64,000 nucleotides of DNA. It comes from a bacterium (lineage in GTDB: Bacteria; Auribacterota; Tritonobacteria; UBA1439). Position numbers and translations under genes: made by a program. Below are positions 1-64,000 of the stretch, piece after piece. Numbering within the stretch: position 1 is the first letter of the stretch; each line of letters begins with the position of its first letter. Under the pieces are notes generated by a model that saw only the letters and a list, made by a program, of their open reading frames with translations, made no database searches and was not told the DNA's origin. Where the stretch lies: contig JAQUPF010000003.1 of the NCBI GenBank assembly GCA_028716845.1, positions 62,001 through 126,000 on the forward strand. The letters run 5' to 3'.

Positions 1-672
1 GACGGTGCGCGCCGCCCCCACGTGGACGACGGCGACCGTGTCCTCCGGGCTCGGCTCCGCCGCCTGCCCGGCCTCGCCGGGGGAGGCCGCGGGCGCGGGT
101 TCGATCGGCGGCGCCTCGGTCCGCATCGCCGCCGCGAATGCGTTCGCGATCGCGACCGAATCGACGCTGATGACCTTCGGGACGAGCTCGAGCGCCTTCA
201 GGAATTCGAGGCGCTCATGGATGACCGACTTCCGGGCGGCGGCCAGCACGACCTTCATGCGGGCGCGGTTCGATTCGGCGGGATCGAGGATGTGGCAGTC
301 GAAGACCGACTCGTCGAGACTGAAGGGGAGGAGCACGTCGGCCTCGTACCTGATGCTCGACCTGAGCTCGTCGGGGTTCATGCGCGGCATTTCCGTCCGG
401 CGGACGATCACCCCCTTCCCGGAGACGGAGACACGGAGGTCGGTGATCTCGAGGCCGATTCTCCCGAGGGATTCCGAGACGACCTGCCTGACGTGGCTGA
501 CGGGGATCGGATCCTCGGAGACCCGCTTGAGGGGGGCGACGGAGGTGAAGAGGAGCGAGAGCCGGTCCGCCGTCCCGCCGACGGCGACGACCTTCACCGA
601 GTGCGCGCCGATGTCGAGGCCGATGGCCTGCCGCGGTTTCCCGGCCTTCCCCCCGAAGAGCGAGAACGCCAT
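1..672 (-). CDS. pilM: Type IV pilus assembly protein PilM, 3' end cut by window edge
   Basis: This is the N-terminal 224 residues of a PilM-type, actin-like ATPase that recruits PilN/O on the cytoplasmic side of the type IV pilus machine. The frame is open from the start to base 1, so the C-terminus and any pilN/pilO genes lie left of the window. The first ATPase motif (IGLDIGAHSVKVV, residues 17-29) is typical, followed by a VSGKGVIVRR segment and an E-A-D-V-L-L-P-F motif seen in PilM. An ATG at 678 is also in frame, but a GAGGGG box sits directly against it and about 7 nt before the ATG at 672, so 672 is preferred. Two tandem pilins lie 4 kb away. Confidence 0.9.
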   Translation of the reverse strand, partial: MAFSLFGGKAGKPRQAIGLDIGAHSVKVVAVGGTADRLSLLFTSVAPLKRVSEDPIPVSHVRQVVSESLGRIGLEITDLRVSVSGKGVIVRRTEMPRMNPDELRSSIRYEADVLLPFSLDESVFDCHILDPAESNRARMKVVLAAARKSVIHERLEFLKALELVPKVISVDSVAIANAFAAAMRTEAPPIEPAPAASPGEAGQAAEPSPEDTVAVVHVGAARTV

Positions 673-736
673 TCGCATCCCCTCGCGCCCGTTGCGGCGT
701 GGGAAGAACCGACCGCGCGGGCATCTCCGGTATCAC

Positions 737-764
737 ATACTATCTATTCCTGCAACCGGAACAA
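737..764 (-). promoter_or_regulatory. Putative promoter for pilM
   Basis: On the minus strand TTGTTC (764-759) and TAGTAT (742-737) are separated by 16 nt, about 60 nt before the pilM start. This is a plausible sigma-70 type match found by eye only. Confidence 0.35.
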
Positions 765-824
765 AGTGTACCTCCGACCGGCGGTGATGTCAAGGAACCG
801 CCCGCGGCGGCGCACCGTGAATAC

Positions 825-1134
825 GAAGAAACAATTCACCACGGATGACCACGGATCAGCACTACAGCCGAAAGTTGAATGTTTAAAGTGAAAAGCGTCG
901 GAGTTTCAGCCGCGGATTGACGCGGATGAGCTTCTTGCGCCACGGAGGACACAGAGGACACGGAGAATGATGGGCCTGATCAGCACTCTATGGTCTCTGT
1001 GATCTCTGTGGCTCGATCAATCCGCGTTCATCCGCGGCAAAGCATATTCCTCTTCCTCGTCACTTTGAACTTTCGACTTTCCACTTTGAACTGTAGTTGC
1101 ATCCGTGAAGATCCGTGGTGAATTGGTTCGTTGT
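825..1134 (-). repeat. Composite intergenic repeat, copy A
   Basis: This is a non-coding stretch made of short near-tandem modules: CGCGGAT units, CACAGAGGA/CACGGAG units, ATCTCTGTG units, an ACTTTGAACTTTCGACTTT block and TGCATCCGTGAAGATCCGTGG. Bases 925 to about 1115 match copy B (from 2699) with only a few mismatches and in the same orientation. It fills most of the 490-base gap between pilM and the next gene. No protein-coding signal is seen in it. Confidence 0.85.
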
Positions 1135-1167
1135 GGCCGCGGCTGGTGGTGCATCGTTCAGGTGCAT

Positions 1168-2643
1168 CTACGGGAACGGGACCGAACGGACGCCGGCCAT
1201 ACCGACATCGCCCTCGCCTTCCTGCTCCATCTCCGGAAACACTCCACGCTTCAGGAAGACGACGGCCGTCCCCGACCGGAAGGCCTGGGACCACTCGGGA
1301 AGCCGGGCGATGACCGGCGCGACGGGGTTCTCCGGATGGAGGAGGATGATCTCGGTCGGGTAGCCGGCGATGAGGTTCCACCAGCGCTCCCCGGCGAAGA
1401 AGAACCTGAAATTGTCGTCGATGACGCGCTCCGGGTACACGGTGTCGTACCTGCCGTCGACCGAAACGAGGACGGTGCCGCCGAGGTGCCAGATGAGGTA
1501 TTCCCCCCAGTCGAACAGGACGGCGCAGTTCCCCGCGATCCCGCGCTCCCCCATCCAGCGGACGGCCGCGACCGGGTACCGGTCCGCGGGGACCACGAGG
1601 GAGAAGGCGGACCTTCCCCTCGCGAGCGGGATCGCCGCCGCGACAACCGCGGCGAGCAGCCACGCCGCCTTCCTGCCCGGTGCGGGCCGGGACGGCCCCT
1701 CCCCTCCCCTCCCGAGGCGCCCGAGCATCGCGGCGAGCGGCTCGGGCATGGCGAAGGACGCGGCGATCGCGAAGAACGGCATGTGCCTGTTGTGGGCGAA
1801 CGCGGCGGCGGCCGCCGCGGCGGCGATGCAGGTGAACCGCCATGGACCCGACGCGCGCGATGCGGCGACGGCGACGATGAAGAAGACGAGGAGGGCCTTG
1901 AAATCGACGAAATCAATGTCCCCCGGCCTGATCGGCGCCCATTCGGGGAGGTACGGTCTCCGGAGGGCGAGCGTCGACGCGAGGAACCGCCAGAGCCCGA
2001 TTCCGTACGGGTTGACGAGCGTGGCCGCCGCCGAGACGGCGAGGACGGCGACCGGGACGAGCGCCCCGCGCGCCTCCCCCCTCCTGAGCGCGTCCGCGCA
2101 CTCGAACGCGGCCCAGACGGCGAGGGCGGCGAGGCCCATCGGGAAGCCGCCGTGGAAGTTCGCCCACGCGAGGAAGACGGCGGGGACGAGGAGGAACCAC
2201 CCGGCCGGCTTCCGCGCGAGGGCGAGGAGGAGAAGGGTGAAGAACAGGTAGCTGAACATCTGCGGCCGGAAGCAGAGGCCGTAGGAGGCGACCGATATCG
2301 CGAGGCCGGCCGCGATGAGATTCCACGGCGGCGCGGCGCGGCGGATGAAATTGGAAATCATGATTCCCATGACGGCGAGGCCCGCGGCGAGGCGCAGGAT
2401 GACGATGCCGCCGCCGCCGAGATGCCGGAAGAGGACGGCGAAGGTCACCTCGGCGAGCCACTCGTGGTTGATCCAGGGGAGGCCGCGGGCGGTGTACGAG
2501 TACGGGTCGAACCGCGGGATCGCGCCATCGCGGAGGATGTCGAGGCCGAACCTGACGTGGCCCCAGAGGTCGGGATCGACCACGTTGTTCGTCAGGCAGA
2601 AGAGGGAGAAGGAGATGAGCAGGACGACGAACGGCAGCCGCAT
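1168..2643 (-). CDS. Polytopic membrane protein, GT-C-like
   Basis: This is a 491-residue, multi-spanning hydrophobic protein. Near the N-terminus, just after the first membrane segment, it carries DPDLWGHVRFG (residues 23-33) and then an I-P-R-F-D-P-Y-S-Y-T and W-I-N-H-E-W-L pattern. That arrangement is shared by a large group of uncharacterised bacterial membrane proteins resembling GT-C glycosyltransferases, in which acidic residues in the first extracytoplasmic loop are functional. The C-terminal part, with a VDGRYDTVYP segment, looks soluble. The ATG at 2643 is chosen because GGAGGG lies about 9 nt upstream; the frame stays open further upstream into repeat sequence. Lipid-linked sugar transfer is an inference; no acceptor can be named. 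Confidence 0.75.
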   Translation of the reverse strand: MRLPFVVLLISFSLFCLTNNVVDPDLWGHVRFGLDILRDGAIPRFDPYSYTARGLPWINHEWLAEVTFAVLFRHLGGGGIVILRLAAGLAVMGIMISNFIRRAAPPWNLIAAGLAISVASYGLCFRPQMFSYLFFTLLLLALARKPAGWFLLVPAVFLAWANFHGGFPMGLAALAVWAAFECADALRRGEARGALVPVAVLAVSAAATLVNPYGIGLWRFLASTLALRRPYLPEWAPIRPGDIDFVDFKALLVFFIVAVAASRASGPWRFTCIAAAAAAAAFAHNRHMPFFAIAASFAMPEPLAAMLGRLGRGGEGPSRPAPGRKAAWLLAAVVAAAIPLARGRSAFSLVVPADRYPVAAVRWMGERGIAGNCAVLFDWGEYLIWHLGGTVLVSVDGRYDTVYPERVIDDNFRFFFAGERWWNLIAGYPTEIILLHPENPVAPVIARLPEWSQAFRSGTAVVFLKRGVFPEMEQEGEGDVGMAGVRSVPFP

Positions 2644-2680
2644 CCCTGGTTGCCCTCCCATGAGGGGATCTTGAACCGAT

Positions 2681-2943
2681 TTACCGCTGATGCACGCGGA
2701 TGAGCTTCTTGCGCCACGGAGGACACAGAGGACACGGAGAATGACGGGCCTGATCAGCACTCTATGGTCTCTGTGATCTCTGTGGCTCGATCAATCCGCG
2801 TTCATCCGCGGCAAAGCATATTCCTCTTCCTCCCCACTTTGAACTTTCAACTTTCCACTTTGAACTGTAGTTGCATCCGTGGGGATCCGTAAGCATTCGT
2901 GGAAATCCGTGGCTATGAGTGCTTGTTTTCGGCTCATTCGCGG
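2681..2943 (-). repeat. Composite intergenic repeat, copy B
   Basis: This copy fills the gap between two divergent membrane-protein genes. About 180 bases are nearly identical to copy A, including the CACGGAGGACACAGAGGA and CTCTGTGATCTCTGTGG modules. It ends with degenerate GGATCCGTAAGCATTCGTGG units some 40 nt before the promoter of the next plus-strand gene. Confidence 0.85.
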
Positions 2944-2982
2944 CAAGGCAATACTCCGCCGCTGCGGATCGCGCCGGACTTG

Positions 2983-2991
2983 TGCTACAGT
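2983..2991 (+). promoter_or_regulatory. Extended -10 promoter element TGCTACAGT
   Basis: TG-C-TACAGT ends 16 nt before the ATG at 3008, which would leave a 5' leader of only about 9 nt. The same nine bases precede the permease gene at 41221. No convincing -35 box is visible. Confidence 0.5.
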
Positions 2992-3007
2992 ACGTTCCGG
3001 ACGCACC

Positions 3008-4825
3008 ATGATGGCCTCCCGGGCGCATTCCATCAAGGGGATTCTCGTCATCGCCGGCCTCGTCTTCACCGCCTTCTCCAACACGCTCGACAACGCCTTC
3101 GTCTGGGACGACGTCCGCATCGTCGCCTCTCACCCGGCGATCCGCCCCCCGCTCCGGCCGCGGGCGATCCTCTCCTCACGCTTCCTTTCGTTCCAGGAGG
3201 ATCCGCGCGCAGAAGACGAATTGCCGTACTGGCGGCCGGTCATCCTCCTCTCCTTCTTCACGGACGCGCGGGCGTGGGGAAGGAACCCGTTCGGCTTCCA
3301 CCTGACGAACGTCTTTATCCATTTCCTCAACGCATCGATCCTCTTCCTCCTCCTCTCGTCCCTCCCCTCGGCGCGGGCGGCTGCACTGCCCGCCTCCCTC
3401 CTCTTCGCCCTCCATCCCCTCCAGGCGAACGCCGTCTCGTACATCTCGGGAAGGACGGACCTGTTCGCGGCGTTCTTTCTCCTCGCCGCGCTCCTCCTTG
3501 CGTTCCGCTCCCGCTCGTTCGGCATCGGCCGGACCGCGATTGGGTCGGTTCTCGTCCTCCTCGCGCTCATGTCCAAGGAGTCCGCGATCGCCGCCCCCCT
3601 CCTCTTCCCCCTCCTCGGACGGCTCGCCGAACCCGGGCGCGGGCGGCGGGGCATCACGATGGCGCTCGCCTCGTGCGGCGCGCTTGCGGTCTATTTCGTC
3701 ATCCGCTCGCTCGCCGGCCTCCCCGCGGGCGGCTGGCTCGCCCGCGCGGGGGCCGTCTCCATCCCGCGCCTCCTCGCCGTCTCGAAAAGTCTCGTGTTAT
3801 ACGCGCGTCTGTTTCTCATTCCGGTCGGCCTTCGGATGGAGCGCTTCATCGGAATCCCGCCGCCCGGCGACCCGCTCGGCATTCTCGCGGCGGCAATTGT
3901 CCTTCTCGCCCTCGCAGCGGCGTTCCGACCGCTCCTCCGCCGCGGCGGCGGGAAGACCGCCCCCCTTTTCTTCTTCTTCTCGCTCGCCGCCCTCCTCCCG
4001 GCGGCCAACATCGTCCCTCTCTACCCGGCGATCGCCGGCCGCCAGATCTTCATCGGGGAGCAGTTCCTCTACCTCCCCCTCGCCGGTCTCGCGCCGCTCG
4101 CGGTCATTCTCTGGGGCGACATCGCCGAGCGGGCGGGGCGCCGGGCCGTCGCCGTCCGGGCGGCGGGCGTTGCCCTGCTCGCCATCCTCGGCCTCCTCGC
4201 GCACAACCATAACGAATACTGGCGCGACGAGGCGGCCTTCTACGGGAGAACGCTCGCGCGCTACCCGGGAAGCGTGCGGATGGCCACCAACCTCGGCCTC
4301 CTCCGCGCGCGGGAGGGGCGGTTCGAGGAGGGCCTCGCCCTCCTCTCCGGCGTCGCCGAGCACAATCCGCGCTCCGCGCGGGCGCACTACAACCTGGGTG
4401 TCGCGTATCTCGGGATGGGGATGACCGACCGAGCGGAGGAGGCACTCCGCGCCTGCCTCGACCTCGAACCCCGGCATCCCGGCGCGAACAGTGCGCTCGG
4501 CGCGCTTGAGATGTCGCGGGACAGGACGGATGAGGCGATCGGGCATTACCGGGCGGCGATCGCCGACTCCCCCCATTTCACGGAGGCGCGGCTGGGTCTC
4601 GCGACGGCGTATTTCAGGCAGGAGCGAGTGGACGAGGCGGCCGCCGCCCTCCGGGAGGCGCTCGCCCTCGATCCGCTCGCGATCGAGGTCCGATACTTCC
4701 TCGCGGTCATCCTCGAGCGACAGGGGCTGCTCGACGATGCGCGGATTGAATACCGCGAGATCCTTCGACGCTATCCGGACTGCGCGCCGGCGGAAGACAG
4801 ATTGCGAGGGATCGAAGGGGACTGA
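3008..4825 (+). CDS. TMTC-like membrane glycosyltransferase with C-terminal TPRs
   Basis: This is a 605-residue protein. About 400 residues form many membrane segments, followed by about five TPR units (residues 420-605; LGLLRAREGRFEEGLALL, YNLGVAYLGMGMTDRAEEAL and so on). Directly after the first membrane helix is N-T-L-D-N-A-F-V-W-D-D (residues 25-35). The acidic pair in this loop is characteristic of GT-C enzymes, and the overall plan (membrane domain plus C-terminal TPR) matches the TMTC/DUF1736 family of O-mannosyltransferases. The start at the MMASRAHS pair is chosen because sequence upstream is repeat-derived and contains the promoter. No strong Shine-Dalgarno is present, consistent with a very short leader. 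The substrate is unknown. Confidence 0.78.
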   Translation: MMASRAHSIKGILVIAGLVFTAFSNTLDNAFVWDDVRIVASHPAIRPPLRPRAILSSRFLSFQEDPRAEDELPYWRPVILLSFFTDARAWGRNPFGFHLTNVFIHFLNASILFLLLSSLPSARAAALPASLLFALHPLQANAVSYISGRTDLFAAFFLLAALLLAFRSRSFGIGRTAIGSVLVLLALMSKESAIAAPLLFPLLGRLAEPGRGRRGITMALASCGALAVYFVIRSLAGLPAGGWLARAGAVSIPRLLAVSKSLVLYARLFLIPVGLRMERFIGIPPPGDPLGILAAAIVLLALAAAFRPLLRRGGGKTAPLFFFFSLAALLPAANIVPLYPAIAGRQIFIGEQFLYLPLAGLAPLAVILWGDIAERAGRRAVAVRAAGVALLAILGLLAHNHNEYWRDEAAFYGRTLARYPGSVRMATNLGLLRAREGRFEEGLALLSGVAEHNPRSARAHYNLGVAYLGMGMTDRAEEALRACLDLEPRHPGANSALGALEMSRDRTDEAIGHYRAAIADSPHFTEARLGLATAYFRQERVDEAAAALREALALDPLAIEVRYFLAVILERQGLLDDARIEYREILRRYPDCAPAEDRLRGIEGD

Positions 4826-4855
4826 TGGACGGGAGGCGGCCGCGGCCGGGGAGCA

Positions 4856-5191
4856 TCAGACGGGTCGATCGTGGATGGTGCAGGTCACCGGCGATCCGAC
4901 CGTGTTGATGTTGCCGTACGTCCCGCCGCCGGGGCAGGTGTCGTCCACGGTCGCGCCCGTCAGATAGTCGTTCAAGACCGTGACGGGGCTGATCGTGTCG
5001 CCGGTCGTCAGCTTCGCCTCCAGCGCGTACTGGGCCTTCGCGGATTCGGTGTGGCGGATCCAGTTCCAGCAGGTGTTCCGCTGGGCGGTGGAGCGCGCCC
5101 TGATGAAGTTCGGCAAGGCGATCGTCGCCAGCAGTCCTATGATCGCGACGACGATCATGATCTCGACCAGCGTGAACCCTCGCCTTCTCAT
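4856..5191 (-). CDS. Type IV pilin-like protein, second of a tandem pair
   Basis: This 111-residue prepilin has a class III leader MRRRG and cleavage before F-T-L-V-E, followed by the hydrophobic helix IMIVVAIIGLLATIALPNF. The short C-terminal domain contains LEAKLTTGDTISP and a disulfide-type CPGGGTY motif with a later cysteine. It is clearly a paralogue of the upstream pilin, and the shared central block is conserved at DNA level too. ATGs at 5194 and 5191 are adjacent; 5191 aligns with the paralogue start. The ribosome site (GGGAAG) is much weaker than that of the first pilin, and a strong hairpin lies just upstream, so it is probably expressed at a lower level. It could be a minor pilin or pseudopilin. 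Confidence 0.88.
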   Translation of the reverse strand: MRRRGFTLVEIMIVVAIIGLLATIALPNFIRARSTAQRNTCWNWIRHTESAKAQYALEAKLTTGDTISPVTVLNDYLTGATVDDTCPGGGTYGNINTVGSPVTCTIHDRPV

Positions 5192-5206
5192 CATCTTCCC
5201 ATGATT

Positions 5207-5267
5207 GAAGGGGCGGCGCGTCGCCGCGCCGCCCCTTCGCCGTTCCGAACGCACCTCACGTGCGTTC
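5207..5267 (-). promoter_or_regulatory. Double hairpin between the two pilin genes
   Basis: There are two perfect inverted repeats. One is an 8-bp stem at 5247-5254/5260-5267. The other is a GC-rich 14-bp stem at 5207-5220/5225-5238 with a 4-nt loop. Neither is followed by a T-run on the minus strand. They lie between the stop of the first pilin and the ribosome site of the second, which suggests an RNA processing, stability or attenuation element. Confidence 0.65.
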
Positions 5268-5277
5268 AGTCAGATTA

Positions 5278-5613
5278 TCAGCTCGGCCTTCCGTGCGTGC
5301 CGCACTCGACCGGCGTGCCGACGTTGGGGATGTTCACGTAGGTTCCCCCGCCGGGGCACGTGTCCGTCACCGTCAGGTTCGTGAGGTAATCGTTCAGAAC
5401 GGTGCTCGGGCTGATCGTGTCACCCGTCGTCAGCTTCGCCTCCAGGGCGTACTGGTCCTTCGCGCCGTCGAACTGCCGGACGTTGTTCCAGCAGCTGTTC
5501 TGCTGCGTCGTGGCGCGAGCCCTGATGAAGTTCGGGATGGCGATGGCCGCCAGGAGCCCGATGATCGCGACGACGATCATGATCTCGACCAGCGTGAATC
5601 CGCGCTTCCTCAT
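5278..5613 (-). CDS. Type IV pilin, probable major pilin
   Basis: This 111-residue prepilin begins MRKRG, with the cleavage site before FTLVEIMIVVAIIGLLAAIA. The polymerising helix continues to PNFIRARATTQQNSC. The globular part has CPGGGTY and paired cysteines. It belongs to the short pilin/pseudopilin family common in Planctomycetes-Lentisphaerae-Omnitrophota type genomes. A near-perfect ribosome site (AAAGGAGGTGA) fixes the start. It has a long AT-rich upstream region with a palindrome, unlike the rest of this GC-rich window, which suggests strong or regulated expression. The partner pilM is about 4.6 kb to the left. Confidence 0.92.
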   Translation of the reverse strand: MRKRGFTLVEIMIVVAIIGLLAAIAIPNFIRARATTQQNSCWNNVRQFDGAKDQYALEAKLTTGDTISPSTVLNDYLTNLTVTDTCPGGGTYVNIPNVGTPVECGTHGRPS

Positions 5614-5643
5614 ATTTCACCTCCTTTCAGAAGCGTTTGCGAT

Positions 5644-5669
5644 ATGGAATAGAGCATGATCTATTCCAT
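5644..5669. promoter_or_regulatory. Perfect 10-bp palindrome upstream of the pilin
   Basis: ATGGAATAGA and TCTATTCCAT are exact reverse complements separated by 6 nt, 31 nt before the pilin start. The site could be a dimeric regulator operator or a hairpin in the 5' leader. Confidence 0.6.
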
Positions 5670-5830
5670 GTTTCCTATTATTTATTATTTCATATTCATT
5701 TCATTAAGAACATGTTATGGCATATGATAATGATTATTTTCTTTATTGCCCGGCACGAATATTCGCATATTTGCCAATCTGCCTCTAATCCTTTGCATTC
5801 CTGCAAAAACTAATGAAGGTTGCTTTGCCG
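5670..5830 (-). promoter_or_regulatory. AT-rich promoter/leader region of the pilin operon
   Basis: This stretch is strikingly AT-rich against a background of about 70% GC, with many TATT/AATAAT runs. Several possible -10 boxes exist and I cannot choose one. No open frame in it looks coding. Confidence 0.4.
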
Positions 5831-5864
5831 CAGAAGAAGACGAACCACCAGCCGCTGCCACAAC

Positions 5865-6165
5865 GAACCACTTCACCACGGATCTTCACGGATGCAACTA
5901 CAGTTCAAAGTGGAAAGTCGAAAGTTCAAAGCGGCGAGGAAGAGGAATATGCTTTGCCGCGGATGAACGCGGATTGATCGAGCCACAGAGATCACAGAGA
6001 CCATAGAGTGCCGATCAGGCCCGTCATTCTCCGTGTCCTCTGTGTCCTCCGTGGCGCAAGAAGCTCATCCGCGTCAATCCGCGGCAGAAACTTCTTCTTC
6101 CGGCTGCAATCAGATCCGTGAATATCCGTAATGATCAGTGGTTATCCGTGGTGAATTTGTTCTTC
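5865..6165 (+). repeat. Composite intergenic repeat, copy C
   Basis: It holds the same modules as copies A and B in opposite orientation: ACGGATCTTCACGGATGCAA, AGTTCAAAGTGGAAAGTCGA, CCGCGGATGAACGCGGATT, CACAGAGATCACAGAGACC and GTGTCCTCTGTGTCCTCCGT, then GTGAATATCCGTAATGATC. It lies between the divergent pilin and phosphorylase genes and ends about 20 nt before the phosphorylase promoter. Confidence 0.85.
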
Positions 6166-6183
6166 ATGGTTTGTTCTTCACGA

Positions 6184-6213
6184 TTGACGCTCGCCCGCGG
6201 CCGCCGCTATACT
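6184..6213 (+). promoter_or_regulatory. Promoter of the phosphorylase gene
   Basis: TTGACG (6184-6189) and TATACT (6208-6213) have an 18-nt spacer, 26 nt before the start codon. This is one of the best sigma-70 matches in the window. Confidence 0.7.
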
Positions 6214-6239
6214 GGCGGCACACAGGCCGGGAGGGAACC

Positions 6240-7547
6240 ATGCGACCGTACGAGATCATCCTGAAGAAGCGGGACGGCAAGCGCCTCGAGGACGCCGAGA
6301 TCGAGTTCATGATCCGCGAGTACACTGCCGGGAACATACCCGACTACCAGATGGCGGCGTTCCTGATGGCGATCTTCATCCGCGGCATGGCGTCGGACGA
6401 GACAACCGCCCTCACGATGGCGATGCTCCATTCCGGCGACGTCATCGACCTCTCCGGCATCGGCAGGAAGACCGTGGACAAACACTCCACCGGCGGTGTC
6501 GGCGACAAGACGAGCCTCGTCCTCGCCCCGATCGTCGCGGCGAGCGGCATCCCCGTCCCCATGATGAGCGGCCGCGGCCTCGGCCACAGCGGCGGGACGC
6601 TCGACAAGCTGGAATCAATCCCCGGCTTCCGCACCGACCTCACCGAGAAGGAGTTCGCGGACGCGGTCCGGGAGGTCGGCCTGGCGATCATCGGCCAGAC
6701 CCGATCCCTCGCCCCCGCCGACAAGAAGATCTACATGCTCCGGGACGTCACCGGCACCGTGGACAGCATCCCCCTCATCTGCGGCAGCATCATGAGCAAG
6801 AAGCTCGCCGCCGGCCCCGACGCCTTCGTCTTCGACATCAAGACCGGCGTCGGCGCCTTCATGAGCACGATGGAGCTCGCCGAGGAGCTCGCGCGCACGA
6901 TGAACGCCGTCGCGGCGAACGCCGGCAAGGACGTCGTGACGCTCATCAGCGACATGAACCAGCCGCTCGGCTCCGCCATCGGGAACGCCCTCGAGATCCG
7001 CGAGACCATCGCGGCCCTCGAGGGGAACATCCCGCCGGACCTGAAGGAGCTCGTCCTCTCCCTCGCCGCCTGGATGATGGTCTTCGGCGGCGCGGCGCGC
7101 ACGCCGGAGGAGGGCCGCGCCCTCGCCGAGAAGAACCTCACCGGCGGCAAGGGCCTCGAGGCGTTCCGGAAGATGGTGGCGCGCCAGGGGGGGAACCCGG
7201 AGGTCGTAGACGACCCCGACATCCTGCCGACGGCCGCCCACACCGAGGAGATCCGATCCCCGCGCGACGGATACGTCACCGCCGCCCACGCCCTCGAGAT
7301 CGGCCTCTGCAGCGTCGCCCTCGGGGCGGGCAGGGAGAACGTGGACTCGAAGATCGACATGGCCGTCGGCTTCCTCATGAACAAGAAGATCGGCGACGCC
7401 GTGAAGAAGGGCGAGAGCCTGCTGACCGTCCACTACAACGACCCGGCGAAGCTCGCGGCCGTGAAGGACCGGCTCCTCGAGGCGTTCACCGTGGGCGACC
7501 GGCCCGTGGGGCGGCCCCCGATGGTGCACAAGGTCATTAGGCCCTGA
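6240..7547 (+). CDS. pdp: Pyrimidine-nucleoside phosphorylase
   Basis: This 435-residue enzyme of the NP-II family splits thymidine/uridine with phosphate to give the base and (deoxy)ribose 1-phosphate in pyrimidine salvage. The N-terminus KKRDGKRLEDAEIEFMI, the phosphate-binding K-H-S-T-G-G-V-G-D-K and the family signature S-G-R-G-L-G-H-S-G-G-T-L-D-K-L-E-S are all present. Length and N-terminus resemble the Gram-positive Pdp branch more than E. coli DeoA. The start follows GGGAGGG, and a promoter and a strong terminator bracket it as a single-gene unit. Confidence 0.95.
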   Translation: MRPYEIILKKRDGKRLEDAEIEFMIREYTAGNIPDYQMAAFLMAIFIRGMASDETTALTMAMLHSGDVIDLSGIGRKTVDKHSTGGVGDKTSLVLAPIVAASGIPVPMMSGRGLGHSGGTLDKLESIPGFRTDLTEKEFADAVREVGLAIIGQTRSLAPADKKIYMLRDVTGTVDSIPLICGSIMSKKLAAGPDAFVFDIKTGVGAFMSTMELAEELARTMNAVAANAGKDVVTLISDMNQPLGSAIGNALEIRETIAALEGNIPPDLKELVLSLAAWMMVFGGAARTPEEGRALAEKNLTGGKGLEAFRKMVARQGGNPEVVDDPDILPTAAHTEEIRSPRDGYVTAAHALEIGLCSVALGAGRENVDSKIDMAVGFLMNKKIGDAVKKGESLLTVHYNDPAKLAAVKDRLLEAFTVGDRPVGRPPMVHKVIRP

Positions 7548-7599
7548 AAAGAATTGCACGCGACGAATGGCGGCTGTTCGTCGCGTACAATTCTTTTTT
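7547..7599 (+). terminator. Rho-independent terminator after pdp
   Basis: A long stem pairs AAAAGAATTG-CA-CGCGACGAA (7547-7567) with TTCGTCGCG-TA-CAATTCTTTT (7577-7597), followed by a T-run. It starts at the stop codon. Confidence 0.9.
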
Positions 7600-7654
7600 C
7601 CGCTTGCCCCCGCCGCCGATCCTCTTAAAGTGGGGAGGAGGGGCAGACGAACCA

Positions 7655-7912
7655 CGAGCCACGGATTTCCACGGATGCTTACGGATCCCCACGGATGCAA
7701 CTACAGTTCAAAGTGGAAAGTTGAAAGTTCAAAGCCCAGTCCCTTTCGGCTGCCTTCTCATCCGCAGTGATCTGCGTTCATCTGCGGCAAACCACCGTTC
7801 CTCTCCGCTGCCCTCTCATCCGCGGTAATCCGCGGCAATCCGCGGCAAAAACACCGTTCCTTTCGGCTGCCTTCTCATCCGCGATAATCCGCGTCAATCC
7901 GCGGTGAATTCT
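7655..7912 (+). repeat. Composite intergenic repeat, copy D
   Basis: It carries the ACGGATGCAACTACAGTTCA and AAAGTGGAAAGTTGAAAGTT modules. These are followed by three rounds of a TCGGCTGCCTTCTCATCCGC / GATAATCCGCGTCAATCCGC unit, an internal expansion not seen in the other copies. It fills the gap between pdp and the next plus-strand gene. Confidence 0.8.
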
Positions 7913-7958
7913 TTCTTTGTGTTCGGCTTTGGCCTTGAACTTCGGGCTGTCTTTGCGC

Positions 7959-7987
7959 TTGCATCCGGGCCCGCCCCGTGGTACCGT
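7959..7987 (+). promoter_or_regulatory. Putative promoter of the HhH protein gene
   Basis: TTGCAT (7959-7964) and TACCGT (7982-7987) have a 17-nt spacer, and TGG precedes the -10 box. The start codon is 32 nt downstream. Confidence 0.45.
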
Positions 7988-8018
7988 TCCCCACAGTGAG
8001 GGAAAGGAGGTGTGTCGC

Positions 8019-8345
8019 ATGAAGTGGCTGGCACCAGTGCTGGTGGTTGCGCTGGCCCTTCCCCTGCTGGTCGCGTCCGACCTCTCCGCCGCGTGCGCAG
8101 AGGGTCAGATCGACATCAACACGGCGACGGAGGCTCAGCTCAGGACCGTGAAGGGGATCGGGCCGAAGAGGGCCGAGGCGATCATCGAGGGCCGTCCGTA
8201 CTCGTCGGTCGACGACCTGCGGAAGGTCAAGGGCATCGGCGAGAAGACGCTCGAATCAATGCGTCCCAGTCTCTGCGTCGGCAAGGCCGCTCCCGCGGCG
8301 AAGGCAGTCGAGGCGGATCTGCCCCCGGCGGAAGAGGCGTACTGA
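8019..8345 (+). CDS. Small secreted helix-hairpin-helix protein (ComEA-like domain)
   Basis: This is a 108-residue protein with a signal peptide (about residues 1-25: basic MKW, hydrophobic core, A-S-D-L-S-A-A) followed by one ComEA-type double HhH DNA-binding unit. The motifs are IDINTATEAQLRTVKGIGPK and VDDLRKVKGIGEKTLESM. The tail is short and Ala/Pro-rich. Export plus a DNA-binding fold suggests periplasmic DNA capture, but it lacks the SLBB domain and membrane anchor of classical ComEA, which is present elsewhere in this window (43332-43937). The start is fixed by GGAAAGGAGGTG. The gene stands alone between a promoter and a terminator. Confidence 0.82.
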   Translation: MKWLAPVLVVALALPLLVASDLSAACAEGQIDINTATEAQLRTVKGIGPKRAEAIIEGRPYSSVDDLRKVKGIGEKTLESMRPSLCVGKAAPAAKAVEADLPPAEEAY

Positions 8346-8362
8346 CAATCAGACCGTTCTCC

Positions 8363-8396
8363 GGAGGGGAACCCGCCCGGGTTCCCCTCCGTCTTT
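8363..8396 (+). terminator. Rho-independent terminator after the HhH gene
   Basis: GGAGGGGAACCC (8363-8374) pairs perfectly with GGGTTCCCCTCC (8379-8390) over a 4-nt loop, followed by GTCTTTT. Confidence 0.88.
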
Positions 8397-8419
8397 TCCA
8401 CGCCCGAGGGGGGTGAACG

Positions 8420-9637
8420 CTGAGCTCGCGGAAATCGTCCATCCCCGCCTTTCTCGGCGACCATCTCCGCGCCAGGACCTCTCCCCCGTTCTCCGTCCGC
8501 GGCAATCTCGCCGGCGCGCTGCGGCCCCCCGACCGCCTGGATGATGTCGCCCGCGCCGTCGTGGCCTGCGGGCGCGCCGGCGGCACGGTCTCCCTCTCGA
8601 TCGGCCGCGGCCCCGACGCGGTCGCCGCGGCGGCCATCCTCCTCTCCGTCTGCCTGAAGGCCGGGGCCCGCCGCCCGCCGCGCGCCGGAGGCGACCTGTT
8701 CGACGCGCCCGCGCCCGCCGCGGGAATCCGCCTCGCCGTCGCGCCCGACCGCCTCGACATCGACGGCATCCCCGTCGCGCGGCGCGCGCCCCTCTCCCTC
8801 TCGTCGCTCGCGCTCATGGCGGCCGACGCCGTCTTCGTCGCGGGCGCGCTCGATTATCCCGCCGACTTCGTCGCGTTCGATTTCGAAACGACGGGCCGGA
8901 ATCCGGTCGAGGACGAGATCACAGAGATCGGCGCGGTGAAGGTGGAGGCGGGCCGCGAGACCGCCGTCTTCTCCTCGTTCGTGAAGCCGCGTCGGCCCAT
9001 TCCGCCCGAGGTGGTGGGGATCACCGGCATCACCGACGAGATGGTCGCCGGGGCGCCCCCCCCGGCGGAGGCGCTCGCGCGGTTCCTCGACTTCGCCGGC
9101 GCGCTCCCCCTCGTCGCGCACAACACCCCGTTCGACATCGGGTTCCTCTCGCACCACGCCCGGACGTCGCTCGGGCGCGAGGTCAGGCCCGACACGGAGG
9201 ACACCCTCCTCATGGCGCGCTGGCTCTTCCCCGAAGCCCCCGGCCACCGGCTCGGGGACGTGGCGGCGATCGCGGGCGTGGCGCTGCCCGGCTGGCACCG
9301 GGCCGAGAACGACGCGCGCGCCGTGGCGGGGATATACCTCCGGCTCATCGCGCGCGACAGGGAGGAGCGGCGCGACCTGCGCCTCAAGGAATACTGCGAC
9401 CTCGCCGCGCTGGGGACGATCGCCTCCGGCCTGCCGCTCGAGGGGGAGAACGGCCTCGTCGTGAAGCGCGGCCTGGGGATGATGCTCAGGCGGTTCGGCC
9501 CGCTGCCGCCGTCGCCCCCGCCGGCCCGCGGCGCGGAACCGCCCCCGGAGCGGACGGCGGAGAGGCTTCTCTCGCCGGACGACGGGGCGCGCCGCGAGGC
9601 GGCGCTCATCCTCCTCGCCGGTCTCGGGGGAAGTTGA
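8420..9637 (+). CDS. DEDDh 3'-5' exonuclease, DNA polymerase III epsilon-like
   Basis: The exonuclease domain shows all three motifs: ExoI FDFETTG, ExoII HNTPFDIGFL and ExoIII HRAENDARAVAG with the DEDDh histidine (about residues 153, 233 and 293). The domain resembles DnaQ/PolC proofreading nucleases. It is preceded by about 140 residues of unknown function and followed by a Pro-rich linker. The start is uncertain. The first GTG is at 8561 without a ribosome site, but the frame and its GC-rich third positions extend back to a CTG at 8420 that follows GAGGGGGGTG. I take the CTG tentatively. The 3' end is 6 nt from the converging dehydratase gene. Confidence 0.75.
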   Translation: MSSRKSSIPAFLGDHLRARTSPPFSVRGNLAGALRPPDRLDDVARAVVACGRAGGTVSLSIGRGPDAVAAAAILLSVCLKAGARRPPRAGGDLFDAPAPAAGIRLAVAPDRLDIDGIPVARRAPLSLSSLALMAADAVFVAGALDYPADFVAFDFETTGRNPVEDEITEIGAVKVEAGRETAVFSSFVKPRRPIPPEVVGITGITDEMVAGAPPPAEALARFLDFAGALPLVAHNTPFDIGFLSHHARTSLGREVRPDTEDTLLMARWLFPEAPGHRLGDVAAIAGVALPGWHRAENDARAVAGIYLRLIARDREERRDLRLKEYCDLAALGTIASGLPLEGENGLVVKRGLGMMLRRFGPLPPSPPPARGAEPPPERTAERLLSPDDGARREAALILLAGLGGS

Positions 9638-9643
9638 CCGTCG

Positions 9644-10099
9644 TCAATCGGGCCGGAGGCCGCCGAACAGCCCCCCGCTGAAGACGAAGCCGCGGGCGCC
9701 CAGCCGGTCCGCGTCCCTGTCGGTGAGGAGCGCGAAGACGAGCGTCGCCCGCCCCACCTCGACGTCGCCGCGGAGGATCCTGCACGACGCCCGCGCCCCC
9801 TCCTCCCGGATGTCCTCCAGGACCGCCTCGATGACGAGGGCGTCGCCCGGCCGGGCGAGTTCGGCGAACTCGGCCCGGTCGATCTTGGCGAGGATGACGT
9901 CCCGCTCGAACCGGGTGGTCTTCCCGAGGAGGATGCCGGCCGTCTGGGCCATCGACTCGATGAGGAGCGTCTGCGGGACGAAGGGGATCCCCGGGAAATG
10001 GCGGTCGAGGTACTCGGCGTTCGCGGGGACGGTCCGCGCGGCGCGCGCGCGCTCGCCCTCGCGAAGCTCGACGATGTCGTCTATGTGGATCCAGCGCAT
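9644..10099 (-). CDS. FabZ-like hotdog dehydratase (first of two)
   Basis: This 151-residue single hotdog domain has H34 in DRHFPGIP and E48 in L-I-E-S-M-A-Q, the catalytic pair of 3-hydroxyacyl-ACP dehydratases. The usual P-G after the HFP motif is P-Q here (F-V-P-Q-T-L-L). It is the last gene of an accessory fatty-acid type cluster (dehydratase, reductase, ACP, AcpS, dehydratase). The start follows GGGGAG by 8 nt. It may serve as the genome's main FabZ or act on a special acyl chain; the sequence alone does not decide. Confidence 0.8.
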   Translation of the reverse strand: MRWIHIDDIVELREGERARAARTVPANAEYLDRHFPGIPFVPQTLLIESMAQTAGILLGKTTRFERDVILAKIDRAEFAELARPGDALVIEAVLEDIREEGARASCRILRGDVEVGRATLVFALLTDRDADRLGARGFVFSGGLFGGLRPD

Positions 10100-10160
10100 C
10101 CGGTCCGCTCCCCGCGGCGGAATCGGGCATCCGGCGCGAACGGACGGCCGGACGGCGCAT

Positions 10161-10553
10161 TCATCCGAGCACGACCGCCCGGGCGAGAGCGTATGCCTCG
10201 CAGGCCGAGACCGACAGTTCGACGCGCGCGCCGCCCATCTCGGCGAGCCGCCGCCGGGCGGCCCCGCGCAGCTCGGCGCGCCAAGGGCGCGCCCGCCCGC
10301 CCGTGATCGTGATCTCGTTCCAGCGCAGGCCCTGTCCCCATCCGCGGCCGAGCGCCTTGAAGACGGCCTCCTTGCCGGCGAAACAGCAGGCGAGGTGCCC
10401 GGCGCGCCCGCGGGAGGGGGCTGCGGCCTGCTCCGGGGGGGTGAAGACGCGGCCGAGACGGTTCCCGGCGCGCCCGATCAGGCCGGCGACCCTCGCGACC
10501 TCGGTGACGTCGATGCCGATCGCGAGCGGCCTACGGGAGGGCGTTCCGGACAT
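10161..10553 (-). CDS. acpS: Holo-[acyl-carrier-protein] synthase
   Basis: This 130-residue phosphopantetheinyl transferase moves 4'-phosphopantetheine from CoA to the serine of ACP. GIDVTEVARV carries the Mg-binding Asp, and FAGKEAVFKALG is the second conserved motif. The ATG at 10553 overlaps the end of the upstream ACP gene by 23 nt, so the two are translationally coupled and the ACP at 10531-10914 is a likely substrate. There are two ACPs in the window, and this enzyme may load both. Confidence 0.88.
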   Translation of the reverse strand: MSGTPSRRPLAIGIDVTEVARVAGLIGRAGNRLGRVFTPPEQAAAPSRGRAGHLACCFAGKEAVFKALGRGWGQGLRWNEITITGGRARPWRAELRGAARRRLAEMGGARVELSVSACEAYALARAVVLG

Positions 10554-10914
10554 AGCGCGTGATGAGGTCGACCGTGAAGAGGTTCGAAAAGTTGCCGACG
10601 CGAGGGTCATTCTCGAGCGACCGGATGTCCGCGAACGGCATGCGCCGCTTGATTTCGGCGAGCCCCTCGGGCGTCACCCGCCCGTCCTTGACGAACGCCT
10701 CGTCCTGGAGGATGTTCTCGGGGAAGAGCCCGCCGCGCGGGATCTTGATATTGAACGCCTTCTCGAGCCGGAAGACGATGTCGAGGAAATCGATCGACTC
10801 GGCGCCGAGGTCCTCCATGATCCTCGCCTCCGGCCTGATCTCGCCCTCCTCGACGCCGAGCGCCTCGACGAGGCACTCCTTCACCTTCGCGTACACCTCG
10901 TTCGCGTCAGCCAT
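10531..10914 (-). CDS. Unusual long acyl carrier protein
   Basis: This 127-residue acidic ACP has attachment Ser40 in DLGAESIDFLD rather than the standard D-S-L context. After helix IV-like sequence there is an extra C-terminal stretch of about 45 residues (MPFADIRSLENDPRVGNFSN and onward) absent from normal 75-80-residue ACPs. The second ACP in the window (20505-20750) is of normal type. It sits between a FabG-like reductase and AcpS, so it probably carries the chain for this accessory cluster. A separate role from core fatty-acid synthesis is inferred. Confidence 0.82.
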   Translation of the reverse strand: MADANEVYAKVKECLVEALGVEEGEIRPEARIMEDLGAESIDFLDIVFRLEKAFNIKIPRGGLFPENILQDEAFVKDGRVTPEGLAEIKRRMPFADIRSLENDPRVGNFSNLFTVDLITRYVRNALP

Positions 10915-10984
10915 CGCCCCCTCCTGTCATTGCCGATTCTCAATCCCGCCGCGCGCGGGTCATGGGCGCATCGCCGTGGGGAAC

Positions 10985-11005
10985 CCGGCCGCCAGGGGCG
11001 GCCGG
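10985..11005 (-). terminator. GC-rich hairpin after the accessory reductase
   Basis: CCGGCCGCC (10985-10993) pairs with GGCGGCCGG (10997-11005) over 3 nt, immediately after the reductase stop codon. No T-run follows, so it may slow transcription or protect RNA rather than terminate fully. Confidence 0.45.
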
Positions 11006-11006
11006 A

Positions 11007-11771
11007 TCAAAATTGTATCGAAGCGGCGAGCCCCCCGTCCACATCAATCACCTGCCCGGTGATGTACGAGGCCGCCGGGGAGGCGAGAAAGAGGACCGCG
11101 CCGACGATGTCCCCCGGCTCGGCGAACCGGCGCATCGGGATCGCCTTCCTGAGGGCGTCCCCCGCGAGCCCCCGCACCGTGGCGGTCATGTCGGTCACCA
11201 CCAGCCCCGGGGCGACGGCGTTGACGGTGATCCCGCGGGGGGCGAGCTCGAGCGCCGCCGCCCTCGTCAGGGCCTCGAGCCCCGCCTTCGACGCGGCGTA
11301 GTTCGACTGCCCGCGCCCTCCCCGCCGCGCCGCGACGGAGGAGATGTTGATGATCCTCCCCTCGCGGCGGGGCACCATCCCCTCGACGACCGCGCGCATG
11401 AAGTGGAATGCGCCGCCGAGGTTCGTCTCGAGGACGGCGCGCCAGTCCTCGACCGCCATGGAGGCCAGGAGCGCGTCCCGCACGATCCCCGCGCAGTTGA
11501 CGAGGATGTGGATGTCGCCGAACCGCGCGGTGACGGCGGCGACCGCCTCCCGCACCGCCTCCCAGTCGCGCGCGTCGCAGCGGACGGCCATGCCGCGCCC
11601 GCCGCGCGCCTCGATCCCCGCGACGGCGCCCTCGGCCTCCCCGCCGCCCTTCGCGTCGACGATCGCGACGGCCGCCCCGCGTTCGGCGAAGCCGAGGGCC
11701 ACGGCCCCGCCGATCCCCCCCGCCCCGCCGGTGACGACGACCGTCTTCCCGCTGAACTCCGCCCCGCTCAT
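11007..11771 (-). CDS. SDR-family 3-oxoacyl-ACP reductase-like protein
   Basis: This 254-residue short-chain dehydrogenase has the nucleotide motif TGGAGGIGG, N-C-A-G, catalytic Ser in INISSVAARRG and YAASK, ending in DVDGG. It is a FabG homologue reducing 3-ketoacyl-ACP with NAD(P)H. It is separate from the fabG at 20779-21519 in the core operon, so two copies exist in one window. It is placed between a dehydratase and an ACP in an accessory acyl-chain cluster. Confidence 0.85.
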   Translation of the reverse strand: MSGAEFSGKTVVVTGGAGGIGGAVALGFAERGAAVAIVDAKGGGEAEGAVAGIEARGGRGMAVRCDARDWEAVREAVAAVTARFGDIHILVNCAGIVRDALLASMAVEDWRAVLETNLGGAFHFMRAVVEGMVPRREGRIINISSVAARRGGRGQSNYAASKAGLEALTRAAALELAPRGITVNAVAPGLVVTDMTATVRGLAGDALRKAIPMRRFAEPGDIVGAVLFLASPAASYITGQVIDVDGGLAASIQF

Positions 11772-11772
11772 C

Positions 11773-12246
11773 TCAACCTCCCCCGGCCGGCCGCCCGAGG
11801 AGGGCGGCGCGCCGCTCCTCCAGGAACGCCTCGAGCGACGCGCGCGCGGCGCCGTCCAGGCCGTCGAGCGGGACGCGGCGGAGGACGAACTTCCCCGCGA
11901 CCGCCCGCTCGCCCCCGACGGAGCCGGCGCCGGTGAATGACGGATCCTCGTCCCGGTCGCCGGCGATCGCCGCCTCGACCCGCAGCTCGTCGCCGGGCCG
12001 CACGACCCGCCCGTACCTGACCGCCCGCGCCTCGCGGAGGGCGAAGATCCCCCCGCCTTCGCCGCCGAGCCGCATGAGCCATGCCGCCGCCTCCACGAGC
12101 GCCTCGAGCATGATGACGCCGGGCATGATCGGGAACGACGGAAAATGGTCCGCGAGGTATTCCTCGGACTGCGACAGCGTCACCGTCGCCTCGATCCGGC
12201 GGCCCGCCTCGCAGCCGGTGATCCGGTCGAGCACCGGGAATGCCAT
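11773..12246 (-). CDS. FabZ-like hotdog dehydratase (second of two)
   Basis: This 157-residue hotdog protein has ADHFPSFPIMPGVIMLE, giving catalytic H34 and E48 with the normal P-G. Its stop is next to the reductase start (11771), and its ATG lies 25 nt after smc. Sequence after residue 75 diverges from ordinary FabZ. Two different dehydratases in one five-gene set suggest either two dehydration steps, as in polyene-type chains, or a heterodimer. Confidence 0.8.
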   Translation of the reverse strand: MAFPVLDRITGCEAGRRIEATVTLSQSEEYLADHFPSFPIMPGVIMLEALVEAAAWLMRLGGEGGGIFALREARAVRYGRVVRPGDELRVEAAIAGDRDEDPSFTGAGSVGGERAVAGKFVLRRVPLDGLDGAARASLEAFLEERRAALLGRPAGGG

Positions 12247-12271
12247 GCCGTCACCTCCCCCGCCGCGGCCC

Positions 12272-15200
12272 TCAGCGCGGCTCCGCCTCCTTCTCCTTCC
12301 GGAACTTCACCGAGACCACCTTCGAGACGCCCTTCTCCTCCATCGTGATCCCGTACATCACGTCCGCCAGGCTGATCGTCCGCTTGTTGTGCGTGATGAT
12401 GATGAACTGCGTGCGCTCGAGGAACGAGCCGAGCATCTCCAGGAACCGGTTGATGTTCGACTCGTCGAGGGGGGCGTCGATCTCGTCGAGGACGCAGAAC
12501 GGGCTCGGCCGCACCTTGAAGATGGCGAAGAGGAGGGCGACGGCGGTGAGGGCCTTCTCGCCCCCCGACAGGAGGGAGATCCCCTGGAGCCGCTTCCCCG
12601 GCGGGCGCGCCATGATGTTGATCCCCGCCTCGAGGACGTCCGCCCCCTCCTCGAGGAGCAGGTCCGCGCTCCCGCCGCCGAAGAGGTCCTTGAAGAGATC
12701 CGTGAAATTCGACCGGATCGCCCCGAACGTCTCCGTGAACATCCGCCTCGTCTCGACGTTGATCTTCCCGATCGCCTTCAGGAGCGAATCCTTCGCCGAG
12801 AGGAGGTCCCGCTCCTGTTCGGTCAGGAAGGCGAGCCGGCCGGCGAGCTCCTCCTGCTCCTCGAGGGCGCCCATGTTGACCGGGCCCATGCGGCGGAGCT
12901 TCTCGCGGAGCTCGACGACCTCCGCCCCGACCGCCTCCCAGTCGGTGACGGCCTCGTCCACGGCGACCGACGCCGGATCCGTCCCGTACTGCCCGACGAT
13001 CGAGTCGACGAGCGCCTGCCGCCGGGCGCGCGCCCCGGCGAGCGCAACCTCGATCTTCCTGATCTCGTCCTTGCGCGCCTCGAGCCCCGCGACCGCCTCG
13101 CGGAGGAGGTCGCCCGCGCGCTTCTGCCGCTCGTAGAGCGACGCCTTCCCCTCCTCCCGCCGGCGCGCGTCGCTGTCGGAGGTCTCCCGCTCCCGGAGGA
13201 GGGTCTCGACGGCGATCTTGAGCGCGGCGACCTCGCGGGCGAGCGCCGCCCGCCGGGCCGCCGCCCGCTCCCGCTGCTCGCGCTGCCCCCGCAGCGCCGA
13301 CTCGCTCTGCGCGACCTGGGCGCGGAGGCGCTCGAGCCCCGACCGCAGGCCGCCCGCCTTCTCCCGCGCCGCGGCGGCGAGCACCTTGAGGTCCGTCACG
13401 GCGGCCCGCCGCTCCTCGCGCTCCCTCGAGCGCGCGGCCGCCTCCTCCCGCGCCGCCCGCACCGCCTCCTGGAGTTCCCGCTCCCGCTCCCGGCGCGCGG
13501 CCACGGACGCCTCGATCGCCGCCTCCCGGGCGGACGACTCCCGGCCTCCCGCGTCGATTTCCGCGGCCTCGGCGAGGACCGCCTCGGTCTCCGAATCGAT
13601 CCGCTCGAGCGCGGCCGCCGAGGCGGCCTCCTCCGCGTTCGCGCGGGCGAGGGCGATGTCCGCCCCGCGCAGCCGCTCCCCCGCCCCGGCCGCCGCCGCG
13701 TCGGCCTCGCGGACCGCCTCCCCGGCCCCGGCGATTTCGGCGAGGAGCCCGGCCATCCCCCCGCGGAGCGCGTCGGCCCGGGAGAGCTCGCGATCGAGCT
13801 CGTTCCGCGCGGAGACGGCCATGCACGCCGCCCGCCCGCCGGCGACCGTCCGCGCCTCGCCGCCCGCCACGAGCAGCTCGCCCGCGCGCGTGGCGAGCCG
13901 GACGCCCGGCCGGCACGACCCGAGGAGGGCCCGCGCCTCGTCGAGCCCCTCCACGAAGTAGGCGCCCGCGAGGAGGCGGCGCGCCGCGGGTCCGAAGGAG
14001 GGCTCGAACGACACGAGGTCGATCGCCCTCCCGGCGAGCCCCGGCCCCCGGAGGCCCCCGACGTCGGGGGGCTCCGCGAGGCCTTCGGCCGGAAGGAAGA
14101 ACGCCTCCTCCCCCCCCTCGAGCAGGCGGGCGGCGAGGAGCGCGTCGTCGAGCGATCCGGCAAGGATGAACTGGAGGGCGTGGCCGAGCGCCGCCTCGAG
14201 GGCGCGCTCGTAGCCGGGGGAGGCGGTGATCCGATCCGCCGCCACGCCGAGGATCCCCGCGAGGCCCCCGCCGCCCGCCGCCGCCATGACGCGCCGGACG
14301 CCGTCGCCGAGCCCCTCGCGGTTCTCGATGCAGCGGCGGAGGGCGGCGCACATCGAATCGCAGCGGGCGATCTCGGCGTCCCTTCGGGCCCGTTCGTCCC
14401 GGAGCGCCTCGAGCGCCCGCCGCGCCTCATCGCCGCGCCGCCCGGCGTCCGCGACCGCGGCCGCGGCGGCCTGCCGGCCCCGCTCGATCTCCTCCCTGCC
14501 GGCGCGCTTCCCCTCGAGCGCCCGGGAGGCCTCCTCGCGCCGCTCGGCGAGCTCGCGCCGCTCGACCTCGAGGCGCGCGGCGCGGAGGGCGGCGCCCCGC
14601 GCGGCGGCGCGGAGGGCGTCGAGCTCGTTCCGCTCCCGCGAGGCGAGGTTGACGACGTCGATCAGCTCTGCCTGCCGGGCGCCGAGCCGTTCCTCGCATT
14701 CAGAGAGGGCCGCGGCCGACTCCTCGAGGCCCCGCTCCGCCGCGGCGCATTCCGAGGCGGCCCGTTCGGCGGCGCGCGCCGCCTCGTCCGCTCCCGCCTC
14801 GAGGCCGGCCCGCTCCTCGACGAGCGCCGCGAGCGCCTCCTCGAGGGCCCGGATCTCCCCGTCGAAGAGCCGCTCCGACTCCTCGAGCTCGCGGATGAGG
14901 CGCTCGTCCGCCTCGATGCGACTCCGGTTGTTCTCGATGCCGCCGGCGACCCCCTCCCGCCGCGCCTGGAGCGAGTCGACGTCCCGGTCGAGGTCGTGGA
15001 GCGCCTCGCGGAGCGATTCCGCCTCGGCCTCGAGCCGCGCGATCTCCGCCTTCATCTCCGCCTCGCGGCCGGCGGCCTCCCCGCGCGCGGCCTCGCCCCG
15101 CGCGATCTCGGCGTCGAGGTCCGCGAGGCGGCGCGAGGCGTACCTGATCTCCAGGTCCCGCAGCCGGTCGCCCACCTCCTTCGCCCGGCGCGCCCGCGCG

Positions 15201-15826
15201 GCCTGCCGCTCCACGGAGGCGAGCTGCCGGCGCACCTCCCCGATGATGTCCCCCAACCGCGCGAGGTTCGCCTCGGTCGAGTCGAGCTTCCGGAGCGCCT
15301 CCCGCTTCCGCTCCTTGTACTTCGTGATGCCGGCGGCCTCCTCGAAGATGAAGCGCCGGTCCTCGGGGCGGGAGGAGATGACCATGTCCATCTTCCCCTG
15401 CTCGATGATCGAGTAGGCGCTCAGGCCGATGCCGGTCCCCATGAAGATCTCCTCGATGTCCCTGAGGCGGCACGGGTTCCTGTTGATGAGGTACTGCCCC
15501 TCGCCCGAGCGGAAGGCGCGGCGGGTGACGGTGACCTCGCTCCAGTCGACGCCGAGGGAGGCGTCGGCCCCGGCGAGTGTGAGCGAGACCTCCGCGAGGC
15601 CGAGGGGCTTCCGCCCGTCGGAGCCGCAGAAGATGACGTCCTCCATCCGGGCGCCGCGGAGGAGCCGGGCGTTCTGCTCGCCGAGGACCCACCGGATGGC
15701 GTCGGCGATATTGCTCTTGCCGCAGCCGTTCGGCCCCACGATCGCCGTCACGCCCGGCTCGAAGTTGAAGCGGGTCCGGTCAGGGAAGGACTTGAAGCCG
15801 ATCAGGTCGAGGGACTTGAAGTACAT
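12272..15826 (-). CDS. smc: Chromosome segregation ATPase SMC
   Basis: This is a full-length 1184-residue SMC. The N-terminal head has Walker [10 protein letters not shown] (31-39). Long Ala/Arg/Glu-rich coiled coils flank a hinge at about residues 490-660. The C-terminal head has the signature [11 protein letters not shown] (about 1080) and Walker [12 protein letters not shown] (about 1110). It works with ScpA/ScpB, not seen here, to compact and separate chromosomes. It lies between etfA and the accessory acyl cluster on the same strand. A 1356-residue antisense frame across it is an artefact of GC bias. Confidence 0.97.
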
Positions 15827-15868
15827 CGGTCACCGCTTCCGGGCATCGCGCCGGCGCCGGGAGCCGTC

Positions 15869-17065
15869 TCACGCCTTCCGGCGCTGCTGGATTTCACGGG
15901 TGAGGCGGGGGATGATCTCGAACAGGTCGCCGACGAGGCCGTACGTCGCCACCTTGAAGATCGGCGCCTCCTGGTCCTTGTTGATCGCCACGATCGCGCC
16001 TGAGGACTGCATCCCCACGAGGTGCTGGATGGCGCCGGAGATGCCGCAGGCGATGTAGAGCTTCGGCTGGACGGTCTTCCCCGTCTGGCCGACCTGGAAC
16101 GAGTACGGCACCCAGCCGGCGTCGACGGCCGAGCGGGAGGCGCCGACGGCCGCCCCGAGCGCGCGGGCGAGCTCGGAGAGGATCGCGAAGTTCTCCGGCT
16201 TCCGCATCCCCCGGCCGCCGGAGACGATGATGTCGGCCTCCGCGATGTTGATCGTCTCGGCGGCCTCCTCGACGCTCTCGAGCACCCGCGCGCGCGATGC
16301 GCGCTCCGCCTCCGTCGGCTCGACGCGGATGATCTCGCCGGTGCGCGTCTCGTCCGCGGGGAGGGGCTCCATCACCTTGTGCCGGACCGTCGCCATCTGC
16401 GGCCGGTGCCGGGGGCAGAGGATGACCGCCATGATGTTCCCGCCGAAGGCGGGCCGGGTCTGCATGAGGTGGCCGCCATCCGGCTGGATGTCGAGGGCGG
16501 TGCAGTCCGCCGTGAGGCCGGTCCCGAGCTCGACGGCGACGCGCGGGACGAGGGAGCGGCCGATGCAGGTCGCGCCCCCCAGGACGATCTCGGGCCGCTG
16601 CTCCCTGATGACGCGGGCGAGGACCTTCGAGTAGGCCTCGTCGTTGAACCGCTCCAGCCCCTCGGCCTCGGCGAGCACCACCCGGTCGGCGCCGCGGGCG
16701 ATGAGCCGCTTCGCGCCCTCGCCGAGGTCTTTCCCGATGAGGACCGCGGTGAGCGGCGTCCCCTTCTCCTCGGCGAGCCGCCGCCCGGCCCCGAGGAGCT
16801 CGTGGGAGATGCTCTGGATCTCCCCCCGCTTCTGCTCGGCGACGACGAGGACGCCCTCCCACCGCCCCTCGATCGGGGGGGCGCCGCCGATCTTCCGCAT
16901 GACGAGGGCGTCGTACGGGCAGGCGGCCACGCACGCCCCGCAGAGCGTGCAGGTCTCCTTCACCACCGCGAGGTTGTCCTCGAGGGCGAGCGCGTCGTAC
17001 GGGCAGGCGGGGACGCACGCCCCGCAGCCCACGCACTTTTCGGCGATGACTTCGAGCCGCGCCAT
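15869..17065 (-). CDS. etfA: Electron transfer flavoprotein alpha subunit with N-terminal 2[4Fe-4S] ferredoxin domain
   Basis: This 398-residue protein has two CxxCxxCxxxC clusters (C11, C14, C17, C21 and C39, C42, C45, C49) fused to a complete EtfA. The C-terminal FAD region contains [13 protein letters not shown] and [11 protein letters not shown]. Ordinary EtfA lacks the ferredoxin part. The extension is known from CarE of the Acetobacterium caffeyl-CoA reductase/Etf complex, which bifurcates electrons. The order acyl-CoA dehydrogenase, etfB, etfA matches carCDE. I use ATG 17065 because it starts the ferredoxin domain, follows GGGG by a short gap and lies 34 nt after etfB. Confidence 0.92.
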
Positions 17066-17099
17066 GTCCCCGGTTGTCCCCCCCCCGCAGCGCGCCGGT

Positions 17100-17885
17100 T
17101 CAGACGATGCCGAGTTTTGAGAGTTCATCGACGAGTTTGTCCGCGAGCTCGTGCGGCTCCCCGTGCCAGACCTGTCCGGCCTGCCGGGCCGGCGGGCTGA
17201 AGACCCGCTCGACCCATGTCGGGGAGCCGTCGAGGCCGACCTCCTCGGCCTTCAGGCCGATGTCGGCGAGGCCCATGCACCTGACGGACGCCTTCTTCGC
17301 CCGCATCTTCCCCTTGAGCGACGGCATCCGGGGCTCGTTGATCTCCTTGACGACCGTGACGAGGGCGGGGAGCGGCGCCTCGACGACGTCGTACCCCTCC
17401 TCGGTGATCCGCTCCGCGACGATCCGCCCCTCCCCCGCCTCGCGGATCCTCCGCACGAAGACGATCTGAGGGAGGTCGAGGTGGACCGCGATGCCGGGCC
17501 CCACCTGGGCGGTGTCGCCGTCGCTCGCCTGCTTCCCGCAGATGACGAGGTCGAACGCCCCGATCCGCCGGATCCCCGCCGCGAGGGCGCGGGAGGTCGC
17601 GAGGGTGTCCGCGCCCTTGAAGGCGGCGTCGCAGAGGTGCACCGCCTCGTCCGCGCCGAGGGAGAGCGCCTCCCGGAGCGCCTCCGCCGCCTGCGGCGGC
17701 CCCATGGTGACCACCGTGACGGCGCCGCCGTGCTTCTCCTTCAGGCGAAGCCCCTCCTCGATCGCGTACATGTCGAACGGGTTGACGATGCTCGGCACCC
17801 CTTCGCGCACGAGGGTCCTCGTCTCCGGGTCGATCCGGACGGCCGTGGTGTCAGGCACCTGCTTGATGCAGACGATGATGTTCAT
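17100..17885 (-). CDS. etfB: Electron transfer flavoprotein beta subunit
   Basis: This 261-residue EtfB begins MNIIVCIKQVPDTTAVRIDP and carries the AMP/FAD site motif I-C-G-K-Q-A-S-D-G-D-T-A-Q-V-G. It forms the heterodimer with EtfA and passes electrons between the acyl-CoA dehydrogenase and a downstream or upstream carrier. An 88-nt spacer separates it from the dehydrogenase gene. With a ferredoxin-bearing EtfA partner it is a candidate bifurcating Etf; spectroscopic or structural proof would be needed. Confidence 0.93.
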   Translation of the reverse strand: MNIIVCIKQVPDTTAVRIDPETRTLVREGVPSIVNPFDMYAIEEGLRLKEKHGGAVTVVTMGPPQAAEALREALSLGADEAVHLCDAAFKGADTLATSRALAAGIRRIGAFDLVICGKQASDGDTAQVGPGIAVHLDLPQIVFVRRIREAGEGRIVAERITEEGYDVVEAPLPALVTVVKEINEPRMPSLKGKMRAKKASVRCMGLADIGLKAEEVGLDGSPTWVERVFSPPARQAGQVWHGEPHELADKLVDELSKLGIV

Positions 17886-17973
17886 TCAGGTCCGGCTCGT
17901 GCTTCGCACATCGTGCATCGTACGCATTGCCTCGCGCAGCGGGGGGGGGCGCGGCGGGAGACGTCCGCCGCCC

Positions 17974-19137
17974 TCAGGCGCCCTTCCTCGCCGCCTCCTC
18001 CTTGACGAGGTTGGAGGCGATGATCGTCCGCTGGATCTGGTTCGTCCCTTCGTAGATCTGGGTGATCTTCGCGTCGCGCATCATCTTCTCGACCGGGTAC
18101 TCCTTCATGTACCCGTAGCCGCCGAGGACCTGCACCGCGTCGACCGTCACCCGCATCGCGACGTCGGAGGCGAAGAGCTTCGCCATCGCCGACTCCTTCG
18201 CGATCCGTTTCTCGCCGGCGTCGATCGCGCGGGCGACCGCGTAGACGAGCGCGCGGGCCGCCTCGATCTGCGTCGCCATGTCGGCGAGCATGAATTGGAT
18301 CCCCTGGAACGAGACGATCGGCCTGCCGAACTGCTCGCGCTGCCGGGCGTAGGAGAGCGCCTCGTCGAGCGCCCCCTGGGCGATGCCGACCGCCTGGGCG
18401 GCGACGCCGGGGCGGGAGGCGTCGAAGGTCTTCATGGCGACGATGAACCCCTGCCCCTCCTTCCCGAGAAGGTTGGCGGCGGGTACGCGGCAGTCCTGGA
18501 AGACGAGCTCCCGGGTCGCGGAGGCCCGGATGCCCATCTTGTCCTCCTTCTTGCCGAACTCGAAGCCCGGCGTCCCCTTCTCCACGATGAACGCGCTCGC
18601 CCCGCGGCTCCCGCGGGACTTGTCGGTCATCGCGACGACGGTGTAGACCCCCGCCTCCCCGCCGTTCGTGATCCACTGCTTCGTGCCGTTGATGACGTAC
18701 GAGTCGCCGTCCCGGCGGGCGCTCGTCTGGATCGCCCCGGCGTCGCTCCCCGCCCCGGACTCCGTCAGGGCGAAGGCGACGATCGTCTTGCCGGCGGCGA
18801 TGTCGGGGAGCCAGCGCTTCTTCTGCTCCTCGTTCCCGAAGAGGACGAGGGGGAAGGCGCCGAGGGCGGTGGCCGCCAGGCACAGGGCGATCCCGCCGCA
18901 GACCCGGCTCAGCTCCTCGACGGCGATGCAGAGGTCCAGCACGCCGCCGCCGGTGCCGCCGTACGCCTCTCCGATGTAGACGCCGAACAGGTTCGACTCG
19001 GCGAGGACCTTCACGATCTCCCAGGGGAACTCCTGGGACTCGTCGAGCCTCGCCCGGACGGGGAGGATCTTCTCGCGCGCGATCTTCGCCGCGATCTCCC
19101 GGATGAACTGCTGCTCTTCGGTCAGGAAATAGTTCAT
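17974..19137 (-). CDS. Acyl-CoA dehydrogenase (Etf-linked)
   Basis: This 387-residue FAD enzyme shows AFALTESGAGSD, the K-Q-W-I-T-N-G flavin loop, and the base Glu363 in Q-I-Y-E-G-T-N-Q-I-Q-R. The position of the glutamate matches short-chain (butyryl-CoA type) dehydrogenases. The start MNYFLTEEQ follows GAGGGGGGATTCGAA. It is the first gene after a terminator that closes the fab operon, and is followed by etfB and etfA. It may work as an enoyl-CoA reductase coupled to ferredoxin reduction rather than in beta-oxidation; the direction cannot be read from sequence. Confidence 0.92.
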   Translation of the reverse strand: MNYFLTEEQQFIREIAAKIAREKILPVRARLDESQEFPWEIVKVLAESNLFGVYIGEAYGGTGGGVLDLCIAVEELSRVCGGIALCLAATALGAFPLVLFGNEEQKKRWLPDIAAGKTIVAFALTESGAGSDAGAIQTSARRDGDSYVINGTKQWITNGGEAGVYTVVAMTDKSRGSRGASAFIVEKGTPGFEFGKKEDKMGIRASATRELVFQDCRVPAANLLGKEGQGFIVAMKTFDASRPGVAAQAVGIAQGALDEALSYARQREQFGRPIVSFQGIQFMLADMATQIEAARALVYAVARAIDAGEKRIAKESAMAKLFASDVAMRVTVDAVQVLGGYGYMKEYPVEKMMRDAKITQIYEGTNQIQRTIIASNLVKEEAARKGA

Positions 19138-19170
19138 TTCGAATCCCCCCCTCGACCCGCCGTCCCTCGG

Positions 19171-19199
19171 AAAAACAGCCACAGGATGCCCTGTGGCTG
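19171..19199 (-). terminator. Rho-independent terminator after fabF
   Basis: On the minus strand a 10-bp perfect stem (19199-19190 with 19185-19176, loop of 4) is followed by TTTTT (19175-19171). It separates the fatty-acid operon from the acyl-CoA dehydrogenase gene. Confidence 0.85.
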
Positions 19200-19234
19200 C
19201 CGGCAGCCGGCCCGCCGGTGCGCGCGCCGCCCGT

Positions 19235-20473
19235 TCAGCCGTCGAACCTCCTCACCACCAGCGAGCAGTTGTGGCCGCCGAAGCCGAATGAGTTCGACAT
19301 GGCGACGTCGACCGCTCGCTCCCGGGCGGCGTTCGGCACGTAGTCGAGGTCGCACTCGGGATCGGGGGTCTCGTAGTTGATGGTCGGCGGGATGATGCCG
19401 TGCGTGATCGTGAGGACGGTGCTGATCAGCTCAACCCCCCCCGCGGCCCCCAGGAGGTGGCCGAACATCGACTTGTTCGAGGAGACGGGGACCCGCGGCG
19501 CGTGCTCGCCGAAGACCTGCCGGATCGCCACCGTCTCGAACTTGTCGTTCAGCTCCGTGGAGGTGCCGTGGGCGTTGATATAGTCGACCTCCCCCGGATT
19601 CACGCGGGCCTTCGCGATCGCCATCCGCATGCAGGCCGCCGCCCCCTCGCCGTCGGGGGCGGGGGCGGTCATGTGGAAGGCGTCCGCGGTCGAGCCGTAG
19701 CCGGTGAGCTCCGCGTAAATGCGGGCGCCGCGCCGCCGCGCGTGCTCGAGCTCCTCGAGGATGACGACGCCGGCGCCCTCCGCCATGATGAAGCCGTCGC
19801 GATCCTTCTCGAACGGGCGGCTCGCCCGTTCGGGGGCGTCGTTCCGCGTCGAGAGGGCCTTGAGGGCGCAGAAGCCGGCGTAGCCGAGCGGGGTGACCGC
19901 GGCCTCCGTCCCCCCGGCGACGATGACGTCCGCGTCGTCGTTCCTGATGTGGAGGAAGGCCTCGCCGATGCTGTGGGCGCCGGAGGCGCACGCGGAGACG
20001 ACGCAGCAGTTCGGCCCCTTCAGCTTCAGCTGCATGGCGACCATCCCGGGCGCCATGTTGACGATGAGCATCGGGATGAAGAACGGGGAGATGCGGCCCG
20101 GCCCCTTCTCGATCATGAGGCCGTGCTGCTCCTCGATGGTGCTGATGCCGCCGATCCCCGAGCCGACGATGACGCCGATCCGCTCGAGGTCCTCCCGCCC
20201 GAGGTCGAGGCCCGAGTCCTCCACCGCCATCTTCGAGACGGCGACGGCGAACTGGACGAAGCGGTCCATCCGCTTCGCCTCCTTCGGGGCGATCCAGGCG
20301 GACGGGTCGAACCCCTTGACCTCCCCCCCCATCTGGCTCGGGAACGGCGACGGATCGAAGGCGGTGACCCGCGCGACGCCGGAACGGCCGTGGACGAGCG
20401 CGTCCCACATCTCGGCGGCGGTGCCGCCGTTGGGCGCGATCGCCCCGATCCCGGTGATGACCACCCGCCTCAC
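19235..20473 (-). CDS. fabF: Beta-ketoacyl-ACP synthase II
   Basis: This 412-residue condensing enzyme elongates acyl-ACP with malonyl-ACP. The catalytic triad is Cys162 ([10 protein letters not shown]), His302 (NAHGTST) and His339 ([12 protein letters not shown]). The GFGGHN motif is near the end. It is the last gene of the yceD-rpmF-plsX-fabHDG-acpP-fabF operon, 31 nt after acpP and directly before a terminator. It is the only elongating ketosynthase in the window and could also serve the accessory ACP set. Confidence 0.96.
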
Positions 20474-20504
20474 TGTGCGTCGCTCCTCGCGTGGCGTGCC
20501 GGTC

Positions 20505-20750
20505 CTACTCCTTCTTCTGGACGTGCTCCTCGATGTACTTGACGGCGTCGCCGACGGTCTTCAGATTCTCCGCCTCCTCGTCAGGGATCTCGGCGTCGAA
20601 CTCCTCCTCGAGCGCCATGACGAGCTCGACCGTGTCGAGGGAGTCAGCGCCGAGGTCGTCGATGAACGATGCCTCGTCGGTCACCTCGTCCGGGTTGACC
20701 CCGAGCTGCTCCACCACGATGTCCTTCACCCGCTGTCTGATATCCGCCAT
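20505..20750 (-). CDS. acpP: Acyl carrier protein
   Basis: This is a canonical 81-residue acidic ACP with phosphopantetheine attachment Ser37 in [15 protein letters not shown]. It is encoded between fabG and fabF, the usual place. It carries the growing chain in type II fatty-acid synthesis. Confidence 0.97.
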
Positions 20751-20778
20751 GGCAGTCCCTCCTCTCCCGATCCGCTGC

Positions 20779-21519
20779 CTACATGATCATGCCCCCGTCC
20801 ACGACGATGACCTGCCCGGTCACGTAATCGGACAGGCCGCTCGCGAGGAAAAGGGCCGCCTTCGCCACGTCCCCCGGCGCGCCGAACCGCCCCATCGGGA
20901 CGGCCGCGCGCATCTTCTCCCGCACCGCCTCCGGCAGCGCCGCCGTCATGCGCGTCTCGATGAACCCGGGCGCGACGGCGTTCGCCGTGATCCCCCGCGA
21001 GGCCATCTCCTTGGCGATCGATTTCGTCAGCCCGACGAGGCCCGCCTTCGAGGCGGCGTAGTTCGCCTGCCCGGCGTTCCCCCACAATCCGACGATCGAC
21101 GCGATGTTGATGATTTTCCCGGAGCGTCGCTTCACCATGCCCTTCATGACCGCTCTGGACGTGATGAAGGCTCCTTTGAGGTTGACGGCGAGAACCGCAT
21201 CCCAGTCCGCGTCGCTCATGCGGACGAGAAAGGCGTCCCGTGTGATGCCGGCATTATTGACGAGTATATCAATCCGCCCGAAGGCGTCAACTATTTTATT
21301 CACCGCGGCGCCGATCTCCGCCGCGCTCGTCACGTCCGCGGCGACCGCGACCGCGCGGCGCCCGAGCGCCTCGATCTCCCCGCCGACCGCGGCGATCTCC
21401 GCCGCGTCGCGGTCGCAGACCGCCACGTCGGCGCCCTCGCGCGCGAAGCAGAGCGCGATCTCCCTGCCGATCCCCCGCGCACCGCCGGTCACGAACGCCG
21501 TCCTCTCCTCGAGCAGCAT
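20779..21519 (-). CDS. fabG: 3-oxoacyl-ACP reductase
   Basis: This 246-residue SDR has TGGARGIGR (cofactor), N-N-A-G-I-T-R-D, catalytic Ser in N-I-A-S-I-V-G, and NYAASKAG, ending V-V-D-G-G. It reduces 3-ketoacyl-ACP with NADPH. It lies 9 nt after fabD in the core fatty-acid operon and is the housekeeping copy compared with 11007-11771. Confidence 0.95.
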
Positions 21520-21528
21520 GGTCCCCTC

Positions 21529-22485
21529 CTAGTCGACGCCGAGTCCGGCGAGCGCCTTCGCGAGGCCGGCCGGGTCGGCGATGCCCAGCGCCGTCGCCGC
21601 GCCGTCGATCTTCCGGACGAGGCCGCGCAGCACCCGGCCGTGGCCGACCTCCACGAACAGGCGCACCCCCGAGCGGATGATGTGCCGCACCCCCTCCTCC
21701 CAGAGGACGGGGGAGCAGAGCTGCCGGACGAGCGTCTCCCTGATCTCGTCCGGCGAGGAGACCGGGCGCGCGGTCGCGTTCGCCACGACCGGGAAGCGCG
21801 GGGGGCCGATCGGGACCCCCTCGACCGCCGTCCGGAGCGCCTCCTCCGCCGGCCGCATGAGCCGCGAGTGGAACGCCCCGCTCACCTGGAGCTCGACCGC
21901 CTTTTTCGCCCCCCGCCGCTCCGCCTCGCGCATGGCGGCGCGCACCGCCTCGACGCCCCCCGAGACCGCCACCTGGCCGGGCGAGTTGAGGTTCGCGATG
22001 TCGAGGACGCCGAGGCCCGCGAGCGCCGCGCAGATCTCCCTGACCGTTTCGAGATCGAGGCCGAGGATCGAGGCCATGGTTCCCGGCTCCCGGTCGCACG
22101 CCTCCTGCATCGCCTCGCCGCGCCGCCGGACGAGCCGGAGGCCGTCGGCGAATGAGAGGGAGCCCGCCGCCACGTGGGCGCTGAACTCGCCGAGGCTGAG
22201 GCCCGCTGCGGCCGCGGCGGCCGGCATCCCCGGCGCGGCCTCGCGCATCGCCTCCAGGCACGCGATGCTCGTGGTGAAGATCGCCGGCTGGCTGTTCTTC
22301 GTGAGCGTGAGCTCGTCGGCGGGCCCCTCGAAACAGAGACGCCGCAGGTCGAAGCCGAGGATGGCGTTCGCCTCCTCGTAGACGGCGCGGGCGGCGGGGG
22401 ATCGGTCGGCCATCGCCCTCCCCATGCCGACCTCCTGCGACCCCTGGCCGGGAAAGAGGAGCGCGAACCCCGTCCGTTCATCCAT
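21529..22485 (-). CDS. fabD: Malonyl-CoA:ACP transacylase
   Basis: This 318-residue FabD has the oxyanion motif LLFPGQGSQ, nucleophile Ser97 in GLSLGEF, and the partner His in S-G-A-F-H-S. It transfers malonyl from CoA to ACP. The ATG at 22485 follows GGGGGGAACAGGG. The open frame runs upstream through fabH, but that part is an antisense-like shadow. Confidence 0.95.
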   Translation of the reverse strand: MDERTGFALLFPGQGSQEVGMGRAMADRSPAARAVYEEANAILGFDLRRLCFEGPADELTLTKNSQPAIFTTSIACLEAMREAAPGMPAAAAAAGLSLGEFSAHVAAGSLSFADGLRLVRRRGEAMQEACDREPGTMASILGLDLETVREICAALAGLGVLDIANLNSPGQVAVSGGVEAVRAAMREAERRGAKKAVELQVSGAFHSRLMRPAEEALRTAVEGVPIGPPRFPVVANATARPVSSPDEIRETLVRQLCSPVLWEEGVRHIIRSGVRLFVEVGHGRVLRGLVRKIDGAATALGIADPAGLAKALAGLGVD

Positions 22486-22514
22486 GCCCTGTTCCCCCCG
22501 CCGGCGGGGCTCCC

Positions 22515-23498
22515 TCAGAGCCGCACGGCCATCGCCCCCCACGTGAAGCCGCCGCCGAAGGCCACGAGCACGACGGCGTCCCCCTCCTTCAGCCGGCCGT
22601 CGGAAACCGCCTCGTCGAGGGCGATGGGAATCGAGGCGGCGGAGATGTTGCCGCAGTGGTCGATGGTGACAAGGAAGCGGTCGAATGGGACGCCGATCCG
22701 CTTGGCGACCGCCTTCATGATCCTGACGTTCGCCTGGTGGGGGATGAAGCAGGCGATCTCGTCCGCCCGCATCCCCGCGCGCCGGATCGCCTCCTCCGCG
22801 GCGGATGACATGGCGGCCACGGCCTGCTTGAACACCTCCTTCCCCTCCATCTTCATGTAGTGCATCCGCCCGTCCACCGTCGCGTGGGAGGCGGGGTGGC
22901 GGGAGCCGCCGCCGGGGAGGTAGAGCAGCCGACCCCAGCGTCCGTCGGCGCCGAGGCAGGAGGAGATGAAGCCGGGGCGGGGCGTCTCGCCGACGACGGC
23001 GGCGCCCGCGCCGTCCCCGAAGAGGACGCAGGTGTTCCTGTCCTCCCAGTCCGTGATCGCCGACAGCTTCTCGGCGCCGACGACGAGGGCGTTCCGGTAC
23101 CTGCCGCCCGCGATCGCGCCCCACGCCATGTCGAGCGAGTAGAGCCAGCCGCTGCAGGCGGCGTTCAGGTCGAAACAGGCGGCGCCGAACGCGCCGAGGC
23201 GCTCCTGGAGGACGCAGGCGGTCGAGGGGAACGGCATGTCGGGGGTGACGGTCGCCACGACCAGGAGGTCGAGGTCCTTCGGGTCGAGGCCGGCCCTGCC
23301 GAGGGCGCGGCGCGAGGCCTCCGCCGCCATGTCCGAGGTGGCCTCGTCGTCCCGCGCGATCCGCCGCGTCCGGATCCCGGTCCGCTCGACGATCCACTGG
23401 TCGGTGGTGTCGACCATCCGCTCGAGATCCGCGTTCGAGAGGACGCGCTCCGGGAGGTAGGAGCCGGTTGCCCTGATGCCGACGTGCCGATCCGCCAT
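22515..23498 (-). CDS. fabH: Beta-ketoacyl-ACP synthase III
   Basis: This 327-residue enzyme starts chains by condensing acyl-CoA with malonyl-ACP. Cys115 in L-N-A-A-C-S-G, His in F-I-P-H-Q-A-N, and Asn in H-C-G-N-I-S-A-A-S form the triad. The GGGFTWG motif ends the protein. It is encoded 5 nt after plsX and 29 nt before fabD. The ATG at 23498 gives the normal FabH length. Confidence 0.96.
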   Translation of the reverse strand: MADRHVGIRATGSYLPERVLSNADLERMVDTTDQWIVERTGIRTRRIARDDEATSDMAAEASRRALGRAGLDPKDLDLLVVATVTPDMPFPSTACVLQERLGAFGAACFDLNAACSGWLYSLDMAWGAIAGGRYRNALVVGAEKLSAITDWEDRNTCVLFGDGAGAAVVGETPRPGFISSCLGADGRWGRLLYLPGGGSRHPASHATVDGRMHYMKMEGKEVFKQAVAAMSSAAEEAIRRAGMRADEIACFIPHQANVRIMKAVAKRIGVPFDRFLVTIDHCGNISAASIPIALDEAVSDGRLKEGDAVVLVAFGGGFTWGAMAVRL

Positions 23499-23503
23499 GG
23501 TCG

Positions 23504-24511
23504 CTACCCCGCCGCGCCGGGCGCGGCGACCTGCACGATGGACTCGTTCACCCGGTAGTTCACGAAGCTCTCGGCCACCCGCACGGCGTTCCGGATGGCC
23601 TTGGCGTTCGAGCTGCCGTGGCAGATGATGCAGTTGCCGTTCACGCCGAGGAGGGGGGCGCCGCCGTACTCGGTGTAGTCGCCCCTGCTCGCGATGCGCC
23701 GGAACGACCCCTTGAGCAGCAGGCCGCCGATCTTGTGCCAGACGTTCTTCGTCACCTCCTCCTTGATCATCTTCATGAGCGCCCAGACGAGTCCCTCCGT
23801 GCACTTGAGGACGACGTTCCCCACGAAGCCGTCGGTGACGATGACGTCCACCTTGTAGCCGTAGACGTCCCGCCCCTCGACGTTGCCGACGAAGTTGAGT
23901 TTCGTCTTCTCGATCAGGCCGAACGTCTCCCGCGTGAGCGCGTCCCCCTTCCCCCGCTCCGAGCCGATGCTCAGGAGGCCGACCTTCGGGTTCTTCTTCC
24001 CCTGGATCAGGCGGGCGAAGGCGTCGCCCATGATGGCGAAGCCGAGGAGGTGCTCGGGCTTGCAGTCGATGTTGGCGCCGGCGTCGATGAGGACGGAGAC
24101 GCCCCACGGCGTCGGCAGGTAGGTGGCGATCCCCGGCCGCTCGATCCCCTTCAGGAAGCGCCACTTGAGCCGGGTCGCCGTGACGACCGCCCCGGTGTTG
24201 CCGGCAGAGATCATCGCCACCGCCTCGCCGCGCTTCACGAGGTTCGCGGATTCGCCGATGGAGGAGTGCTTCTTCCGGCGGAGGGCGCTGAGCGGCTCCT
24301 CGCTCATCCCGATGACCTCGGGGGCGTGGACGAAGCTGATGCGGCGGGCGAGGTCGGGCCGGTCGTGCTTCCGCACCCGCTCCCGGAGGTCATCCTCCCT
24401 CCCCACGAGGACGATCTCGCGGTCAGGCCTGGCCTCGATCGCCTCGAGCGTCCCCTGGACGATCGCCCGGGGGGCGTGGTCGCCCCCCATCGCGTCGATT
24501 GCGATTTTCAC
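23504..24511 (-). CDS. plsX: Phosphate acyltransferase PlsX
   Basis: This 335-residue protein makes acyl-phosphate from acyl-ACP for phospholipid synthesis. MKIAIDAMGGDHAP, S-A-G-N-T-G-A, and VTDGFVGNVVLK are hallmark motifs. It sits 3 nt after rpmF and before fabH, the classical bacterial order. PlsY would be its partner but is not in the window. Confidence 0.96.
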   Translation of the reverse strand: MKIAIDAMGGDHAPRAIVQGTLEAIEARPDREIVLVGREDDLRERVRKHDRPDLARRISFVHAPEVIGMSEEPLSALRRKKHSSIGESANLVKRGEAVAMISAGNTGAVVTATRLKWRFLKGIERPGIATYLPTPWGVSVLIDAGANIDCKPEHLLGFAIMGDAFARLIQGKKNPKVGLLSIGSERGKGDALTRETFGLIEKTKLNFVGNVEGRDVYGYKVDVIVTDGFVGNVVLKCTEGLVWALMKMIKEEVTKNVWHKIGGLLLKGSFRRIASRGDYTEYGGAPLLGVNGNCIICHGSSNAKAIRNAVRVAESFVNYRVNESIVQVAAPGAAG

Positions 24512-24514
24512 CGG

Positions 24515-24697
24515 TCACGCTTCCTTGATCGACACGACCCGCCTGCCCCTGTAGAAGCCGCAGTGGGGGCACGCGCGATGGACCGGGCGGGGCTGGCGGC
24601 ATTGGGGACAGATTCCGGGGAGGGGGCGCGCCAGCCGGTCGTGCGCCCTCCTCCTCCGCGTGCGGCCCTTTGACTGCTTCCTCTTCGGCGTCGTCAT
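24515..24697 (-). CDS. rpmF: 50S ribosomal protein L32
   Basis: This 60-residue basic protein starts TPKRKQSKGRTRRRRAHD and has a zinc-ribbon pair C-P-Q-C and C-P-H-C. Its start overlaps the yceD stop (ATGA), and it is followed by plsX, a conserved arrangement. Confidence 0.95.
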   Translation of the reverse strand: MTTPKRKQSKGRTRRRRAHDRLARPLPGICPQCRQPRPVHRACPHCGFYRGRRVVSIKEA

Positions 24698-25176
24698 GCG
24701 CTCCCCTCCGGTGGCGCGGCGAGACCGTCAAGCGCCCCCCAGCGATCGTCGCCGCCGCCCTCCCGACAGGCGCAGCGCTCGACGTTGCGGTCCGCGCCGC
24801 ACCGCGGACAGATTCCCCTGCAGTCCCGCGAGCAGAGCGGCTTGTACGGCAGGGCCATGATGATATCCTCCCGCATGCCCGGCGTCAAGTCGATCTCCTC
24901 CCCGATCTCCGCGATCGGGGCGCTGAAGCGGTAGCCGTCCGCGCGCACCTCGCTCTCGACGGGGCGGAGGCACCGCGCGCAGGCGAGCGCGACGGGGAGG
25001 GCGAGCGACCCGCGGACGAGGAGGAGGCCGCTCGCCGTCTCGGCGAAGAGGTCGTAGCGGAGCGCCCCCGAGACGGTCACCCCCGCGACGTCGAGGCCGA
25101 ACTCCGCCGCGGGGACCTCCCCCCGCAGGCGCACGCCCTCCGGCGGGACCGCCGCGATGACGATGACGGGCGGCAT
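24694..25176 (-). CDS. yceD: YceD/DUF177 family protein, linked to rRNA and L32
   Basis: This 160-residue protein has the DUF177 core: C-A-R-C-L-R-P-V-E in the middle, then D-L-T-P-G-M-R-E-D-I-I-M-A-L-P, and a C-R-G-I-C-P-R-C-G end. YceD proteins are encoded next to rpmF and take part in 23S rRNA/large-subunit maturation. It overlaps rpmF by 4 nt and begins 10 nt after coaD. Confidence 0.88.
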   Translation of the reverse strand: MPPVIVIAAVPPEGVRLRGEVPAAEFGLDVAGVTVSGALRYDLFAETASGLLLVRGSLALPVALACARCLRPVESEVRADGYRFSAPIAEIGEEIDLTPGMREDIIMALPYKPLCSRDCRGICPRCGADRNVERCACREGGGDDRWGALDGLAAPPEGSA

Positions 25177-25186
25177 CTCCCCTCCC

Positions 25187-25675
25187 CTACCGCCCCCGGG
25201 CCTGGCCGCGCGCCGAGAGCATCTCCGCGACGACCGTCGGGACGAACGCGGAGACGTCGCCCCCGAGGAGGGCGATCTCCTTGATCGCGCGGGAGCTCAG
25301 GTAGGAGTACCCCTCGCTCGTCATGAGGAACACCGTCTCCAGGTCGCCGCAGATCTTCCTGTTCGTGAGCGCCATCTGGAACTCGTACTCGAAGTCCGAG
25401 AGGGCGCGGAGCCCCCGCACGATGACCGACGCGCCGCGACGGCGCGCGTACTCCACGAGGAGGCCCGAGAAGCTGTCCACCTCGACGCCGGGCATGCCGC
25501 CGGCGATGTCCCGGAGCATTTGGAGGCGTTCCGGGACGGTGAAGAGCGGGTCCTTCTCCGGATTGTCGGCGACCGCCACGACGAGGCGCCCGAAGATGCC
25601 GAGGGCGCGGCGCATGACGTCGATGTGGCCATAGGTGACCGGGTCGAAACTGCCTGGGTAGATGGCGGGCGTCAT
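25187..25675 (-). CDS. coaD: Phosphopantetheine adenylyltransferase
   Basis: This 162-residue nucleotidyltransferase catalyses the penultimate step of CoA synthesis. The YPGSFDPVTYGHIDV segment holds the T/HxGH motif (T-Y-G-H), and Y-S-Y-L-S-S-R-A-I-K-E provides the second nucleotide site. The start overlaps rsmD by 4 nt. CoA made here feeds the acyl metabolism encoded next door. Confidence 0.95.
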   Translation of the reverse strand: MTPAIYPGSFDPVTYGHIDVMRRALGIFGRLVVAVADNPEKDPLFTVPERLQMLRDIAGGMPGVEVDSFSGLLVEYARRRGASVIVRGLRALSDFEYEFQMALTNRKICGDLETVFLMTSEGYSYLSSRAIKEIALLGGDVSAFVPTVVAEMLSARGQARGR

Positions 25676-26286
25676 TCGGATGGTCCCCCTCCTGCGCGCG
25701 GCCGCGGCGGCGGCCCGCCCGGCGCCTCGAAGAACGAGAGGACGGTGTCCCCGTACCGGCGCTCCCGGACGGGGCGGAGGCGCCCGAGAACGGCGGGCGC
25801 CTCGTCTCGGGCGGCATGCTCCACGACGACGAGCGCGCGGGGTTCGTACATATCACATGCGTCGAGGGCGCACAACACCTTTCTCATCTCGCTCCGCGCG
25901 CCCGCCGCCTTCGCGTACGGCGGATCGGCGAGGACGAGGCCGAATCGCTCCCCGCGCGCGGCGAGGGCACGCACTGCCCGGGCGGCGTCGCCCGCAACGA
26001 GGCGCGCCGCGCCGCCGAGGCCGAGGGCGGCGACGTTCGCGCGGATCGCCCGGCGGCAGGCGGGGTCGCGCTCGACGAAGACGCAGGAGGCGGCGCCCCT
26101 GCTCAGCGCCTCGATCCCCAGGCCGCCGCCGCCCGCGTACAGGTCGAGGACGGCGGCGCCCGCGACCCGGTCCCCCAGGATCTGGAAGAGGGCCTCCTTC
26201 ACCCGGTCTGCGGTCGGCCGGACGCCGCGCGAGCGGGGCGTGACGAGCCGCCTGCTCCGGAACGTTCCCGCGACGACGCGCACCAT
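25672..26286 (-). CDS. rsmD: 16S rRNA (guanine966-N2)-methyltransferase
   Basis: This 204-residue methyltransferase has R-P-T-A-D-R-V-K-E-A-L-F near the N-terminus, LDLYAGGGGLGIEAL as the SAM motif, and the N6/N2-amine signature D-P-P-Y. The rsmD-coaD pair is conserved in many bacteria. The C-terminal tail (G-G-P-P-P-R-P-R) is probably disordered. Confidence 0.92.
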   Translation of the reverse strand: MVRVVAGTFRSRRLVTPRSRGVRPTADRVKEALFQILGDRVAGAAVLDLYAGGGGLGIEALSRGAASCVFVERDPACRRAIRANVAALGLGGAARLVAGDAARAVRALAARGERFGLVLADPPYAKAAGARSEMRKVLCALDACDMYEPRALVVVEHAARDEAPAVLGRLRPVRERRYGDTVLSFFEAPGGPPPRPRAGGGPSE

Positions 26287-26313
26287 GCCCGTGTCCCCCT
26301 CCCGGCCGCCGCC

Positions 26314-28389
26314 TCAGCCGATCGTGCCGAGGAGGAAGCGGCCGCTGTAGTTCCTGATCAGTTCCCGCCGGAGCAGGCGGTGGGCCGGGTCGCGCAGCCA
26401 CCGGTCGCGGTCGGCGATCCGCTCCGCCGCGGTCCGTGCGGCCCGGAGGACCTCCCCGTCCCGGTCGAGCCGGGCGAGGCGCAGGGCGGCGGCGCCGTGC
26501 TGCCGCCCGCTGAAGAACTCCCCCGGCCCCCTGATCTCGAGGTCGATCTCGGCGATGCGGAAGCCGTCCGCCGTCTCCTCGAGCGCCCGAAGCCGCCGCG
26601 CCGCCTCCTCCGTCGCGGGGCTGCCGTCGAGGAGGAAGTACGACCGCTCGCGCCCCCGGCCGATCCTGCCGCGCATCTGGTGGAGCTGGGCGAGGCCGAA
26701 GCGCTCCGCGTGCTCGACGAGCATGACGCAGGCGTTCGGGACGTCGAGCCCCACCTCGATGACGGACGTCGCCACGAGGACGTGGACCCGCCCCTCCCGG
26801 AACGCCGTCATGACCGACTCCCGCTCCTCCCGCCGCATCCGGCCGTGGACGAGGCCGACGCGGAGGCCCGGGAAATGCTCCCGGGAGAGGCGCTCCGCCA
26901 TGGCGCGCGCCGCCCCGAGCGGCAGGCGCTCGCTCTCGTCGACGAGCGGGTAGACGATGTACGCCTGCCGGCCGGCTGACGCCTCGCGGCGGATGAAGTC
27001 GTACGCCTTCCCGATCGCGCCCGGCGGGACGCGGCGGGTGACGACGGTCCCCCGGCCGGGCGGCATCTCGTCGAGGACGGAGACGTCGAGGTCGCCGTAG
27101 AGGGTGAGGGCGAGCGTCCTGGGGATCGGCGTGGCGGTCATAACGAGGACGTCGGGGTTCCTCCCCTTCCCCCTGAGGCGGGCGCGCTGGACGACGCCGA
27201 ACCGGTGCTGCTCGTCCACCACCACGAGGCCGAGGCGGTCGAACGCCACCTCCCCCTCCATGAGGGCGTGCGTCCCCACGAGTATCGCCGGCCTTCCGGA
27301 CCGGGCCGCCTCAAGGGCGGCCTCCCGCTCCGGTTGGGGCACGCCCGCCGTCAGCAGCCGGACCTCGACGGGGAGGGCGGCCGCGAGGGAGCGGAGCGTC
27401 CGCCAGTGCTGCTCGGCGAGGATCTCCGTGGGGGCGGCGAGGGCCCCCTGGAATCCCGAGTCGATCGCGGCGAGGAGCGCCGCGACGGCCACCACGGTCT
27501 TCCCGGAGCCGACGTCCCCCTGGAGGAGCCGGTGCATGGGCCGCTCGCGCGCCATGTCGGCGGCGATCTCGTCGAGGGCGCGGCGCTGGGCGCCCGTGAG
27601 CGCAAACGGGAGGGAGGAGAGGAAGGCGGCGAGGAGCGGGCCGCCCCCCCGCTTCGGCGAGCCCGGAAGCTCCGCGAGCTGCCGGCGCTTGAGGACGATG
27701 GCGACCTGCATGAGGAGGAACTCCTCGAAGACGATCCGGCGGCGCGCCCGCTCGAGCGAGGCGGGGTCCGCCGGGAAGTGGATCTCCCGGAGGGCCTCCG
27801 CCGCGGCGGGGAGGCCGGCCTCCTCCCGGACCGCCGGCGGGACGAGGTCGGGGACGGCGTCCGCGTGCCGATCGAGGCAGGCGTGCATGATCGCCCGCAT
27901 GGAACGCTGGCTGAGTCCCTCCGTGAGGGGGTAGACCGGGACGATCCGACCGGTGTTCAGGGCGTCGTCGGCGGCGGGGGCGACGACCTCGTACTCGGGC
28001 GAGAGGATCTGGAGCTCGCCGCGGCGACGGCGCGCCTTCCCCGTGAGGATGACCTCCTCGCCGCGCTTGAACCGGGACTCGAGGTACGGCTGGTTGAACC
28101 AGGTGCCGAGGGCGACGCCGGAGCCGTCGCCGACGGCCGCCTGGAAGAGGAGGAGGCCGCCCCGGAGCCGCTTCGTGCCGAGGGCGAGGACGCGGCCGCG
28201 CACCGTCTCCTCTTCCCCCTCGCGGACCTCCGCGATCGGCCGGATGCGGCTCCTGTCCTCGTAGCGGCGGGGGTAGTGCCGGAGGAGGTCGGCGACGGTG
28301 GAGATGCCGAGGGCGCCGAGGACGGCCGCCCGCCGGGGGCCGACCCCCTTCACGTACTGGACCTTCGTCTCGGCCGCCTCAGCCATCAC
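26314..28389 (-). CDS. recG: ATP-dependent DNA helicase RecG
   Basis: This 691-residue helicase reverses stalled forks and acts on branched DNA. The N-terminal wedge/HhH-like part has VKGVGPRRAAVLGALG. Walker A is GDVGSGKTVVA, the box II motif is D-E-Q-H, motif III is M-T-A-T-P-I-P-R-T-L, and RGRIGRGRERSYFLL-like sequence lies in the C-terminal lobe. Length and order are normal. Two adjacent ATGs mark the start, beside repeat copy E and divergent from rpmB. Confidence 0.96.
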   Translation of the reverse strand: MMAEAAETKVQYVKGVGPRRAAVLGALGISTVADLLRHYPRRYEDRSRIRPIAEVREGEEETVRGRVLALGTKRLRGGLLLFQAAVGDGSGVALGTWFNQPYLESRFKRGEEVILTGKARRRRGELQILSPEYEVVAPAADDALNTGRIVPVYPLTEGLSQRSMRAIMHACLDRHADAVPDLVPPAVREEAGLPAAAEALREIHFPADPASLERARRRIVFEEFLLMQVAIVLKRRQLAELPGSPKRGGGPLLAAFLSSLPFALTGAQRRALDEIAADMARERPMHRLLQGDVGSGKTVVAVAALLAAIDSGFQGALAAPTEILAEQHWRTLRSLAAALPVEVRLLTAGVPQPEREAALEAARSGRPAILVGTHALMEGEVAFDRLGLVVVDEQHRFGVVQRARLRGKGRNPDVLVMTATPIPRTLALTLYGDLDVSVLDEMPPGRGTVVTRRVPPGAIGKAYDFIRREASAGRQAYIVYPLVDESERLPLGAARAMAERLSREHFPGLRVGLVHGRMRREERESVMTAFREGRVHVLVATSVIEVGLDVPNACVMLVEHAERFGLAQLHQMRGRIGRGRERSYFLLDGSPATEEAARRLRALEETADGFRIAEIDLEIRGPGEFFSGRQHGAAALRLARLDRDGEVLRAARTAAERIADRDRWLRDPAHRLLRRELIRNYSGRFLLGTIG

Positions 28390-28404
28390 GACGCCCGCCC
28401 GGCC

Positions 28405-28590
28405 GCGGATTCAATGAACCGCTTCACCGCGGATCTCCACGGATGCAACTACAGTTCAAAGTGAAAAGTCGAAAGTTCAAAGCGGCGATAATCCGCGAAG
28501 ATCTGCGGTAAAACCCCTTTCTTGTTCAACTTTGGGCTTTCGACTTCCTGATCCAGGGCAATCCGTAATAATCCGTGTCAATCCGTGGCT
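28405..28590 (+). repeat. Composite intergenic repeat, copy E
   Basis: It has the same orientation as copies C and D: CACCGCGGATCTCCACGGAT, ACTACAGTTCAAAGTGAAAA, GATAATCCGCGAAGATCTGC, then AATCCGTAATAATCCGTGTC units. It lies between divergent recG and rpmB and ends about 30 nt before the rpmB promoter. Confidence 0.8.
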
Positions 28591-28621
28591 ATTGGTCCAT
28601 CGCATCATTGAGTGAAAAGTA

Positions 28622-28650
28622 TTGCACAATCGGCCCGGTGCGTCTATTAT
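28622..28650 (+). promoter_or_regulatory. Promoter of rpmB
   Basis: TTGCAC (28622-28627) and TATTAT (28645-28650) have a 17-nt spacer, 25 nt before the start codon. This is a strong sigma-70 type match. Confidence 0.75.
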
Positions 28651-28675
28651 GGCCCCTCTCGGAAGGAGATCAACG

Positions 28676-28906
28676 ATGTCGAGGATATGCTCGATCTGCG
28701 GCAAGAAGCCGGCCGCCGGCCGGAAGATCACGCGGCGCGGCCTCGCGAGGAAGAAGGGCGGCGTCGGGAGGCGCATCACCGGCGTGGCCCGGCGGCGCTT
28801 CCTCCCGAACCTCCAGACGGTGAAGGCCCTCGTCGATGGCAAGCCGAGGAGGATCCGCGTCTGCGTCGCCTGCCTGAAGGCCGGCAAGGTCACCAAGGCG
28901 GCCTGA
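28676..28906 (+). CDS. rpmB: 50S ribosomal protein L28
   Basis: This is a 76-residue basic protein, MSRICSICGKKP at the start with C5/C8, and C-V-A-C near the end. RFLPNLQTVKALVDGKPRR is typical of L28. The zinc-binding (C+) form of L28 is indicated by the four cysteines. GGAAGGAGAT lies 5 nt before the ATG. It has its own promoter. Confidence 0.95.
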   Translation: MSRICSICGKKPAAGRKITRRGLARKKGGVGRRITGVARRRFLPNLQTVKALVDGKPRRIRVCVACLKAGKVTKAA

Positions 28907-29105
28907 TTGTAGACGTTGTATCGATCATTATGCCCCGCAACAAATTGCGCCGATATTCGCCCCCTTAGAACTATCGGCGCACCGCTTTCCTGAACATGCA
29001 TATCGCCCGGGCCAGCTGATGCGGTCCCTCACCCCCGTCCGTCGAGCATATGAAGCAACTTCAGGTACTTCCATTTCAGGCGGGGAAAAGCGTATGGAGG
29101 GTTGA
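28907..29105. other. Gap between rpmB and the SDR gene
   Basis: About 200 bases of lower GC than the flanks. I see no terminator, repeat module or convincing open frame; a TATGGAGGGT ribosome site for the next gene is at its end. Confidence 0.4.
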
Positions 29106-29858
29106 ATGAAGGAATTCACGGGAAGAGTGGCATTGGTCACAGGCGCCGGGACGGGAATAGGAGAATCCATCGCGGAGCGACTCCACGCCGATGGCGCCTC
29201 GGTTGCGCTTGTCGGCCGCCGCCTTGAAGCAGTGCGCGCCGTATGCGCGAGAATCGATCCTGAAGGCGCGCGTACCGTATCTCTGGAAGCCGATGTGCGC
29301 GATCCGGGCGCCGTGGAGACGGCGGTCAGGCGCACCATCGAGAGATTCGGGAAGCTCGATCTGGCGGTCAATAATGCCGGCATCACCGGACCGGCCGGAA
29401 CGCCCGTTCAGGACCTGGACGTACAGTCGTGGCGCGAGGTGATCGAATCCGACCTCACGGGTGTGTTCCTCTGCATGAAGTACGAAATACCGGCCATGCT
29501 GGCAAACGGCTCCGGGGTCATCGTGAACATGTCATCAGCCAACGGGTTGGTCGGCCTGGCCGGAATGTCCGCCTACACGGCCGCCAAGCACGGAATCATC
29601 GGCCTCACCAGGTCCTCCGCATTGGAGCTCGCGGAATCGAACATTCGTGTATGTGCCGTGGCGCCCGGATACGTGGCCACGCCGAGAATCCTGGATTCCG
29701 GCAAGGATGCGACTGAATGGATGGCGAGCGCCCATCCCATGAAACGGCTCGCCACTCGCGAAGAAGTGGCCGACCTGGTCGCCTATCTCCTCAGCGATCG
29801 GGCCTCGTTCATCACCGGGAGTGTGCATTCCATTGACGGCGGTTACACCGCCCGTTAG
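29106..29858 (+). CDS. SDR-family oxidoreductase of unknown substrate
   Basis: This 250-residue classical short-chain dehydrogenase has T-G-A-G-T-G-I-G, N-N-A-G-I-T-G, N-M-S-S-A-N-G, and Y-T-A-A-K as cofactor and catalytic motifs, ending D-G-G-Y. It resembles glucose/3-alpha-hydroxysteroid dehydrogenase-like SDRs more than FabG. Its DNA looks closer to 57% GC with more A/T-ending codons than the neighbours, a sign of recent transfer. GGAGGG precedes the ATG. No partner gene indicates the substrate. Confidence 0.8.
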   Translation: MKEFTGRVALVTGAGTGIGESIAERLHADGASVALVGRRLEAVRAVCARIDPEGARTVSLEADVRDPGAVETAVRRTIERFGKLDLAVNNAGITGPAGTPVQDLDVQSWREVIESDLTGVFLCMKYEIPAMLANGSGVIVNMSSANGLVGLAGMSAYTAAKHGIIGLTRSSALELAESNIRVCAVAPGYVATPRILDSGKDATEWMASAHPMKRLATREEVADLVAYLLSDRASFITGSVHSIDGGYTAR

Positions 29859-30156
29859 CCGAGCCGTGCATGACAACCGGTTGCATCAGGCCTTCCGCCC
29901 CGCCTTTCCGGCGGCAGGCAGGCGACCCGCGGCTGAAGCGGGGCGTTGACGAAGACATGGAAGGAGCATACTTATGGAGAAGGCGCGCAACAGCAGGTCC
30001 CGGCGATCAGCGCGGAAGGAAGATCAGGCCGCCGGGCGTTGCTGATCCGCTCCGAACCCCCATACTGTCCCGTTCGCAATCCGCGCATATCTGTGATAGC
30101 GTTAATGTCCAAGAGACGAATCCGCGCTCACGGAATCGTTTGGCCGGAAACGGGGA
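29859..30156. other. Gap upstream of the methyltransferase with a small basic frame
   Basis: About 300 bases. It contains a 23-residue frame (29974-30045, starting MEKARNSRSRRSARK) that follows a good GGAAGGAG site, but it is too short to judge. Other overlapping frames look random. No repeat module is present. Confidence 0.25.
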
Positions 30157-30906
30157 ATGAAGGACACCCGCCGCCTGTACACGGACCTGGCGTGGGTGTG
30201 GCCCATGTGGGGCGACGCCGCCGTTGAATACGCCCGCTATTGCCGGCACGTCACGGGCCTGATCCGCCGGCACGCGAAGCGCCCGGTACGCACCCTGCTG
30301 GACATCGGGTGCGGGGGCGGGAAGAACGTCCTGAACCTGAAGCGCGAGTTCAACGTCACCGGCGTCGATCTGAGCTCCGCCATGCTCGCCCAGGCGAAGG
30401 CATTGAACCCGGAGTGCGCGTTCATCCGGGGGGACATGCGGACGTTCAAACTCGGCAGTGCCTTCGACGCCGTCCTGATGGACGATGCGATATCACACAT
30501 GAGCTGCCTCGCGGACTTCGCGGCGGCGTTTCGGACGGCGCACGCCCACCTCCACCGCGGCGGCGTTCTGGTCGCGACGCCGGATGTGACGACGGAGACC
30601 TTCCGGCAGAACCGGACGACCGTGACCCCCGCCGCGCCCGGATCCGCGCCGGCCGGCGTCGAGGTCGTCTTTATCGAGAACACCTATGACCCCGACCCCG
30701 CGGACGAGCAGTATGAAACGACGGTTGTGTATCTCATCCGTGACGGGGGACGCCTCCGGATCGAAACCGACCGCTGGACCATGGGCATATTCAGTCCGGA
30801 CACATGGAGGCGTGTGCTGCGCGAGGCCGGTTTTGAGGTCCACGAGGGACGATACGTCGCGGGCGGGGATGCCTATACGGTGTTCACCTGCGTCAGGACG
30901 AGGTGA
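30157..30906 (+). CDS. Class I SAM-dependent methyltransferase
   Basis: This 249-residue protein has motif I LLDIGCGGGKNV (residues 47-58), an acidic motif II in V-T-G-V-D-L-S-S-A-M-L, and motif III-like IRGDMRTFKLGSAFDAVLMD. The C-terminal half is beta-rich, as in small-molecule methyltransferases of the Methyltransf_25/glycine N-methyltransferase-like type. A GGGGA site precedes the ATG. The substrate is unknown; the next gene encodes a terpenoid-cyclase-fold protein, but there is a 133-nt gap, so linkage is weak. Confidence 0.8.
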   Translation: MKDTRRLYTDLAWVWPMWGDAAVEYARYCRHVTGLIRRHAKRPVRTLLDIGCGGGKNVLNLKREFNVTGVDLSSAMLAQAKALNPECAFIRGDMRTFKLGSAFDAVLMDDAISHMSCLADFAAAFRTAHAHLHRGGVLVATPDVTTETFRQNRTTVTPAAPGSAPAGVEVVFIENTYDPDPADEQYETTVVYLIRDGGRLRIETDRWTMGIFSPDTWRRVLREAGFEVHEGRYVAGGDAYTVFTCVRTR

Positions 30907-31039
30907 AGGCCGAACCGAGCGTTGCAGGCGACGATCGACGGCGCCCCTGAACGCCACGTCCGGCGGTCGCGGGGAGATGGAGGGACCGAACCGCGGCCCG
31001 GGCACCGCTGACGCCCACGCCGGGCCCTGAGTCCACCGC

Positions 31040-32017
31040 ATGAATCTTGCCGATTCACTGTGTGTCCACGAGAACCCGGTCGTCGCCTGCCGGGCCCGGC
31101 GGCTGCTCGCCGGCGAGTCGGAGCGCTCGCGGGCCGTGCGCGGGCTGCGACGGGCGATCGGCTCGTCGGAGATGGCGACCCGCCTCCTGCGGACGCTGGA
31201 CGCCGATCGATTCGGTCCCTACCGCAAGTGGCAGGGGCCGCACTGGACGCTGTACTCGCTGGCGGAGATCGGGTTCCCGGCGGGGGACGGGCGGCTCCTC
31301 CCCCTGCGCCGGTGCGTCATGGACTGGATGTTCGCGCCGGCATTCCTGAAGCCGCCGAGCACCATGTTCTTCCCTGGCCAGCCGCGGCGGCCGCGGCGCT
31401 GCGCCTCGATGGAAGGCAACACCATTTGGTCGCAGCTCGTCCTCGGTATCGTCGATGACGAGCGCGTGCCCCTCCTCGTGGACCGCCTGGTCGCCTTTCA
31501 GTGGCCGGACGGCGGGTGGAACTGCGACAAGCGGCCGGGCGCGCGCGCCTCCTCCGTCCAGGAGACCCTCCTCCCCCTCCGGGGCCTGGCCCGCTGGCAT
31601 CGCGCCACGGGAGACGAGCGGGCGCGGAGGGCGGCGAGGCGCGCGTCCGAGTTCCTGCTCGCCCGGCATCTCCTCTGGCGCAGGAGAGACGGCGCCCTCA
31701 TCGAGCCCGAGTGGGGAGGTCCCGTTGACAGGATCCACTATCCCATCCGCTTCTACGACGTCCTGAGCGCGCTCCTGGTGATGGCGGAGATGGGCCTGGT
31801 GCGCGACCGGCGATGCCGTGACGCCCTCGACCTGCTGGAGCGCAAGCGCCTCGCCGACGGCACCTTCCCCGTCGAGTGGACCAACGTGCGGAAGGCCGAC
31901 CGGATCGTGTCCCGCGGGACTTACGCGGACTGGGGGATGCTGCGCGGGAAGAGGGGCAATCCTCTCGTGACGGTCGATGCCCTCTACGTGCTCGGGGAGG
32001 CCGGACGATCAGCGTGA
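31040..32017 (+). CDS. Prenyltransferase/squalene-cyclase fold protein
   Basis: This 325-residue protein appears all-helical with QW-like repeats such as F-Q-W-P-D-G-G-W-N-C-D and V-Q-E-T-L-L-P-L-R-G-L. These point to a single alpha/alpha toroid of the terpenoid-cyclase/protein-prenyltransferase superfamily. It lacks a DXDD acid motif, so true cyclase activity is doubtful. Similar stand-alone proteins are common in environmental bacteria without known function. It ends 28 nt before the converging V-ATPase operon. Confidence 0.6.
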   Translation: MNLADSLCVHENPVVACRARRLLAGESERSRAVRGLRRAIGSSEMATRLLRTLDADRFGPYRKWQGPHWTLYSLAEIGFPAGDGRLLPLRRCVMDWMFAPAFLKPPSTMFFPGQPRRPRRCASMEGNTIWSQLVLGIVDDERVPLLVDRLVAFQWPDGGWNCDKRPGARASSVQETLLPLRGLARWHRATGDERARRAARRASEFLLARHLLWRRRDGALIEPEWGGPVDRIHYPIRFYDVLSALLVMAEMGLVRDRRCRDALDLLERKRLADGTFPVEWTNVRKADRIVSRGTYADWGMLRGKRGNPLVTVDALYVLGEAGRSA

Positions 32018-32045
32018 AGCGCGGCGCCGATCCGATCCCTGCCGA

Positions 32046-32672
32046 TTACATGCCGCGGGCCTCGAGCATCTCCTTGACCTTCATGAGGCGGACGCGGGAG
32101 CCGCGCTCGGCCTCGTCGAGCTTCCCCTCGATCATCCGCTTCGCCCGGCTGATCTCCGGGATCATGACGTACTCGAGCGCGTTCACCCGGCGGCGGGTCT
32201 TCTCGATCTCGCGGGCGAGGCGCCTGAGGAGGTCCTCCAGCGAGGCGAGCTCGAGGATGCGCGGGAGGAGGCCGCGGAGCTCCGCCACGGCGAGGTCGAG
32301 CTCCTGCGGCGTCGCGATCATGCTGTAGGCCGGCTCCAGCGTGAACGCCTCGAGCCGGAACTCCGAGGCCGTCACCCCCATCACCTTCCGCGTCCCGGCG
32401 GCGACGACCGCCTCCCCCCCGCACTCCTCGAGCGAGAGGGCGATCATCTCGCGCGAGGATGTCGCCGCGGCGAGGGCGAAGAGGCCGAGCGTCCGGGGGA
32501 TGAGGTCTTCGAGGAGCCCGCGCCGGCGCCGGTACTCGTCCACGAGCGGCATGAACTCTTTGACGAGCCCCTCGAGCTTGTCCTTGAGGAGCCGGTGGCC
32601 GCGCTCGGAGAGCTCGAGCCGCTTTCGCAGCCTGAGGAGCTCCATCCGGTTCGGGTTGACGAATATGGCCAT
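32046..32672 (-). CDS. atpD: V-type ATPase subunit D (central stalk)
   Basis: This 208-residue coiled-coil protein is the rotor axle of V1. N-P-N-R-M-E-L-L-R-L-R-K-R-L at the start and a C-terminal long helix RRVNALEYVMIPEI are family marks. It is the last gene of the operon, 18 nt after subunit B. Confidence 0.94.
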   Translation of the reverse strand: MAIFVNPNRMELLRLRKRLELSERGHRLLKDKLEGLVKEFMPLVDEYRRRRGLLEDLIPRTLGLFALAAATSSREMIALSLEECGGEAVVAAGTRKVMGVTASEFRLEAFTLEPAYSMIATPQELDLAVAELRGLLPRILELASLEDLLRRLAREIEKTRRRVNALEYVMIPEISRAKRMIEGKLDEAERGSRVRLMKVKEMLEARGM

Positions 32673-32690
32673 GGGGGTCCGGCCGTAGCG

Positions 32691-34064
32691 CTACGCGCCC
32701 GGGTAGTATTTCTCGATGTACGCCTCTTTGATCCGCTTCAGCTCGCCCTTCGGCAGCATCCCGAGGAGCCGCCAGCCCAGGTCGAGGGCCGCCGCGATCT
32801 CGCGGTTCTCCCCCTCCCCCTGCGCGATGAACTCCCGCTCGAACCGCCCGGAGAACTGCACGTAGAGGCGGTCCGTCTCGGAGAGGGCCGACTCCCCGAG
32901 GACGACGGCGATCTCCTTCGCCGACCGGCCGCGCGCGTAGGCCGCGTAGAGCTGGTTCATGACGCCGGCGTGGTCCTCGCGGGTCTTCCCCTCCCCCGTC
33001 CCCCGGTCCTTCAGCCGGGACAGCGAGGGGAGGACGTCCACCGGCGGGTAGATCCCCTCGTTGAAGAGCGGGCGGGAGAGGAGGATCTGCCCCTCGGTGA
33101 TGTAGCCGGTCAGGTCGGGGATCGGGTGGGTCTTGTCGTCCTCCGGCATGGAGAGGATCGGCATCTGGGTGATGGAGCCGCCCCTTCCCTTGATCCTGCC
33201 GGCCCGCTCGTAGATCATCGAGAGGTCCGTGTAGAGGTAGCCGGGATAGCCGCGCCGCGAGGGGACCTCCTTCCGGGCGGCGGAGATCTCCCGGAGCGCC
33301 TCGCAGTAGTTCGTCATGTCGGTGAGGATGACGAGGATGTGCATGCCGAGCTCGTAGGCGAGGTACTCGGCCGCCGTCAGGGCGAGCTTCGGGACGGCGA
33401 TGCGCTCGATCGGCGGGTCGTTCGCGAGGTTGATGAACAGGACCGCCCGCTCGAGCGCCCCGGTCTTCTCGAACTCCCGCATGAAGAAATCGGACTCCTC
33501 GAAGGTGATCCCCATCGCCGCGAAGACGACGGCGAACTGCTCGCCGGTCTTGAGCACCCGGGCCTGGCGCGCGATCTGCGCGGCGAGCCGCGGGTGGGGC
33601 AGGCCGGCGGCGGAGAAGATCGGGAGCTTCTGGCCGCGGACGAGCGTGTTGAGGACGTCGATCGTGGAGATCCCCGTCTGGATGAACTCGGTCGGGTAGT
33701 CGCGCGCCTCGGGGTTGATCGGGACGCCGTTCACGTCCGCGTACCGCTCGGGGATGACGGGCGGCCCGCCGTCGATCGTCCGCCCGAAGCCGTCGAACAT
33801 CCGACCGACGATGTCCGGCGAGAGGCCGATCTGGAGGCCCTTGCCGAGGAACTTCACCCGCGCGGCGCCCGGGGTCAGGCCGCTCGTCCCCTCGAAGACC
33901 TGCACGAGCGCCTTGTCCTCGTGCACCTCGAGGACCTGCCCGTGCCGCACGCTCCCGTCCGGCATCAGGATCTCGGCGATCTCGGCGTAGGCGACGCCGC
34001 GCACGTCCTCGACGAGCATCAGCGGGCCGACGATGTTCTCGACCGTCAGGTATTCCTTCCTCAT
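32691..34064 (-). CDS. atpB: V-type ATPase subunit B (non-catalytic)
   Basis: This 457-residue regulatory subunit begins [20 protein letters not shown] and includes [20 protein letters not shown] where a P-loop would be in subunit A. The SMIYERAGR and E-G-Q-I-L-L-S-R motifs are present. Its ATG overlaps the subunit A stop (ATGA). Confidence 0.96.
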
Positions 34065-35839
34065 GACCGTTCTCCGCTCGGTTTGAGCCCCTCGACCGCC
34101 GCGCGCGCGCGCTCCGCGAGGCGGTCGAGCGCCTCGACCTCCTCCTCGGGGACGCCCTTCGCCCGGGAGATCTCGTCCCGAACCGGCAGGCGGAGGATCT
34201 CGTCGAGCTCCGCGCCCGCGGCGATCGCGCCGTAGGCCCAGTGGTAGAAGCCGAGGATCAGCCGGAGGATCCGGAACTGCTTCGGCAGGGAGGTGTAGGT
34301 GTCCACCGGGTCGTAGGCGTTCTGGTGGAGGAAATCCTCCCGTATCATCTTCGCCGCCTCGAGGAGCAGGCGGTCCTGCGCCGAGAGGGCGTCCATCCCG
34401 ACGAGCCGGACGAGCTCCTCGAGCTCCGCCTCCCGCTTCAGGATGGCCATCGCCTCCTGCCGGTTCTTCGCCCAGTACCTGTTCACCTTCTCGCCGCAGG
34501 TCCGGTCGACCGCGTCGCCGTAGAGGGAGTAGGAGGAGAGCCAGTTGATCGCTGGGAAGTGGCGCTGGCCGGCGAGCTTGTCGTCGAGCCCCCAGAAGAC
34601 CTTCACGACGCGGAGCGTCGCCTGGACGACCGGTTCGGAGAGGTCGCCGCCGGGCGGCGAGACGGCGCCGATGACCGACAGGCTCCCCTCGCGGCCGTCC
34701 GAGCCGAGGCAGACGGACCGCCCGGCCCGCTCGTAGAAACTCGCGAGCCGGCTCGCGAGGTAGGCGGGGAACCCCTCCTCGCCGGGCATCTCCTCGAGCC
34801 GGCCGGACATCTCGCGCATCGCCTCCGCCCAGCGGGAGGTGGAATCGGCCATGAGCGCCACGCTGTAGCCCATGTCCCGGTAGTACTCGGCCATGGTGAT
34901 GCCGGTGAAGACGGACGCCTCGCGCGCCGCGACCGGCATGTTGGAGGTGTTCGCGACGAGGACCGTCCGCTCGATGAGCGGGCGCCCCGAGCGGGGGTCG
35001 GCGAGCTCCGGGAACTCGATGAGCACCTCGGTCATCTCGTTGCCGCGCTCGCCGCAGCCGACGTAGACGATCAGGTCGGCGTCCGCCCACTTCGCGAGCT
35101 GGTGCTGGACGACCGTCTTGCCGGAGCCGAACGGCCCCGGGACGCACGCCGTCCCGCCCTTGACGATCGGGAAGAGGGTGTCGAGCACCCGCTGGCCGGT
35201 CACGAGCGGCTCGACCGGCGCGAGGCGCCGCGCGACCGGCCGCGGCGTCCGGACCGGCCACTTCACGAGGAGGGTAAGCGGCCGCTCCCCCCCGGCGGTC
35301 CCGATCACCGCGACCGGCTCCTCGACGGCGTAGTCCCCCTCGGCGATCGAGGCGATCGTCCCCTCCCAGCCCGGCGGCACCATGACCCGGTGCTCGATGA
35401 CGGGCGTCTCCGGGATGACGCCGAGGATGTCGCCCGCCGCGACCCGGTCGCCCCGCTTCCGCCGCGGCGTGAAGTGCCACTTCCGGCCGCGGTCGATCGA
35501 GGGGGCGTCCGCCCCGCGGACGACGAAGTCGCCGTACTCGGCCTTCAGCCGGTCGAGCGGGCGCTGGACGCCGTCGAAGATGGAGGCGATGAGGCCGGGG
35601 CCGAGGTCGACGGTCAGCGGCGCGCCGGTCGGCGAGACCGGCTGGCCGGGGCCGATCCCCCCCGTCTCCTCGTACACCTGGATGGAGAAGCGGTCCCCCC
35701 TGATCTCGATGACCTCGCCGTAGAGCCCCATCTCGCCCACGCGCACCATCTCGTACATCCTGGTGTCGCCGAGCCCCCGCGCGACCACGAGGGGGCCGCT
35801 CACCTTCACGATCTCGCCCCGCGCCTTCCGCTCGTTCAT
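34061..35839 (-). CDS. atpA: V-type ATPase subunit A (catalytic)
   Basis: This 592-residue catalytic subunit has the P-loop [13 protein letters not shown] (about residues 235-247), the V-type bulge domain near residues 110-200, and [11 protein letters not shown]. It hydrolyses or makes ATP in the A3B3 ring. The start overlaps subunit F by 4 nt. Confidence 0.97.
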
Positions 35840-36219
35840 CCCCCGCTCTCCTCGCCTTCCCCGTGCACGATCTCCTCCGGGATCTCCCCTGCCGGCGCCC
35901 GGGAGAGGAGGTCGACGCCGACCGACCGGATGATGATCCCCCGCATCCGCTCGAGCCCCCCGCTCCCGCCGCCGATCCGCGTCGGGACGCGCATGACCGC
36001 GTGCCTCCCCCGCTCTTCCATCTCTGCGACCGCCTCCGGCGCGAGGGCCGCCGCCGCCTCGGTGACGAGGACGAGCGATCCCCTCCCCCGCCCGGCGATC
36101 TCCCGGAGCGCCGCCTCGACGGCCGCCGCGTCGTCCGCCGGGTGCAGGAGCGCCCCCGCGGCGCGGAACGGCGGGATCACCCGCGAGCCGCCGACGACGT
36201 GGATGTTTCCGCTATGCAT
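35836..36219 (-). CDS. atpF: V-type ATPase subunit F
   Basis: This 127-residue protein has a Rossmann-like N-terminal half ([19 protein letters not shown]) and an R-V-P-T-R-I segment near the middle of the fold. It is slightly longer than usual with an acidic tail. Position between C and A matches ntpG of the Enterococcus operon. It binds the D axle. The assignment rests partly on gene order. Confidence 0.8.
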
Positions 36220-37186
36220 CCCGCAGCCTCGCCGCCGCCTGCCGCCGGTCGATCGGCGTGAGGACCGCCGCCAGGCAGAGCCGCATGTTGAACGCCTCCA
36301 CGTACAGCCGCCGCAGGTACCAGAGCACGCGGGCCGGGCCGTACACCTCGCGGGCGCCGCGGGCGGCGATCCGGGTGAGCCGGTCGTCCGCCGCCTTCCC
36401 GAACCGGCGGTCGAACTCGTCCTCGGCCAGGGCGAGGTCGCCGACCCCGGCGAGCGCGAGCACGGCGGACGCCGGCGGCGGAGATTCGAGCGCCTCGAGC
36501 GCGCCCGGCGGGGGGGCCGGGAGCGGCGGCCGGAAGAAGAAGGCGCGGAGCGTCGCCGGCCCGATGCCGCCCGCGGGCGCCCGCCGGATGACCTTCGCCG
36601 CGGCGAGGGAGGCCATCGCCTCCGCGTACGGCCGGAGCGCGGGGCGGCGGCCGGCGATCCGGAGCGCCTCGATCAGGTACGCCGCGTCCACCCAGAGCGA
36701 GAGGGCCCGCACCGGCGCCTCCTCGAAGAGGGCCCGCGCGTCCGCCGGGACGCGGAAGCCGCGGAGCCACGGGAAGCCCGCCTCGAGCCGCTCCGCCCAC
36801 CGGCGGACCTCGTCGGCGCCCGCCCGGGCGATCTCCTGACGGACGAGCAGCTCGTGCACTCGGCGGATCCCGATCCCCTTCAGGAAGATCTCCGCCGGGC
36901 CGTCCTGCGGGGAGAGGTCGCCGATCTCCCCGATCCGCTCCTCCAGGTCCGACTCGATGATCCGGTCATGGTCGCCGAGCGCCCCGGGGTGCGGGAAGAG
37001 GGGGGCGTGGCGCGACTTCGCGACCTGGGCGTGCGACTCGGCGGGGGTCCGGGCCCTGAGGAGGTCCGTGAAGAACGACGACTCCAGGAGCTCCGCCTCG
37101 AGCGCGGCGCACCGGCCGGAGACGAAGTTCCAGTCCTCGGCGACTTCAGCGAGGGCCGGCATCGGAAACATCGGAAAGGTCTCCAA
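36212..37186 (-). CDS. atpC: V-type ATPase subunit C
   Basis: This 324-residue mainly helical protein lies between E and F in the operon, the place of NtpC. It would form the socket joining rotor axle D to the proteolipid ring. Sequence motifs are weak: I see F-L-K-G-I-G-I-R-R-V-H-E-L-L and Y-V-E-A-F-N-M-R-L typical of vacuolar d/C-type subunits. It overlaps F by 8 nt and E by 41 nt. Confidence 0.78.
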   Translation of the reverse strand: METFPMFPMPALAEVAEDWNFVSGRCAALEAELLESSFFTDLLRARTPAESHAQVAKSRHAPLFPHPGALGDHDRIIESDLEERIGEIGDLSPQDGPAEIFLKGIGIRRVHELLVRQEIARAGADEVRRWAERLEAGFPWLRGFRVPADARALFEEAPVRALSLWVDAAYLIEALRIAGRRPALRPYAEAMASLAAAKVIRRAPAGGIGPATLRAFFFRPPLPAPPPGALEALESPPPASAVLALAGVGDLALAEDEFDRRFGKAADDRLTRIAARGAREVYGPARVLWYLRRLYVEAFNMRLCLAAVLTPIDRRQAAARLRDA

Positions 37187-37769
37187 AGAGTTCCCGGTCG
37201 AGGGCGGGGATGCGCTCCCGCTTCCGCTCCTCGAGCCATCCGTCGAGCGACCGCTCGACGCCGAAGCGCGCCGTGCGGAAGAGGAAGCCGCGCTCGAACG
37301 GCGCCCGCTCCGCCGAGACCGACAACCGCCGGCCGGCCGGCCGCTCGCGGTTCAAATCACCGGCGATCTCCGCGACGACCTCGGCGTCCTCCGCGCCGGG
37401 GACGATCTCCCCCCCCTCGGGGGCGTCGATCCCCTCGATCCACCGCCGGAGCATCGCGCCGTACCGCTCGGGAGAGGTGCGGAGCAGTTCCTCCCGCGCG
37501 CCCTTCATGACCTCGTCGAGGACGCGGTTCCGGGCGGCGAGGAGGGCCATCCGCGCCTCCCGCCGCGCGCGGGCGACCTCCCGCATCGCCTCCCCTTCGA
37601 TCGCCGCCCGCTCTTCCTCCAGCCGGACGCGCGCCCGCTCCTCGTCCTCCCGGCGCCCCTCCGCAAGGAGGCGGTCGAGTTGCGCGCGCGCCTCCGCCGC
37701 GATGCGGGCGGCCTCCGCCTCGGCCTCGGCGAGAACGGCGGCCCGGACGGGGTCGAGCGCTCCCGTCAC
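37146..37769 (-). CDS. atpE: V-type ATPase subunit E (peripheral stalk)
   Basis: This 207-residue protein has an Ala/Glu/Arg-rich N-terminal helix (about 100 residues) and a mixed C-terminal domain with EELLRTSPERYGAMLRRWIE. It starts with GTG at 37769, which overlaps the proteolipid stop (GTGA). With the coiled-coil subunit at 40365-40688 it forms the peripheral stalk. Confidence 0.85.
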   Translation of the reverse strand: MTGALDPVRAAVLAEAEAEAARIAAEARAQLDRLLAEGRREDEERARVRLEEERAAIEGEAMREVARARREARMALLAARNRVLDEVMKGAREELLRTSPERYGAMLRRWIEGIDAPEGGEIVPGAEDAEVVAEIAGDLNRERPAGRRLSVSAERAPFERGFLFRTARFGVERSLDGWLEERKRERIPALDRELFGDLSDVSDAGPR

Positions 37770-38296
37770 GGCGCCACCGCCGTCCCGAGCGCGAGGTTCG
37801 GGGCAGTGATCCAGATCGTCATGAGGATCGCGGCCAGGAGCGCCACGACCGCGTACGTCTCCACGAGCGCCGGCAGGAGGATCGCCTTCCCGGCCTCGTC
37901 CGGCTTCCGCGCCGTGAGGTTGATCGCCGCGGCGGAGGTCTCCCCCTGGAAGATGGCGCTCCAGAGGAAGACGACGCCCGCCCCGATGCCGATGAGGAAC
38001 TCGCCGAGGCCGACGAGCGGCGACACCGTGACCGTCCCGGCGATGATCCCGCAGCGGAGGGCGATGATGACCGCCGAGATGAAGCCGTAGAACCCCTGCG
38101 TTCCGGGGAGGGCGATGAGGACGAGGAGCTTGCCGAACAGCTCCGGCGTCTCCGACAGGACGCCCGCCCCCTGGGCCGCCGATATCCTGATCCCCCGCGC
38201 GCTCCCCACGCCGCCGAGCATCACCGCGGCCATGGCGCCCGCGACCGCCCAGCCGAGCCCCGTCTCCAGGAAGTAGTACCGCAGGAACGCATCCAT
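37766..38296 (-). CDS. atpK: V-type ATPase proteolipid subunit K, probable Na+ type
   Basis: This 176-residue, four-helix duplicated proteolipid forms the membrane ring. L63, T66, Q67 (L-P-G-T-Q-G), Q117 (I-F-Q-G-E-T) and E146 (L-V-E-T-Y) match by position and context the Na+ ligands of Enterococcus hirae NtpK (L61, T64, Q65, Q110, E139). Only the second hairpin keeps the carboxylate, as in V-type pumps. Sodium coupling is therefore predicted, but not proven. Confidence 0.93.
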   Translation of the reverse strand: MDAFLRYYFLETGLGWAVAGAMAAVMLGGVGSARGIRISAAQGAGVLSETPELFGKLLVLIALPGTQGFYGFISAVIIALRCGIIAGTVTVSPLVGLGEFLIGIGAGVVFLWSAIFQGETSAAAINLTARKPDEAGKAILLPALVETYAVVALLAAILMTIWITAPNLALGTAVAP

Positions 38297-38350
38297 CTCG
38301 CCATCCCCCCTTCGTCTCGGCGCGCGGCCGCGCGGGCCGCGCGATCGTTC

Positions 38351-40375
38351 CTAGCCCCGCACCTCCAGCCCCCCGCTCGCGAAGCCGTGCGGGGAGAACC
38401 ATTTTCCCCCGCCCTCGTAGAAGCGCCCGAAGAACTCCAGCAGGATCAGCCGCGCCGAGTGCACGAACCCCGAGAGCGCGCTGATGATGAAATTGAACAG
38501 GTGGCCGGGGATCGCCACGGCGAGGAAGAGGACCGTCGAGGCCGCCGGGAGCGCCGCGAGCGGCGAGGCCGCGAGCTTCGCGATGATGTTGAACGACATC
38601 CCGACGACGTAGGTCGTCAGGCCGAGCGCGAGGAGGCGCGAGTAGGAGATCACGTCCCCCGCGAACGAGGTCGTCCCGTACGTCCCCATGACGCCGTAGA
38701 GGCTCACGAGCCCCGCGATCGCCCGCCCGGCGGCCGTCGGCTGGTCGCGCCCCTGCGTGCAGACGAGGCCGGCGGCGCCCGCCGCGAGGCAGGCGAGGGC
38801 GGCCGCCCGCGCGACCCCGCCGACGCCGGCGAGGAGCAGGAACGCCGTGGCGAGGAGGCCGCCCAGGTAGACGAGCCAGAAGACGCCGTCGTAGACGGCG
38901 ACCCGCCAGTTCCGCTGCCGGGCCCCCTGGTACACCTTGAGGACGATGCCGTAGAACTGCGCGAAGATCCCGATCGCGAGGGCGGCCATGAGCGCCACGA
39001 CCGGCTTCTCGAGCATGTCGATGACGGCCAGCCGGCGGGCGACGGCGAGGAGGGGATTCCCCGGGCCGAGGTACTCCTCCCGGTACATGTCCGCGGCCCA
39101 GCTGCCGGTGAGGGCCCCGAAGAGGACGGTGCTCGCCCCGCAGTAGATGAAGAGGCGGAAGAAGTCGGCGAGGCCGGGCTGCCGCCGGTAGCGGCGCATG
39201 AGGAGCCACGAGAGGAGGGCGAGGAGCGCCCCGTAGAAGACGTCGGCGAAGCAGATGCCGAAGAAGGCGAGGAAGACGGCGAAGAGGAACGGCGTCGGGT
39301 CCAGGGCGAAATAGTTCGGCAGGCCGAACATGTTGATGAGGAGCTGCGCCGGCGCGAGCCAGCGCGGCAGCCGGATGGAGACGGGCACCTCCTCGCCGGG
39401 CACCGGGTCCGCGGCGACGACGCTCGTCCCCGGCATCTCCTCACCGACGGCGTCGAGGAGGCGCGGGAGGTCCCGCGCGCGGGCGTAGCCGGAGGCCAGG
39501 CCGATCCGCGCCGAGCAGAGCATCGCCTGCGCGCCGGCGGCCCGCCGCTCCTCGCTCTCCCAGTGTCCGTGGACGCAGGCGAGCCGGCGGACGGCGCCGG
39601 GCGGCAGGAGGGCGCGGAGCTCCGACTCGAGGCGGGCGATGCGCGCGCGGCTCTCCCCCTCCTCCCGCGCGATTTCGGCCAGCCGCTCCGCGACGGTCCC
39701 GTCGATCTCCGGCAGCTCCGCGACGCGGAAGCCGTGGGCGCGGAGGATGTCGAGGCACCGCTCCCCGTCCGCCTTCCGGCCGGCGACGAGGAGGGCCCTC
39801 CCCTCGCCGTCCCGGCGGACGGTCTCCCATGCGAGGAGGCCGGCCGCCTCCGCGTCGCCGGCCAGGTGCTCCGCCGCCGCGTGGCTTCCCTCGGCGACGA
39901 TGAGGAACAACCTGGAGAGCGCCCGCGCGGGGCCGAGGGGGAGGGCGAGGAACGAGAAGCGCCCGAGGGACTCCCGCTCCCGGCGCAGGTTGTCGAGCCG
40001 CGCCGCCTCCCCCTTCCGCTCCCTCGTCCGCTCCGCGACGGCGGCGTGGAGGGCGTCGAGATCGACGGCCGCGAGCGCCTCCTCGATCTCGGCGGCCCGC
40101 ACGACGGTCTTCACCGGGAACAGGCTGTCGAGAAAGCCCGGACGGTCGCCGTGGAGCGCCCGGGCCTCGGCGAGGAGCTCGGCGGCCTTCGCCTTCCGCC
40201 CGGCGGCCGCCGCCTCGTCGATGCAGATCGGGCTCGCGCAGGCGGCGAGCGAGGGGAACTCGCCCTCGATCCCCCGCAGCTGGACTGCCCCCCGCCGGTA
40301 CAGCCACTCCTCGATCTGGTCGCCCCGGCTCGACGGGAAGAGGAAGGTGAGCCGCTTCATCCGCTCAATCGCCAC
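38351..40375 (-). CDS. atpI: V-type ATPase subunit I (a subunit)
   Basis: This 674-residue stator has a soluble coiled-coil N-terminal half and seven to eight membrane segments from about residue 355. E-F-F-G-R-F-Y-E-G-G-G-K near the end is the family signature. I choose GTG at 40375 (protein start M-A-I-E-R-M-K-R-L-T) because AGGAGGG lies 6 nt upstream and V-type I subunits usually start this way; the ATG at 40360 is too far from that site. Confidence 0.93.
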   Translation of the reverse strand: MAIERMKRLTFLFPSSRGDQIEEWLYRRGAVQLRGIEGEFPSLAACASPICIDEAAAAGRKAKAAELLAEARALHGDRPGFLDSLFPVKTVVRAAEIEEALAAVDLDALHAAVAERTRERKGEAARLDNLRRERESLGRFSFLALPLGPARALSRLFLIVAEGSHAAAEHLAGDAEAAGLLAWETVRRDGEGRALLVAGRKADGERCLDILRAHGFRVAELPEIDGTVAERLAEIAREEGESRARIARLESELRALLPPGAVRRLACVHGHWESEERRAAGAQAMLCSARIGLASGYARARDLPRLLDAVGEEMPGTSVVAADPVPGEEVPVSIRLPRWLAPAQLLINMFGLPNYFALDPTPFLFAVFLAFFGICFADVFYGALLALLSWLLMRRYRRQPGLADFFRLFIYCGASTVLFGALTGSWAADMYREEYLGPGNPLLAVARRLAVIDMLEKPVVALMAALAIGIFAQFYGIVLKVYQGARQRNWRVAVYDGVFWLVYLGGLLATAFLLLAGVGGVARAAALACLAAGAAGLVCTQGRDQPTAAGRAIAGLVSLYGVMGTYGTTSFAGDVISYSRLLALGLTTYVVGMSFNIIAKLAASPLAALPAASTVLFLAVAIPGHLFNFIISALSGFVHSARLILLEFFGRFYEGGGKWFSPHGFASGGLEVRG

Positions 40376-40688
40376 GGTCCCCCTCCTCGAGCAGGTCGCG
40401 GGCGATGGCGCCGGCGCAGCGCCCGGCCCGCTCCTCCCGCGCGCGCTCGATCGCCGCGAGCCCCCGCTCCCGCTCCCGGCCGATGGAGGCGATCTCCTCC
40501 CGCGCGCGCGCGGCACGCTCGTCGCGCAGCCGCGCCGCCGCGGCGGCGGCCGCCGCGGCGATCTCCTCGCGGGCGGCCTTCCGGCGCTCGTCGATGGTGC
40601 CGAGGAGGATCCGGGCCTCGCGGCGGGCGCGGTCGATGATCGCCTCCGCCTCGCGCTCGATCCCGATCACCCTCTCCTCGAGTCCCAT
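40365..40688 (-). CDS. V-type ATPase peripheral-stalk coiled coil (subunit G/H, NtpF-like)
   Basis: This is a 107-residue, almost entirely helical protein rich in Ala, Arg and Glu (R-A-R-R-E-A-R, K-A-A-R-E-E-I-A). It is the first gene of the operon, the position of ntpF. It overlaps subunit I by 11 nt. The partner is subunit E. Start at MGLEERVIGIE after GGGGACAGGG. Confidence 0.78.
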   Translation of the reverse strand: MGLEERVIGIEREAEAIIDRARREARILLGTIDERRKAAREEIAAAAAAAAARLRDERAARAREEIASIGRERERGLAAIERAREERAGRCAGAIARDLLEEGDRGD

Positions 40689-40711
40689 CCCTGTCCCCGC
40701 ACCATGCACCA

Positions 40712-41175
40712 CTCGCCACGGATCCGCACGGACAGCCGCTCGGAACGTATCGCTCTTTGCCACAGAGATCACAGAGAAGGATCCAGACAGCGGTCTCTCC
40801 GTGCCCTCTGTGTTCTCTGTGGCTTCCTATGAACTTCGAGCGTTCAGCCTATCGCTGTCGCTGCATCCGTGCTGATCCGCGCCCATCCGTCCGAATCCGT
40901 GGCGGATTCTTTCGTATACCGCCGCGCGGCTTTGTATATTGCCACAGGCGCCCCTCCCCGACAACGCATTTCCCAGCGGCAATACAGGAAACAACAGCCG
41001 CGGATCTTCACGGATCATGACGGATATCCACGGATCTTGACGGACATCGGATTCGCTGGGATTGTGGCGAAAAAGAATTTGCTCTTCACTCCAATCCCCG
41101 GCGGGAGCACGGTTCCCTTTCGCTTCCGGCTGCAGTTGGATCCGCGATAATCCGCGCCAATCCGCGGTGGATTGG
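40712..41175 (+). repeat. Composite intergenic repeat, copy F
   Basis: It is the longest and most degenerate copy, between the divergent V-ATPase and permease genes. It has CACAGAGATCACAGAGA, CTCTGTGTTCTCTGTGG, then after about 70 unique bases GATCTTCACGGATCATGACG, GATATCCACGGATCTTGACG and GATAATCCGCGCCAATCCGC units. It ends 20 nt before the -10 element at 41195. Confidence 0.75.
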
Positions 41176-41194
41176 TGCTTCATTCCGGCGGTTG

Positions 41195-41203
41195 TGCTAC
41201 AGT
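41195..41203 (+). promoter_or_regulatory. Extended -10 promoter element TGCTACAGT
   Basis: It is identical to the element at 2983-2991. It lies 17 nt before the ATG at 41221, so the leader would be about 10 nt. No clear -35 box. Confidence 0.5.
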
Positions 41204-41220
41204 ATGCCTCCCCGGCGGCC

Positions 41221-42489
41221 ATGGAACCGAAAACCGTTTCGCTCCTCGTCTTCATCGCGGCGTACGTCCTCTTCGTCGCCCTCCCGACGCGTCGGGCGCA
41301 CGTCTCCGCCGCCTGCGCCCTCCTCCTCGTCGCCGCGGGCGCGATCTCCCCGCTCGAGGCGCTCGGCGCTGTCAACTGGAACGTCATGGGCATCTTCGTG
41401 GGGACGCTCATGGTGGCTGACGCCTTCATGCGGAGCCGGGTGCCCGCCTTCCTCGCCGAGGAGATCGTGAACCGGTCCCGGAGCACCGGCTGGGCGATCC
41501 TCGCCATCTGCGCCATGACGGGCGCGATCTCGGCCTTCGTCGAGAACGTGGCGGCCGTCCTCATCGTCGCCCCCATCGCGGTCTCCATGGCGCGCAAGCT
41601 CCGGCTGAACCCGGTCCGGATGATCATCGCCATCGCCGTCTCGAGCAACCTCCAGGGGGCGGCAACGCTCATCGGCGATCCGCCGAGCATGCTCCTCGGG
41701 GGGCACGCGGGGATGGACTTCCTCGACTTCTTCTTCTACCGGGGGCGGCCGAGCATGTTCTTCGCCGTGGAGATCGGGGCGGTCGCCTCGTTCGGCGTCC
41801 TCTTCCTCATCTTCCGGCGGCGGCGCGAGCGGGTCCGCCTCGTGCCGGTCGAGCGCGTCCTCTCCTGGGCGCCGACCGGCATCCTCGTCGCCCTCGTCGC
41901 CGCCCTCGCCCTCTCGCCGCTCCTCGACCCGGGCTTCGGCTACATGGCGGGCGCGATCTGCATGGCGTTCGGGATCGGCGCGCTCCTCTGGGCGCGGGCG
42001 GCGCTCCGGCAGCCGGTCGGCGCCGGCATCGCCGCGCTCGACTGGGAGACCGCGATCTTCCTCGCGGGGATCTTCGTCATCGTCGGCGGGATCACGCGGG
42101 CGGGGTGGGTGGAGGAGATCGCCGTCGCCCTCGCGGGGCTCGTCGGCGGCCGGATCTTTGCGGGCTATGCGCTGCTCGTCGGCGTGTCCGTGGCGGCGTC
42201 CGCCTTCGTGGACAACGTCCCCTACCTCGCCGCGATGCTGCCCGTGGCGAGCGGCATGGCCGCGCGCCTCGGGGCGCCGCCCCCGCTCTTCCTCTTCGGC
42301 CTCCTCATCGGCGCGAGCCTCGGCGGCAACATCACGCCGATCGGGGCGTCCGCGAACATCGTCGCCTGCGGGATCCTCCGGAAGGAGGGGCACGCCGTCG
42401 GCTTCGGCGAGTTCATGCGGGTGGGGTTCCCGTTCACCCTGGCCGCGACGGTCGCGGGGGCGGCGTTCGTCTGGGCGGTCTGGCGGTGA
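41221..42489 (+). CDS. ArsB/NhaD (ion transporter superfamily) permease
   Basis: This is a 422-residue protein with about 10-12 membrane segments in two repeats. F-V-E-N-V-A-A-V-L and F-V-D-N-V-P-Y-L-A-A-M-L are the paired helix-break motifs; I-G-D-P-P-S-M and P-I-G-A-S-A-N are the paired substrate loops of the IT superfamily (ArsB, NhaD, citrate/dicarboxylate). No arsenic resistance genes are adjacent. The substrate may be arsenite, Na+/H+ or an organic anion. Sodium/proton exchange would fit the sodium-type V-ATPase next door, but that is inference. Confidence 0.85.
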   Translation: MEPKTVSLLVFIAAYVLFVALPTRRAHVSAACALLLVAAGAISPLEALGAVNWNVMGIFVGTLMVADAFMRSRVPAFLAEEIVNRSRSTGWAILAICAMTGAISAFVENVAAVLIVAPIAVSMARKLRLNPVRMIIAIAVSSNLQGAATLIGDPPSMLLGGHAGMDFLDFFFYRGRPSMFFAVEIGAVASFGVLFLIFRRRRERVRLVPVERVLSWAPTGILVALVAALALSPLLDPGFGYMAGAICMAFGIGALLWARAALRQPVGAGIAALDWETAIFLAGIFVIVGGITRAGWVEEIAVALAGLVGGRIFAGYALLVGVSVAASAFVDNVPYLAAMLPVASGMAARLGAPPPLFLFGLLIGASLGGNITPIGASANIVACGILRKEGHAVGFGEFMRVGFPFTLAATVAGAAFVWAVWR

Positions 42490-42499
42490 TCCGCCCGCC

Positions 42500-42940
42500 T
42501 CACCGCGGCGTGCGCCGCGTCTTGAAGATGATGACCGTCACGAGCGCCCAACCGGCGATCTCGTACCATTCCACGGCGCGCCCGATGTCGGCGGAGAAGC
42601 TGATCCCCTCCCTGATGTCGCCCCCCGTCTGGACGAGGGAATCGATGACCTTGACGAGGAAGATGACCACCCGGAGCGAGACGCTGAAGAGGGCGCAGCC
42701 GAAGATCGATTCCATCACCTTGTAGGCGAACCGCACGATGACGCCCTCCGACCGGCCCGGCTCGTGCGACCGCCGGGCGCGCCGCGCCGGCATGGACGGC
42801 TCGGCGACGCCGCTGCCCATGAAGTCGGGGCGGATCTCGCCCGAGAGCGTGAATTTCGTCCCGTCCCTCCGCATGGGGCCGCCGCAGGCCGGGCACCGGC
42901 TCCCGGCGAAGTGACGCGCGGCGCAGCGCGGGCAGTACAT
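42500..42940 (-). CDS. Zinc-ribbon membrane protein, unknown
   Basis: This 146-residue protein has an N-terminal zinc ribbon (CPRC at 3-6, CPAC at 16-19), a basic linker, a hydrophobic segment F-G-C-A-L-F-S-V-S-L-R-V-V-I-F-L-V and a second one, W-Y-E-I-A-G-W-A-L-V-T-V-I-I-F. Its ATG overlaps the STAS gene stop by 1 nt (TGATG). Coupling to a STAS protein suggests regulation, but no family name can be given. Confidence 0.72.
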   Translation of the reverse strand: MYCPRCAARHFAGSRCPACGGPMRRDGTKFTLSGEIRPDFMGSGVAEPSMPARRARRSHEPGRSEGVIVRFAYKVMESIFGCALFSVSLRVVIFLVKVIDSLVQTGGDIREGISFSADIGRAVEWYEIAGWALVTVIIFKTRRTPR

Positions 42941-43335
42941 CAGGCCCCCTCCCCGAACGATCCGATCGCCGACGCCTCGTCCGCGTGGATGTCGAAGACG
43001 CTCTCGAGCCGCGCCATCTCCAGGACGTTCCGCGGCGCCCCCGTGATGTTGAGGAGCCGGAGGCCCCCGTTCAGCTCCTTGAGCCGCTTCTGTTCGGAGA
43101 GGAGGAGGCCGATAGTCGAGCTGTCGATGTAGGTGACCCTCCCCATGTCCACGATGATCCGGTGGATCTTCCGGGAGATGTAGGCGTCGATGAGCTTCCG
43201 GATCTCGCCGCAGTTGTAGATGTCGATCTCGCCGGCGACCTCGATGATCCCCACCCGGTCCGCCTCGCGGACGAGCACCTCCATCTTCCCCATCATGCCC
43301 AGGATCTTCCGCTTCATCTCCCCTCCGGCAGTCAT
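42940..43335 (-). CDS. STAS-domain anti-sigma factor antagonist-like protein
   Basis: This 131-residue protein has one STAS domain; residues 63-76 (D-M-G-R-V-T-Y-I-D-S-S-T-I-G) contain the phosphorylatable serine of SpoIIAA/RsbV proteins. It probably binds an anti-sigma kinase encoded elsewhere. Its ATG overlaps the comEA stop by 4 nt. A second ATG at 43317 (MKRKILG) also has a ribosome site. Confidence 0.88.
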   Translation of the reverse strand: MTAGGEMKRKILGMMGKMEVLVREADRVGIIEVAGEIDIYNCGEIRKLIDAYISRKIHRIIVDMGRVTYIDSSTIGLLLSEQKRLKELNGGLRLLNITGAPRNVLEMARLESVFDIHADEASAIGSFGEGA

Positions 43336-43937
43336 TCCGTCCCCCCTCCCCCGGCGCATCCCGCCGCGATGTGCTCCCTGATCCGCTCGTACCGCTTCTG
43401 CCCGATGCCGGGAACCCGCATGATCTCCGCCGTGTCCCGGAACGGCGCCCGGCCCCGCTCGGCGATGATCGCCGCCGCGAGCTTCGGCCCCACCCCCGGC
43501 AGTCCGGCGAGCTCGTCGGCGCCGGCGGCGTTGATGTCCACCTTCCGGGGCCGGCGCTCCCCCCGCAGCCGACGGAGGGCCGCCTCCCGCCGGCGCTCTA
43601 TCTCCGCCGCCGTCTCCCCCTCCCGCGGCACGTAGACGACCTCGCCGGGGGCGAGCGGCGCCGCGGCGTCCAGGGCGTCGAGCCGCGCCCCGGCCGCCGG
43701 TCCCGCCGCCCGCGCCGCGTCGCGCGCCGTGGCGGGCGCCGGGAGTTCCCGCTCGCCGGGGCGCCCGACGGCGCCGATGACCGTGACCCGAACGAACCGC
43801 TCGGGCGCCGGCCCCGCCCGGAGCGCGATCGCCCGCGGGGCCCTGCGGCCGGCCGCGAGGAACGAGGCGGCGAGCAGCAGGGCGGTCAGGACGAGGAGCG
43901 CGAGCCGCTCCTCCGCGTACAGCCGCACCCGCGCCAT
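43332..43937 (-). CDS. comEA: ComEA-like DNA uptake protein
   Basis: This 201-residue protein has an N-terminal membrane anchor (residues 12-29), an SLBB-type segment (V-T-V-I-G-A-V-G-R-P-G), and a C-terminal HhH domain with DINAAGADELAGLPGVGPK and MRVPGIGQKRYE. It is the standard ComEA layout. It binds DNA at the outer face of the inner membrane, matching the type IV pilus genes of the window. It follows leuS by 39 nt. Confidence 0.88.
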   Translation of the reverse strand: MARVRLYAEERLALLVLTALLLAASFLAAGRRAPRAIALRAGPAPERFVRVTVIGAVGRPGERELPAPATARDAARAAGPAAGARLDALDAAAPLAPGEVVYVPREGETAAEIERRREAALRRLRGERRPRKVDINAAGADELAGLPGVGPKLAAAIIAERGRAPFRDTAEIMRVPGIGQKRYERIREHIAAGCAGGGGTE

Positions 43938-43976
43938 GTCGGGCCGCCGATCCCGGACCGCCGCCCCCCGCGGCGG

Positions 43977-46448
43977 TCAGCCGACGACGATATTCACCAG
44001 CCGCCCGGGGACGACGACCGTCCGGACGACGCGGCGCCCGCCGACGTGGGCGGCCACGTTCCGCTCGGCGAGCGCGGCCGCCGCGAGCGCCTCCTCCGGG
44101 GCGTCCGCCGGAACGGTGATCCGCCCCCGCACCCTGCCGTTCACCTGGACGACGACCGTCGCCTCCTCCTCGCGGACGAGCGCCGGGTCGTGGGCCGGCC
44201 ACGGCTGCCGGAAGACGCTCTCCGTGCCGCCGACCGCCCGCCAGAGCTCCTCGGCGATGTGCGGGGCGAACGGGCCGAGGAGCAGGACGATCGTCCGCAC
44301 CGCCTCGTCGAGCGCCGCCGCCGCCTCGCCGGCGGGGCGCGGGACGTCCCGCATGAACGCCCGGATCCCGTTCTCGAGCTCCATGAGGGCGGCGAGCGCC
44401 GTGTTGAAATGGAACCGCTCCTCGATGTCCGCGGTGACCTTCCGGATGGTCCGGTGGACGGCCCGCCGGAGCGGCGTTCCCTCCCCCGCCCCGCCGCCCG
44501 GCGCCGCGCGCGCGACGCGCCCCGCCGCCTCGCGGACGAGGTCCCAGAGGCCGCGCAGGAACCGGTGGGCGCCGACGATGCTCTCGTCCCGCCACTCCGC
44601 GTCCTTCTCGGGGGGGCCGATGAAGAGCGTGTAGAGGCGCACGGTGTCCGCCCCGTACGCCTCGATGAGGCCGTCCGGGCTCACCGTGTTCCCCCTCGAC
44701 TTCGACATCTTCGCGCCGTCCTTGATGATCATCCCCTGCGTGAAGAGGTTCCGGAACGGCTCCGGGAAGCCGACCCACCCCATGTCCATGAGCGCCTTCG
44801 TGACGAAGCGCGCGTAGAGGAGGTGGAGGATGGCGTGCTCGATGCCGCCGATGTACTGGTCGACCGGCAGCCAGCGGTTGGCGAGGTCCGGGTCGAACGG
44901 GCGCCCGTCGTCGCGCGGCGAGACGAAGCGGAGGAAGTACCAGGACGAGTCGACGAAGGTGTCCATCGTGTCCGTCTCGCGCCGCGCCGGGCGGCCGCAG
45001 GAGGGGCAGGCGCACCGGACGAAGGCGGGGCAGCGGGCGAGCGGCGACTCGCCCCCGGGGCGGAACTCCACCTCCTCGGGAAGGAGGACCGGGAGGTCCT
45101 GATCGGGGACCGGCACGGCCCCGCACGATTCGCAATGGATGATCGGGATCGGGGCCCCCCAGTAGCGCTGGCGCGAGATGAGCCAGTCGCGCAGCCGGTA
45201 GCAGACCGTCCGCCCGCCGAAGCCCGCCTCCTCCATGAGGTCCGCCATCCGCTCGAGCGCCTCCCTGTTCGGGAGGCCGTCGAACCGGGCCGAGTTGACC
45301 TGGATGCCGTCGTCGACGTACGCCGCCGCCGGCTCGGCGGGAGGGAGGGCCGCCGCGGGGTCCCGGATGACGACCCGCACGGGGAGCCCGTACTTCCGGG
45401 CGAAGGCGAAATCCCGATCGTCGTGCGCGGGGACCGCCATGACCGCCCCGGTGCCGTACTCCATGAGGACGTAGTTGGCGATCCAGAGCGGGATCCGCTC
45501 GCCGTTGAACGGGTTGATGACCTCCTCCCCCGTGCGGATCCCCTCCTTCTCGGCCCCCTCGCCGGCGCGCGCGAGCCGGTCCTGCCGCACGGTGCGCTCG
45601 ATGAAGTCCGCGACCGCGCCGCCCCGCGCCGCCGCGATCCGCCGCGCGAGCGGGTGCTCGGCGGCGAGCACCATGTAGGTCGCGCCGTGGATGGTGTCAA
45701 GGCGGGTGGTGAAGCAGGGAACCGGCTCGCCGGTGGAGGCGAGGCGGAACACCACCTCGCACCCCTCGCTCCGGCCGATCCAGTTCCGCTGCATCGTCTT
45801 CACCCGCTCCGGCCAGTTCCCGAGGAGGTCGAGGTCGTCGAGGAGGCGCTGGGCGTAGGCGGTGATCCTGAAGAACCACTGCTCGAGCTCCTTCTGCCGC
45901 ACCGGGGTCTCGCACCGCTCGCAGCCGCCGCCGACGACCTGCTCGTTGGCGAGGACGGTCGAGCAGGACGGGCACCAGTTGACGGCGGCCGTCTTTCGGC
46001 AGGCGAGGCCGCGCTCGTGGAGGCGGAGGAAGAGCCACTGCGTCCAGCGGTAGTACGACGGGTCGCACGAGGCGATCTCGCGGTCCCAGTCGTAGCAGAC
46101 CCCCCAGTCATGGAGCTGCCGCTTCATCGTGGCGATGTTCGCGAGCGTGCCCGTGCGGGGGTGGACCCCCCCCTGGATGGCGGCGTTCTCCGCGGGGAGG
46201 CCGAAGGCGTCCCAGCCCATGGGGGCGAGGACGTTGCAGCCGCGCATCATCTTGTAGCGGGCGAGGACGTCGCCGATGATGTAGTTCCTCCCGTGGCCGA
46301 CGTGGAGCGCCGCCGACGGGTACGGGAACATCATGAGGCAGTAGAACTTGGGGCTGTCGGAGCGGTCGGGGGCGCGGAAGAGGCCCGTCTCGGCCCACTC
46401 GCGCTGCCACTTCGGCTCGATGCGTGCGGGATCGTAACTTCCGTTCAT
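43977..46448 (-). CDS. leuS: Leucyl-tRNA synthetase
   Basis: This 823-residue class I synthetase has the HIGH motif as HVGHG (49-53) and KMSKS as K-M-S-K-S-R-G (about residue 580). A zinc region with C-P-S-C and C-E-R-C, the editing domain and the anticodon domain are all in order. The length is normal for bacteria. Confidence 0.97.
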   Translation of the reverse strand: MNGSYDPARIEPKWQREWAETGLFRAPDRSDSPKFYCLMMFPYPSAALHVGHGRNYIIGDVLARYKMMRGCNVLAPMGWDAFGLPAENAAIQGGVHPRTGTLANIATMKRQLHDWGVCYDWDREIASCDPSYYRWTQWLFLRLHERGLACRKTAAVNWCPSCSTVLANEQVVGGGCERCETPVRQKELEQWFFRITAYAQRLLDDLDLLGNWPERVKTMQRNWIGRSEGCEVVFRLASTGEPVPCFTTRLDTIHGATYMVLAAEHPLARRIAAARGGAVADFIERTVRQDRLARAGEGAEKEGIRTGEEVINPFNGERIPLWIANYVLMEYGTGAVMAVPAHDDRDFAFARKYGLPVRVVIRDPAAALPPAEPAAAYVDDGIQVNSARFDGLPNREALERMADLMEEAGFGGRTVCYRLRDWLISRQRYWGAPIPIIHCESCGAVPVPDQDLPVLLPEEVEFRPGGESPLARCPAFVRCACPSCGRPARRETDTMDTFVDSSWYFLRFVSPRDDGRPFDPDLANRWLPVDQYIGGIEHAILHLLYARFVTKALMDMGWVGFPEPFRNLFTQGMIIKDGAKMSKSRGNTVSPDGLIEAYGADTVRLYTLFIGPPEKDAEWRDESIVGAHRFLRGLWDLVREAAGRVARAAPGGGAGEGTPLRRAVHRTIRKVTADIEERFHFNTALAALMELENGIRAFMRDVPRPAGEAAAALDEAVRTIVLLLGPFAPHIAEELWRAVGGTESVFRQPWPAHDPALVREEEATVVVQVNGRVRGRITVPADAPEEALAAAALAERNVAAHVGGRRVVRTVVVPGRLVNIVVG

Positions 46449-46481
46449 GTTACTTGTGAAGAATATAGATTTAATCCCCTC

Positions 46482-47219
46482 TCACTCCTCCTCGCCGAAG
46501 ACCTCCGCCGTGTAGACGAGGACCTCGTACGATTCCGGGTGCCGCCATGCGTCCTCCGGCAGACCCGCCTTGTGCCGGCAGAGGTGGGACCAGAAGTACG
46601 CCGCGTCCCGGTCGGGGAAATGCTCGCTCCAGACCTGCGGCAGGTAGGTCCCGCCGCCGAACCCGCGCCGCGGCTTGATGTAGATGCCGTGGACGCCCTT
46701 CCGGATCGAGAGCGGGTCCGCCGCGGGGACGAGCGGCGAGAGGACGGAGATCTCGAACCGGATGTCGCGCAGCTCGGCGGGCGAGACGGGCGGGAACCGC
46801 GTGTCGCTCGTCGCCGCGGCGACCGCCATCTCCCGGACCGTCTCGGCGAGCGGCCTCGTGGAGATGAAGTTGCCGATGCAGCCGCGGAGCGGCTCCGGGT
46901 GGACCGGGCTCGACGGCGAGGGGTTCGTGATGGTGACGAACGCCCCGAGCTCCTCCCGCAGCCGGTCCGTGACCGGGTAGTCGGCGAGATCAGGCACCTC
47001 GCGCACGCGGACGTAGCGCTCGACCGTGTCGCGGGCGATCTTGAGGAGCGTCTCCCGCTCCCCCTCCTCCAGTTCGTGCTGATTCCCAGGCGTTGTCCGC
47101 ACGGCCTCCCTCCCCGTCCCGCGCGACGACCCGCCCGCGCAGCCCGGCGCCGAGCAGAGCGCCAGGAGGCAGGCGGCGGCCGCCGCCCTCCCCGCGAGCC
47201 GCCGCCGGATCGGGCTCAC
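46482..47219 (-). CDS. AMMECR1-domain protein, probable lipoprotein
   Basis: This 245-residue protein has a signal peptide with a possible lipobox (S-A-P-G-C-A-G) followed by an AMMECR1 domain carrying the invariant hexapeptide LRGCIGN. Other conserved parts are D-T-R-F-P-P-V-S and E-I-S-V-L-S-P. GTG at 47219 overlaps the MEMO1-like gene stop (GTGA). The domain is often fused to MEMO1 and linked to a radical SAM enzyme (AmmeMemoRadiSam), but the export signal is unusual and no such SAM enzyme is adjacent. Confidence 0.85.
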   Translation of the reverse strand: MSPIRRRLAGRAAAAACLLALCSAPGCAGGSSRGTGREAVRTTPGNQHELEEGERETLLKIARDTVERYVRVREVPDLADYPVTDRLREELGAFVTITNPSPSSPVHPEPLRGCIGNFISTRPLAETVREMAVAAATSDTRFPPVSPAELRDIRFEISVLSPLVPAADPLSIRKGVHGIYIKPRRGFGGGTYLPQVWSEHFPDRDAAYFWSHLCRHKAGLPEDAWRHPESYEVLVYTAEVFGEEE

Positions 47220-48193
47220 TCGCCCTCCGGCACGGTGAAGATGACGGCGGCGTAGCTCACCGAATGGCTGAAATCGCCCGTCATGTCGCCCGACGTGTCG
47301 TACGCGAGGAGGCGGCCGGCCGCGCCGCGCGGCACCGCCTCCATCAGGACGCCGATCGGGCACTCCCCGCAGATGGTCGCGCCGGTCCGCTCCCGGTATG
47401 CGGCGAAGCCGGCCGCGTCGAGCCGCTCGATGCGCTCGATGGCGCCGCGGTCGAGCGCGTGGATCCGCTCGCGGACGTCGTCCGTGAACGGGACGTAGCC
47501 GAAGCCCGCCCCGTAGTGCGTGAAGTCGGAGCTGGCCACGATGACGGTCTCGCCGTCGAGCAGATCCGCGAGCGGCCCGGCGACGACCTTCCGGTCGGCG
47601 CCCTCGATCTGCCCGAGGACGACGGGGACGAGCGTGAACTCTCCGAGGACCTCCTGGAGGAACGGCAGCTGCACCTCGAGAGAATGCTCGCCCTCGTGCG
47701 CGCGCGGGAGGTCCATGTAGAGCGGGCGCCCCCGCAGGCGTTCGCACGCCGCCGCGTCCACCGGCACGAGGCCGAGGGGCGTGCGGTAGGCCCCGGCGTC
47801 AGTGAGCGCCGCGCCCCTGAAACCCATCCGGTGGGACGGGGCGAGGACGACGGCCCTCCTGAATCCCCTGTCCCGCAGCGCCGCGTAGCCGGCCGCGGCG
47901 ACCGCCCCCGAGTACTGGTACCCCGCGTGCGGGGCGACGAGGCCGACGATCCGGCCCTCGACCTCGGGCACCGGCGCCTCCGAGAGGTACTCCCGCACGC
48001 TCCGGCCGAGCGCGCCCGCGCTCCCCGGGTAGAACGCCCCCGCCACCGCCGGCTCCCGGACGACCTGAGATCTCATGGGTCCACCCGCTCCTCTCCCCCG
48101 CGCATCCTCCGGGGGTCCCTTCTCATTCCAGCACGATGTGACCATCAGCACGGGGACAACCAGCATGATCCGGGCGTATGCGTTCCGTCCCAT
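47216..48193 (-). CDS. MEMO1-family protein with lipoprotein signal
   Basis: This 325-residue protein starts with a short membrane segment and lipobox V-T-S-C (Cys21), so it is probably lipid-anchored. The MEMO fold motifs follow: A-P-H-A-G-Y-Q-Y-S-G, L-A-P-S-H-R, S-S-D-F-T-H-Y, and G-A-T-I-C-G. These contain the His/Cys metal ligands seen in copper/iron-binding MEMO1. The ATG at 48193 follows GGGAGAGGGG. It is translated together with the AMMECR1 gene. Confidence 0.88.
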   Translation of the reverse strand: MGRNAYARIMLVVPVLMVTSCWNEKGPPEDARGRGAGGPMRSQVVREPAVAGAFYPGSAGALGRSVREYLSEAPVPEVEGRIVGLVAPHAGYQYSGAVAAAGYAALRDRGFRRAVVLAPSHRMGFRGAALTDAGAYRTPLGLVPVDAAACERLRGRPLYMDLPRAHEGEHSLEVQLPFLQEVLGEFTLVPVVLGQIEGADRKVVAGPLADLLDGETVIVASSDFTHYGAGFGYVPFTDDVRERIHALDRGAIERIERLDAAGFAAYRERTGATICGECPIGVLMEAVPRGAAGRLLAYDTSGDMTGDFSHSVSYAAVIFTVPEGE

Positions 48194-48226
48194 TCCCCTC
48201 TCTCCCGGTGGATGCTCCGCATGGAC

Positions 48227-48254
48227 ATGGTAGCACAATGCGCAGGGGAATCAA
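48227..48254 (-). promoter_or_regulatory. Putative promoter of the MEMO1-AMMECR1-leuS unit
   Basis: On the minus strand TTGATT (48254-48249) and TACCAT (48232-48227) have a 16-nt spacer, with TGC just before the -10 box. It is 33 nt before the start codon. Confidence 0.55.
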
Positions 48255-48513
48255 TCATGCGGGATGGGGCGATGATGAGGGTGCCCCGAGGTGAAACATG
48301 TACAACGAGATGGCGTTGCCCTCCTCCCGCCGCTCGAGGCTGTCGCAATCCTTTGCGAACTCCTTTACGGGACGGGCGGTCCCCCCTGAGAAACGACCGG
48401 TGGTACATCACCTGCCGCGACAAGATGGCGGAGGTGGCGGGAGGGCAGGAGGTCGAACTTGTTGAGGCGGCGGGATGCCGCGACATTGTCCACGCCGCCG
48501 ATCCGGGCGGGCG
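48255..48513. other. Intergenic gap between GNAT and MEMO1 genes
   Basis: It has a mixed composition and several short open frames on both strands, none with a ribosome site or recognisable motif. No composite repeat module is present. It may be decayed coding DNA, but I cannot identify a source. Confidence 0.3.
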
Positions 48514-48975
48514 TCAGTCGCGGAGCTCGATGGCGACGGAGATCTCGCCGCAGTCGGGGAACTTCGGGCAGTTGAGGCAGTCGCTCCATATCTTGTGGGG
48601 GAGCTTCGATTTCGGGTATCGGGAGAAGCCGCACCGCGCGAAGAACTTGGGCAGGTAGGTGAGGGCGAAGACCCGCCTGATGCCGAGCCGGCGGGCCTCG
48701 GCGAGGCAGCGGAGGACGAGCTTCCTCCCGATCCCCCTCCCCTTGTGGGACTCCCGCACCGCGAGCGACTTGATCTCCGCGAGGTCGGCCCAGATGATGT
48801 GGAGCGCCGAGCAGCCGATCATCCTCCCCCTCTCCTCGGCGACCCAGAAGTCCCGGACGTTCTCGTAGAGGTCGTTGAGCGACCGGGCGAGCATCCAGTC
48901 CTTCCGCGCGAAGAAGTTGACGATCCTCTGGATCTCCGGGACGTCCCCGAGCACCGCCTTCCGTATCCGCATCAT
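48514..48975 (-). CDS. GNAT N-acetyltransferase with C-terminal Cys cluster
   Basis: This 153-residue GNAT enzyme has the acetyl-CoA loop H-K-G-R-G-I-G-R-K-L-V-L. The C-terminal part has FFARCGFSRYPKSKLPHKIW then D-C-L-N-C-P-K-F-P-D-C-G-E. This tail is typical of short ArgA/NAGS-like acetyltransferases; its cysteines could bind metal. N-acetylglutamate synthesis for arginine is possible, but no arg genes are nearby. Ribosome site GGAGGGGGCG. Confidence 0.82.
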   Translation of the reverse strand: MMRIRKAVLGDVPEIQRIVNFFARKDWMLARSLNDLYENVRDFWVAEERGRMIGCSALHIIWADLAEIKSLAVRESHKGRGIGRKLVLRCLAEARRLGIRRVFALTYLPKFFARCGFSRYPKSKLPHKIWSDCLNCPKFPDCGEISVAIELRD

Positions 48976-49009
48976 CGCCCCCCTCCGCGTGCGGGCCGTC
49001 GCGGCCCCG

Positions 49010-49975
49010 TCACCGGTCCTCCCGCATGGACGCCGCCGTCCGGCGGATCATCTCGTCGAGGCCGACCGATATCGAGAAGCCGGTGAGCGACCGGAGCCTC
49101 GTGATGTCCGCGGCGCGCCGACCCATGTCCTCGAACCCCTCCTCGTACGCCCGCTCGTAGGGGACGTGCGTGATGCGGGAGCGGCTTTCGGTGATCTCGA
49201 CGATCCTGCGGGCGAGCGCCCCGATGGCGATCTCGTCGTCGCTCCCGATGTTGATCACCTTCCCCTCCGCCCCCGGGCAGCCGTCGAGGAGGAGAAGGGC
49301 CGCGATCAGGTCGGAGATGTAGAGGAAGCTCCTCGTCTGCCCGCCCGTGCCGTAGACGGTGAGGTCCTCCCCCCGCAGCGCCTGGCCGATGAGCCGGGGG
49401 AAGACCATGCCGTAGCGCCCCGTCTGCCGGGGGCCGACGATGTTGAAAAAGCGGCAGATGACGACGGGCAGGCCCCGCTCCCGGTGGCAGGCGAGGGCGA
49501 GGAACTCGTCGATCGCCTTGGAGCAGGCGTAGCTCCATCGCGACTTCACCGTCGCGCCGAAGACGAGGTCGTCATCCTCCCGGAACGGGATGCGGTCGCT
49601 CTTCCCGTACACCTCCGAGGTGGAGGCGAGGACGACCCGCTTCCGCTTCTTGCTCGCCATCTCGAGGCAGATCTCGGTGCCCCGGATGTTCGTCGAGATG
49701 GTCCGCACCGGGCTCTCCACGATGAGCCGCACCCCGACCGCCGCGGCGAGGTGGTAGACGACGTCACAGCGATCGACGAGTTCCGCCATGAGCGGGGCGT
49801 TCATGACGGTGTCGATGACATACCCGAAGCCGCGGCGCCCCTTCAGGCGGTCGATGTTGGCCATGCTCCCCGTGGAGAGGTCGTCGATCAGGTCAACCTC
49901 GTCGCCGCGCTCGAGGAGCGCCTCGGCGAGGTGCGAGCCGATGAAGCCCGCCCCGCCGGTGATCAGTATTCTCAT
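49010..49975 (-). CDS. NAD-dependent sugar-nucleotide epimerase/dehydratase
   Basis: This 321-residue extended SDR has the nucleotide motif TGGAGFIGSH, S-T-S-E-V-Y-G, and Y-A-C-S-K. The I-V-G-P-R-Q-T-G-R-Y-G-M-V-F-P-R region is like UDP-glucuronate decarboxylase and WbpP/GalE-type epimerases. Its ATG immediately follows the accA stop. Likely it makes a sugar nucleotide for envelope glycans. Confidence 0.85.
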   Translation of the reverse strand: MRILITGGAGFIGSHLAEALLERGDEVDLIDDLSTGSMANIDRLKGRRGFGYVIDTVMNAPLMAELVDRCDVVYHLAAAVGVRLIVESPVRTISTNIRGTEICLEMASKKRKRVVLASTSEVYGKSDRIPFREDDDLVFGATVKSRWSYACSKAIDEFLALACHRERGLPVVICRFFNIVGPRQTGRYGMVFPRLIGQALRGEDLTVYGTGGQTRSFLYISDLIAALLLLDGCPGAEGKVINIGSDDEIAIGALARRIVEITESRSRITHVPYERAYEEGFEDMGRRAADITRLRSLTGFSISVGLDEMIRRTAASMREDR

Positions 49976-50932
49976 TCATTCCTCCGTGAAGCTGCCGATC
50001 CGCCGGTATTTCTCGTAACGGCGACGGACGAGATCGCCCGGCGGGACGCGCCCGAGCCGGTCGAGCGCCCCGAGGAGCGCCGCCTTCACCTCGCGGGCGG
50101 CGAGCTCGTAGTTCCGGTGCGCGCCGCCGAGCGGCTCCGGCACGATCAGGTCGATGACGTCGAGCTCGAGGAGCTCCCTCGGGGATATCCTGAGCGTGCT
50201 CGCCGCCTCCGCCGCCTTGCTCTGGTCCTTCCAGAGGATGGCGGCGCACCCCTCGGGCGAGATGACCGAGTAGTAGGCGTTCTCGAGCATCAGCACCTCG
50301 TCCCCGACCCCGATGCCGAGGGCCCCGCCGCTCCCCCCCTCGCCGATGATGACTGCGACGATCGGCGTCTCGAGGGCGGCCATCGCCCGGAGGTTGCAGG
50401 CGATCGCCTCCGCCTGCCCCCGCTCCTCCGCCCCGATGCCCGGGTAGGCGCCCGGCGTGTCGATGAAGGAGACGACCGGGAGGCGGAACTTCTCCGCCAG
50501 CCGCATGAGCCGGTACGCCTTCCGGTACCCCTCCGGGTGCGCGCTGCCGAAATTGCGGAGGAGGTTCTCCTTCGTGTCACGGCCCTTCTGCTGGCCGACG
50601 ACGACGACCGTCCGCCCCTCGAGGCGCGCGACGCCGCCCACGATCGCCTGGTCGTTCGCGAAGAACCGGTCCCCCGCGAGCTCGATGAACCCCTCCGTCA
50701 TGAGCCGGACGTAGTCGAGGGTGTACGGCCGCTGGGGGTGGCGGGCGATCTGGACACGCTGCCACGGCGTCAGGTTGCCGTAGATGTCGCGGCGCGCCGC
50801 GTCGAGCTTCTTCTGGAGGCTCTCGATCTCCGCGGCGACGTCCACCGTCCCCTCGCCGGCGAGCGCCCGCAGCCGCCCGATCTCCCCCTCGAGCTCGACG
50901 ATCGGTTTCTCGAAATCGAATCCGCCGTTCAT
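49976..50932 (-). CDS. accA: Acetyl-CoA carboxylase carboxyltransferase, alpha subunit
   Basis: This 318-residue subunit makes malonyl-CoA with AccD, feeding FabD/FabH in the window. L-T-P-W-Q-R-V-Q-I-A-R-H-P is in the N-terminal part, and P-G-A-Y-P-G-I-G-A-E-E-R-G-Q and G-E-G-G-S-G-G-A are the acyl-CoA site motifs. accD is not in the window. It starts 12 nt after the L,D-transpeptidase gene. Confidence 0.96.
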   Translation of the reverse strand: MNGGFDFEKPIVELEGEIGRLRALAGEGTVDVAAEIESLQKKLDAARRDIYGNLTPWQRVQIARHPQRPYTLDYVRLMTEGFIELAGDRFFANDQAIVGGVARLEGRTVVVVGQQKGRDTKENLLRNFGSAHPEGYRKAYRLMRLAEKFRLPVVSFIDTPGAYPGIGAEERGQAEAIACNLRAMAALETPIVAVIIGEGGSGGALGIGVGDEVLMLENAYYSVISPEGCAAILWKDQSKAAEAASTLRISPRELLELDVIDLIVPEPLGGAHRNYELAAREVKAALLGALDRLGRVPPGDLVRRRYEKYRRIGSFTEE

Positions 50933-50944
50933 TCCGGTTCCCGG

Positions 50945-52099
50945 TTAATTCACCGCCACCGACGCCCCCACCGGCAGGATCGCGTAGAGCTCCTCCACGT
51001 CCTCGTTCAGAAGACGGATGCAGCCGGCGCTCGCCTGCCTGCCGATCGTCTCCGGCTCCCAGGTGCCGTGGATGCCGTAGCCGGAGAGGTCGAACCCCAT
51101 CCAGCGGGTCCCGAGGAGGTTCTCCGGGACGTCGTCCGGCCCCTCCGGCTCCCGGTACGGGATCACGCCGCCGCCGGGCCGGTACCACTCCGGCCGCTCG
51201 ACCTTGTTGACGATCGTGAACTCGCCGAGCGGCGTGCTCCCCTCCCTCCCGGTCCCGACCCGGTAGACCTTCACCGCCCGGTCCCCCGCCATGAGCGTGA
51301 GCGTGTTCGCGGTCGTGTCGACGACGGCGGAGAAGCGTTCCGTGCAGACCTTGAGCCGGTCGCCCGCCCGGATCAGGTCGCCCCTGACCGCGTCCCGGTT
51401 CATCGCCCGGATGAGCTCCTCGGTCGTGCCGAAGCGCCGGGCGATCGCCTGGATCGAATCGCCGGGGCCGACGGCGTACTCCTCGGTCCCCGGGATGACG
51501 CGGCGGGAGAAGAGGAGCCGGATGTAGCGGTCGCCGGCAAGCTCCCGCGCCCGCTCGAAGGCGGCGCTGCCGGGGAAGCCGTCCACGATCTCCTGCGCCT
51601 CCCGCCACGCCTCGAGATCGTTCCCGTGACGCGCGAAGATCTCCGCCCGCATGAGGCGCGCCTCCGCCTCGATCTCGGCGCCCGGGCGGGCGGCGAGGAC
51701 GGCGTCGATCCGTTCCGCGGCGTCCCTGAGACGGCCGGTGCTGAACGCCGCGCGGGCGAGGCCGAGCCGCGCCCGGTCGTGGCGCAGGGCCTGCGCCCCC
51801 TCGGCGAGGTTCTCCCGCCAGGACGCCTCAGCCCGCGCCCACTGCCCCCCCGCCTCGAGGGAGAGCGCCCGCCGGAAGGCCGCCTCCCGCTCCACGGCGC
51901 CGGCGGGCCTCCCGCGCGCGAGCGCGCCGAAGGCGTCCGCGGCCGCGGCGTACTCGCCGCGCTCGTAGAGCAGGCGGGCCGCGTCGAACCGCTCGAGGCG
52001 GGCGGATTCCCGGCGCCTGGTGAAGGCGGCGTAGCCGCCGGCGGCGAGCGCGGCGAGCAGCACGAGCGCGAGGGCCTTCCTGCCGCGGGTCATCCGCAT
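50945..52099 (-). CDS. L,D-transpeptidase with TPR-like region and LysM
   Basis: This is a 384-residue protein with an N-terminal membrane anchor (residues 8-25), helical TPR-like repeats (about 35-190), a LysM (VGPGDSIQAIARRFGTTEEL) and a YkuD domain with the catalytic motif H-G-T-W-E-P-E-T-I-G-R-Q-A-S-A-G-C-I-R. It makes 3-3 crosslinks or attaches proteins to peptidoglycan. Alternative ATG 52093 has better spacing to GGAGG (9 nt against 3). Confidence 0.92.
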   Translation of the reverse strand: MRMTRGRKALALVLLAALAAGGYAAFTRRRESARLERFDAARLLYERGEYAAAADAFGALARGRPAGAVEREAAFRRALSLEAGGQWARAEASWRENLAEGAQALRHDRARLGLARAAFSTGRLRDAAERIDAVLAARPGAEIEAEARLMRAEIFARHGNDLEAWREAQEIVDGFPGSAAFERARELAGDRYIRLLFSRRVIPGTEEYAVGPGDSIQAIARRFGTTEELIRAMNRDAVRGDLIRAGDRLKVCTERFSAVVDTTANTLTLMAGDRAVKVYRVGTGREGSTPLGEFTIVNKVERPEWYRPGGGVIPYREPEGPDDVPENLLGTRWMGFDLSGYGIHGTWEPETIGRQASAGCIRLLNEDVEELYAILPVGASVAVN

Positions 52100-52149
52100 C
52101 TTCCTCCGGGGGAATCAGGCGCGCCGACGACGGGCGCGGGACACGGCGT

Positions 52150-52155
52150 AGTATA
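52150..52155 (-). promoter_or_regulatory. Possible -10 box for the L,D-transpeptidase-accA unit
   Basis: TATACT on the minus strand (52155-52150), with TTGCCG 15 nt further upstream. It is about 50 nt before the start; the short spacer makes this tentative. Confidence 0.35.
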
Positions 52156-52176
52156 CATCAATCGCCGGGGCGGCAA

Positions 52177-52923
52177 TCAGGGATTTTCGGCGTCCTCGGG
52201 GAGCGGCTCGGTGAGGAGGACGGAGCGGATCCATGCGGTGCACGTCCGGAAGCGGAAATGGGCGAGGATCCCGGAGGCCGCGTAGGCGGCGAAGAGGAGG
52301 AAGAAGCACGCCTCGGGGTAGGAGACGATGATGCTCGCCGTCACGACGATGCTCACGAGGTTCAGGAACGGCTTCTTCTGCCGCGCGCTCGCCCCCTGGA
52401 ACGCCGGGTACCTGAGCGTGCTCACCATGAGGCATGAGAGGGCGAGCATGAGGAACGGCAGGAGCGTGACGAGGAAGTGGATGTCGTAGCGGCGGGCGAG
52501 GACGATGACCGAGCAGATGAGCCCCGCGGCGGCGGGGGTCGGGAGCCCCGTGAAGTGCTTCCGCTCCTCCCGGTGCACCTGGGCGTTGTAGCGGGCGAGC
52601 CGGAGCGCGGCGCAGACCGCGTACAGGAAGGCGATGCCGATCCCGAAGCGGCCCATGCCGGAGAGGACCATCGCGTAGCCCATGAAGGTCGGCACGAGGC
52701 CGAAGCTCAGCATGTCCGCGAGCGTGTCGTACTCGATGCCGAACCGGGTGGTCATCCCCTTCGCGCGCGCCACCTGCCCGTCCACGAAGTCGAACAGCAT
52801 CGCCACGCAGACCGCCTCCGCGGCGTACAGGAACTGCTCGCGCATGACGAAGATCATGGCGAGCATGCCGCAGAAGAAGTTGCAGGTCGTCAGCAGGCTC
52901 GGGATGATGGAGACCTTCTTCAC
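52177..52923 (-). CDS. pssA: CDP-diacylglycerol-serine O-phosphatidyltransferase
   Basis: This 248-residue membrane enzyme has the CDP-alcohol phosphotransferase motif in D-F-V-D-G-Q-V-A-R-A-K-G, continuing to G-I-E-Y-D-T-L-A-D (DGxxAR...G...D...D). It makes phosphatidylserine. GTG at 52923 overlaps the psd stop (GTGA). The N-terminus KKVSIIPSLLTTCNFFCGM is typical of the PssA subclass II. Confidence 0.93.
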   Translation of the reverse strand: MKKVSIIPSLLTTCNFFCGMLAMIFVMREQFLYAAEAVCVAMLFDFVDGQVARAKGMTTRFGIEYDTLADMLSFGLVPTFMGYAMVLSGMGRFGIGIAFLYAVCAALRLARYNAQVHREERKHFTGLPTPAAAGLICSVIVLARRYDIHFLVTLLPFLMLALSCLMVSTLRYPAFQGASARQKKPFLNLVSIVVTASIIVSYPEACFFLLFAAYAASGILAHFRFRTCTAWIRSVLLTEPLPEDAENP

Positions 52924-53549
52924 GGGAGCCTCGCGATCGCCGTCTCCCCGCCGCGCACGCGGTCCCCCTCGCGGACGAGGAGGCCCGCGTCGAGCGGGAG
53001 GAGGACGTCCACCCTCGAGCTGAACTTGATGATGCCGATCCGGTCGCCGGCGCGCACCGCGTCGCCGACGCCGCAGCGGCAGACGATCCGCCGGGCGATC
53101 ATGCCGGCGATCTGCCGGACGGCCATGGTCGCCGCGCCCGATTTGATGCCGATCGTGTTGTTCTCGTTCACCTCGGAGGCGATCTGCCGCATCGCGTTCC
53201 GGAACGAGCCCCGCCGGTAGTGCATGTAGTCCACTGTGCCGCTCACGGGGGCGTAGTTGATGTGGACGTCGAGGAGGGACATGAAGACGCTCACACGGCG
53301 GACGCGGCGGCCGAAGTAGCCGTTCTCCTCCACCTCGTCGACGCGCATCACCCGCCCGTCCGCCGGCGCGATGACCGCCCCCTCCCCGAGCGCGGGCCGC
53401 CGCCGCGGCTCGCGGAAGAAGAAGATGAAGCAGGCGGCGGCGAGCAGGACCGGCGCGGCGGCCGCCGCCGAGACCTCGGCGAGGGCGAGCCACGCGACTA
53501 TTGAAAGGCCGATGTACGGAACGCCCTCTCTCGCGATCGGAATACGCAT
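52920..53549 (-). CDS. psd: Phosphatidylserine decarboxylase (short form)
   Basis: This 209-residue proenzyme converts phosphatidylserine to phosphatidylethanolamine. V-F-M-S-L-L-D-V-H-I-N is the conserved active-site region, and the self-cleavage site falls in I-K-F-S-S-R-V-D, where most short Psd proteins have F-G-S-R. The cleavage serine is kept, but the preceding Gly is Ser. Membrane segments are at the N-terminus. Confidence 0.92.
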   Translation of the reverse strand: MRIPIAREGVPYIGLSIVAWLALAEVSAAAAAPVLLAAACFIFFFREPRRRPALGEGAVIAPADGRVMRVDEVEENGYFGRRVRRVSVFMSLLDVHINYAPVSGTVDYMHYRRGSFRNAMRQIASEVNENNTIGIKSGAATMAVRQIAGMIARRIVCRCGVGDAVRAGDRIGIIKFSSRVDVLLPLDAGLLVREGDRVRGGETAIARLP

Positions 53550-53582
53550 CCCCCCATACCCCTCCCCTGTTCGCCCGCCATT

Positions 53583-53612
53583 ATCCTACGGCAGCCCCCC
53601 CCTTCCCGTCAA
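53583..53612 (-). promoter_or_regulatory. Putative promoter of psd-pssA
   Basis: On the minus strand TTGACG (53612-53607) and TAGGAT (53588-53583) are separated by 18 nt, about 34 nt before the psd start. Confidence 0.55.
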
Positions 53613-53710
53613 TGGCCGCCGCGTCCGTCCCGATAATGCCGGCGGGAGCGGCGGGCAGGGGGCGAACGTCCCGGCGGGCGATTATCCGTGGGACTGCCGT
53701 CATGGGGGGA

Positions 53711-54775
53711 TCACCGCCCCCGGCGATATCCGCATGCGAGCACGTCCCTGACCGTCCCCAGGAGCCGCTCCCGCCACAGAACCCCGTGGTGGCCCAGGCC
53801 GATCTTCTCACGGAAGTCCTTGACGTTGGCGACATACCAGTCGTACGTCTCCTTGAGGGCGTCGAGGTTGCTCTGGGCGGGATTCCAGCCGATGAGCGCG
53901 CGGGCCTTCGAGGTGTCGACGTAGCAGTCCCTATCGGCCGTCTTGTAGTGCCAGGCCCACATCTGGGTGAGGCCGAGCCGCTCGATGACGGTGAGGGCGA
54001 GCTTCGTCGGCGCCGCCGGAAGGCACATGAGGCGGGAGCCGGTGTCCGCGTGGGCGATGAGGTCGCCGAGGTCCTCGCGGACCGTCCTGAACGACTCGGC
54101 CCCGAGGTTGAGCGTGACGTTCTCCACCGGCATCGTGGCCATGCGGTAGACGCCCTCCGCGAGGTCGGAGACGCCCATCAGCTGGTACCGGTTCCCGCCG
54201 CTGCCGATCACGGGGACCGGCGCCCCGTGGGCGATCCAGTCGCACAGCAGCTGGAACACGCCGAAGCGACCCGCCCCGATGAACGACTTGGGCCTGAAGA
54301 CGCTCGCGTTCAATCCCTTCCCGCGGTACTCGGCGAGCATTCGCTCGCACGCCACCTTTGAGACGGCGTACGGGTGCTCGGGCGCGGTGGGCGTCTCCTC
54401 CGGGACGGGCGGGTGGAACTCGAAATACCCGTAGACGACCGTCGACGAGCAGAAGAGGAATCTCGGTATGCCGTTGGTGAGGCACAGGTCGAGCGCCGCC
54501 CTCGTCCCGCCGAGGTTCACGGAGCGGATCTCCTCCTCGGGCGAATCATGCAGGGCGGCCGCGCAGTGCACGAGACACTCCACGCCCCTGAAAAGATGCG
54601 CGCGGGAGAGGACGGCCCGCACGTCCATCTTGTGGAGCTCGATCTCCCGGGCGAGGTCCGGCCAGAAGTAGAAATCGTCCCTGTCGAGGCCGACGACGCG
54701 GCATCCCCGCTCGAGGAATTTCCGCGCGATGTGCGTCCCCAGGAAACCCGTGGCGCCGGTGATGAGGACCTTCAT
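53711..54775 (-). CDS. NAD-dependent epimerase/dehydratase
   Basis: This 354-residue extended SDR has T-G-A-T-G-F-L-G-T-H, C-S-S-T-V-V-Y-G, and Y-A-V-S-K. The C-terminal part looks less like UDP-sugar epimerases and more like 3-beta-HSD/dihydroflavonol-type members. It is the last of a three-gene minus-strand unit with two radical SAM proteins, so its substrate may be their product rather than a UDP-sugar. Confidence 0.82.
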   Translation of the reverse strand: MKVLITGATGFLGTHIARKFLERGCRVVGLDRDDFYFWPDLAREIELHKMDVRAVLSRAHLFRGVECLVHCAAALHDSPEEEIRSVNLGGTRAALDLCLTNGIPRFLFCSSTVVYGYFEFHPPVPEETPTAPEHPYAVSKVACERMLAEYRGKGLNASVFRPKSFIGAGRFGVFQLLCDWIAHGAPVPVIGSGGNRYQLMGVSDLAEGVYRMATMPVENVTLNLGAESFRTVREDLGDLIAHADTGSRLMCLPAAPTKLALTVIERLGLTQMWAWHYKTADRDCYVDTSKARALIGWNPAQSNLDALKETYDWYVANVKDFREKIGLGHHGVLWRERLLGTVRDVLACGYRRGR

Positions 54776-54797
54776 CGCTGGGGGCGCCCTCCCGTTC

Positions 54798-55841
54798 TCA
54801 TCGCACGATGTTCTCCCGCAGGAAGATATTGAAGTCCCTGATGTTCTTCGTGGATACCCCCGCCAGGGTCGTCTGCCGGAGCAGGTCGCAGCCCGCGCAG
54901 AGCGGCACCTCCCCGTGCCGGCGGGAGGCGATCTTCTCCCGCAGGCTGCGGATCGGCTCCCCGTTCCATATCTCGAGGAGCGTCGATTCCCTGACGCTCC
55001 CGAGGATGAAGCGGCCGTGGAAGTCCATGCAGCACGGCGCGACCGTCCCGTCCCAGAGGACATGCATGCTCATCCAGAGATACGGGCAGGGGGTGTACCT
55101 GAGCTTGAGCAGCCCGCCGCCGTCGGTCCGCTTCATGTAGCCGTACCGGCTGCCGGTGATCTCCTCCTCGATCTCGCCCACGTAGCGGTGGGGCGTCACG
55201 TACCGGTACGCGTTCAGCGGCAGTCCCCTGAACATCCTCCGGAACCGCTTCCGGTTCGCCCGCGTCGCAGTCTCGAGGAACGGCCTCGTCCGTATGAGCT
55301 GGATGATGGCGTACGGCTTCCTCGAGCGGAGGCGCCGCTTCGTCTCGAGAAACCCGACGACGTTGCCGATCGACTGCTCGAACACGGCGCCGCGCCGTAT
55401 CGCCTCGTAGGTCTCCTTGACGTACCCGTCGATGGAGAACGATATGAAATCGAGGCCGGCCCGGATCACCGCCTCCGACTTATCCGCCGTGAGAACCGTC
55501 GCGTTGCTCTCGAGGCGCACGCTGAGGCCGCGGTCGTGGGCGTACCGCACCATCTCCCCTATCTCGGGGTGGAGGAACGCCTCCCCCCTCCCGATGAGGT
55601 TGATGTCCACGGCGAAGCCGGCGGCCTCGTCGATGACGGCCCGGTAGAGATCGAGCGGCATCCTCCCCGGCGCGTGGACGTGTCCCCGCCCGGTCGGGCA
55701 GGAAATGCACCGGAGGTTACAGACGTTGGTGGGCTCTATCCATAGGCGGACGGGGGGGTGCGGGCACTCGATGGCGCCGTTCCGGTACTGCGCGGTGCAT
55801 TCCCTGAATCGCCGCAAGTTCCAGAGCAGGGGTTTCGGCAT
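54798..55841 (-). CDS. Radical SAM protein with SPASM-like C-terminus
   Basis: This 347-residue protein has the [4Fe-4S] motif C-N-L-R-C-I-S-C and, near the C-terminus, C-P-Y-L-W, C-C-M-D and C-A-G-C-D, which would bind auxiliary cluster(s) as in SPASM enzymes. SPASM proteins modify peptides or sugars. No precursor peptide is visible nearby. It begins 1 nt after the upstream B12-type radical SAM gene. Confidence 0.86.
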   Translation of the reverse strand: MPKPLLWNLRRFRECTAQYRNGAIECPHPPVRLWIEPTNVCNLRCISCPTGRGHVHAPGRMPLDLYRAVIDEAAGFAVDINLIGRGEAFLHPEIGEMVRYAHDRGLSVRLESNATVLTADKSEAVIRAGLDFISFSIDGYVKETYEAIRRGAVFEQSIGNVVGFLETKRRLRSRKPYAIIQLIRTRPFLETATRANRKRFRRMFRGLPLNAYRYVTPHRYVGEIEEEITGSRYGYMKRTDGGGLLKLRYTPCPYLWMSMHVLWDGTVAPCCMDFHGRFILGSVRESTLLEIWNGEPIRSLREKIASRRHGEVPLCAGCDLLRQTTLAGVSTKNIRDFNIFLRENIVR

Positions 55842-55842
55842 G

Positions 55843-57246
55843 TCAGAAGATGGACCAGGCGGAGGTGACGAGGTTGTACAGCTCCCGCCACGAACGCACG
55901 CGGGCCAGCGTCCGCGCGATGAAGGCGGGCCTGAAATAGAAGGCCCGGTAGGCGCGGGCGAGCCACCGGTCCAGCTCCTCGCCCTGAACCCGGGAGTCGT
56001 AGTACGCGATCCGGCCGATGATATCCCGGTCGCCGAGCGTGAACTCCCTCCAGTAGTCGATCCCCGTCCTTTGCTTGATGAGCTCGTAGAGCTCGCTGTT
56101 CGGCACCGGCACGAGCTTGCTGATGGAGACGTAATCGGTGTTGAGGGAGACCGCGAGGGCGATGTTCTTCCTGATGCTCTCGACCGTCTCCCCGGGGCTG
56201 CCGAGGACGAAGAATCCCAGCGTCATCAGCCCCGCCTCCTTCGCCCACCGGACCGCGTCGTGCATCTGCTCGATCGATATGTTCCGCTTGATCCGGCGGG
56301 AGACCTCCGGGTCCGCCGCCTCGAAGCCGTAGTTCACCCGGACACAGCCCGCGGCCTTCATGATCCGCAGGGTCTCCCGGTCCACGCAGTCCGGGCGCGT
56401 GCGGATGGCGAAATCGAACCGGAGCCGGCGGCGGATGATCTCCTCGCAGATGGCGACCACACGCCGGCGGTTGACCGTGAACGTCTCGTCCTGGATGAAG
56501 ATCTCCCGCATCCCGAACCGCGTGACGCACTCCTCCATCTCGTCGACGACCTTGCCGGGCTCGCGGAGGTGGTGGAAACCGGTCATGTCGCAGTAGAGGC
56601 AGCGGAAGGGGCACCCCATCCCGGAGAGCATGACGGTGATGGGCCAGTGCCTGGTGAGGATGGTCGTGTACCGGTCGTTCGGGAGGAGGTGGCGCGCGGG
56701 GAAGGGGACGTCGTCGAGCGTCGTGGGATCCTCGCGGGGCGCCGTGAGGACGACCTCGCCGTCGGCGCGGTAGGCGATCCCGAGGACCCGGTCGAGGTTC
56801 CGCCCCCCGCCGTCGATCTCCGCGAGCAGCTCCGGCATCGTTTTCCAGCCGGGGCCGATGACCGCGTAATCGATGCAGCGGTGCGTCATGGTCTCGCGCG
56901 GGTACAGCTTGAGATGGAAGCCGCCGACGATCACGGGGACGCGCATCGCCTCCTTGATCGGCCGTATCCAGTCGAGACTCTCGAGGAACGGCTCCGTGAG
57001 GAGGTTGAAGCCGATCACGTCGGGGGCGTGGTCCCTGAGTTCCCGCACCGTGTCCTCGACACCGATCCCTCGGGCGTTCGCGTCCGTGATCCGCACGTCG
57101 TGGCCGAGTTTTTCGAGGAGGGCGGCGAGGTACGCGATGCTCAGGTTTGGGAACACCTGCCCGCGGTCGCTGTACTGCCGCTGCACCTTGCGGGTGTACT
57201 TGAGCTTCGGCATCTCGTTCTTGGGATTGACGAAGGCCACTTTCAC
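55843..57246 (-). CDS. B12-binding-type radical SAM protein
   Basis: This 467-residue protein has an N-terminal Rossmann-like cobalamin-binding-type domain (L-S-I-A-Y-L-A-A-L-L-E-K-L-G-H-D-V) and a radical SAM core with G-C-P-F-R-C-L-Y-C-D. The layout is shared by BchE, HpnJ and methyltransferase-type radical SAM enzymes. The usual D-x-H-x-x-G corrinoid motif is not obvious. It starts with GTG at 57246, about 7 nt after a -10 box, so the mRNA may be leaderless. Confidence 0.85.
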   Translation of the reverse strand: MKVAFVNPKNEMPKLKYTRKVQRQYSDRGQVFPNLSIAYLAALLEKLGHDVRITDANARGIGVEDTVRELRDHAPDVIGFNLLTEPFLESLDWIRPIKEAMRVPVIVGGFHLKLYPRETMTHRCIDYAVIGPGWKTMPELLAEIDGGGRNLDRVLGIAYRADGEVVLTAPREDPTTLDDVPFPARHLLPNDRYTTILTRHWPITVMLSGMGCPFRCLYCDMTGFHHLREPGKVVDEMEECVTRFGMREIFIQDETFTVNRRRVVAICEEIIRRRLRFDFAIRTRPDCVDRETLRIMKAAGCVRVNYGFEAADPEVSRRIKRNISIEQMHDAVRWAKEAGLMTLGFFVLGSPGETVESIRKNIALAVSLNTDYVSISKLVPVPNSELYELIKQRTGIDYWREFTLGDRDIIGRIAYYDSRVQGEELDRWLARAYRAFYFRPAFIARTLARVRSWRELYNLVTSAWSIF

Positions 57247-57255
57247 GGTGCGTAG

Positions 57256-57264
57256 TATAGCAGA
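57256..57264 (-). promoter_or_regulatory. Extended -10 promoter TGCTATACT of the radical SAM operon
   Basis: TG-C-TATACT on the minus strand (57264-57256) ends 9 nt before the GTG. Transcription would start at or next to the start codon. The same TGC-TA pattern occurs at 2983 and 41195. Confidence 0.6.
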
Positions 57265-57394
57265 TCGGGAGCCCCGGCGGAAAGTCAATGGGACCGCCCC
57301 CGCCTCCTTCATCCGTCGCCCGCCGATTTCGCGCCCCGCCCCGCTCCCGCGTCGTCGGCGGTTGCGGCGGATTGGGGGCATCCGGTGCGGCGCA

Positions 57395-57405
57395 TGTGGT
57401 AGAAT
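57395..57405 (+). promoter_or_regulatory. Extended -10 promoter for the membrane protein-TPR pair
   Basis: TG-G-TAGAAT (57397-57405) lies 48 nt before the GTG start. No good -35 is seen. Confidence 0.45.
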
Positions 57406-57452
57406 ACCTCATTCGCGTTCGCGGCCCCCGCGACCGGGGAGGAAACCTGCAC

Positions 57453-59441
57453 GTGCCCATGCGCCCGAGAGTGCCGGCTGCCGCCGGACGGGGCATCGCG
57501 CGCCGGCTGGTCTGTGCGAACTGGTCGGCGATCGCGCTCCTCGCCCTCCTCCCGTCCCTCCGCGCGGCCCACCCCTCGCTCCGGGCCGCCGCGGACATCC
57601 TGCGCGATCTTGCCGCCCTCTTCACCATCTTCTTCGTCCCCGGGACGGCCCTCGTCATCTCGTTCTCGAGAAGGGATGCGATTCCCCTCTCCGGTCTCCT
57701 CGCCGGCGGATTCGCCGCCACCGTCGTGGTGTTCACCGCCTGCTCCACGCTCCTCAAGCTCGCCGGATTCACGGTGGGCCGCCCGCTCCTGCTCGCCATT
57801 GCGGCATGCACCCTGGCCGTCGCCCTCCTCCCGCTCCTCCGCTCACGGAGACTGCCCGAAGTGGTGAACGATCTCCCGCTCTCTCCGCTCGCTGGAGCGG
57901 CCGTGGCGCTCTCCTTCATCCTGCTCTTCGCGCTCCTCAACGGCTACACCTCTCTCGCCCCCCGGGACCACTGGCTGGTGGAACAGGTCGGTGCCATCAC
58001 CTTCCCCGCCGAACCGTCCCCCTCCCCCCCTCGCCACGACAGTCGCGGCGTCTCACGGGACGGTCGCTTCGTCGATCTCCACGGCGGCGAGGGGCGGGTG
58101 GCCATCACGGTCGGGGAGGGCGCCGGGAGGCCGGTGCGCGTCGGGTACCTCGTCCGGGCCGATGTCCCCGGGGAATTCTCCGTCTCGGCGGGCGGCGTGG
58201 AGCGGCGGTACCCCGTTCCCGCCCCCTTCCTCGATGGGGGGAGGGAGGTCCGCTTCCAGAACCAGGCCGTGGCGCAGGCGGATTTCGCGCTCCCCCCGGG
58301 CGAGCACGCGGTCGCACTCGGATTCAGGGACGCGGCGGGCGCCGCCGCGCCGTGCACAATCCTCGATTTCACCGGTCTCACCAGGGAGCGTTTCCTGGAG
58401 GAGTTCTTCCGGCGGTACCGGTTCGTCACCTTCGTCCTCATGTACGACATCATGGAGGCGGAGGACTTCGTCCGGAACCTCGCTCACAGGGTGTCCCTCT
58501 ACCACAGCCCCGGCACGCCGGAGATGCCCGGCTACGCCGCCACGAACCCGCCGCTCAGCTACATCTTCGCCTCGCTCGGCTACGTCCTCATGGGGCGGGA
58601 GATGGCGGCGGTCAACAAGGTCGCCTTCGCGGTCCTCGCGGCCTCGTTCCTCGCCTCCCTGCATCTCGTCCGGGACGGCGCGGGGCGGCCGTCGAACGCC
58701 GCCGCCCTTGCCCTCCTCCTCGGCACGCTCAGCCTCGCCGCCGCCCTCACGATCGGCGTCTCGCTCCACTTCATGACCCATTTCATGACGCTCTGCCTCC
58801 TCCTCTCCTGGGCGCGCCTCTTCGATCGACGGGGCGGGGCGTTCGTCCTCCTCTCGTTCATGGCGTGCCTCTCGGCGTGGGCCGGCTGGTATTTCGTCGC
58901 GCTCGGTCTCGCCTGCGAGGCGGTCCTGCGGCCGCGGGACGGCCGGTGGCTCCTCGGGAAGTTCGTCGCGGTGACCGCGCTCCTCGCCGGATTCCTCGCC
59001 GCCTTCCTCGTCATCGGCCACCGCATCGGCATGCTGCGACCGTGGCTCGACGAGCTCCTCTGGGAGAATTTCCGCCGGTTCGGCACCGCGCACCTCCATC
59101 AGGCGGGCTCGAGGGCGCGGTTCTTCTCCTCCCTCACCGCCGCGTCGGCGTGCCTGCCGCTCGCGCTCGTCCTCCGGCGGGACGCGCGCGCCCTCTTCTT
59201 CGCGCTCTTCTCCGCGATCTTCATCGGCACGCTCCTCGCCGCCCCGTCGAACGAGTGGAAGATCCACTACCTCAGCGCTGCCGGCTTCCCCCTGATGATC
59301 GCCGGCGGGCGGGCGCTCACCCTCGCTGAGGGGCGCGGCGGATTCCCCGGCAGAATCATGCCGCCGCTCATCCTCGCGGGCGCCTTCGCCGGCCTCGTCT
59401 GGATGCTCGCCCGAGCCCTCGGAGGGGCGCTCCTCGCATGA
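57453..59441 (+). CDS. Large multi-spanning membrane protein, GT-C-like
   Basis: This 662-residue protein has two N-terminal hydrophobic segments, a periplasmic beta-rich insert (about residues 190-310), and then a second block of membrane helices. Y-D-I-M-E-A-E-D-F-V and N-P-P-L-S-Y-I-F after the insert resemble the acidic first loop of PMT/ArnT-type GT-C enzymes. GTG at 57453 is preferred (GGAGG 10 nt upstream); the ATG at 57459 is an alternative. It overlaps the TPR gene (ATGA). The sugar and acceptor are unknown. Confidence 0.7.
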   Translation: MPMRPRVPAAAGRGIARRLVCANWSAIALLALLPSLRAAHPSLRAAADILRDLAALFTIFFVPGTALVISFSRRDAIPLSGLLAGGFAATVVVFTACSTLLKLAGFTVGRPLLLAIAACTLAVALLPLLRSRRLPEVVNDLPLSPLAGAAVALSFILLFALLNGYTSLAPRDHWLVEQVGAITFPAEPSPSPPRHDSRGVSRDGRFVDLHGGEGRVAITVGEGAGRPVRVGYLVRADVPGEFSVSAGGVERRYPVPAPFLDGGREVRFQNQAVAQADFALPPGEHAVALGFRDAAGAAAPCTILDFTGLTRERFLEEFFRRYRFVTFVLMYDIMEAEDFVRNLAHRVSLYHSPGTPEMPGYAATNPPLSYIFASLGYVLMGREMAAVNKVAFAVLAASFLASLHLVRDGAGRPSNAAALALLLGTLSLAAALTIGVSLHFMTHFMTLCLLLSWARLFDRRGGAFVLLSFMACLSAWAGWYFVALGLACEAVLRPRDGRWLLGKFVAVTALLAGFLAAFLVIGHRIGMLRPWLDELLWENFRRFGTAHLHQAGSRARFFSSLTAASACLPLALVLRRDARALFFALFSAIFIGTLLAAPSNEWKIHYLSAAGFPLMIAGGRALTLAEGRGGFPGRIMPPLILAGAFAGLVWMLARALGGALLA

Positions 59442-61897
59442 ACCAGCGCGCGGTGGTCGTCTTCCTTTTCGTCATGCTCCTCGCCGTGTGCGCGATCATC
59501 CTCGGCCGCTCCCGCGGGGCGAGGCACGTCGCCCTCAACCGGCACGGCTTCGCGCTGATCGAGGAGGGGCGGCACGCCGAGGCGGCGCGCCATCTCGAGG
59601 AGGCGATCCGGCGAGCCCCGAACTACGCGGATGCCCACCACAACCTCGGGATCGCCTACGGGAAGCTCGGCCGGCTCGACGCCGCGGCGAGCTGCCTCGA
59701 GCGGGCGATCGCCTACAGGCCCGATTTCCCCGAGGCGCACTCCAACCTCGCGCGCGTCCTCGAGGAGCAGCGGCGTTTCGACGAGGCGATCGCATCCTAC
59801 GAGCGGGCGGAGGCGCTCCGCGAGGGCTACGCGGCGGCGCGGCGGGGGCGGGCCCGCGTCCATTACAAGATGGCGAGGGAGGCCGCGCGTTCCGGCGACG
59901 AGGCGCGCTCGCGGGAACTCCTCGAGCGGTCGGTCGAGATCGACCCGGAATCCGCCGAGGCGCACTACGCCCTCGGCAGGCACCACATGCGGGCCGGCAG
60001 ATTCGGAGACGCCTTCGACCGCTTCACGGCGGTCACGCACCTGAAGCCGGACGTCGACATGCGCACCACCCTCGCCGGGGCGCTCTCGGAGCTCGGCAGG
60101 GAGCGCCTCTCGCGGGGAGACCACGCGGCGGCCGCCGATGCGCTCGACCGGGCGGTGTCGCTCAGGGAGGACGACGCCGACCTCTACCACTTGGGGAACG
60201 CGCTCATCCGCGGGGGCCGCCTCCGCGAGGGGATCGAGCGGATCGCGCGCGCGAGAGAGATCAGCGCCGCCCTCGACGCCGACGCGGCGCTCGCCCTCGA
60301 GCTCGCCGGCCGCGCGCGGGAGCGCATCGATGCGGGGGAGCTCGAAGAGGCGCGCGACCTGCTCGATGCCGCCGAGGCCGTCGATCCCGGCGTCGAGACG
60401 GGGGGAGGGCGGATCGCGCTCCTCTCCCGCGAGGCCGCCGAGCTCGAGGAGGCGGGGGCGCACGGTGCCGCGCTCGAGCGCCTGCGGCGGCTCGAGGAGA
60501 TCGAGCCGCTCCTCCCGGGACTCCGGGAACGCCTCGCGCGCATGTGCGCGCTCGCCGGAGAAGAGGGGGAAGCCGTGGCGCGGTACGAGGATCTCCTCTC
60601 GGCGGAGCCGGAGAACGCCGACTGGATACTGGCGATCGCCGAGCTCCAGGCGATCATCGGCGACCACGAGGAGGCGGCGAGGCGCTTCGCCGCCCTCGGG
60701 GACGCGGGGAGGGTGCGGTACCGGGAGGCCCTGGGGGCGTGGGCGCGGCAATTGTCCGAGGAAGGCGATGCCGATCGGGCCGTCGAGCTATTCCTGGAGC
60801 TGGTCCGGCACGACCCGGACGACAACCGTGCCCGGCGCGATCTCTGCGTCGCGCTCGGCGCCAAGGGACGCCACGAGGAGGCGATCCGGTGCATGGAGGA
60901 GGTGATCGCGCGTACGCCCCACGAGACCCCTCCCCCCGTCCACCACCTCGGCTGGAAGGAGCCGGGCGGCAACGTGCGCGTGATCGAGGACCTCCGCGTC
61001 TCGGAGGGGATGGAGCACCTCGGCGGGAGGCACGTGTGGCACGTCCACCAGCGGGATCTGCATGGCAGGAGCACGGTCGTCTCCGGGACGCTCGTCGTCC
61101 AGGGCGGTGAGCAGCGCTTCACGGCGGGCGCCGCGCTCCCGCCCGACCATCTCCCGCTCATCCGGATACGGTACATCGGCCCCGATTCCGTGGACCGGCC
61201 CGTCACCCTCTCGCTCCGCCACGACGGAGGGAACAGGCGCCCCATCTATCTCCCCCCGCTCGGCCAGTACCGCGAACTCTACCCGGACGTGAACGGCTAT
61301 ACCTACTACGACTACTATGCCGGAAGACTCCAGGGGCCCGCGAGGGTCCTCGCGCCTGGCACGGTCACGCCGTACCTCGACTGCCTCCACATCCTCGGCA
61401 CCCTCCACCGCGACGCCGGAAACGGAGAGAAGGCGCTCGAATGCGCCCGAACCCTCCAGGAAGCCGGCTCCAATTATTACGTCCTCGGCCATCTGGCGGC
61501 CGCCGAGACATGCCTGCGCCGCGCGATGGAGATCGACCCCTCGTTCTACTACGCCCCCTTCACGCTGGGCGAGGTCCTGTACCACATGGGCAGGCACGCG
61601 GAGGCGTTGGAGGCGACGAGGCGGGCGGAGACGCTGTGGCCGGAGAACCCGACGCCCGCCAACAACCTCGGCGTGATATTCGCGGCCATGGGGCTGAAGC
61701 CGCTCGCGGAGGAGTCGTTCCTGCGGGCGACTGAACTGGATATGACCTACTACAACCCCCACTACAACCTCTTGATGCTCTACAAGGCGGCCGGCGACAG
61801 GAAGCAGGAGCGGTTCTGGCGGGACAAGGCGCGCAAGGCCTCGAAATTCTTCGTCAAGGACAACGGCCTGATGCTGCGGGATCCACAGGCGAGGTGA
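59438..61897 (+). CDS. Membrane-anchored TPR protein with a central non-TPR insert
   Basis: This 819-residue protein has an N-terminal signal anchor (residues 5-22), many TPR units (30-490, e.g. A-H-H-N-L-G-I-A-Y-G-K-L-G-R-L), a beta-type insert at about 500-640 rich in Tyr, Gly and Pro, and further TPRs to the end. The insert reads like a carbohydrate-binding or beta-sandwich domain, but matches no family I know. It is translationally coupled to the membrane protein at 57453-59441 and could be its scaffold. Its last base abuts the opposing YfhO-like gene. Confidence 0.75.
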   Translation: MNQRAVVVFLFVMLLAVCAIILGRSRGARHVALNRHGFALIEEGRHAEAARHLEEAIRRAPNYADAHHNLGIAYGKLGRLDAAASCLERAIAYRPDFPEAHSNLARVLEEQRRFDEAIASYERAEALREGYAAARRGRARVHYKMAREAARSGDEARSRELLERSVEIDPESAEAHYALGRHHMRAGRFGDAFDRFTAVTHLKPDVDMRTTLAGALSELGRERLSRGDHAAAADALDRAVSLREDDADLYHLGNALIRGGRLREGIERIARAREISAALDADAALALELAGRARERIDAGELEEARDLLDAAEAVDPGVETGGGRIALLSREAAELEEAGAHGAALERLRRLEEIEPLLPGLRERLARMCALAGEEGEAVARYEDLLSAEPENADWILAIAELQAIIGDHEEAARRFAALGDAGRVRYREALGAWARQLSEEGDADRAVELFLELVRHDPDDNRARRDLCVALGAKGRHEEAIRCMEEVIARTPHETPPPVHHLGWKEPGGNVRVIEDLRVSEGMEHLGGRHVWHVHQRDLHGRSTVVSGTLVVQGGEQRFTAGAALPPDHLPLIRIRYIGPDSVDRPVTLSLRHDGGNRRPIYLPPLGQYRELYPDVNGYTYYDYYAGRLQGPARVLAPGTVTPYLDCLHILGTLHRDAGNGEKALECARTLQEAGSNYYVLGHLAAAETCLRRAMEIDPSFYYAPFTLGEVLYHMGRHAEALEATRRAETLWPENPTPANNLGVIFAAMGLKPLAEESFLRATELDMTYYNPHYNLLMLYKAAGDRKQERFWRDKARKASKFFVKDNGLMLRDPQAR

Positions 61898-64000
61898 TCA
61901 GGGGCGCGCCCGCCGTCGGACGAGTGCCGAGATCCCCAGACCGGCGATCGCGAGCGCGGCGGCAAGGCTGACCGCCCCGCCGACGGCGACCGACCGCGGG
62001 CGGAAACGCATGACCACCGTGTGATCCCCCGCGGGGACCGGGACCGCCCTGAAGGCGTAGTGCGCCAGGTAGAGCGGCGCGGGGGCGCCGTCCACCTCCG
62101 CCTCCCAGCCGGGGTAGGAGACGTCGCTCAGGAAGAGGAAACGGGGGCCGTCCGACGACGTCCTGAACTCGATCCGGTTGGGGGAGTACATCGTGATCTC
62201 CGCGTCGCCGGGGGGCCCTTCGTCACCGCCGCCGCGCGGGTACCAGGCGGGCGGCGGCTCCTCGATGATGATCCGCGCCGACGGGTCGACGGAGCCGTCC
62301 AGGAGCCGATCGAGGGCCTCCGCCCCGTCGCGGACCTGGAGGACGTCGCGCGCGAGGAACGCGCGCGGCATCGCCCGCCGGTACTCGTACACGATCACGC
62401 CGTGGGCCTCGTCGCGGAAGACCGGCTCGTACCTTTCCTTTATCTCCTCGAGAACGCGGGCCCGGTCGGGGGGGGCGCAGTACACGCGCCTGAAGGTGAG
62501 CTCGCCCCTGTCGTGCAGATAGCGGAGGTCCATCTGGTCGAAGGTGACGGGCGCGCCGAGGTCGAGCGCCGTCCGGTAGCAGGTTCCGGTGAGCGGCGCT
62601 CCCCCCTCCGTCCACTCGTCCCAAGATTCCCATTCCTCCGCCCGCCGGTGGCGGACGAACGACGCCCGCCGCGGATCGTTCAGGTCGAAGACCTCGGCGG
62701 TGTGGATGCCGGCGATGACCGGATGCTCGGCGACCTTCGCCTTCCCGAGGAAGAATTCCGCGAGCGCGACGACGGCGCCCTGGGGAGCGTCGGCGGCCCC
62801 CTCGAGATACGACTGCATCACGATCTCGTCCGTCGTGACGGTGCCCCCCGGACGGATCGAATACGGCTCCCCCGGCCCGGCCGTCCGCTCCTCGAAGGCG
62901 TCGTGGAGGATGCGCAGCGGGACGTCGAGCTCCCCCTTGCTCACGACGTACCTGACACCGAACAGATCGATGACCGGCGAGGTGAGGTCCCTGATCCGGG
63001 GATTGTACGCCACCGTGTCGATCACGATCTCGTAGCCCCTGTTCGCGGCCTTCATGAGGGAATCGTACCGCCGCACGTGGAGCGGCCCCCTGCACTGGAT
63101 GTCGTAGAGCCGGTAGAGGTTCGAGAGCTCCGGGTAGAGGAGCGGCACGGCGTCCGCGTCCATGAAGCGAGGCGAATAGTCGTGGACGTGCTTGTTGTAC
63201 GTGAAGAACCTGCCGAGCCCCGCCTTCTCGCGGAGGAAGGCGGCGGCGGCGGGCATGGCGTACTTCTCCCGGGCGTCGAAGAAGACGATGTGGGCCGCGT
63301 TCCGGTACGACTCGGCGAAGGCGAGGCCGAAGAGGAGGGCGACCGCGAGGCCGGCCCGGCGGCCTCCCATAAGAACGATGGCGGCGATTGCGAGCGCGGC
63401 GAGATAGAACGGCGCCACATTCCTGACAGCGGCGGCCGAGAGCGGGACGGCGCCGGCCCAGCCGGCCCCGAGCGCTTTTCCCGCCGTCAGGGCGGCGACG
63501 AGGATGAGGAGGGAGAGGAAGAACGCCGCGTCGGCCCGGCGGCGACCGCCCGCCGCGACCCGGAGGAGACGGTCCGCGCCGAATCCGGCGAGCGGGGCGA
63601 GGCAGAGCGGGACCGACCATATGAACCTGGCGGGATGATGAAAAAAGTCCGCACCCGGCACATAGGTAAAGAAAAGGCGGTAGAGGGGCGTATAGGAACC
63701 GAGGGCGAGGAGGTAGGTCACGACGAACGCAACGGCGAAGAAGCGCGCCGCTCCGTTCCTCCAATCCAGCGCCGCGCCGTAGAGGGAGAAGACGACGCCG
63801 GTCGCGCCGACGTAGGCGATGTGCACCCACCAGCCGGGCCAGTACCGCATGGCCGAGAGCAGGCACTCAAGCGCCTTCCCGTGGGGGACCGACATGGGCA
63901 CGGCCTTCTCGAAGGTGAACTGCTGGTACTGCCAGAGGGTGGAGAACTCGAGGAGGGGTATGATGTGCACCGCTGCGAGGCACGTCCCCAGGGTAACCGC
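61898..64000 (-). CDS. YfhO-like membrane protein, 5' end cut by window edge
   Basis: This frame is open to the right edge (700 residues visible). It has membrane helices in the first 260 residues, with G-S-Y-T-P-L-Y-R and H-H-P-A-R-F as in YfhO, then a long soluble part and a final membrane helix. YfhO proteins help glycosylate lipoteichoic acid in Firmicutes; bacterial relatives are GT-C-like. The glycosyltransferase acidic motif would lie upstream and is not seen. The GTG at 63970 is probably internal. Confidence 0.75.
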   Translation of the reverse strand, partial: AVTLGTCLAAVHIIPLLEFSTLWQYQQFTFEKAVPMSVPHGKALECLLSAMRYWPGWWVHIAYVGATGVVFSLYGAALDWRNGAARFFAVAFVVTYLLALGSYTPLYRLFFTYVPGADFFHHPARFIWSVPLCLAPLAGFGADRLLRVAAGGRRRADAAFFLSLLILVAALTAGKALGAGWAGAVPLSAAAVRNVAPFYLAALAIAAIVLMGGRRAGLAVALLFGLAFAESYRNAAHIVFFDAREKYAMPAAAAFLREKAGLGRFFTYNKHVHDYSPRFMDADAVPLLYPELSNLYRLYDIQCRGPLHVRRYDSLMKAANRGYEIVIDTVAYNPRIRDLTSPVIDLFGVRYVVSKGELDVPLRILHDAFEERTAGPGEPYSIRPGGTVTTDEIVMQSYLEGAADAPQGAVVALAEFFLGKAKVAEHPVIAGIHTAEVFDLNDPRRASFVRHRRAEEWESWDEWTEGGAPLTGTCYRTALDLGAPVTFDQMDLRYLHDRGELTFRRVYCAPPDRARVLEEIKERYEPVFRDEAHGVIVYEYRRAMPRAFLARDVLQVRDGAEALDRLLDGSVDPSARIIIEEPPPAWYPRGGGDEGPPGDAEITMYSPNRIEFRTSSDGPRFLFLSDVSYPGWEAEVDGAPAPLYLAHYAFRAVPVPAGDHTVVMRFRPRSVAVGGAVSLAAALAIAGLGISALVRRRARP

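Follow-up and report, generated by a model that had tools for sequence, protein, structure and literature searches.

In REP/BIME-RAYT systems, one gene lies between inverted palindromic repeats and many gene-less hairpins are found elsewhere in the same genome. The 23S rRNA IVS of Coxiella burnetii, which is 428 nt long, has terminal inverted repeats and a single open reading frame for a four-helix-bundle protein (S23p/IVP), and rRNA IVS have long been suspected of being transposition remnants or mobile elements (PMC4990558). The STRR of cyanobacteria are intergenic 7-bp repeats that can form hairpins; the published account gives their function as unknown (PMC2670836).

The DNA considered here is a window of 64 kb, the whole stretch that was analysed, corresponding to bases 62001-126000 of contig C3 in a genome of 2.68 Mb and 36 contigs (window GC content 70%). 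It holds six non-coding composite copies built from shared modules, which are probably gene-less (MITE-like) derivatives, nested in one another, of small inverted-arm elements that carry either a GxxExxY gene or a four-helix gene. The reading of the copies as inverted-repeat elements is well supported; they belong with inverted-repeat elements and MITEs, and there is a real chance that they form a new class. As in MITEs, the copies are short, gene-less and multi-copy with inverted ends, the ends are common to gene-bearing partners in the same genome (GxxExxY genes on contigs C5 and C4 and a four-helix gene on C1), and gene-less forms arise by internal deletion of gene-bearing copies, the C4 copy being an intermediate. 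Unlike MITEs, they have no known transposase partner, their arms are unit arrays, nesting is deep and a target duplication was not found. The layout is also that of REP/RAYT without the RAYT, in that a gene lies between inverted repeats and gene-less hairpins are many. However, the gene is GxxExxY or four-helix rather than Y1, the Y1 genes checked have no module arms, and the arms are nested arrays of 7-10-nt units. The four-helix elements share their protein family (PF05635), size and inverted ends with the rRNA IVS; the PF05635 frame sits between inverted repeats in sampled relatives, and its counterpart in the own genome has a clear arm on one side. The IVS are located inside rRNA genes, whereas the elements here are intergenic and multi-copy (no rRNA match was obtained within the 64-kb window), show arms made of heptamer arrays, occur also as gene-less derivatives, and include a second type that carries GxxExxY. 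Finally, cyanobacterial four-helix arms resemble STRR heptamers, a lead that comes from comparing period and hairpin style only.

A preliminary description of the window proposed a repeat family of six copies that share modules, and this family is real. Each of the six copies lies at the stated coordinates (Table 1), the five module types are all present, and the tandem module pair CRCRGATNNNCRCRGAT has 277 + 289 = 566 matches in the 2.68-Mb genome. This is far above chance, because the reversed pattern gives 0 + 0. The sixth copy (40712-41175) needs amending, as it consists of two adjacent elements at about 40716-40904 and 40999-41166. Copies 1 and 3 match at 97% over 233 bp in opposite orientation, copies 2 and 3 at 96% over 207 bp, likewise inverted, and the right end of copy 6b resembles an end of the gene-bearing C5 element at 37 of 44 positions. 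Within copy 4, positions 7742-7904 comprise three tandem 59-nt units that end in ATCCGCG arrays (TRF score 233), part of an element having been amplified in place.

Table 1. Composite copies in the window and the modules that they contain (window coordinates)
Feature	Position	Strand	Description
Composite copy 1	825-1134	-	Nested hairpins; convergent gap; fold z -11.6
Copy 1, outermost arms (CACGGAT)	840-856 / 1101-1117		AAAGT/ACTTT arms next inward
Copy 1, inner arms (CGCGGAT)	911-927 / 1020-1036
Copy 1, innermost arms (CACGGAG-CACAGAG)	941-963 / 995-1010
Composite copy 2	2681-2943	-	Inner hairpins as copy 1, outer left arm missing; divergent gap
Copy 2, CACGGAG / CTCTGTG	2715-2737 / 2769-2784
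Copy 2, ATCCGCG	2794-2810
Copy 2, ACTTT	2836-2866
Copy 2, ATCCGTG array	2873-2910
Composite copy 3	5865-6165	+	Divergent gap; genome has other copies without its inner hairpins
Copy 3, CACGGAT	5877-5893 / 6115-6151
Copy 3, AAAGTGG array	~5905-5930
Copy 3, CGCGGAT	5958-5974 / 6067-6083
Copy 3, CACAGAG	5984-5999 / ~6030-6053
Composite copy 4	7655-7912	+	CACGGAT array 7660-7698, AAAGTGG array, then 59-nt tandem units; codirectional gap
Composite copy 5	28405-28590	+	CGCGGAT/CACGGAT 28428-28444; AAAGT array; ATCCGCG 28491-28507; ATCCGTG array 28561-28587; divergent gap
Copy 6a	40716-40904	+	CACGGAT outer arms ~40718 / 40865-40904 enclosing CACAGAG hairpin 40761-40776 / 40796-40822; divergent gap
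Copy 6b	40999-41166	+	CGCGGAT/CACGGAT array 40999-41044; ATCCGCG array 41140-41166

The modules are inverted pairs, that is, a unit array (CACGGATNNNCACGGAT), a loop and then the reverse complement. On contigs C1 and C3 (643 kb), adjacent clusters of units separated by less than 200 bp run from forward to reverse in 37 cases vs 5 from reverse to forward, and the six window copies fold better than dinucleotide shuffles, with z between -2.6 and -11.6. It was therefore wrong to describe the copies as having no terminal inverted repeats. Gain, loss and inversion of modules between copies, as first described, are indeed seen, but the rule that governs them, an inversion symmetry produced by nests of hairpins, had been missed. 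Loops often enclose another, different hairpin, so that copy 1 reads as CACAGAG in CGCGGAT in AAAGT in CACGGAT. When 44 composite elements are laid out, this Russian-doll order recurs with differing partners. The best reading is that the elements and their MITE-like derivatives insert into one another.

GxxExxY genes are often annotated beside such repeats, and the own genome has two of them. The first, on C5, is intact; its CACGGAT arms lie 92 bp before and ~55 bp after the matched core. Because the arm score of this copy, 33, falls short of the 99th percentile for the other genes of this repeat-rich genome (39.7), the case rests on anatomy and not on score. The second, on C4, retains only the first 58 profile positions between two intact CACAGAG arms and represents a stage of internal deletion on the way from a gene-bearing to a gene-less form. 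A four-helix-bundle (23S rRNA IVP) gene at C1:4460 has a TTCAAAG/AAAGT arm that is clear on one side only. Through these three copies, the CACGGAT, CACAGAG and AAAGT modules of the window each have a gene-bearing counterpart, and a GxxExxY gene of the relative G004 lies between CGCGGAT arms. Gene-bearing and gene-less forms share arm types within one genome, in which the gene-less hairpins far outnumber the genes. No forward-to-reverse pair enclosing another gene across a gap of 200-2000 bp was found in 643 kb of the own genome. The preliminary description had named transposase-linked ends as evidence against its reading; in effect a comparable link, to mobile genes, exists, as GxxExxY genes and four-helix genes are both bordered by arms built in the same way.

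The association extends well beyond this genome. Among 80 GxxExxY loci from many bacterial phyla, 79 were testable against 2397 control intervals from the same loci, and inverted upstream and downstream arms exceed the 99th percentile of the control in 56 of the 79 (1% expected), leaving ~30% of the genes without significant arms. In relatives, 11 of 12 GxxExxY loci have arms that score above every shuffle. The GxxExxY arms can be summarised as approximately ACCNCNRAG followed by one to three further CNCNRAG units (for example CACGGAT, CGCGGAT, CACAGAG, CACGAAG and CGCCAAG), and are more alike within a locus (median 41) than between loci (18). Distant GxxExxY matches also occur on plasmids, eight in number. 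Inverted arms likewise accompany four-helix genes (TIGR02436/PF05635), in 20/23 cases in the home phylum, 17/28 in other phyla and 17/22 in a cyanobacterial order, with heptamers such as TTCAAAG, GGATTAA and GGGGTGT or, in the cyanobacterial order, GTGGGGT and GAGTGAGG. Where arms are clearly periodic, the period is 8-9 nt for GxxExxY (32/36) and 7 nt for four-helix genes (34/39), the 10-nt CACGGAT type of the window being the rarer GxxExxY form in this sample. The occurrence of the same design in many phyla suggests a widespread, little-described kind of bacterial mobile element. In many genomes there are also weak TIGR02436 matches, covering profile positions ~4-69 in longer frames (~200-320 aa), possibly a distant four-helix domain protein.

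A finer comparison is provided by 30 genomes from the genus of Thioalkalivibrio sp. ALJ16, for which raw counts are given and kinship is ignored. Seven of them have GxxExxY between the same two genes, and in eight the site is empty, with 15-92 bp between the genes. The seven gene carriers contain 18-156 CACRGAG unit pairs vs 0-9 in the other 23, kinship again being ignored. Two further genomes have GxxExxY with CACGGAT arms; CACGGAT repeats were predicted for them beforehand, and the prediction was borne out, with 34-35 pairs vs 0-1 in the seven. Mostly, then, the arm type of GxxExxY predicts the type of gene-less repeat that a genome carries. There are three exceptions, the small genomes G089, G091 and G093, which have 9-57 CACGGAT pairs and in which no GxxExxY gene was detected; incomplete assembly or gene loss may be involved. 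At the shared site (L242-L247) arm type corresponds only coarsely to repeat type, because GxxExxY arms vary by species (CACAGAG, CACGAAG and others), a variation that could mean either that this one site has undergone replacement more than once or that arms there turn over quickly.

The GxxExxY protein belongs to family PF13366 (PDDEXK_3; E 1.7e-40), and its PD-(D/E)XK residues D79, E89 and K91 are invariant in 57 sequences. A structural model (pLDDT 94.7) finds its best match in SSO0001, which we take to be a Cas4-type nuclease (Z 9.3, 4.4 Å over 100 residues); the archaeal Holliday-junction resolvase Hjc (Z 6.7) is not above background, and a sequence search of the PDB gave no clear relative. 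From its D...ExK motif and modelled fold, GxxExxY is predicted to be a PD-(D/E)XK nuclease, for which hairpin or cruciform arms are a plausible substrate. GxxExxY is almost absent from the literature searched, in which subscription journals were few and preprints none; that literature yielded no biochemical data on nuclease activity, no paper tying GxxExxY to these repeats and no match to the module strings.

A full element spans ~450-600 bp, with one gene, coding for GxxExxY or for a four-helix-bundle/23S rRNA IVP protein, between arms of 2-4 near-tandem units that are mostly 8-10 nt long in the GxxExxY type and 7 nt in the four-helix type. The nuclease would recognise the hairpin or cruciform arms and then cut, and the element itself, or in trans a copy without the gene, would get to a new site. 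Arrays of the same units may be preferred or tolerated landing sites, which would give rise to nesting, and intergenic placement would reflect selection against gene disruption. Action in trans fits the presence of one gene per genome alongside dozens of gene-less hairpins. More tentatively, and with somewhat less than even confidence, GxxExxY may be the mobility enzyme of a new and very widespread class of mobile element, in which a single PD-(D/E)XK nuclease, arms of 8-10-nt unit arrays, gene-less hairpins moved in trans and a preference for the element's own unit arrays are combined; a parallel four-helix (Avd-like) class with heptamer arms, including the rRNA IVS, may explain the cyanobacterial STRR. 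If this is true, families annotated just as 'GxxExxY protein' and 'four helix bundle protein' would gain a likely role and be linked to intergenic repeats that are abundant and unexplained in many phyla, the rRNA IVS and perhaps STRR would come into one picture, and the arms of one gene would predict the repeats that a genome carries. At ~120-140 aa, GxxExxY would be a very small candidate DNA-mobility enzyme.

The hairpins might instead be moved in trans by some other enzyme, such as a REP-associated Y1/RAYT transposase or a reverse transcriptase, with GxxExxY and the four-helix protein as passengers. The REP/RAYT-like layout, the presence of Y1 transposases in 20/20 genomes tested, the resemblance of the four-helix family to Avd, an accessory protein of diversity-generating reverse transcriptases (PMC10053308), and the use of two different gene families in one element design all lend this some weight. 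Nevertheless, it appears unlikely, as Y1 genes occur in repeat-rich and repeat-poor species alike (20 genomes), no module arms lie near the four Y1 genes checked in the own genome and two relatives, and arm type tracks the GxxExxY gene in the genus comparison. A Y1/RAYT gene as the flanked partner was rejected on the same absence of modules.

Cross-comparison of 98 elements gave 71 intervals that are filled in one copy and empty in another with both flanks aligned. Whole forward-to-reverse hairpins account for 27 of the 71 and the other 44 contain no whole hairpin (partial arms), many pairs differing by half arms; 98 other intergenic segments gave 0 such pairs, a weak control as those segments are non-repeated. 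Such paralogous comparisons show that whole hairpins have been inserted or lost, with inexact junctions; neither a clean target-site duplication nor an exact junction could be read from the filled/empty pairs. Hairpins are found inside hairpins, with insert-free copies elsewhere, and presence and absence are seen at one orthologous site. In the genus comparison, two genomes with flanks 91-96% identical differ by a 172-bp hairpin-containing stretch within a unit array. If the arrays grew and spread through replication slippage and through gene conversion among hairpins, without an enzyme of their own, the near-tandem units, the 59-nt triplication in copy 4 and the 44 intervals lacking a whole hairpin could be accounted for. 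This explanation is highly improbable, since slippage accounts neither for similar arms at dozens of unlinked sites, nor for the presence or absence of whole hairpins, nor for the recurrence across phyla of two particular gene families, each with its own arm period.

Placement was assessed on 643 kb (C1 and C3) with a simple in-house gene caller. Intergenic DNA makes up ~12% of bases and contains 60 of 68 elements; random placement would put ~60 in coding sequence. Counts by gap type track intergenic bp (divergent 18, expected 15.6; codirectional 40, expected 37.1; convergent 2, expected 7.4), so there is no promoter preference and only a mild shortage in convergent gaps. A preference for promoters or divergent gaps was accordingly rejected. 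Four of the six window copies do lie in divergent gaps by gene calls, as originally noted; copy 1 follows a gene at 5-787 in a convergent gap, and copy 4 is between codirectional genes. The claim that all copies end 20-60 nt from a promoter is unsupported, as a sigma-70 scan of 1-9000, which is weak evidence at 70% GC, gave one gene-start site beside a copy (6184-6213) and a second site on the minus strand (793-765). Genes neighbouring the composite copies are ordinary-looking and mostly unrelated chromosomal genes. Of the two readings first offered, that of a repeat which spread passively and is tolerated in such gaps alone comes close, and the findings lend no weight to a regulatory or nucleoid-binding role. 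Selection of the copies at promoters as regulators, terminators or nucleoid-binding sites, with the GxxExxY arms as a by-product, would suit the almost purely intergenic placement, strong folding and scarcity in convergent gaps but is very unlikely, given divergent gaps that are not enriched by bp, arbitrary nesting and partial copies, the lack of any Rfam match to a known RNA family in the 64-kb window and the absence of the repeats from related species.

The own four-helix gene and the window copies are located between protein or tRNA genes. Read by eye, the four-helix gene at C1:4460 adjoins a tRNA-like sequence, and a four-helix gene fragment on contig C7 (~7400-8050, in G000:C7:5001-25000) apparently lies between two tRNA-like sequences.
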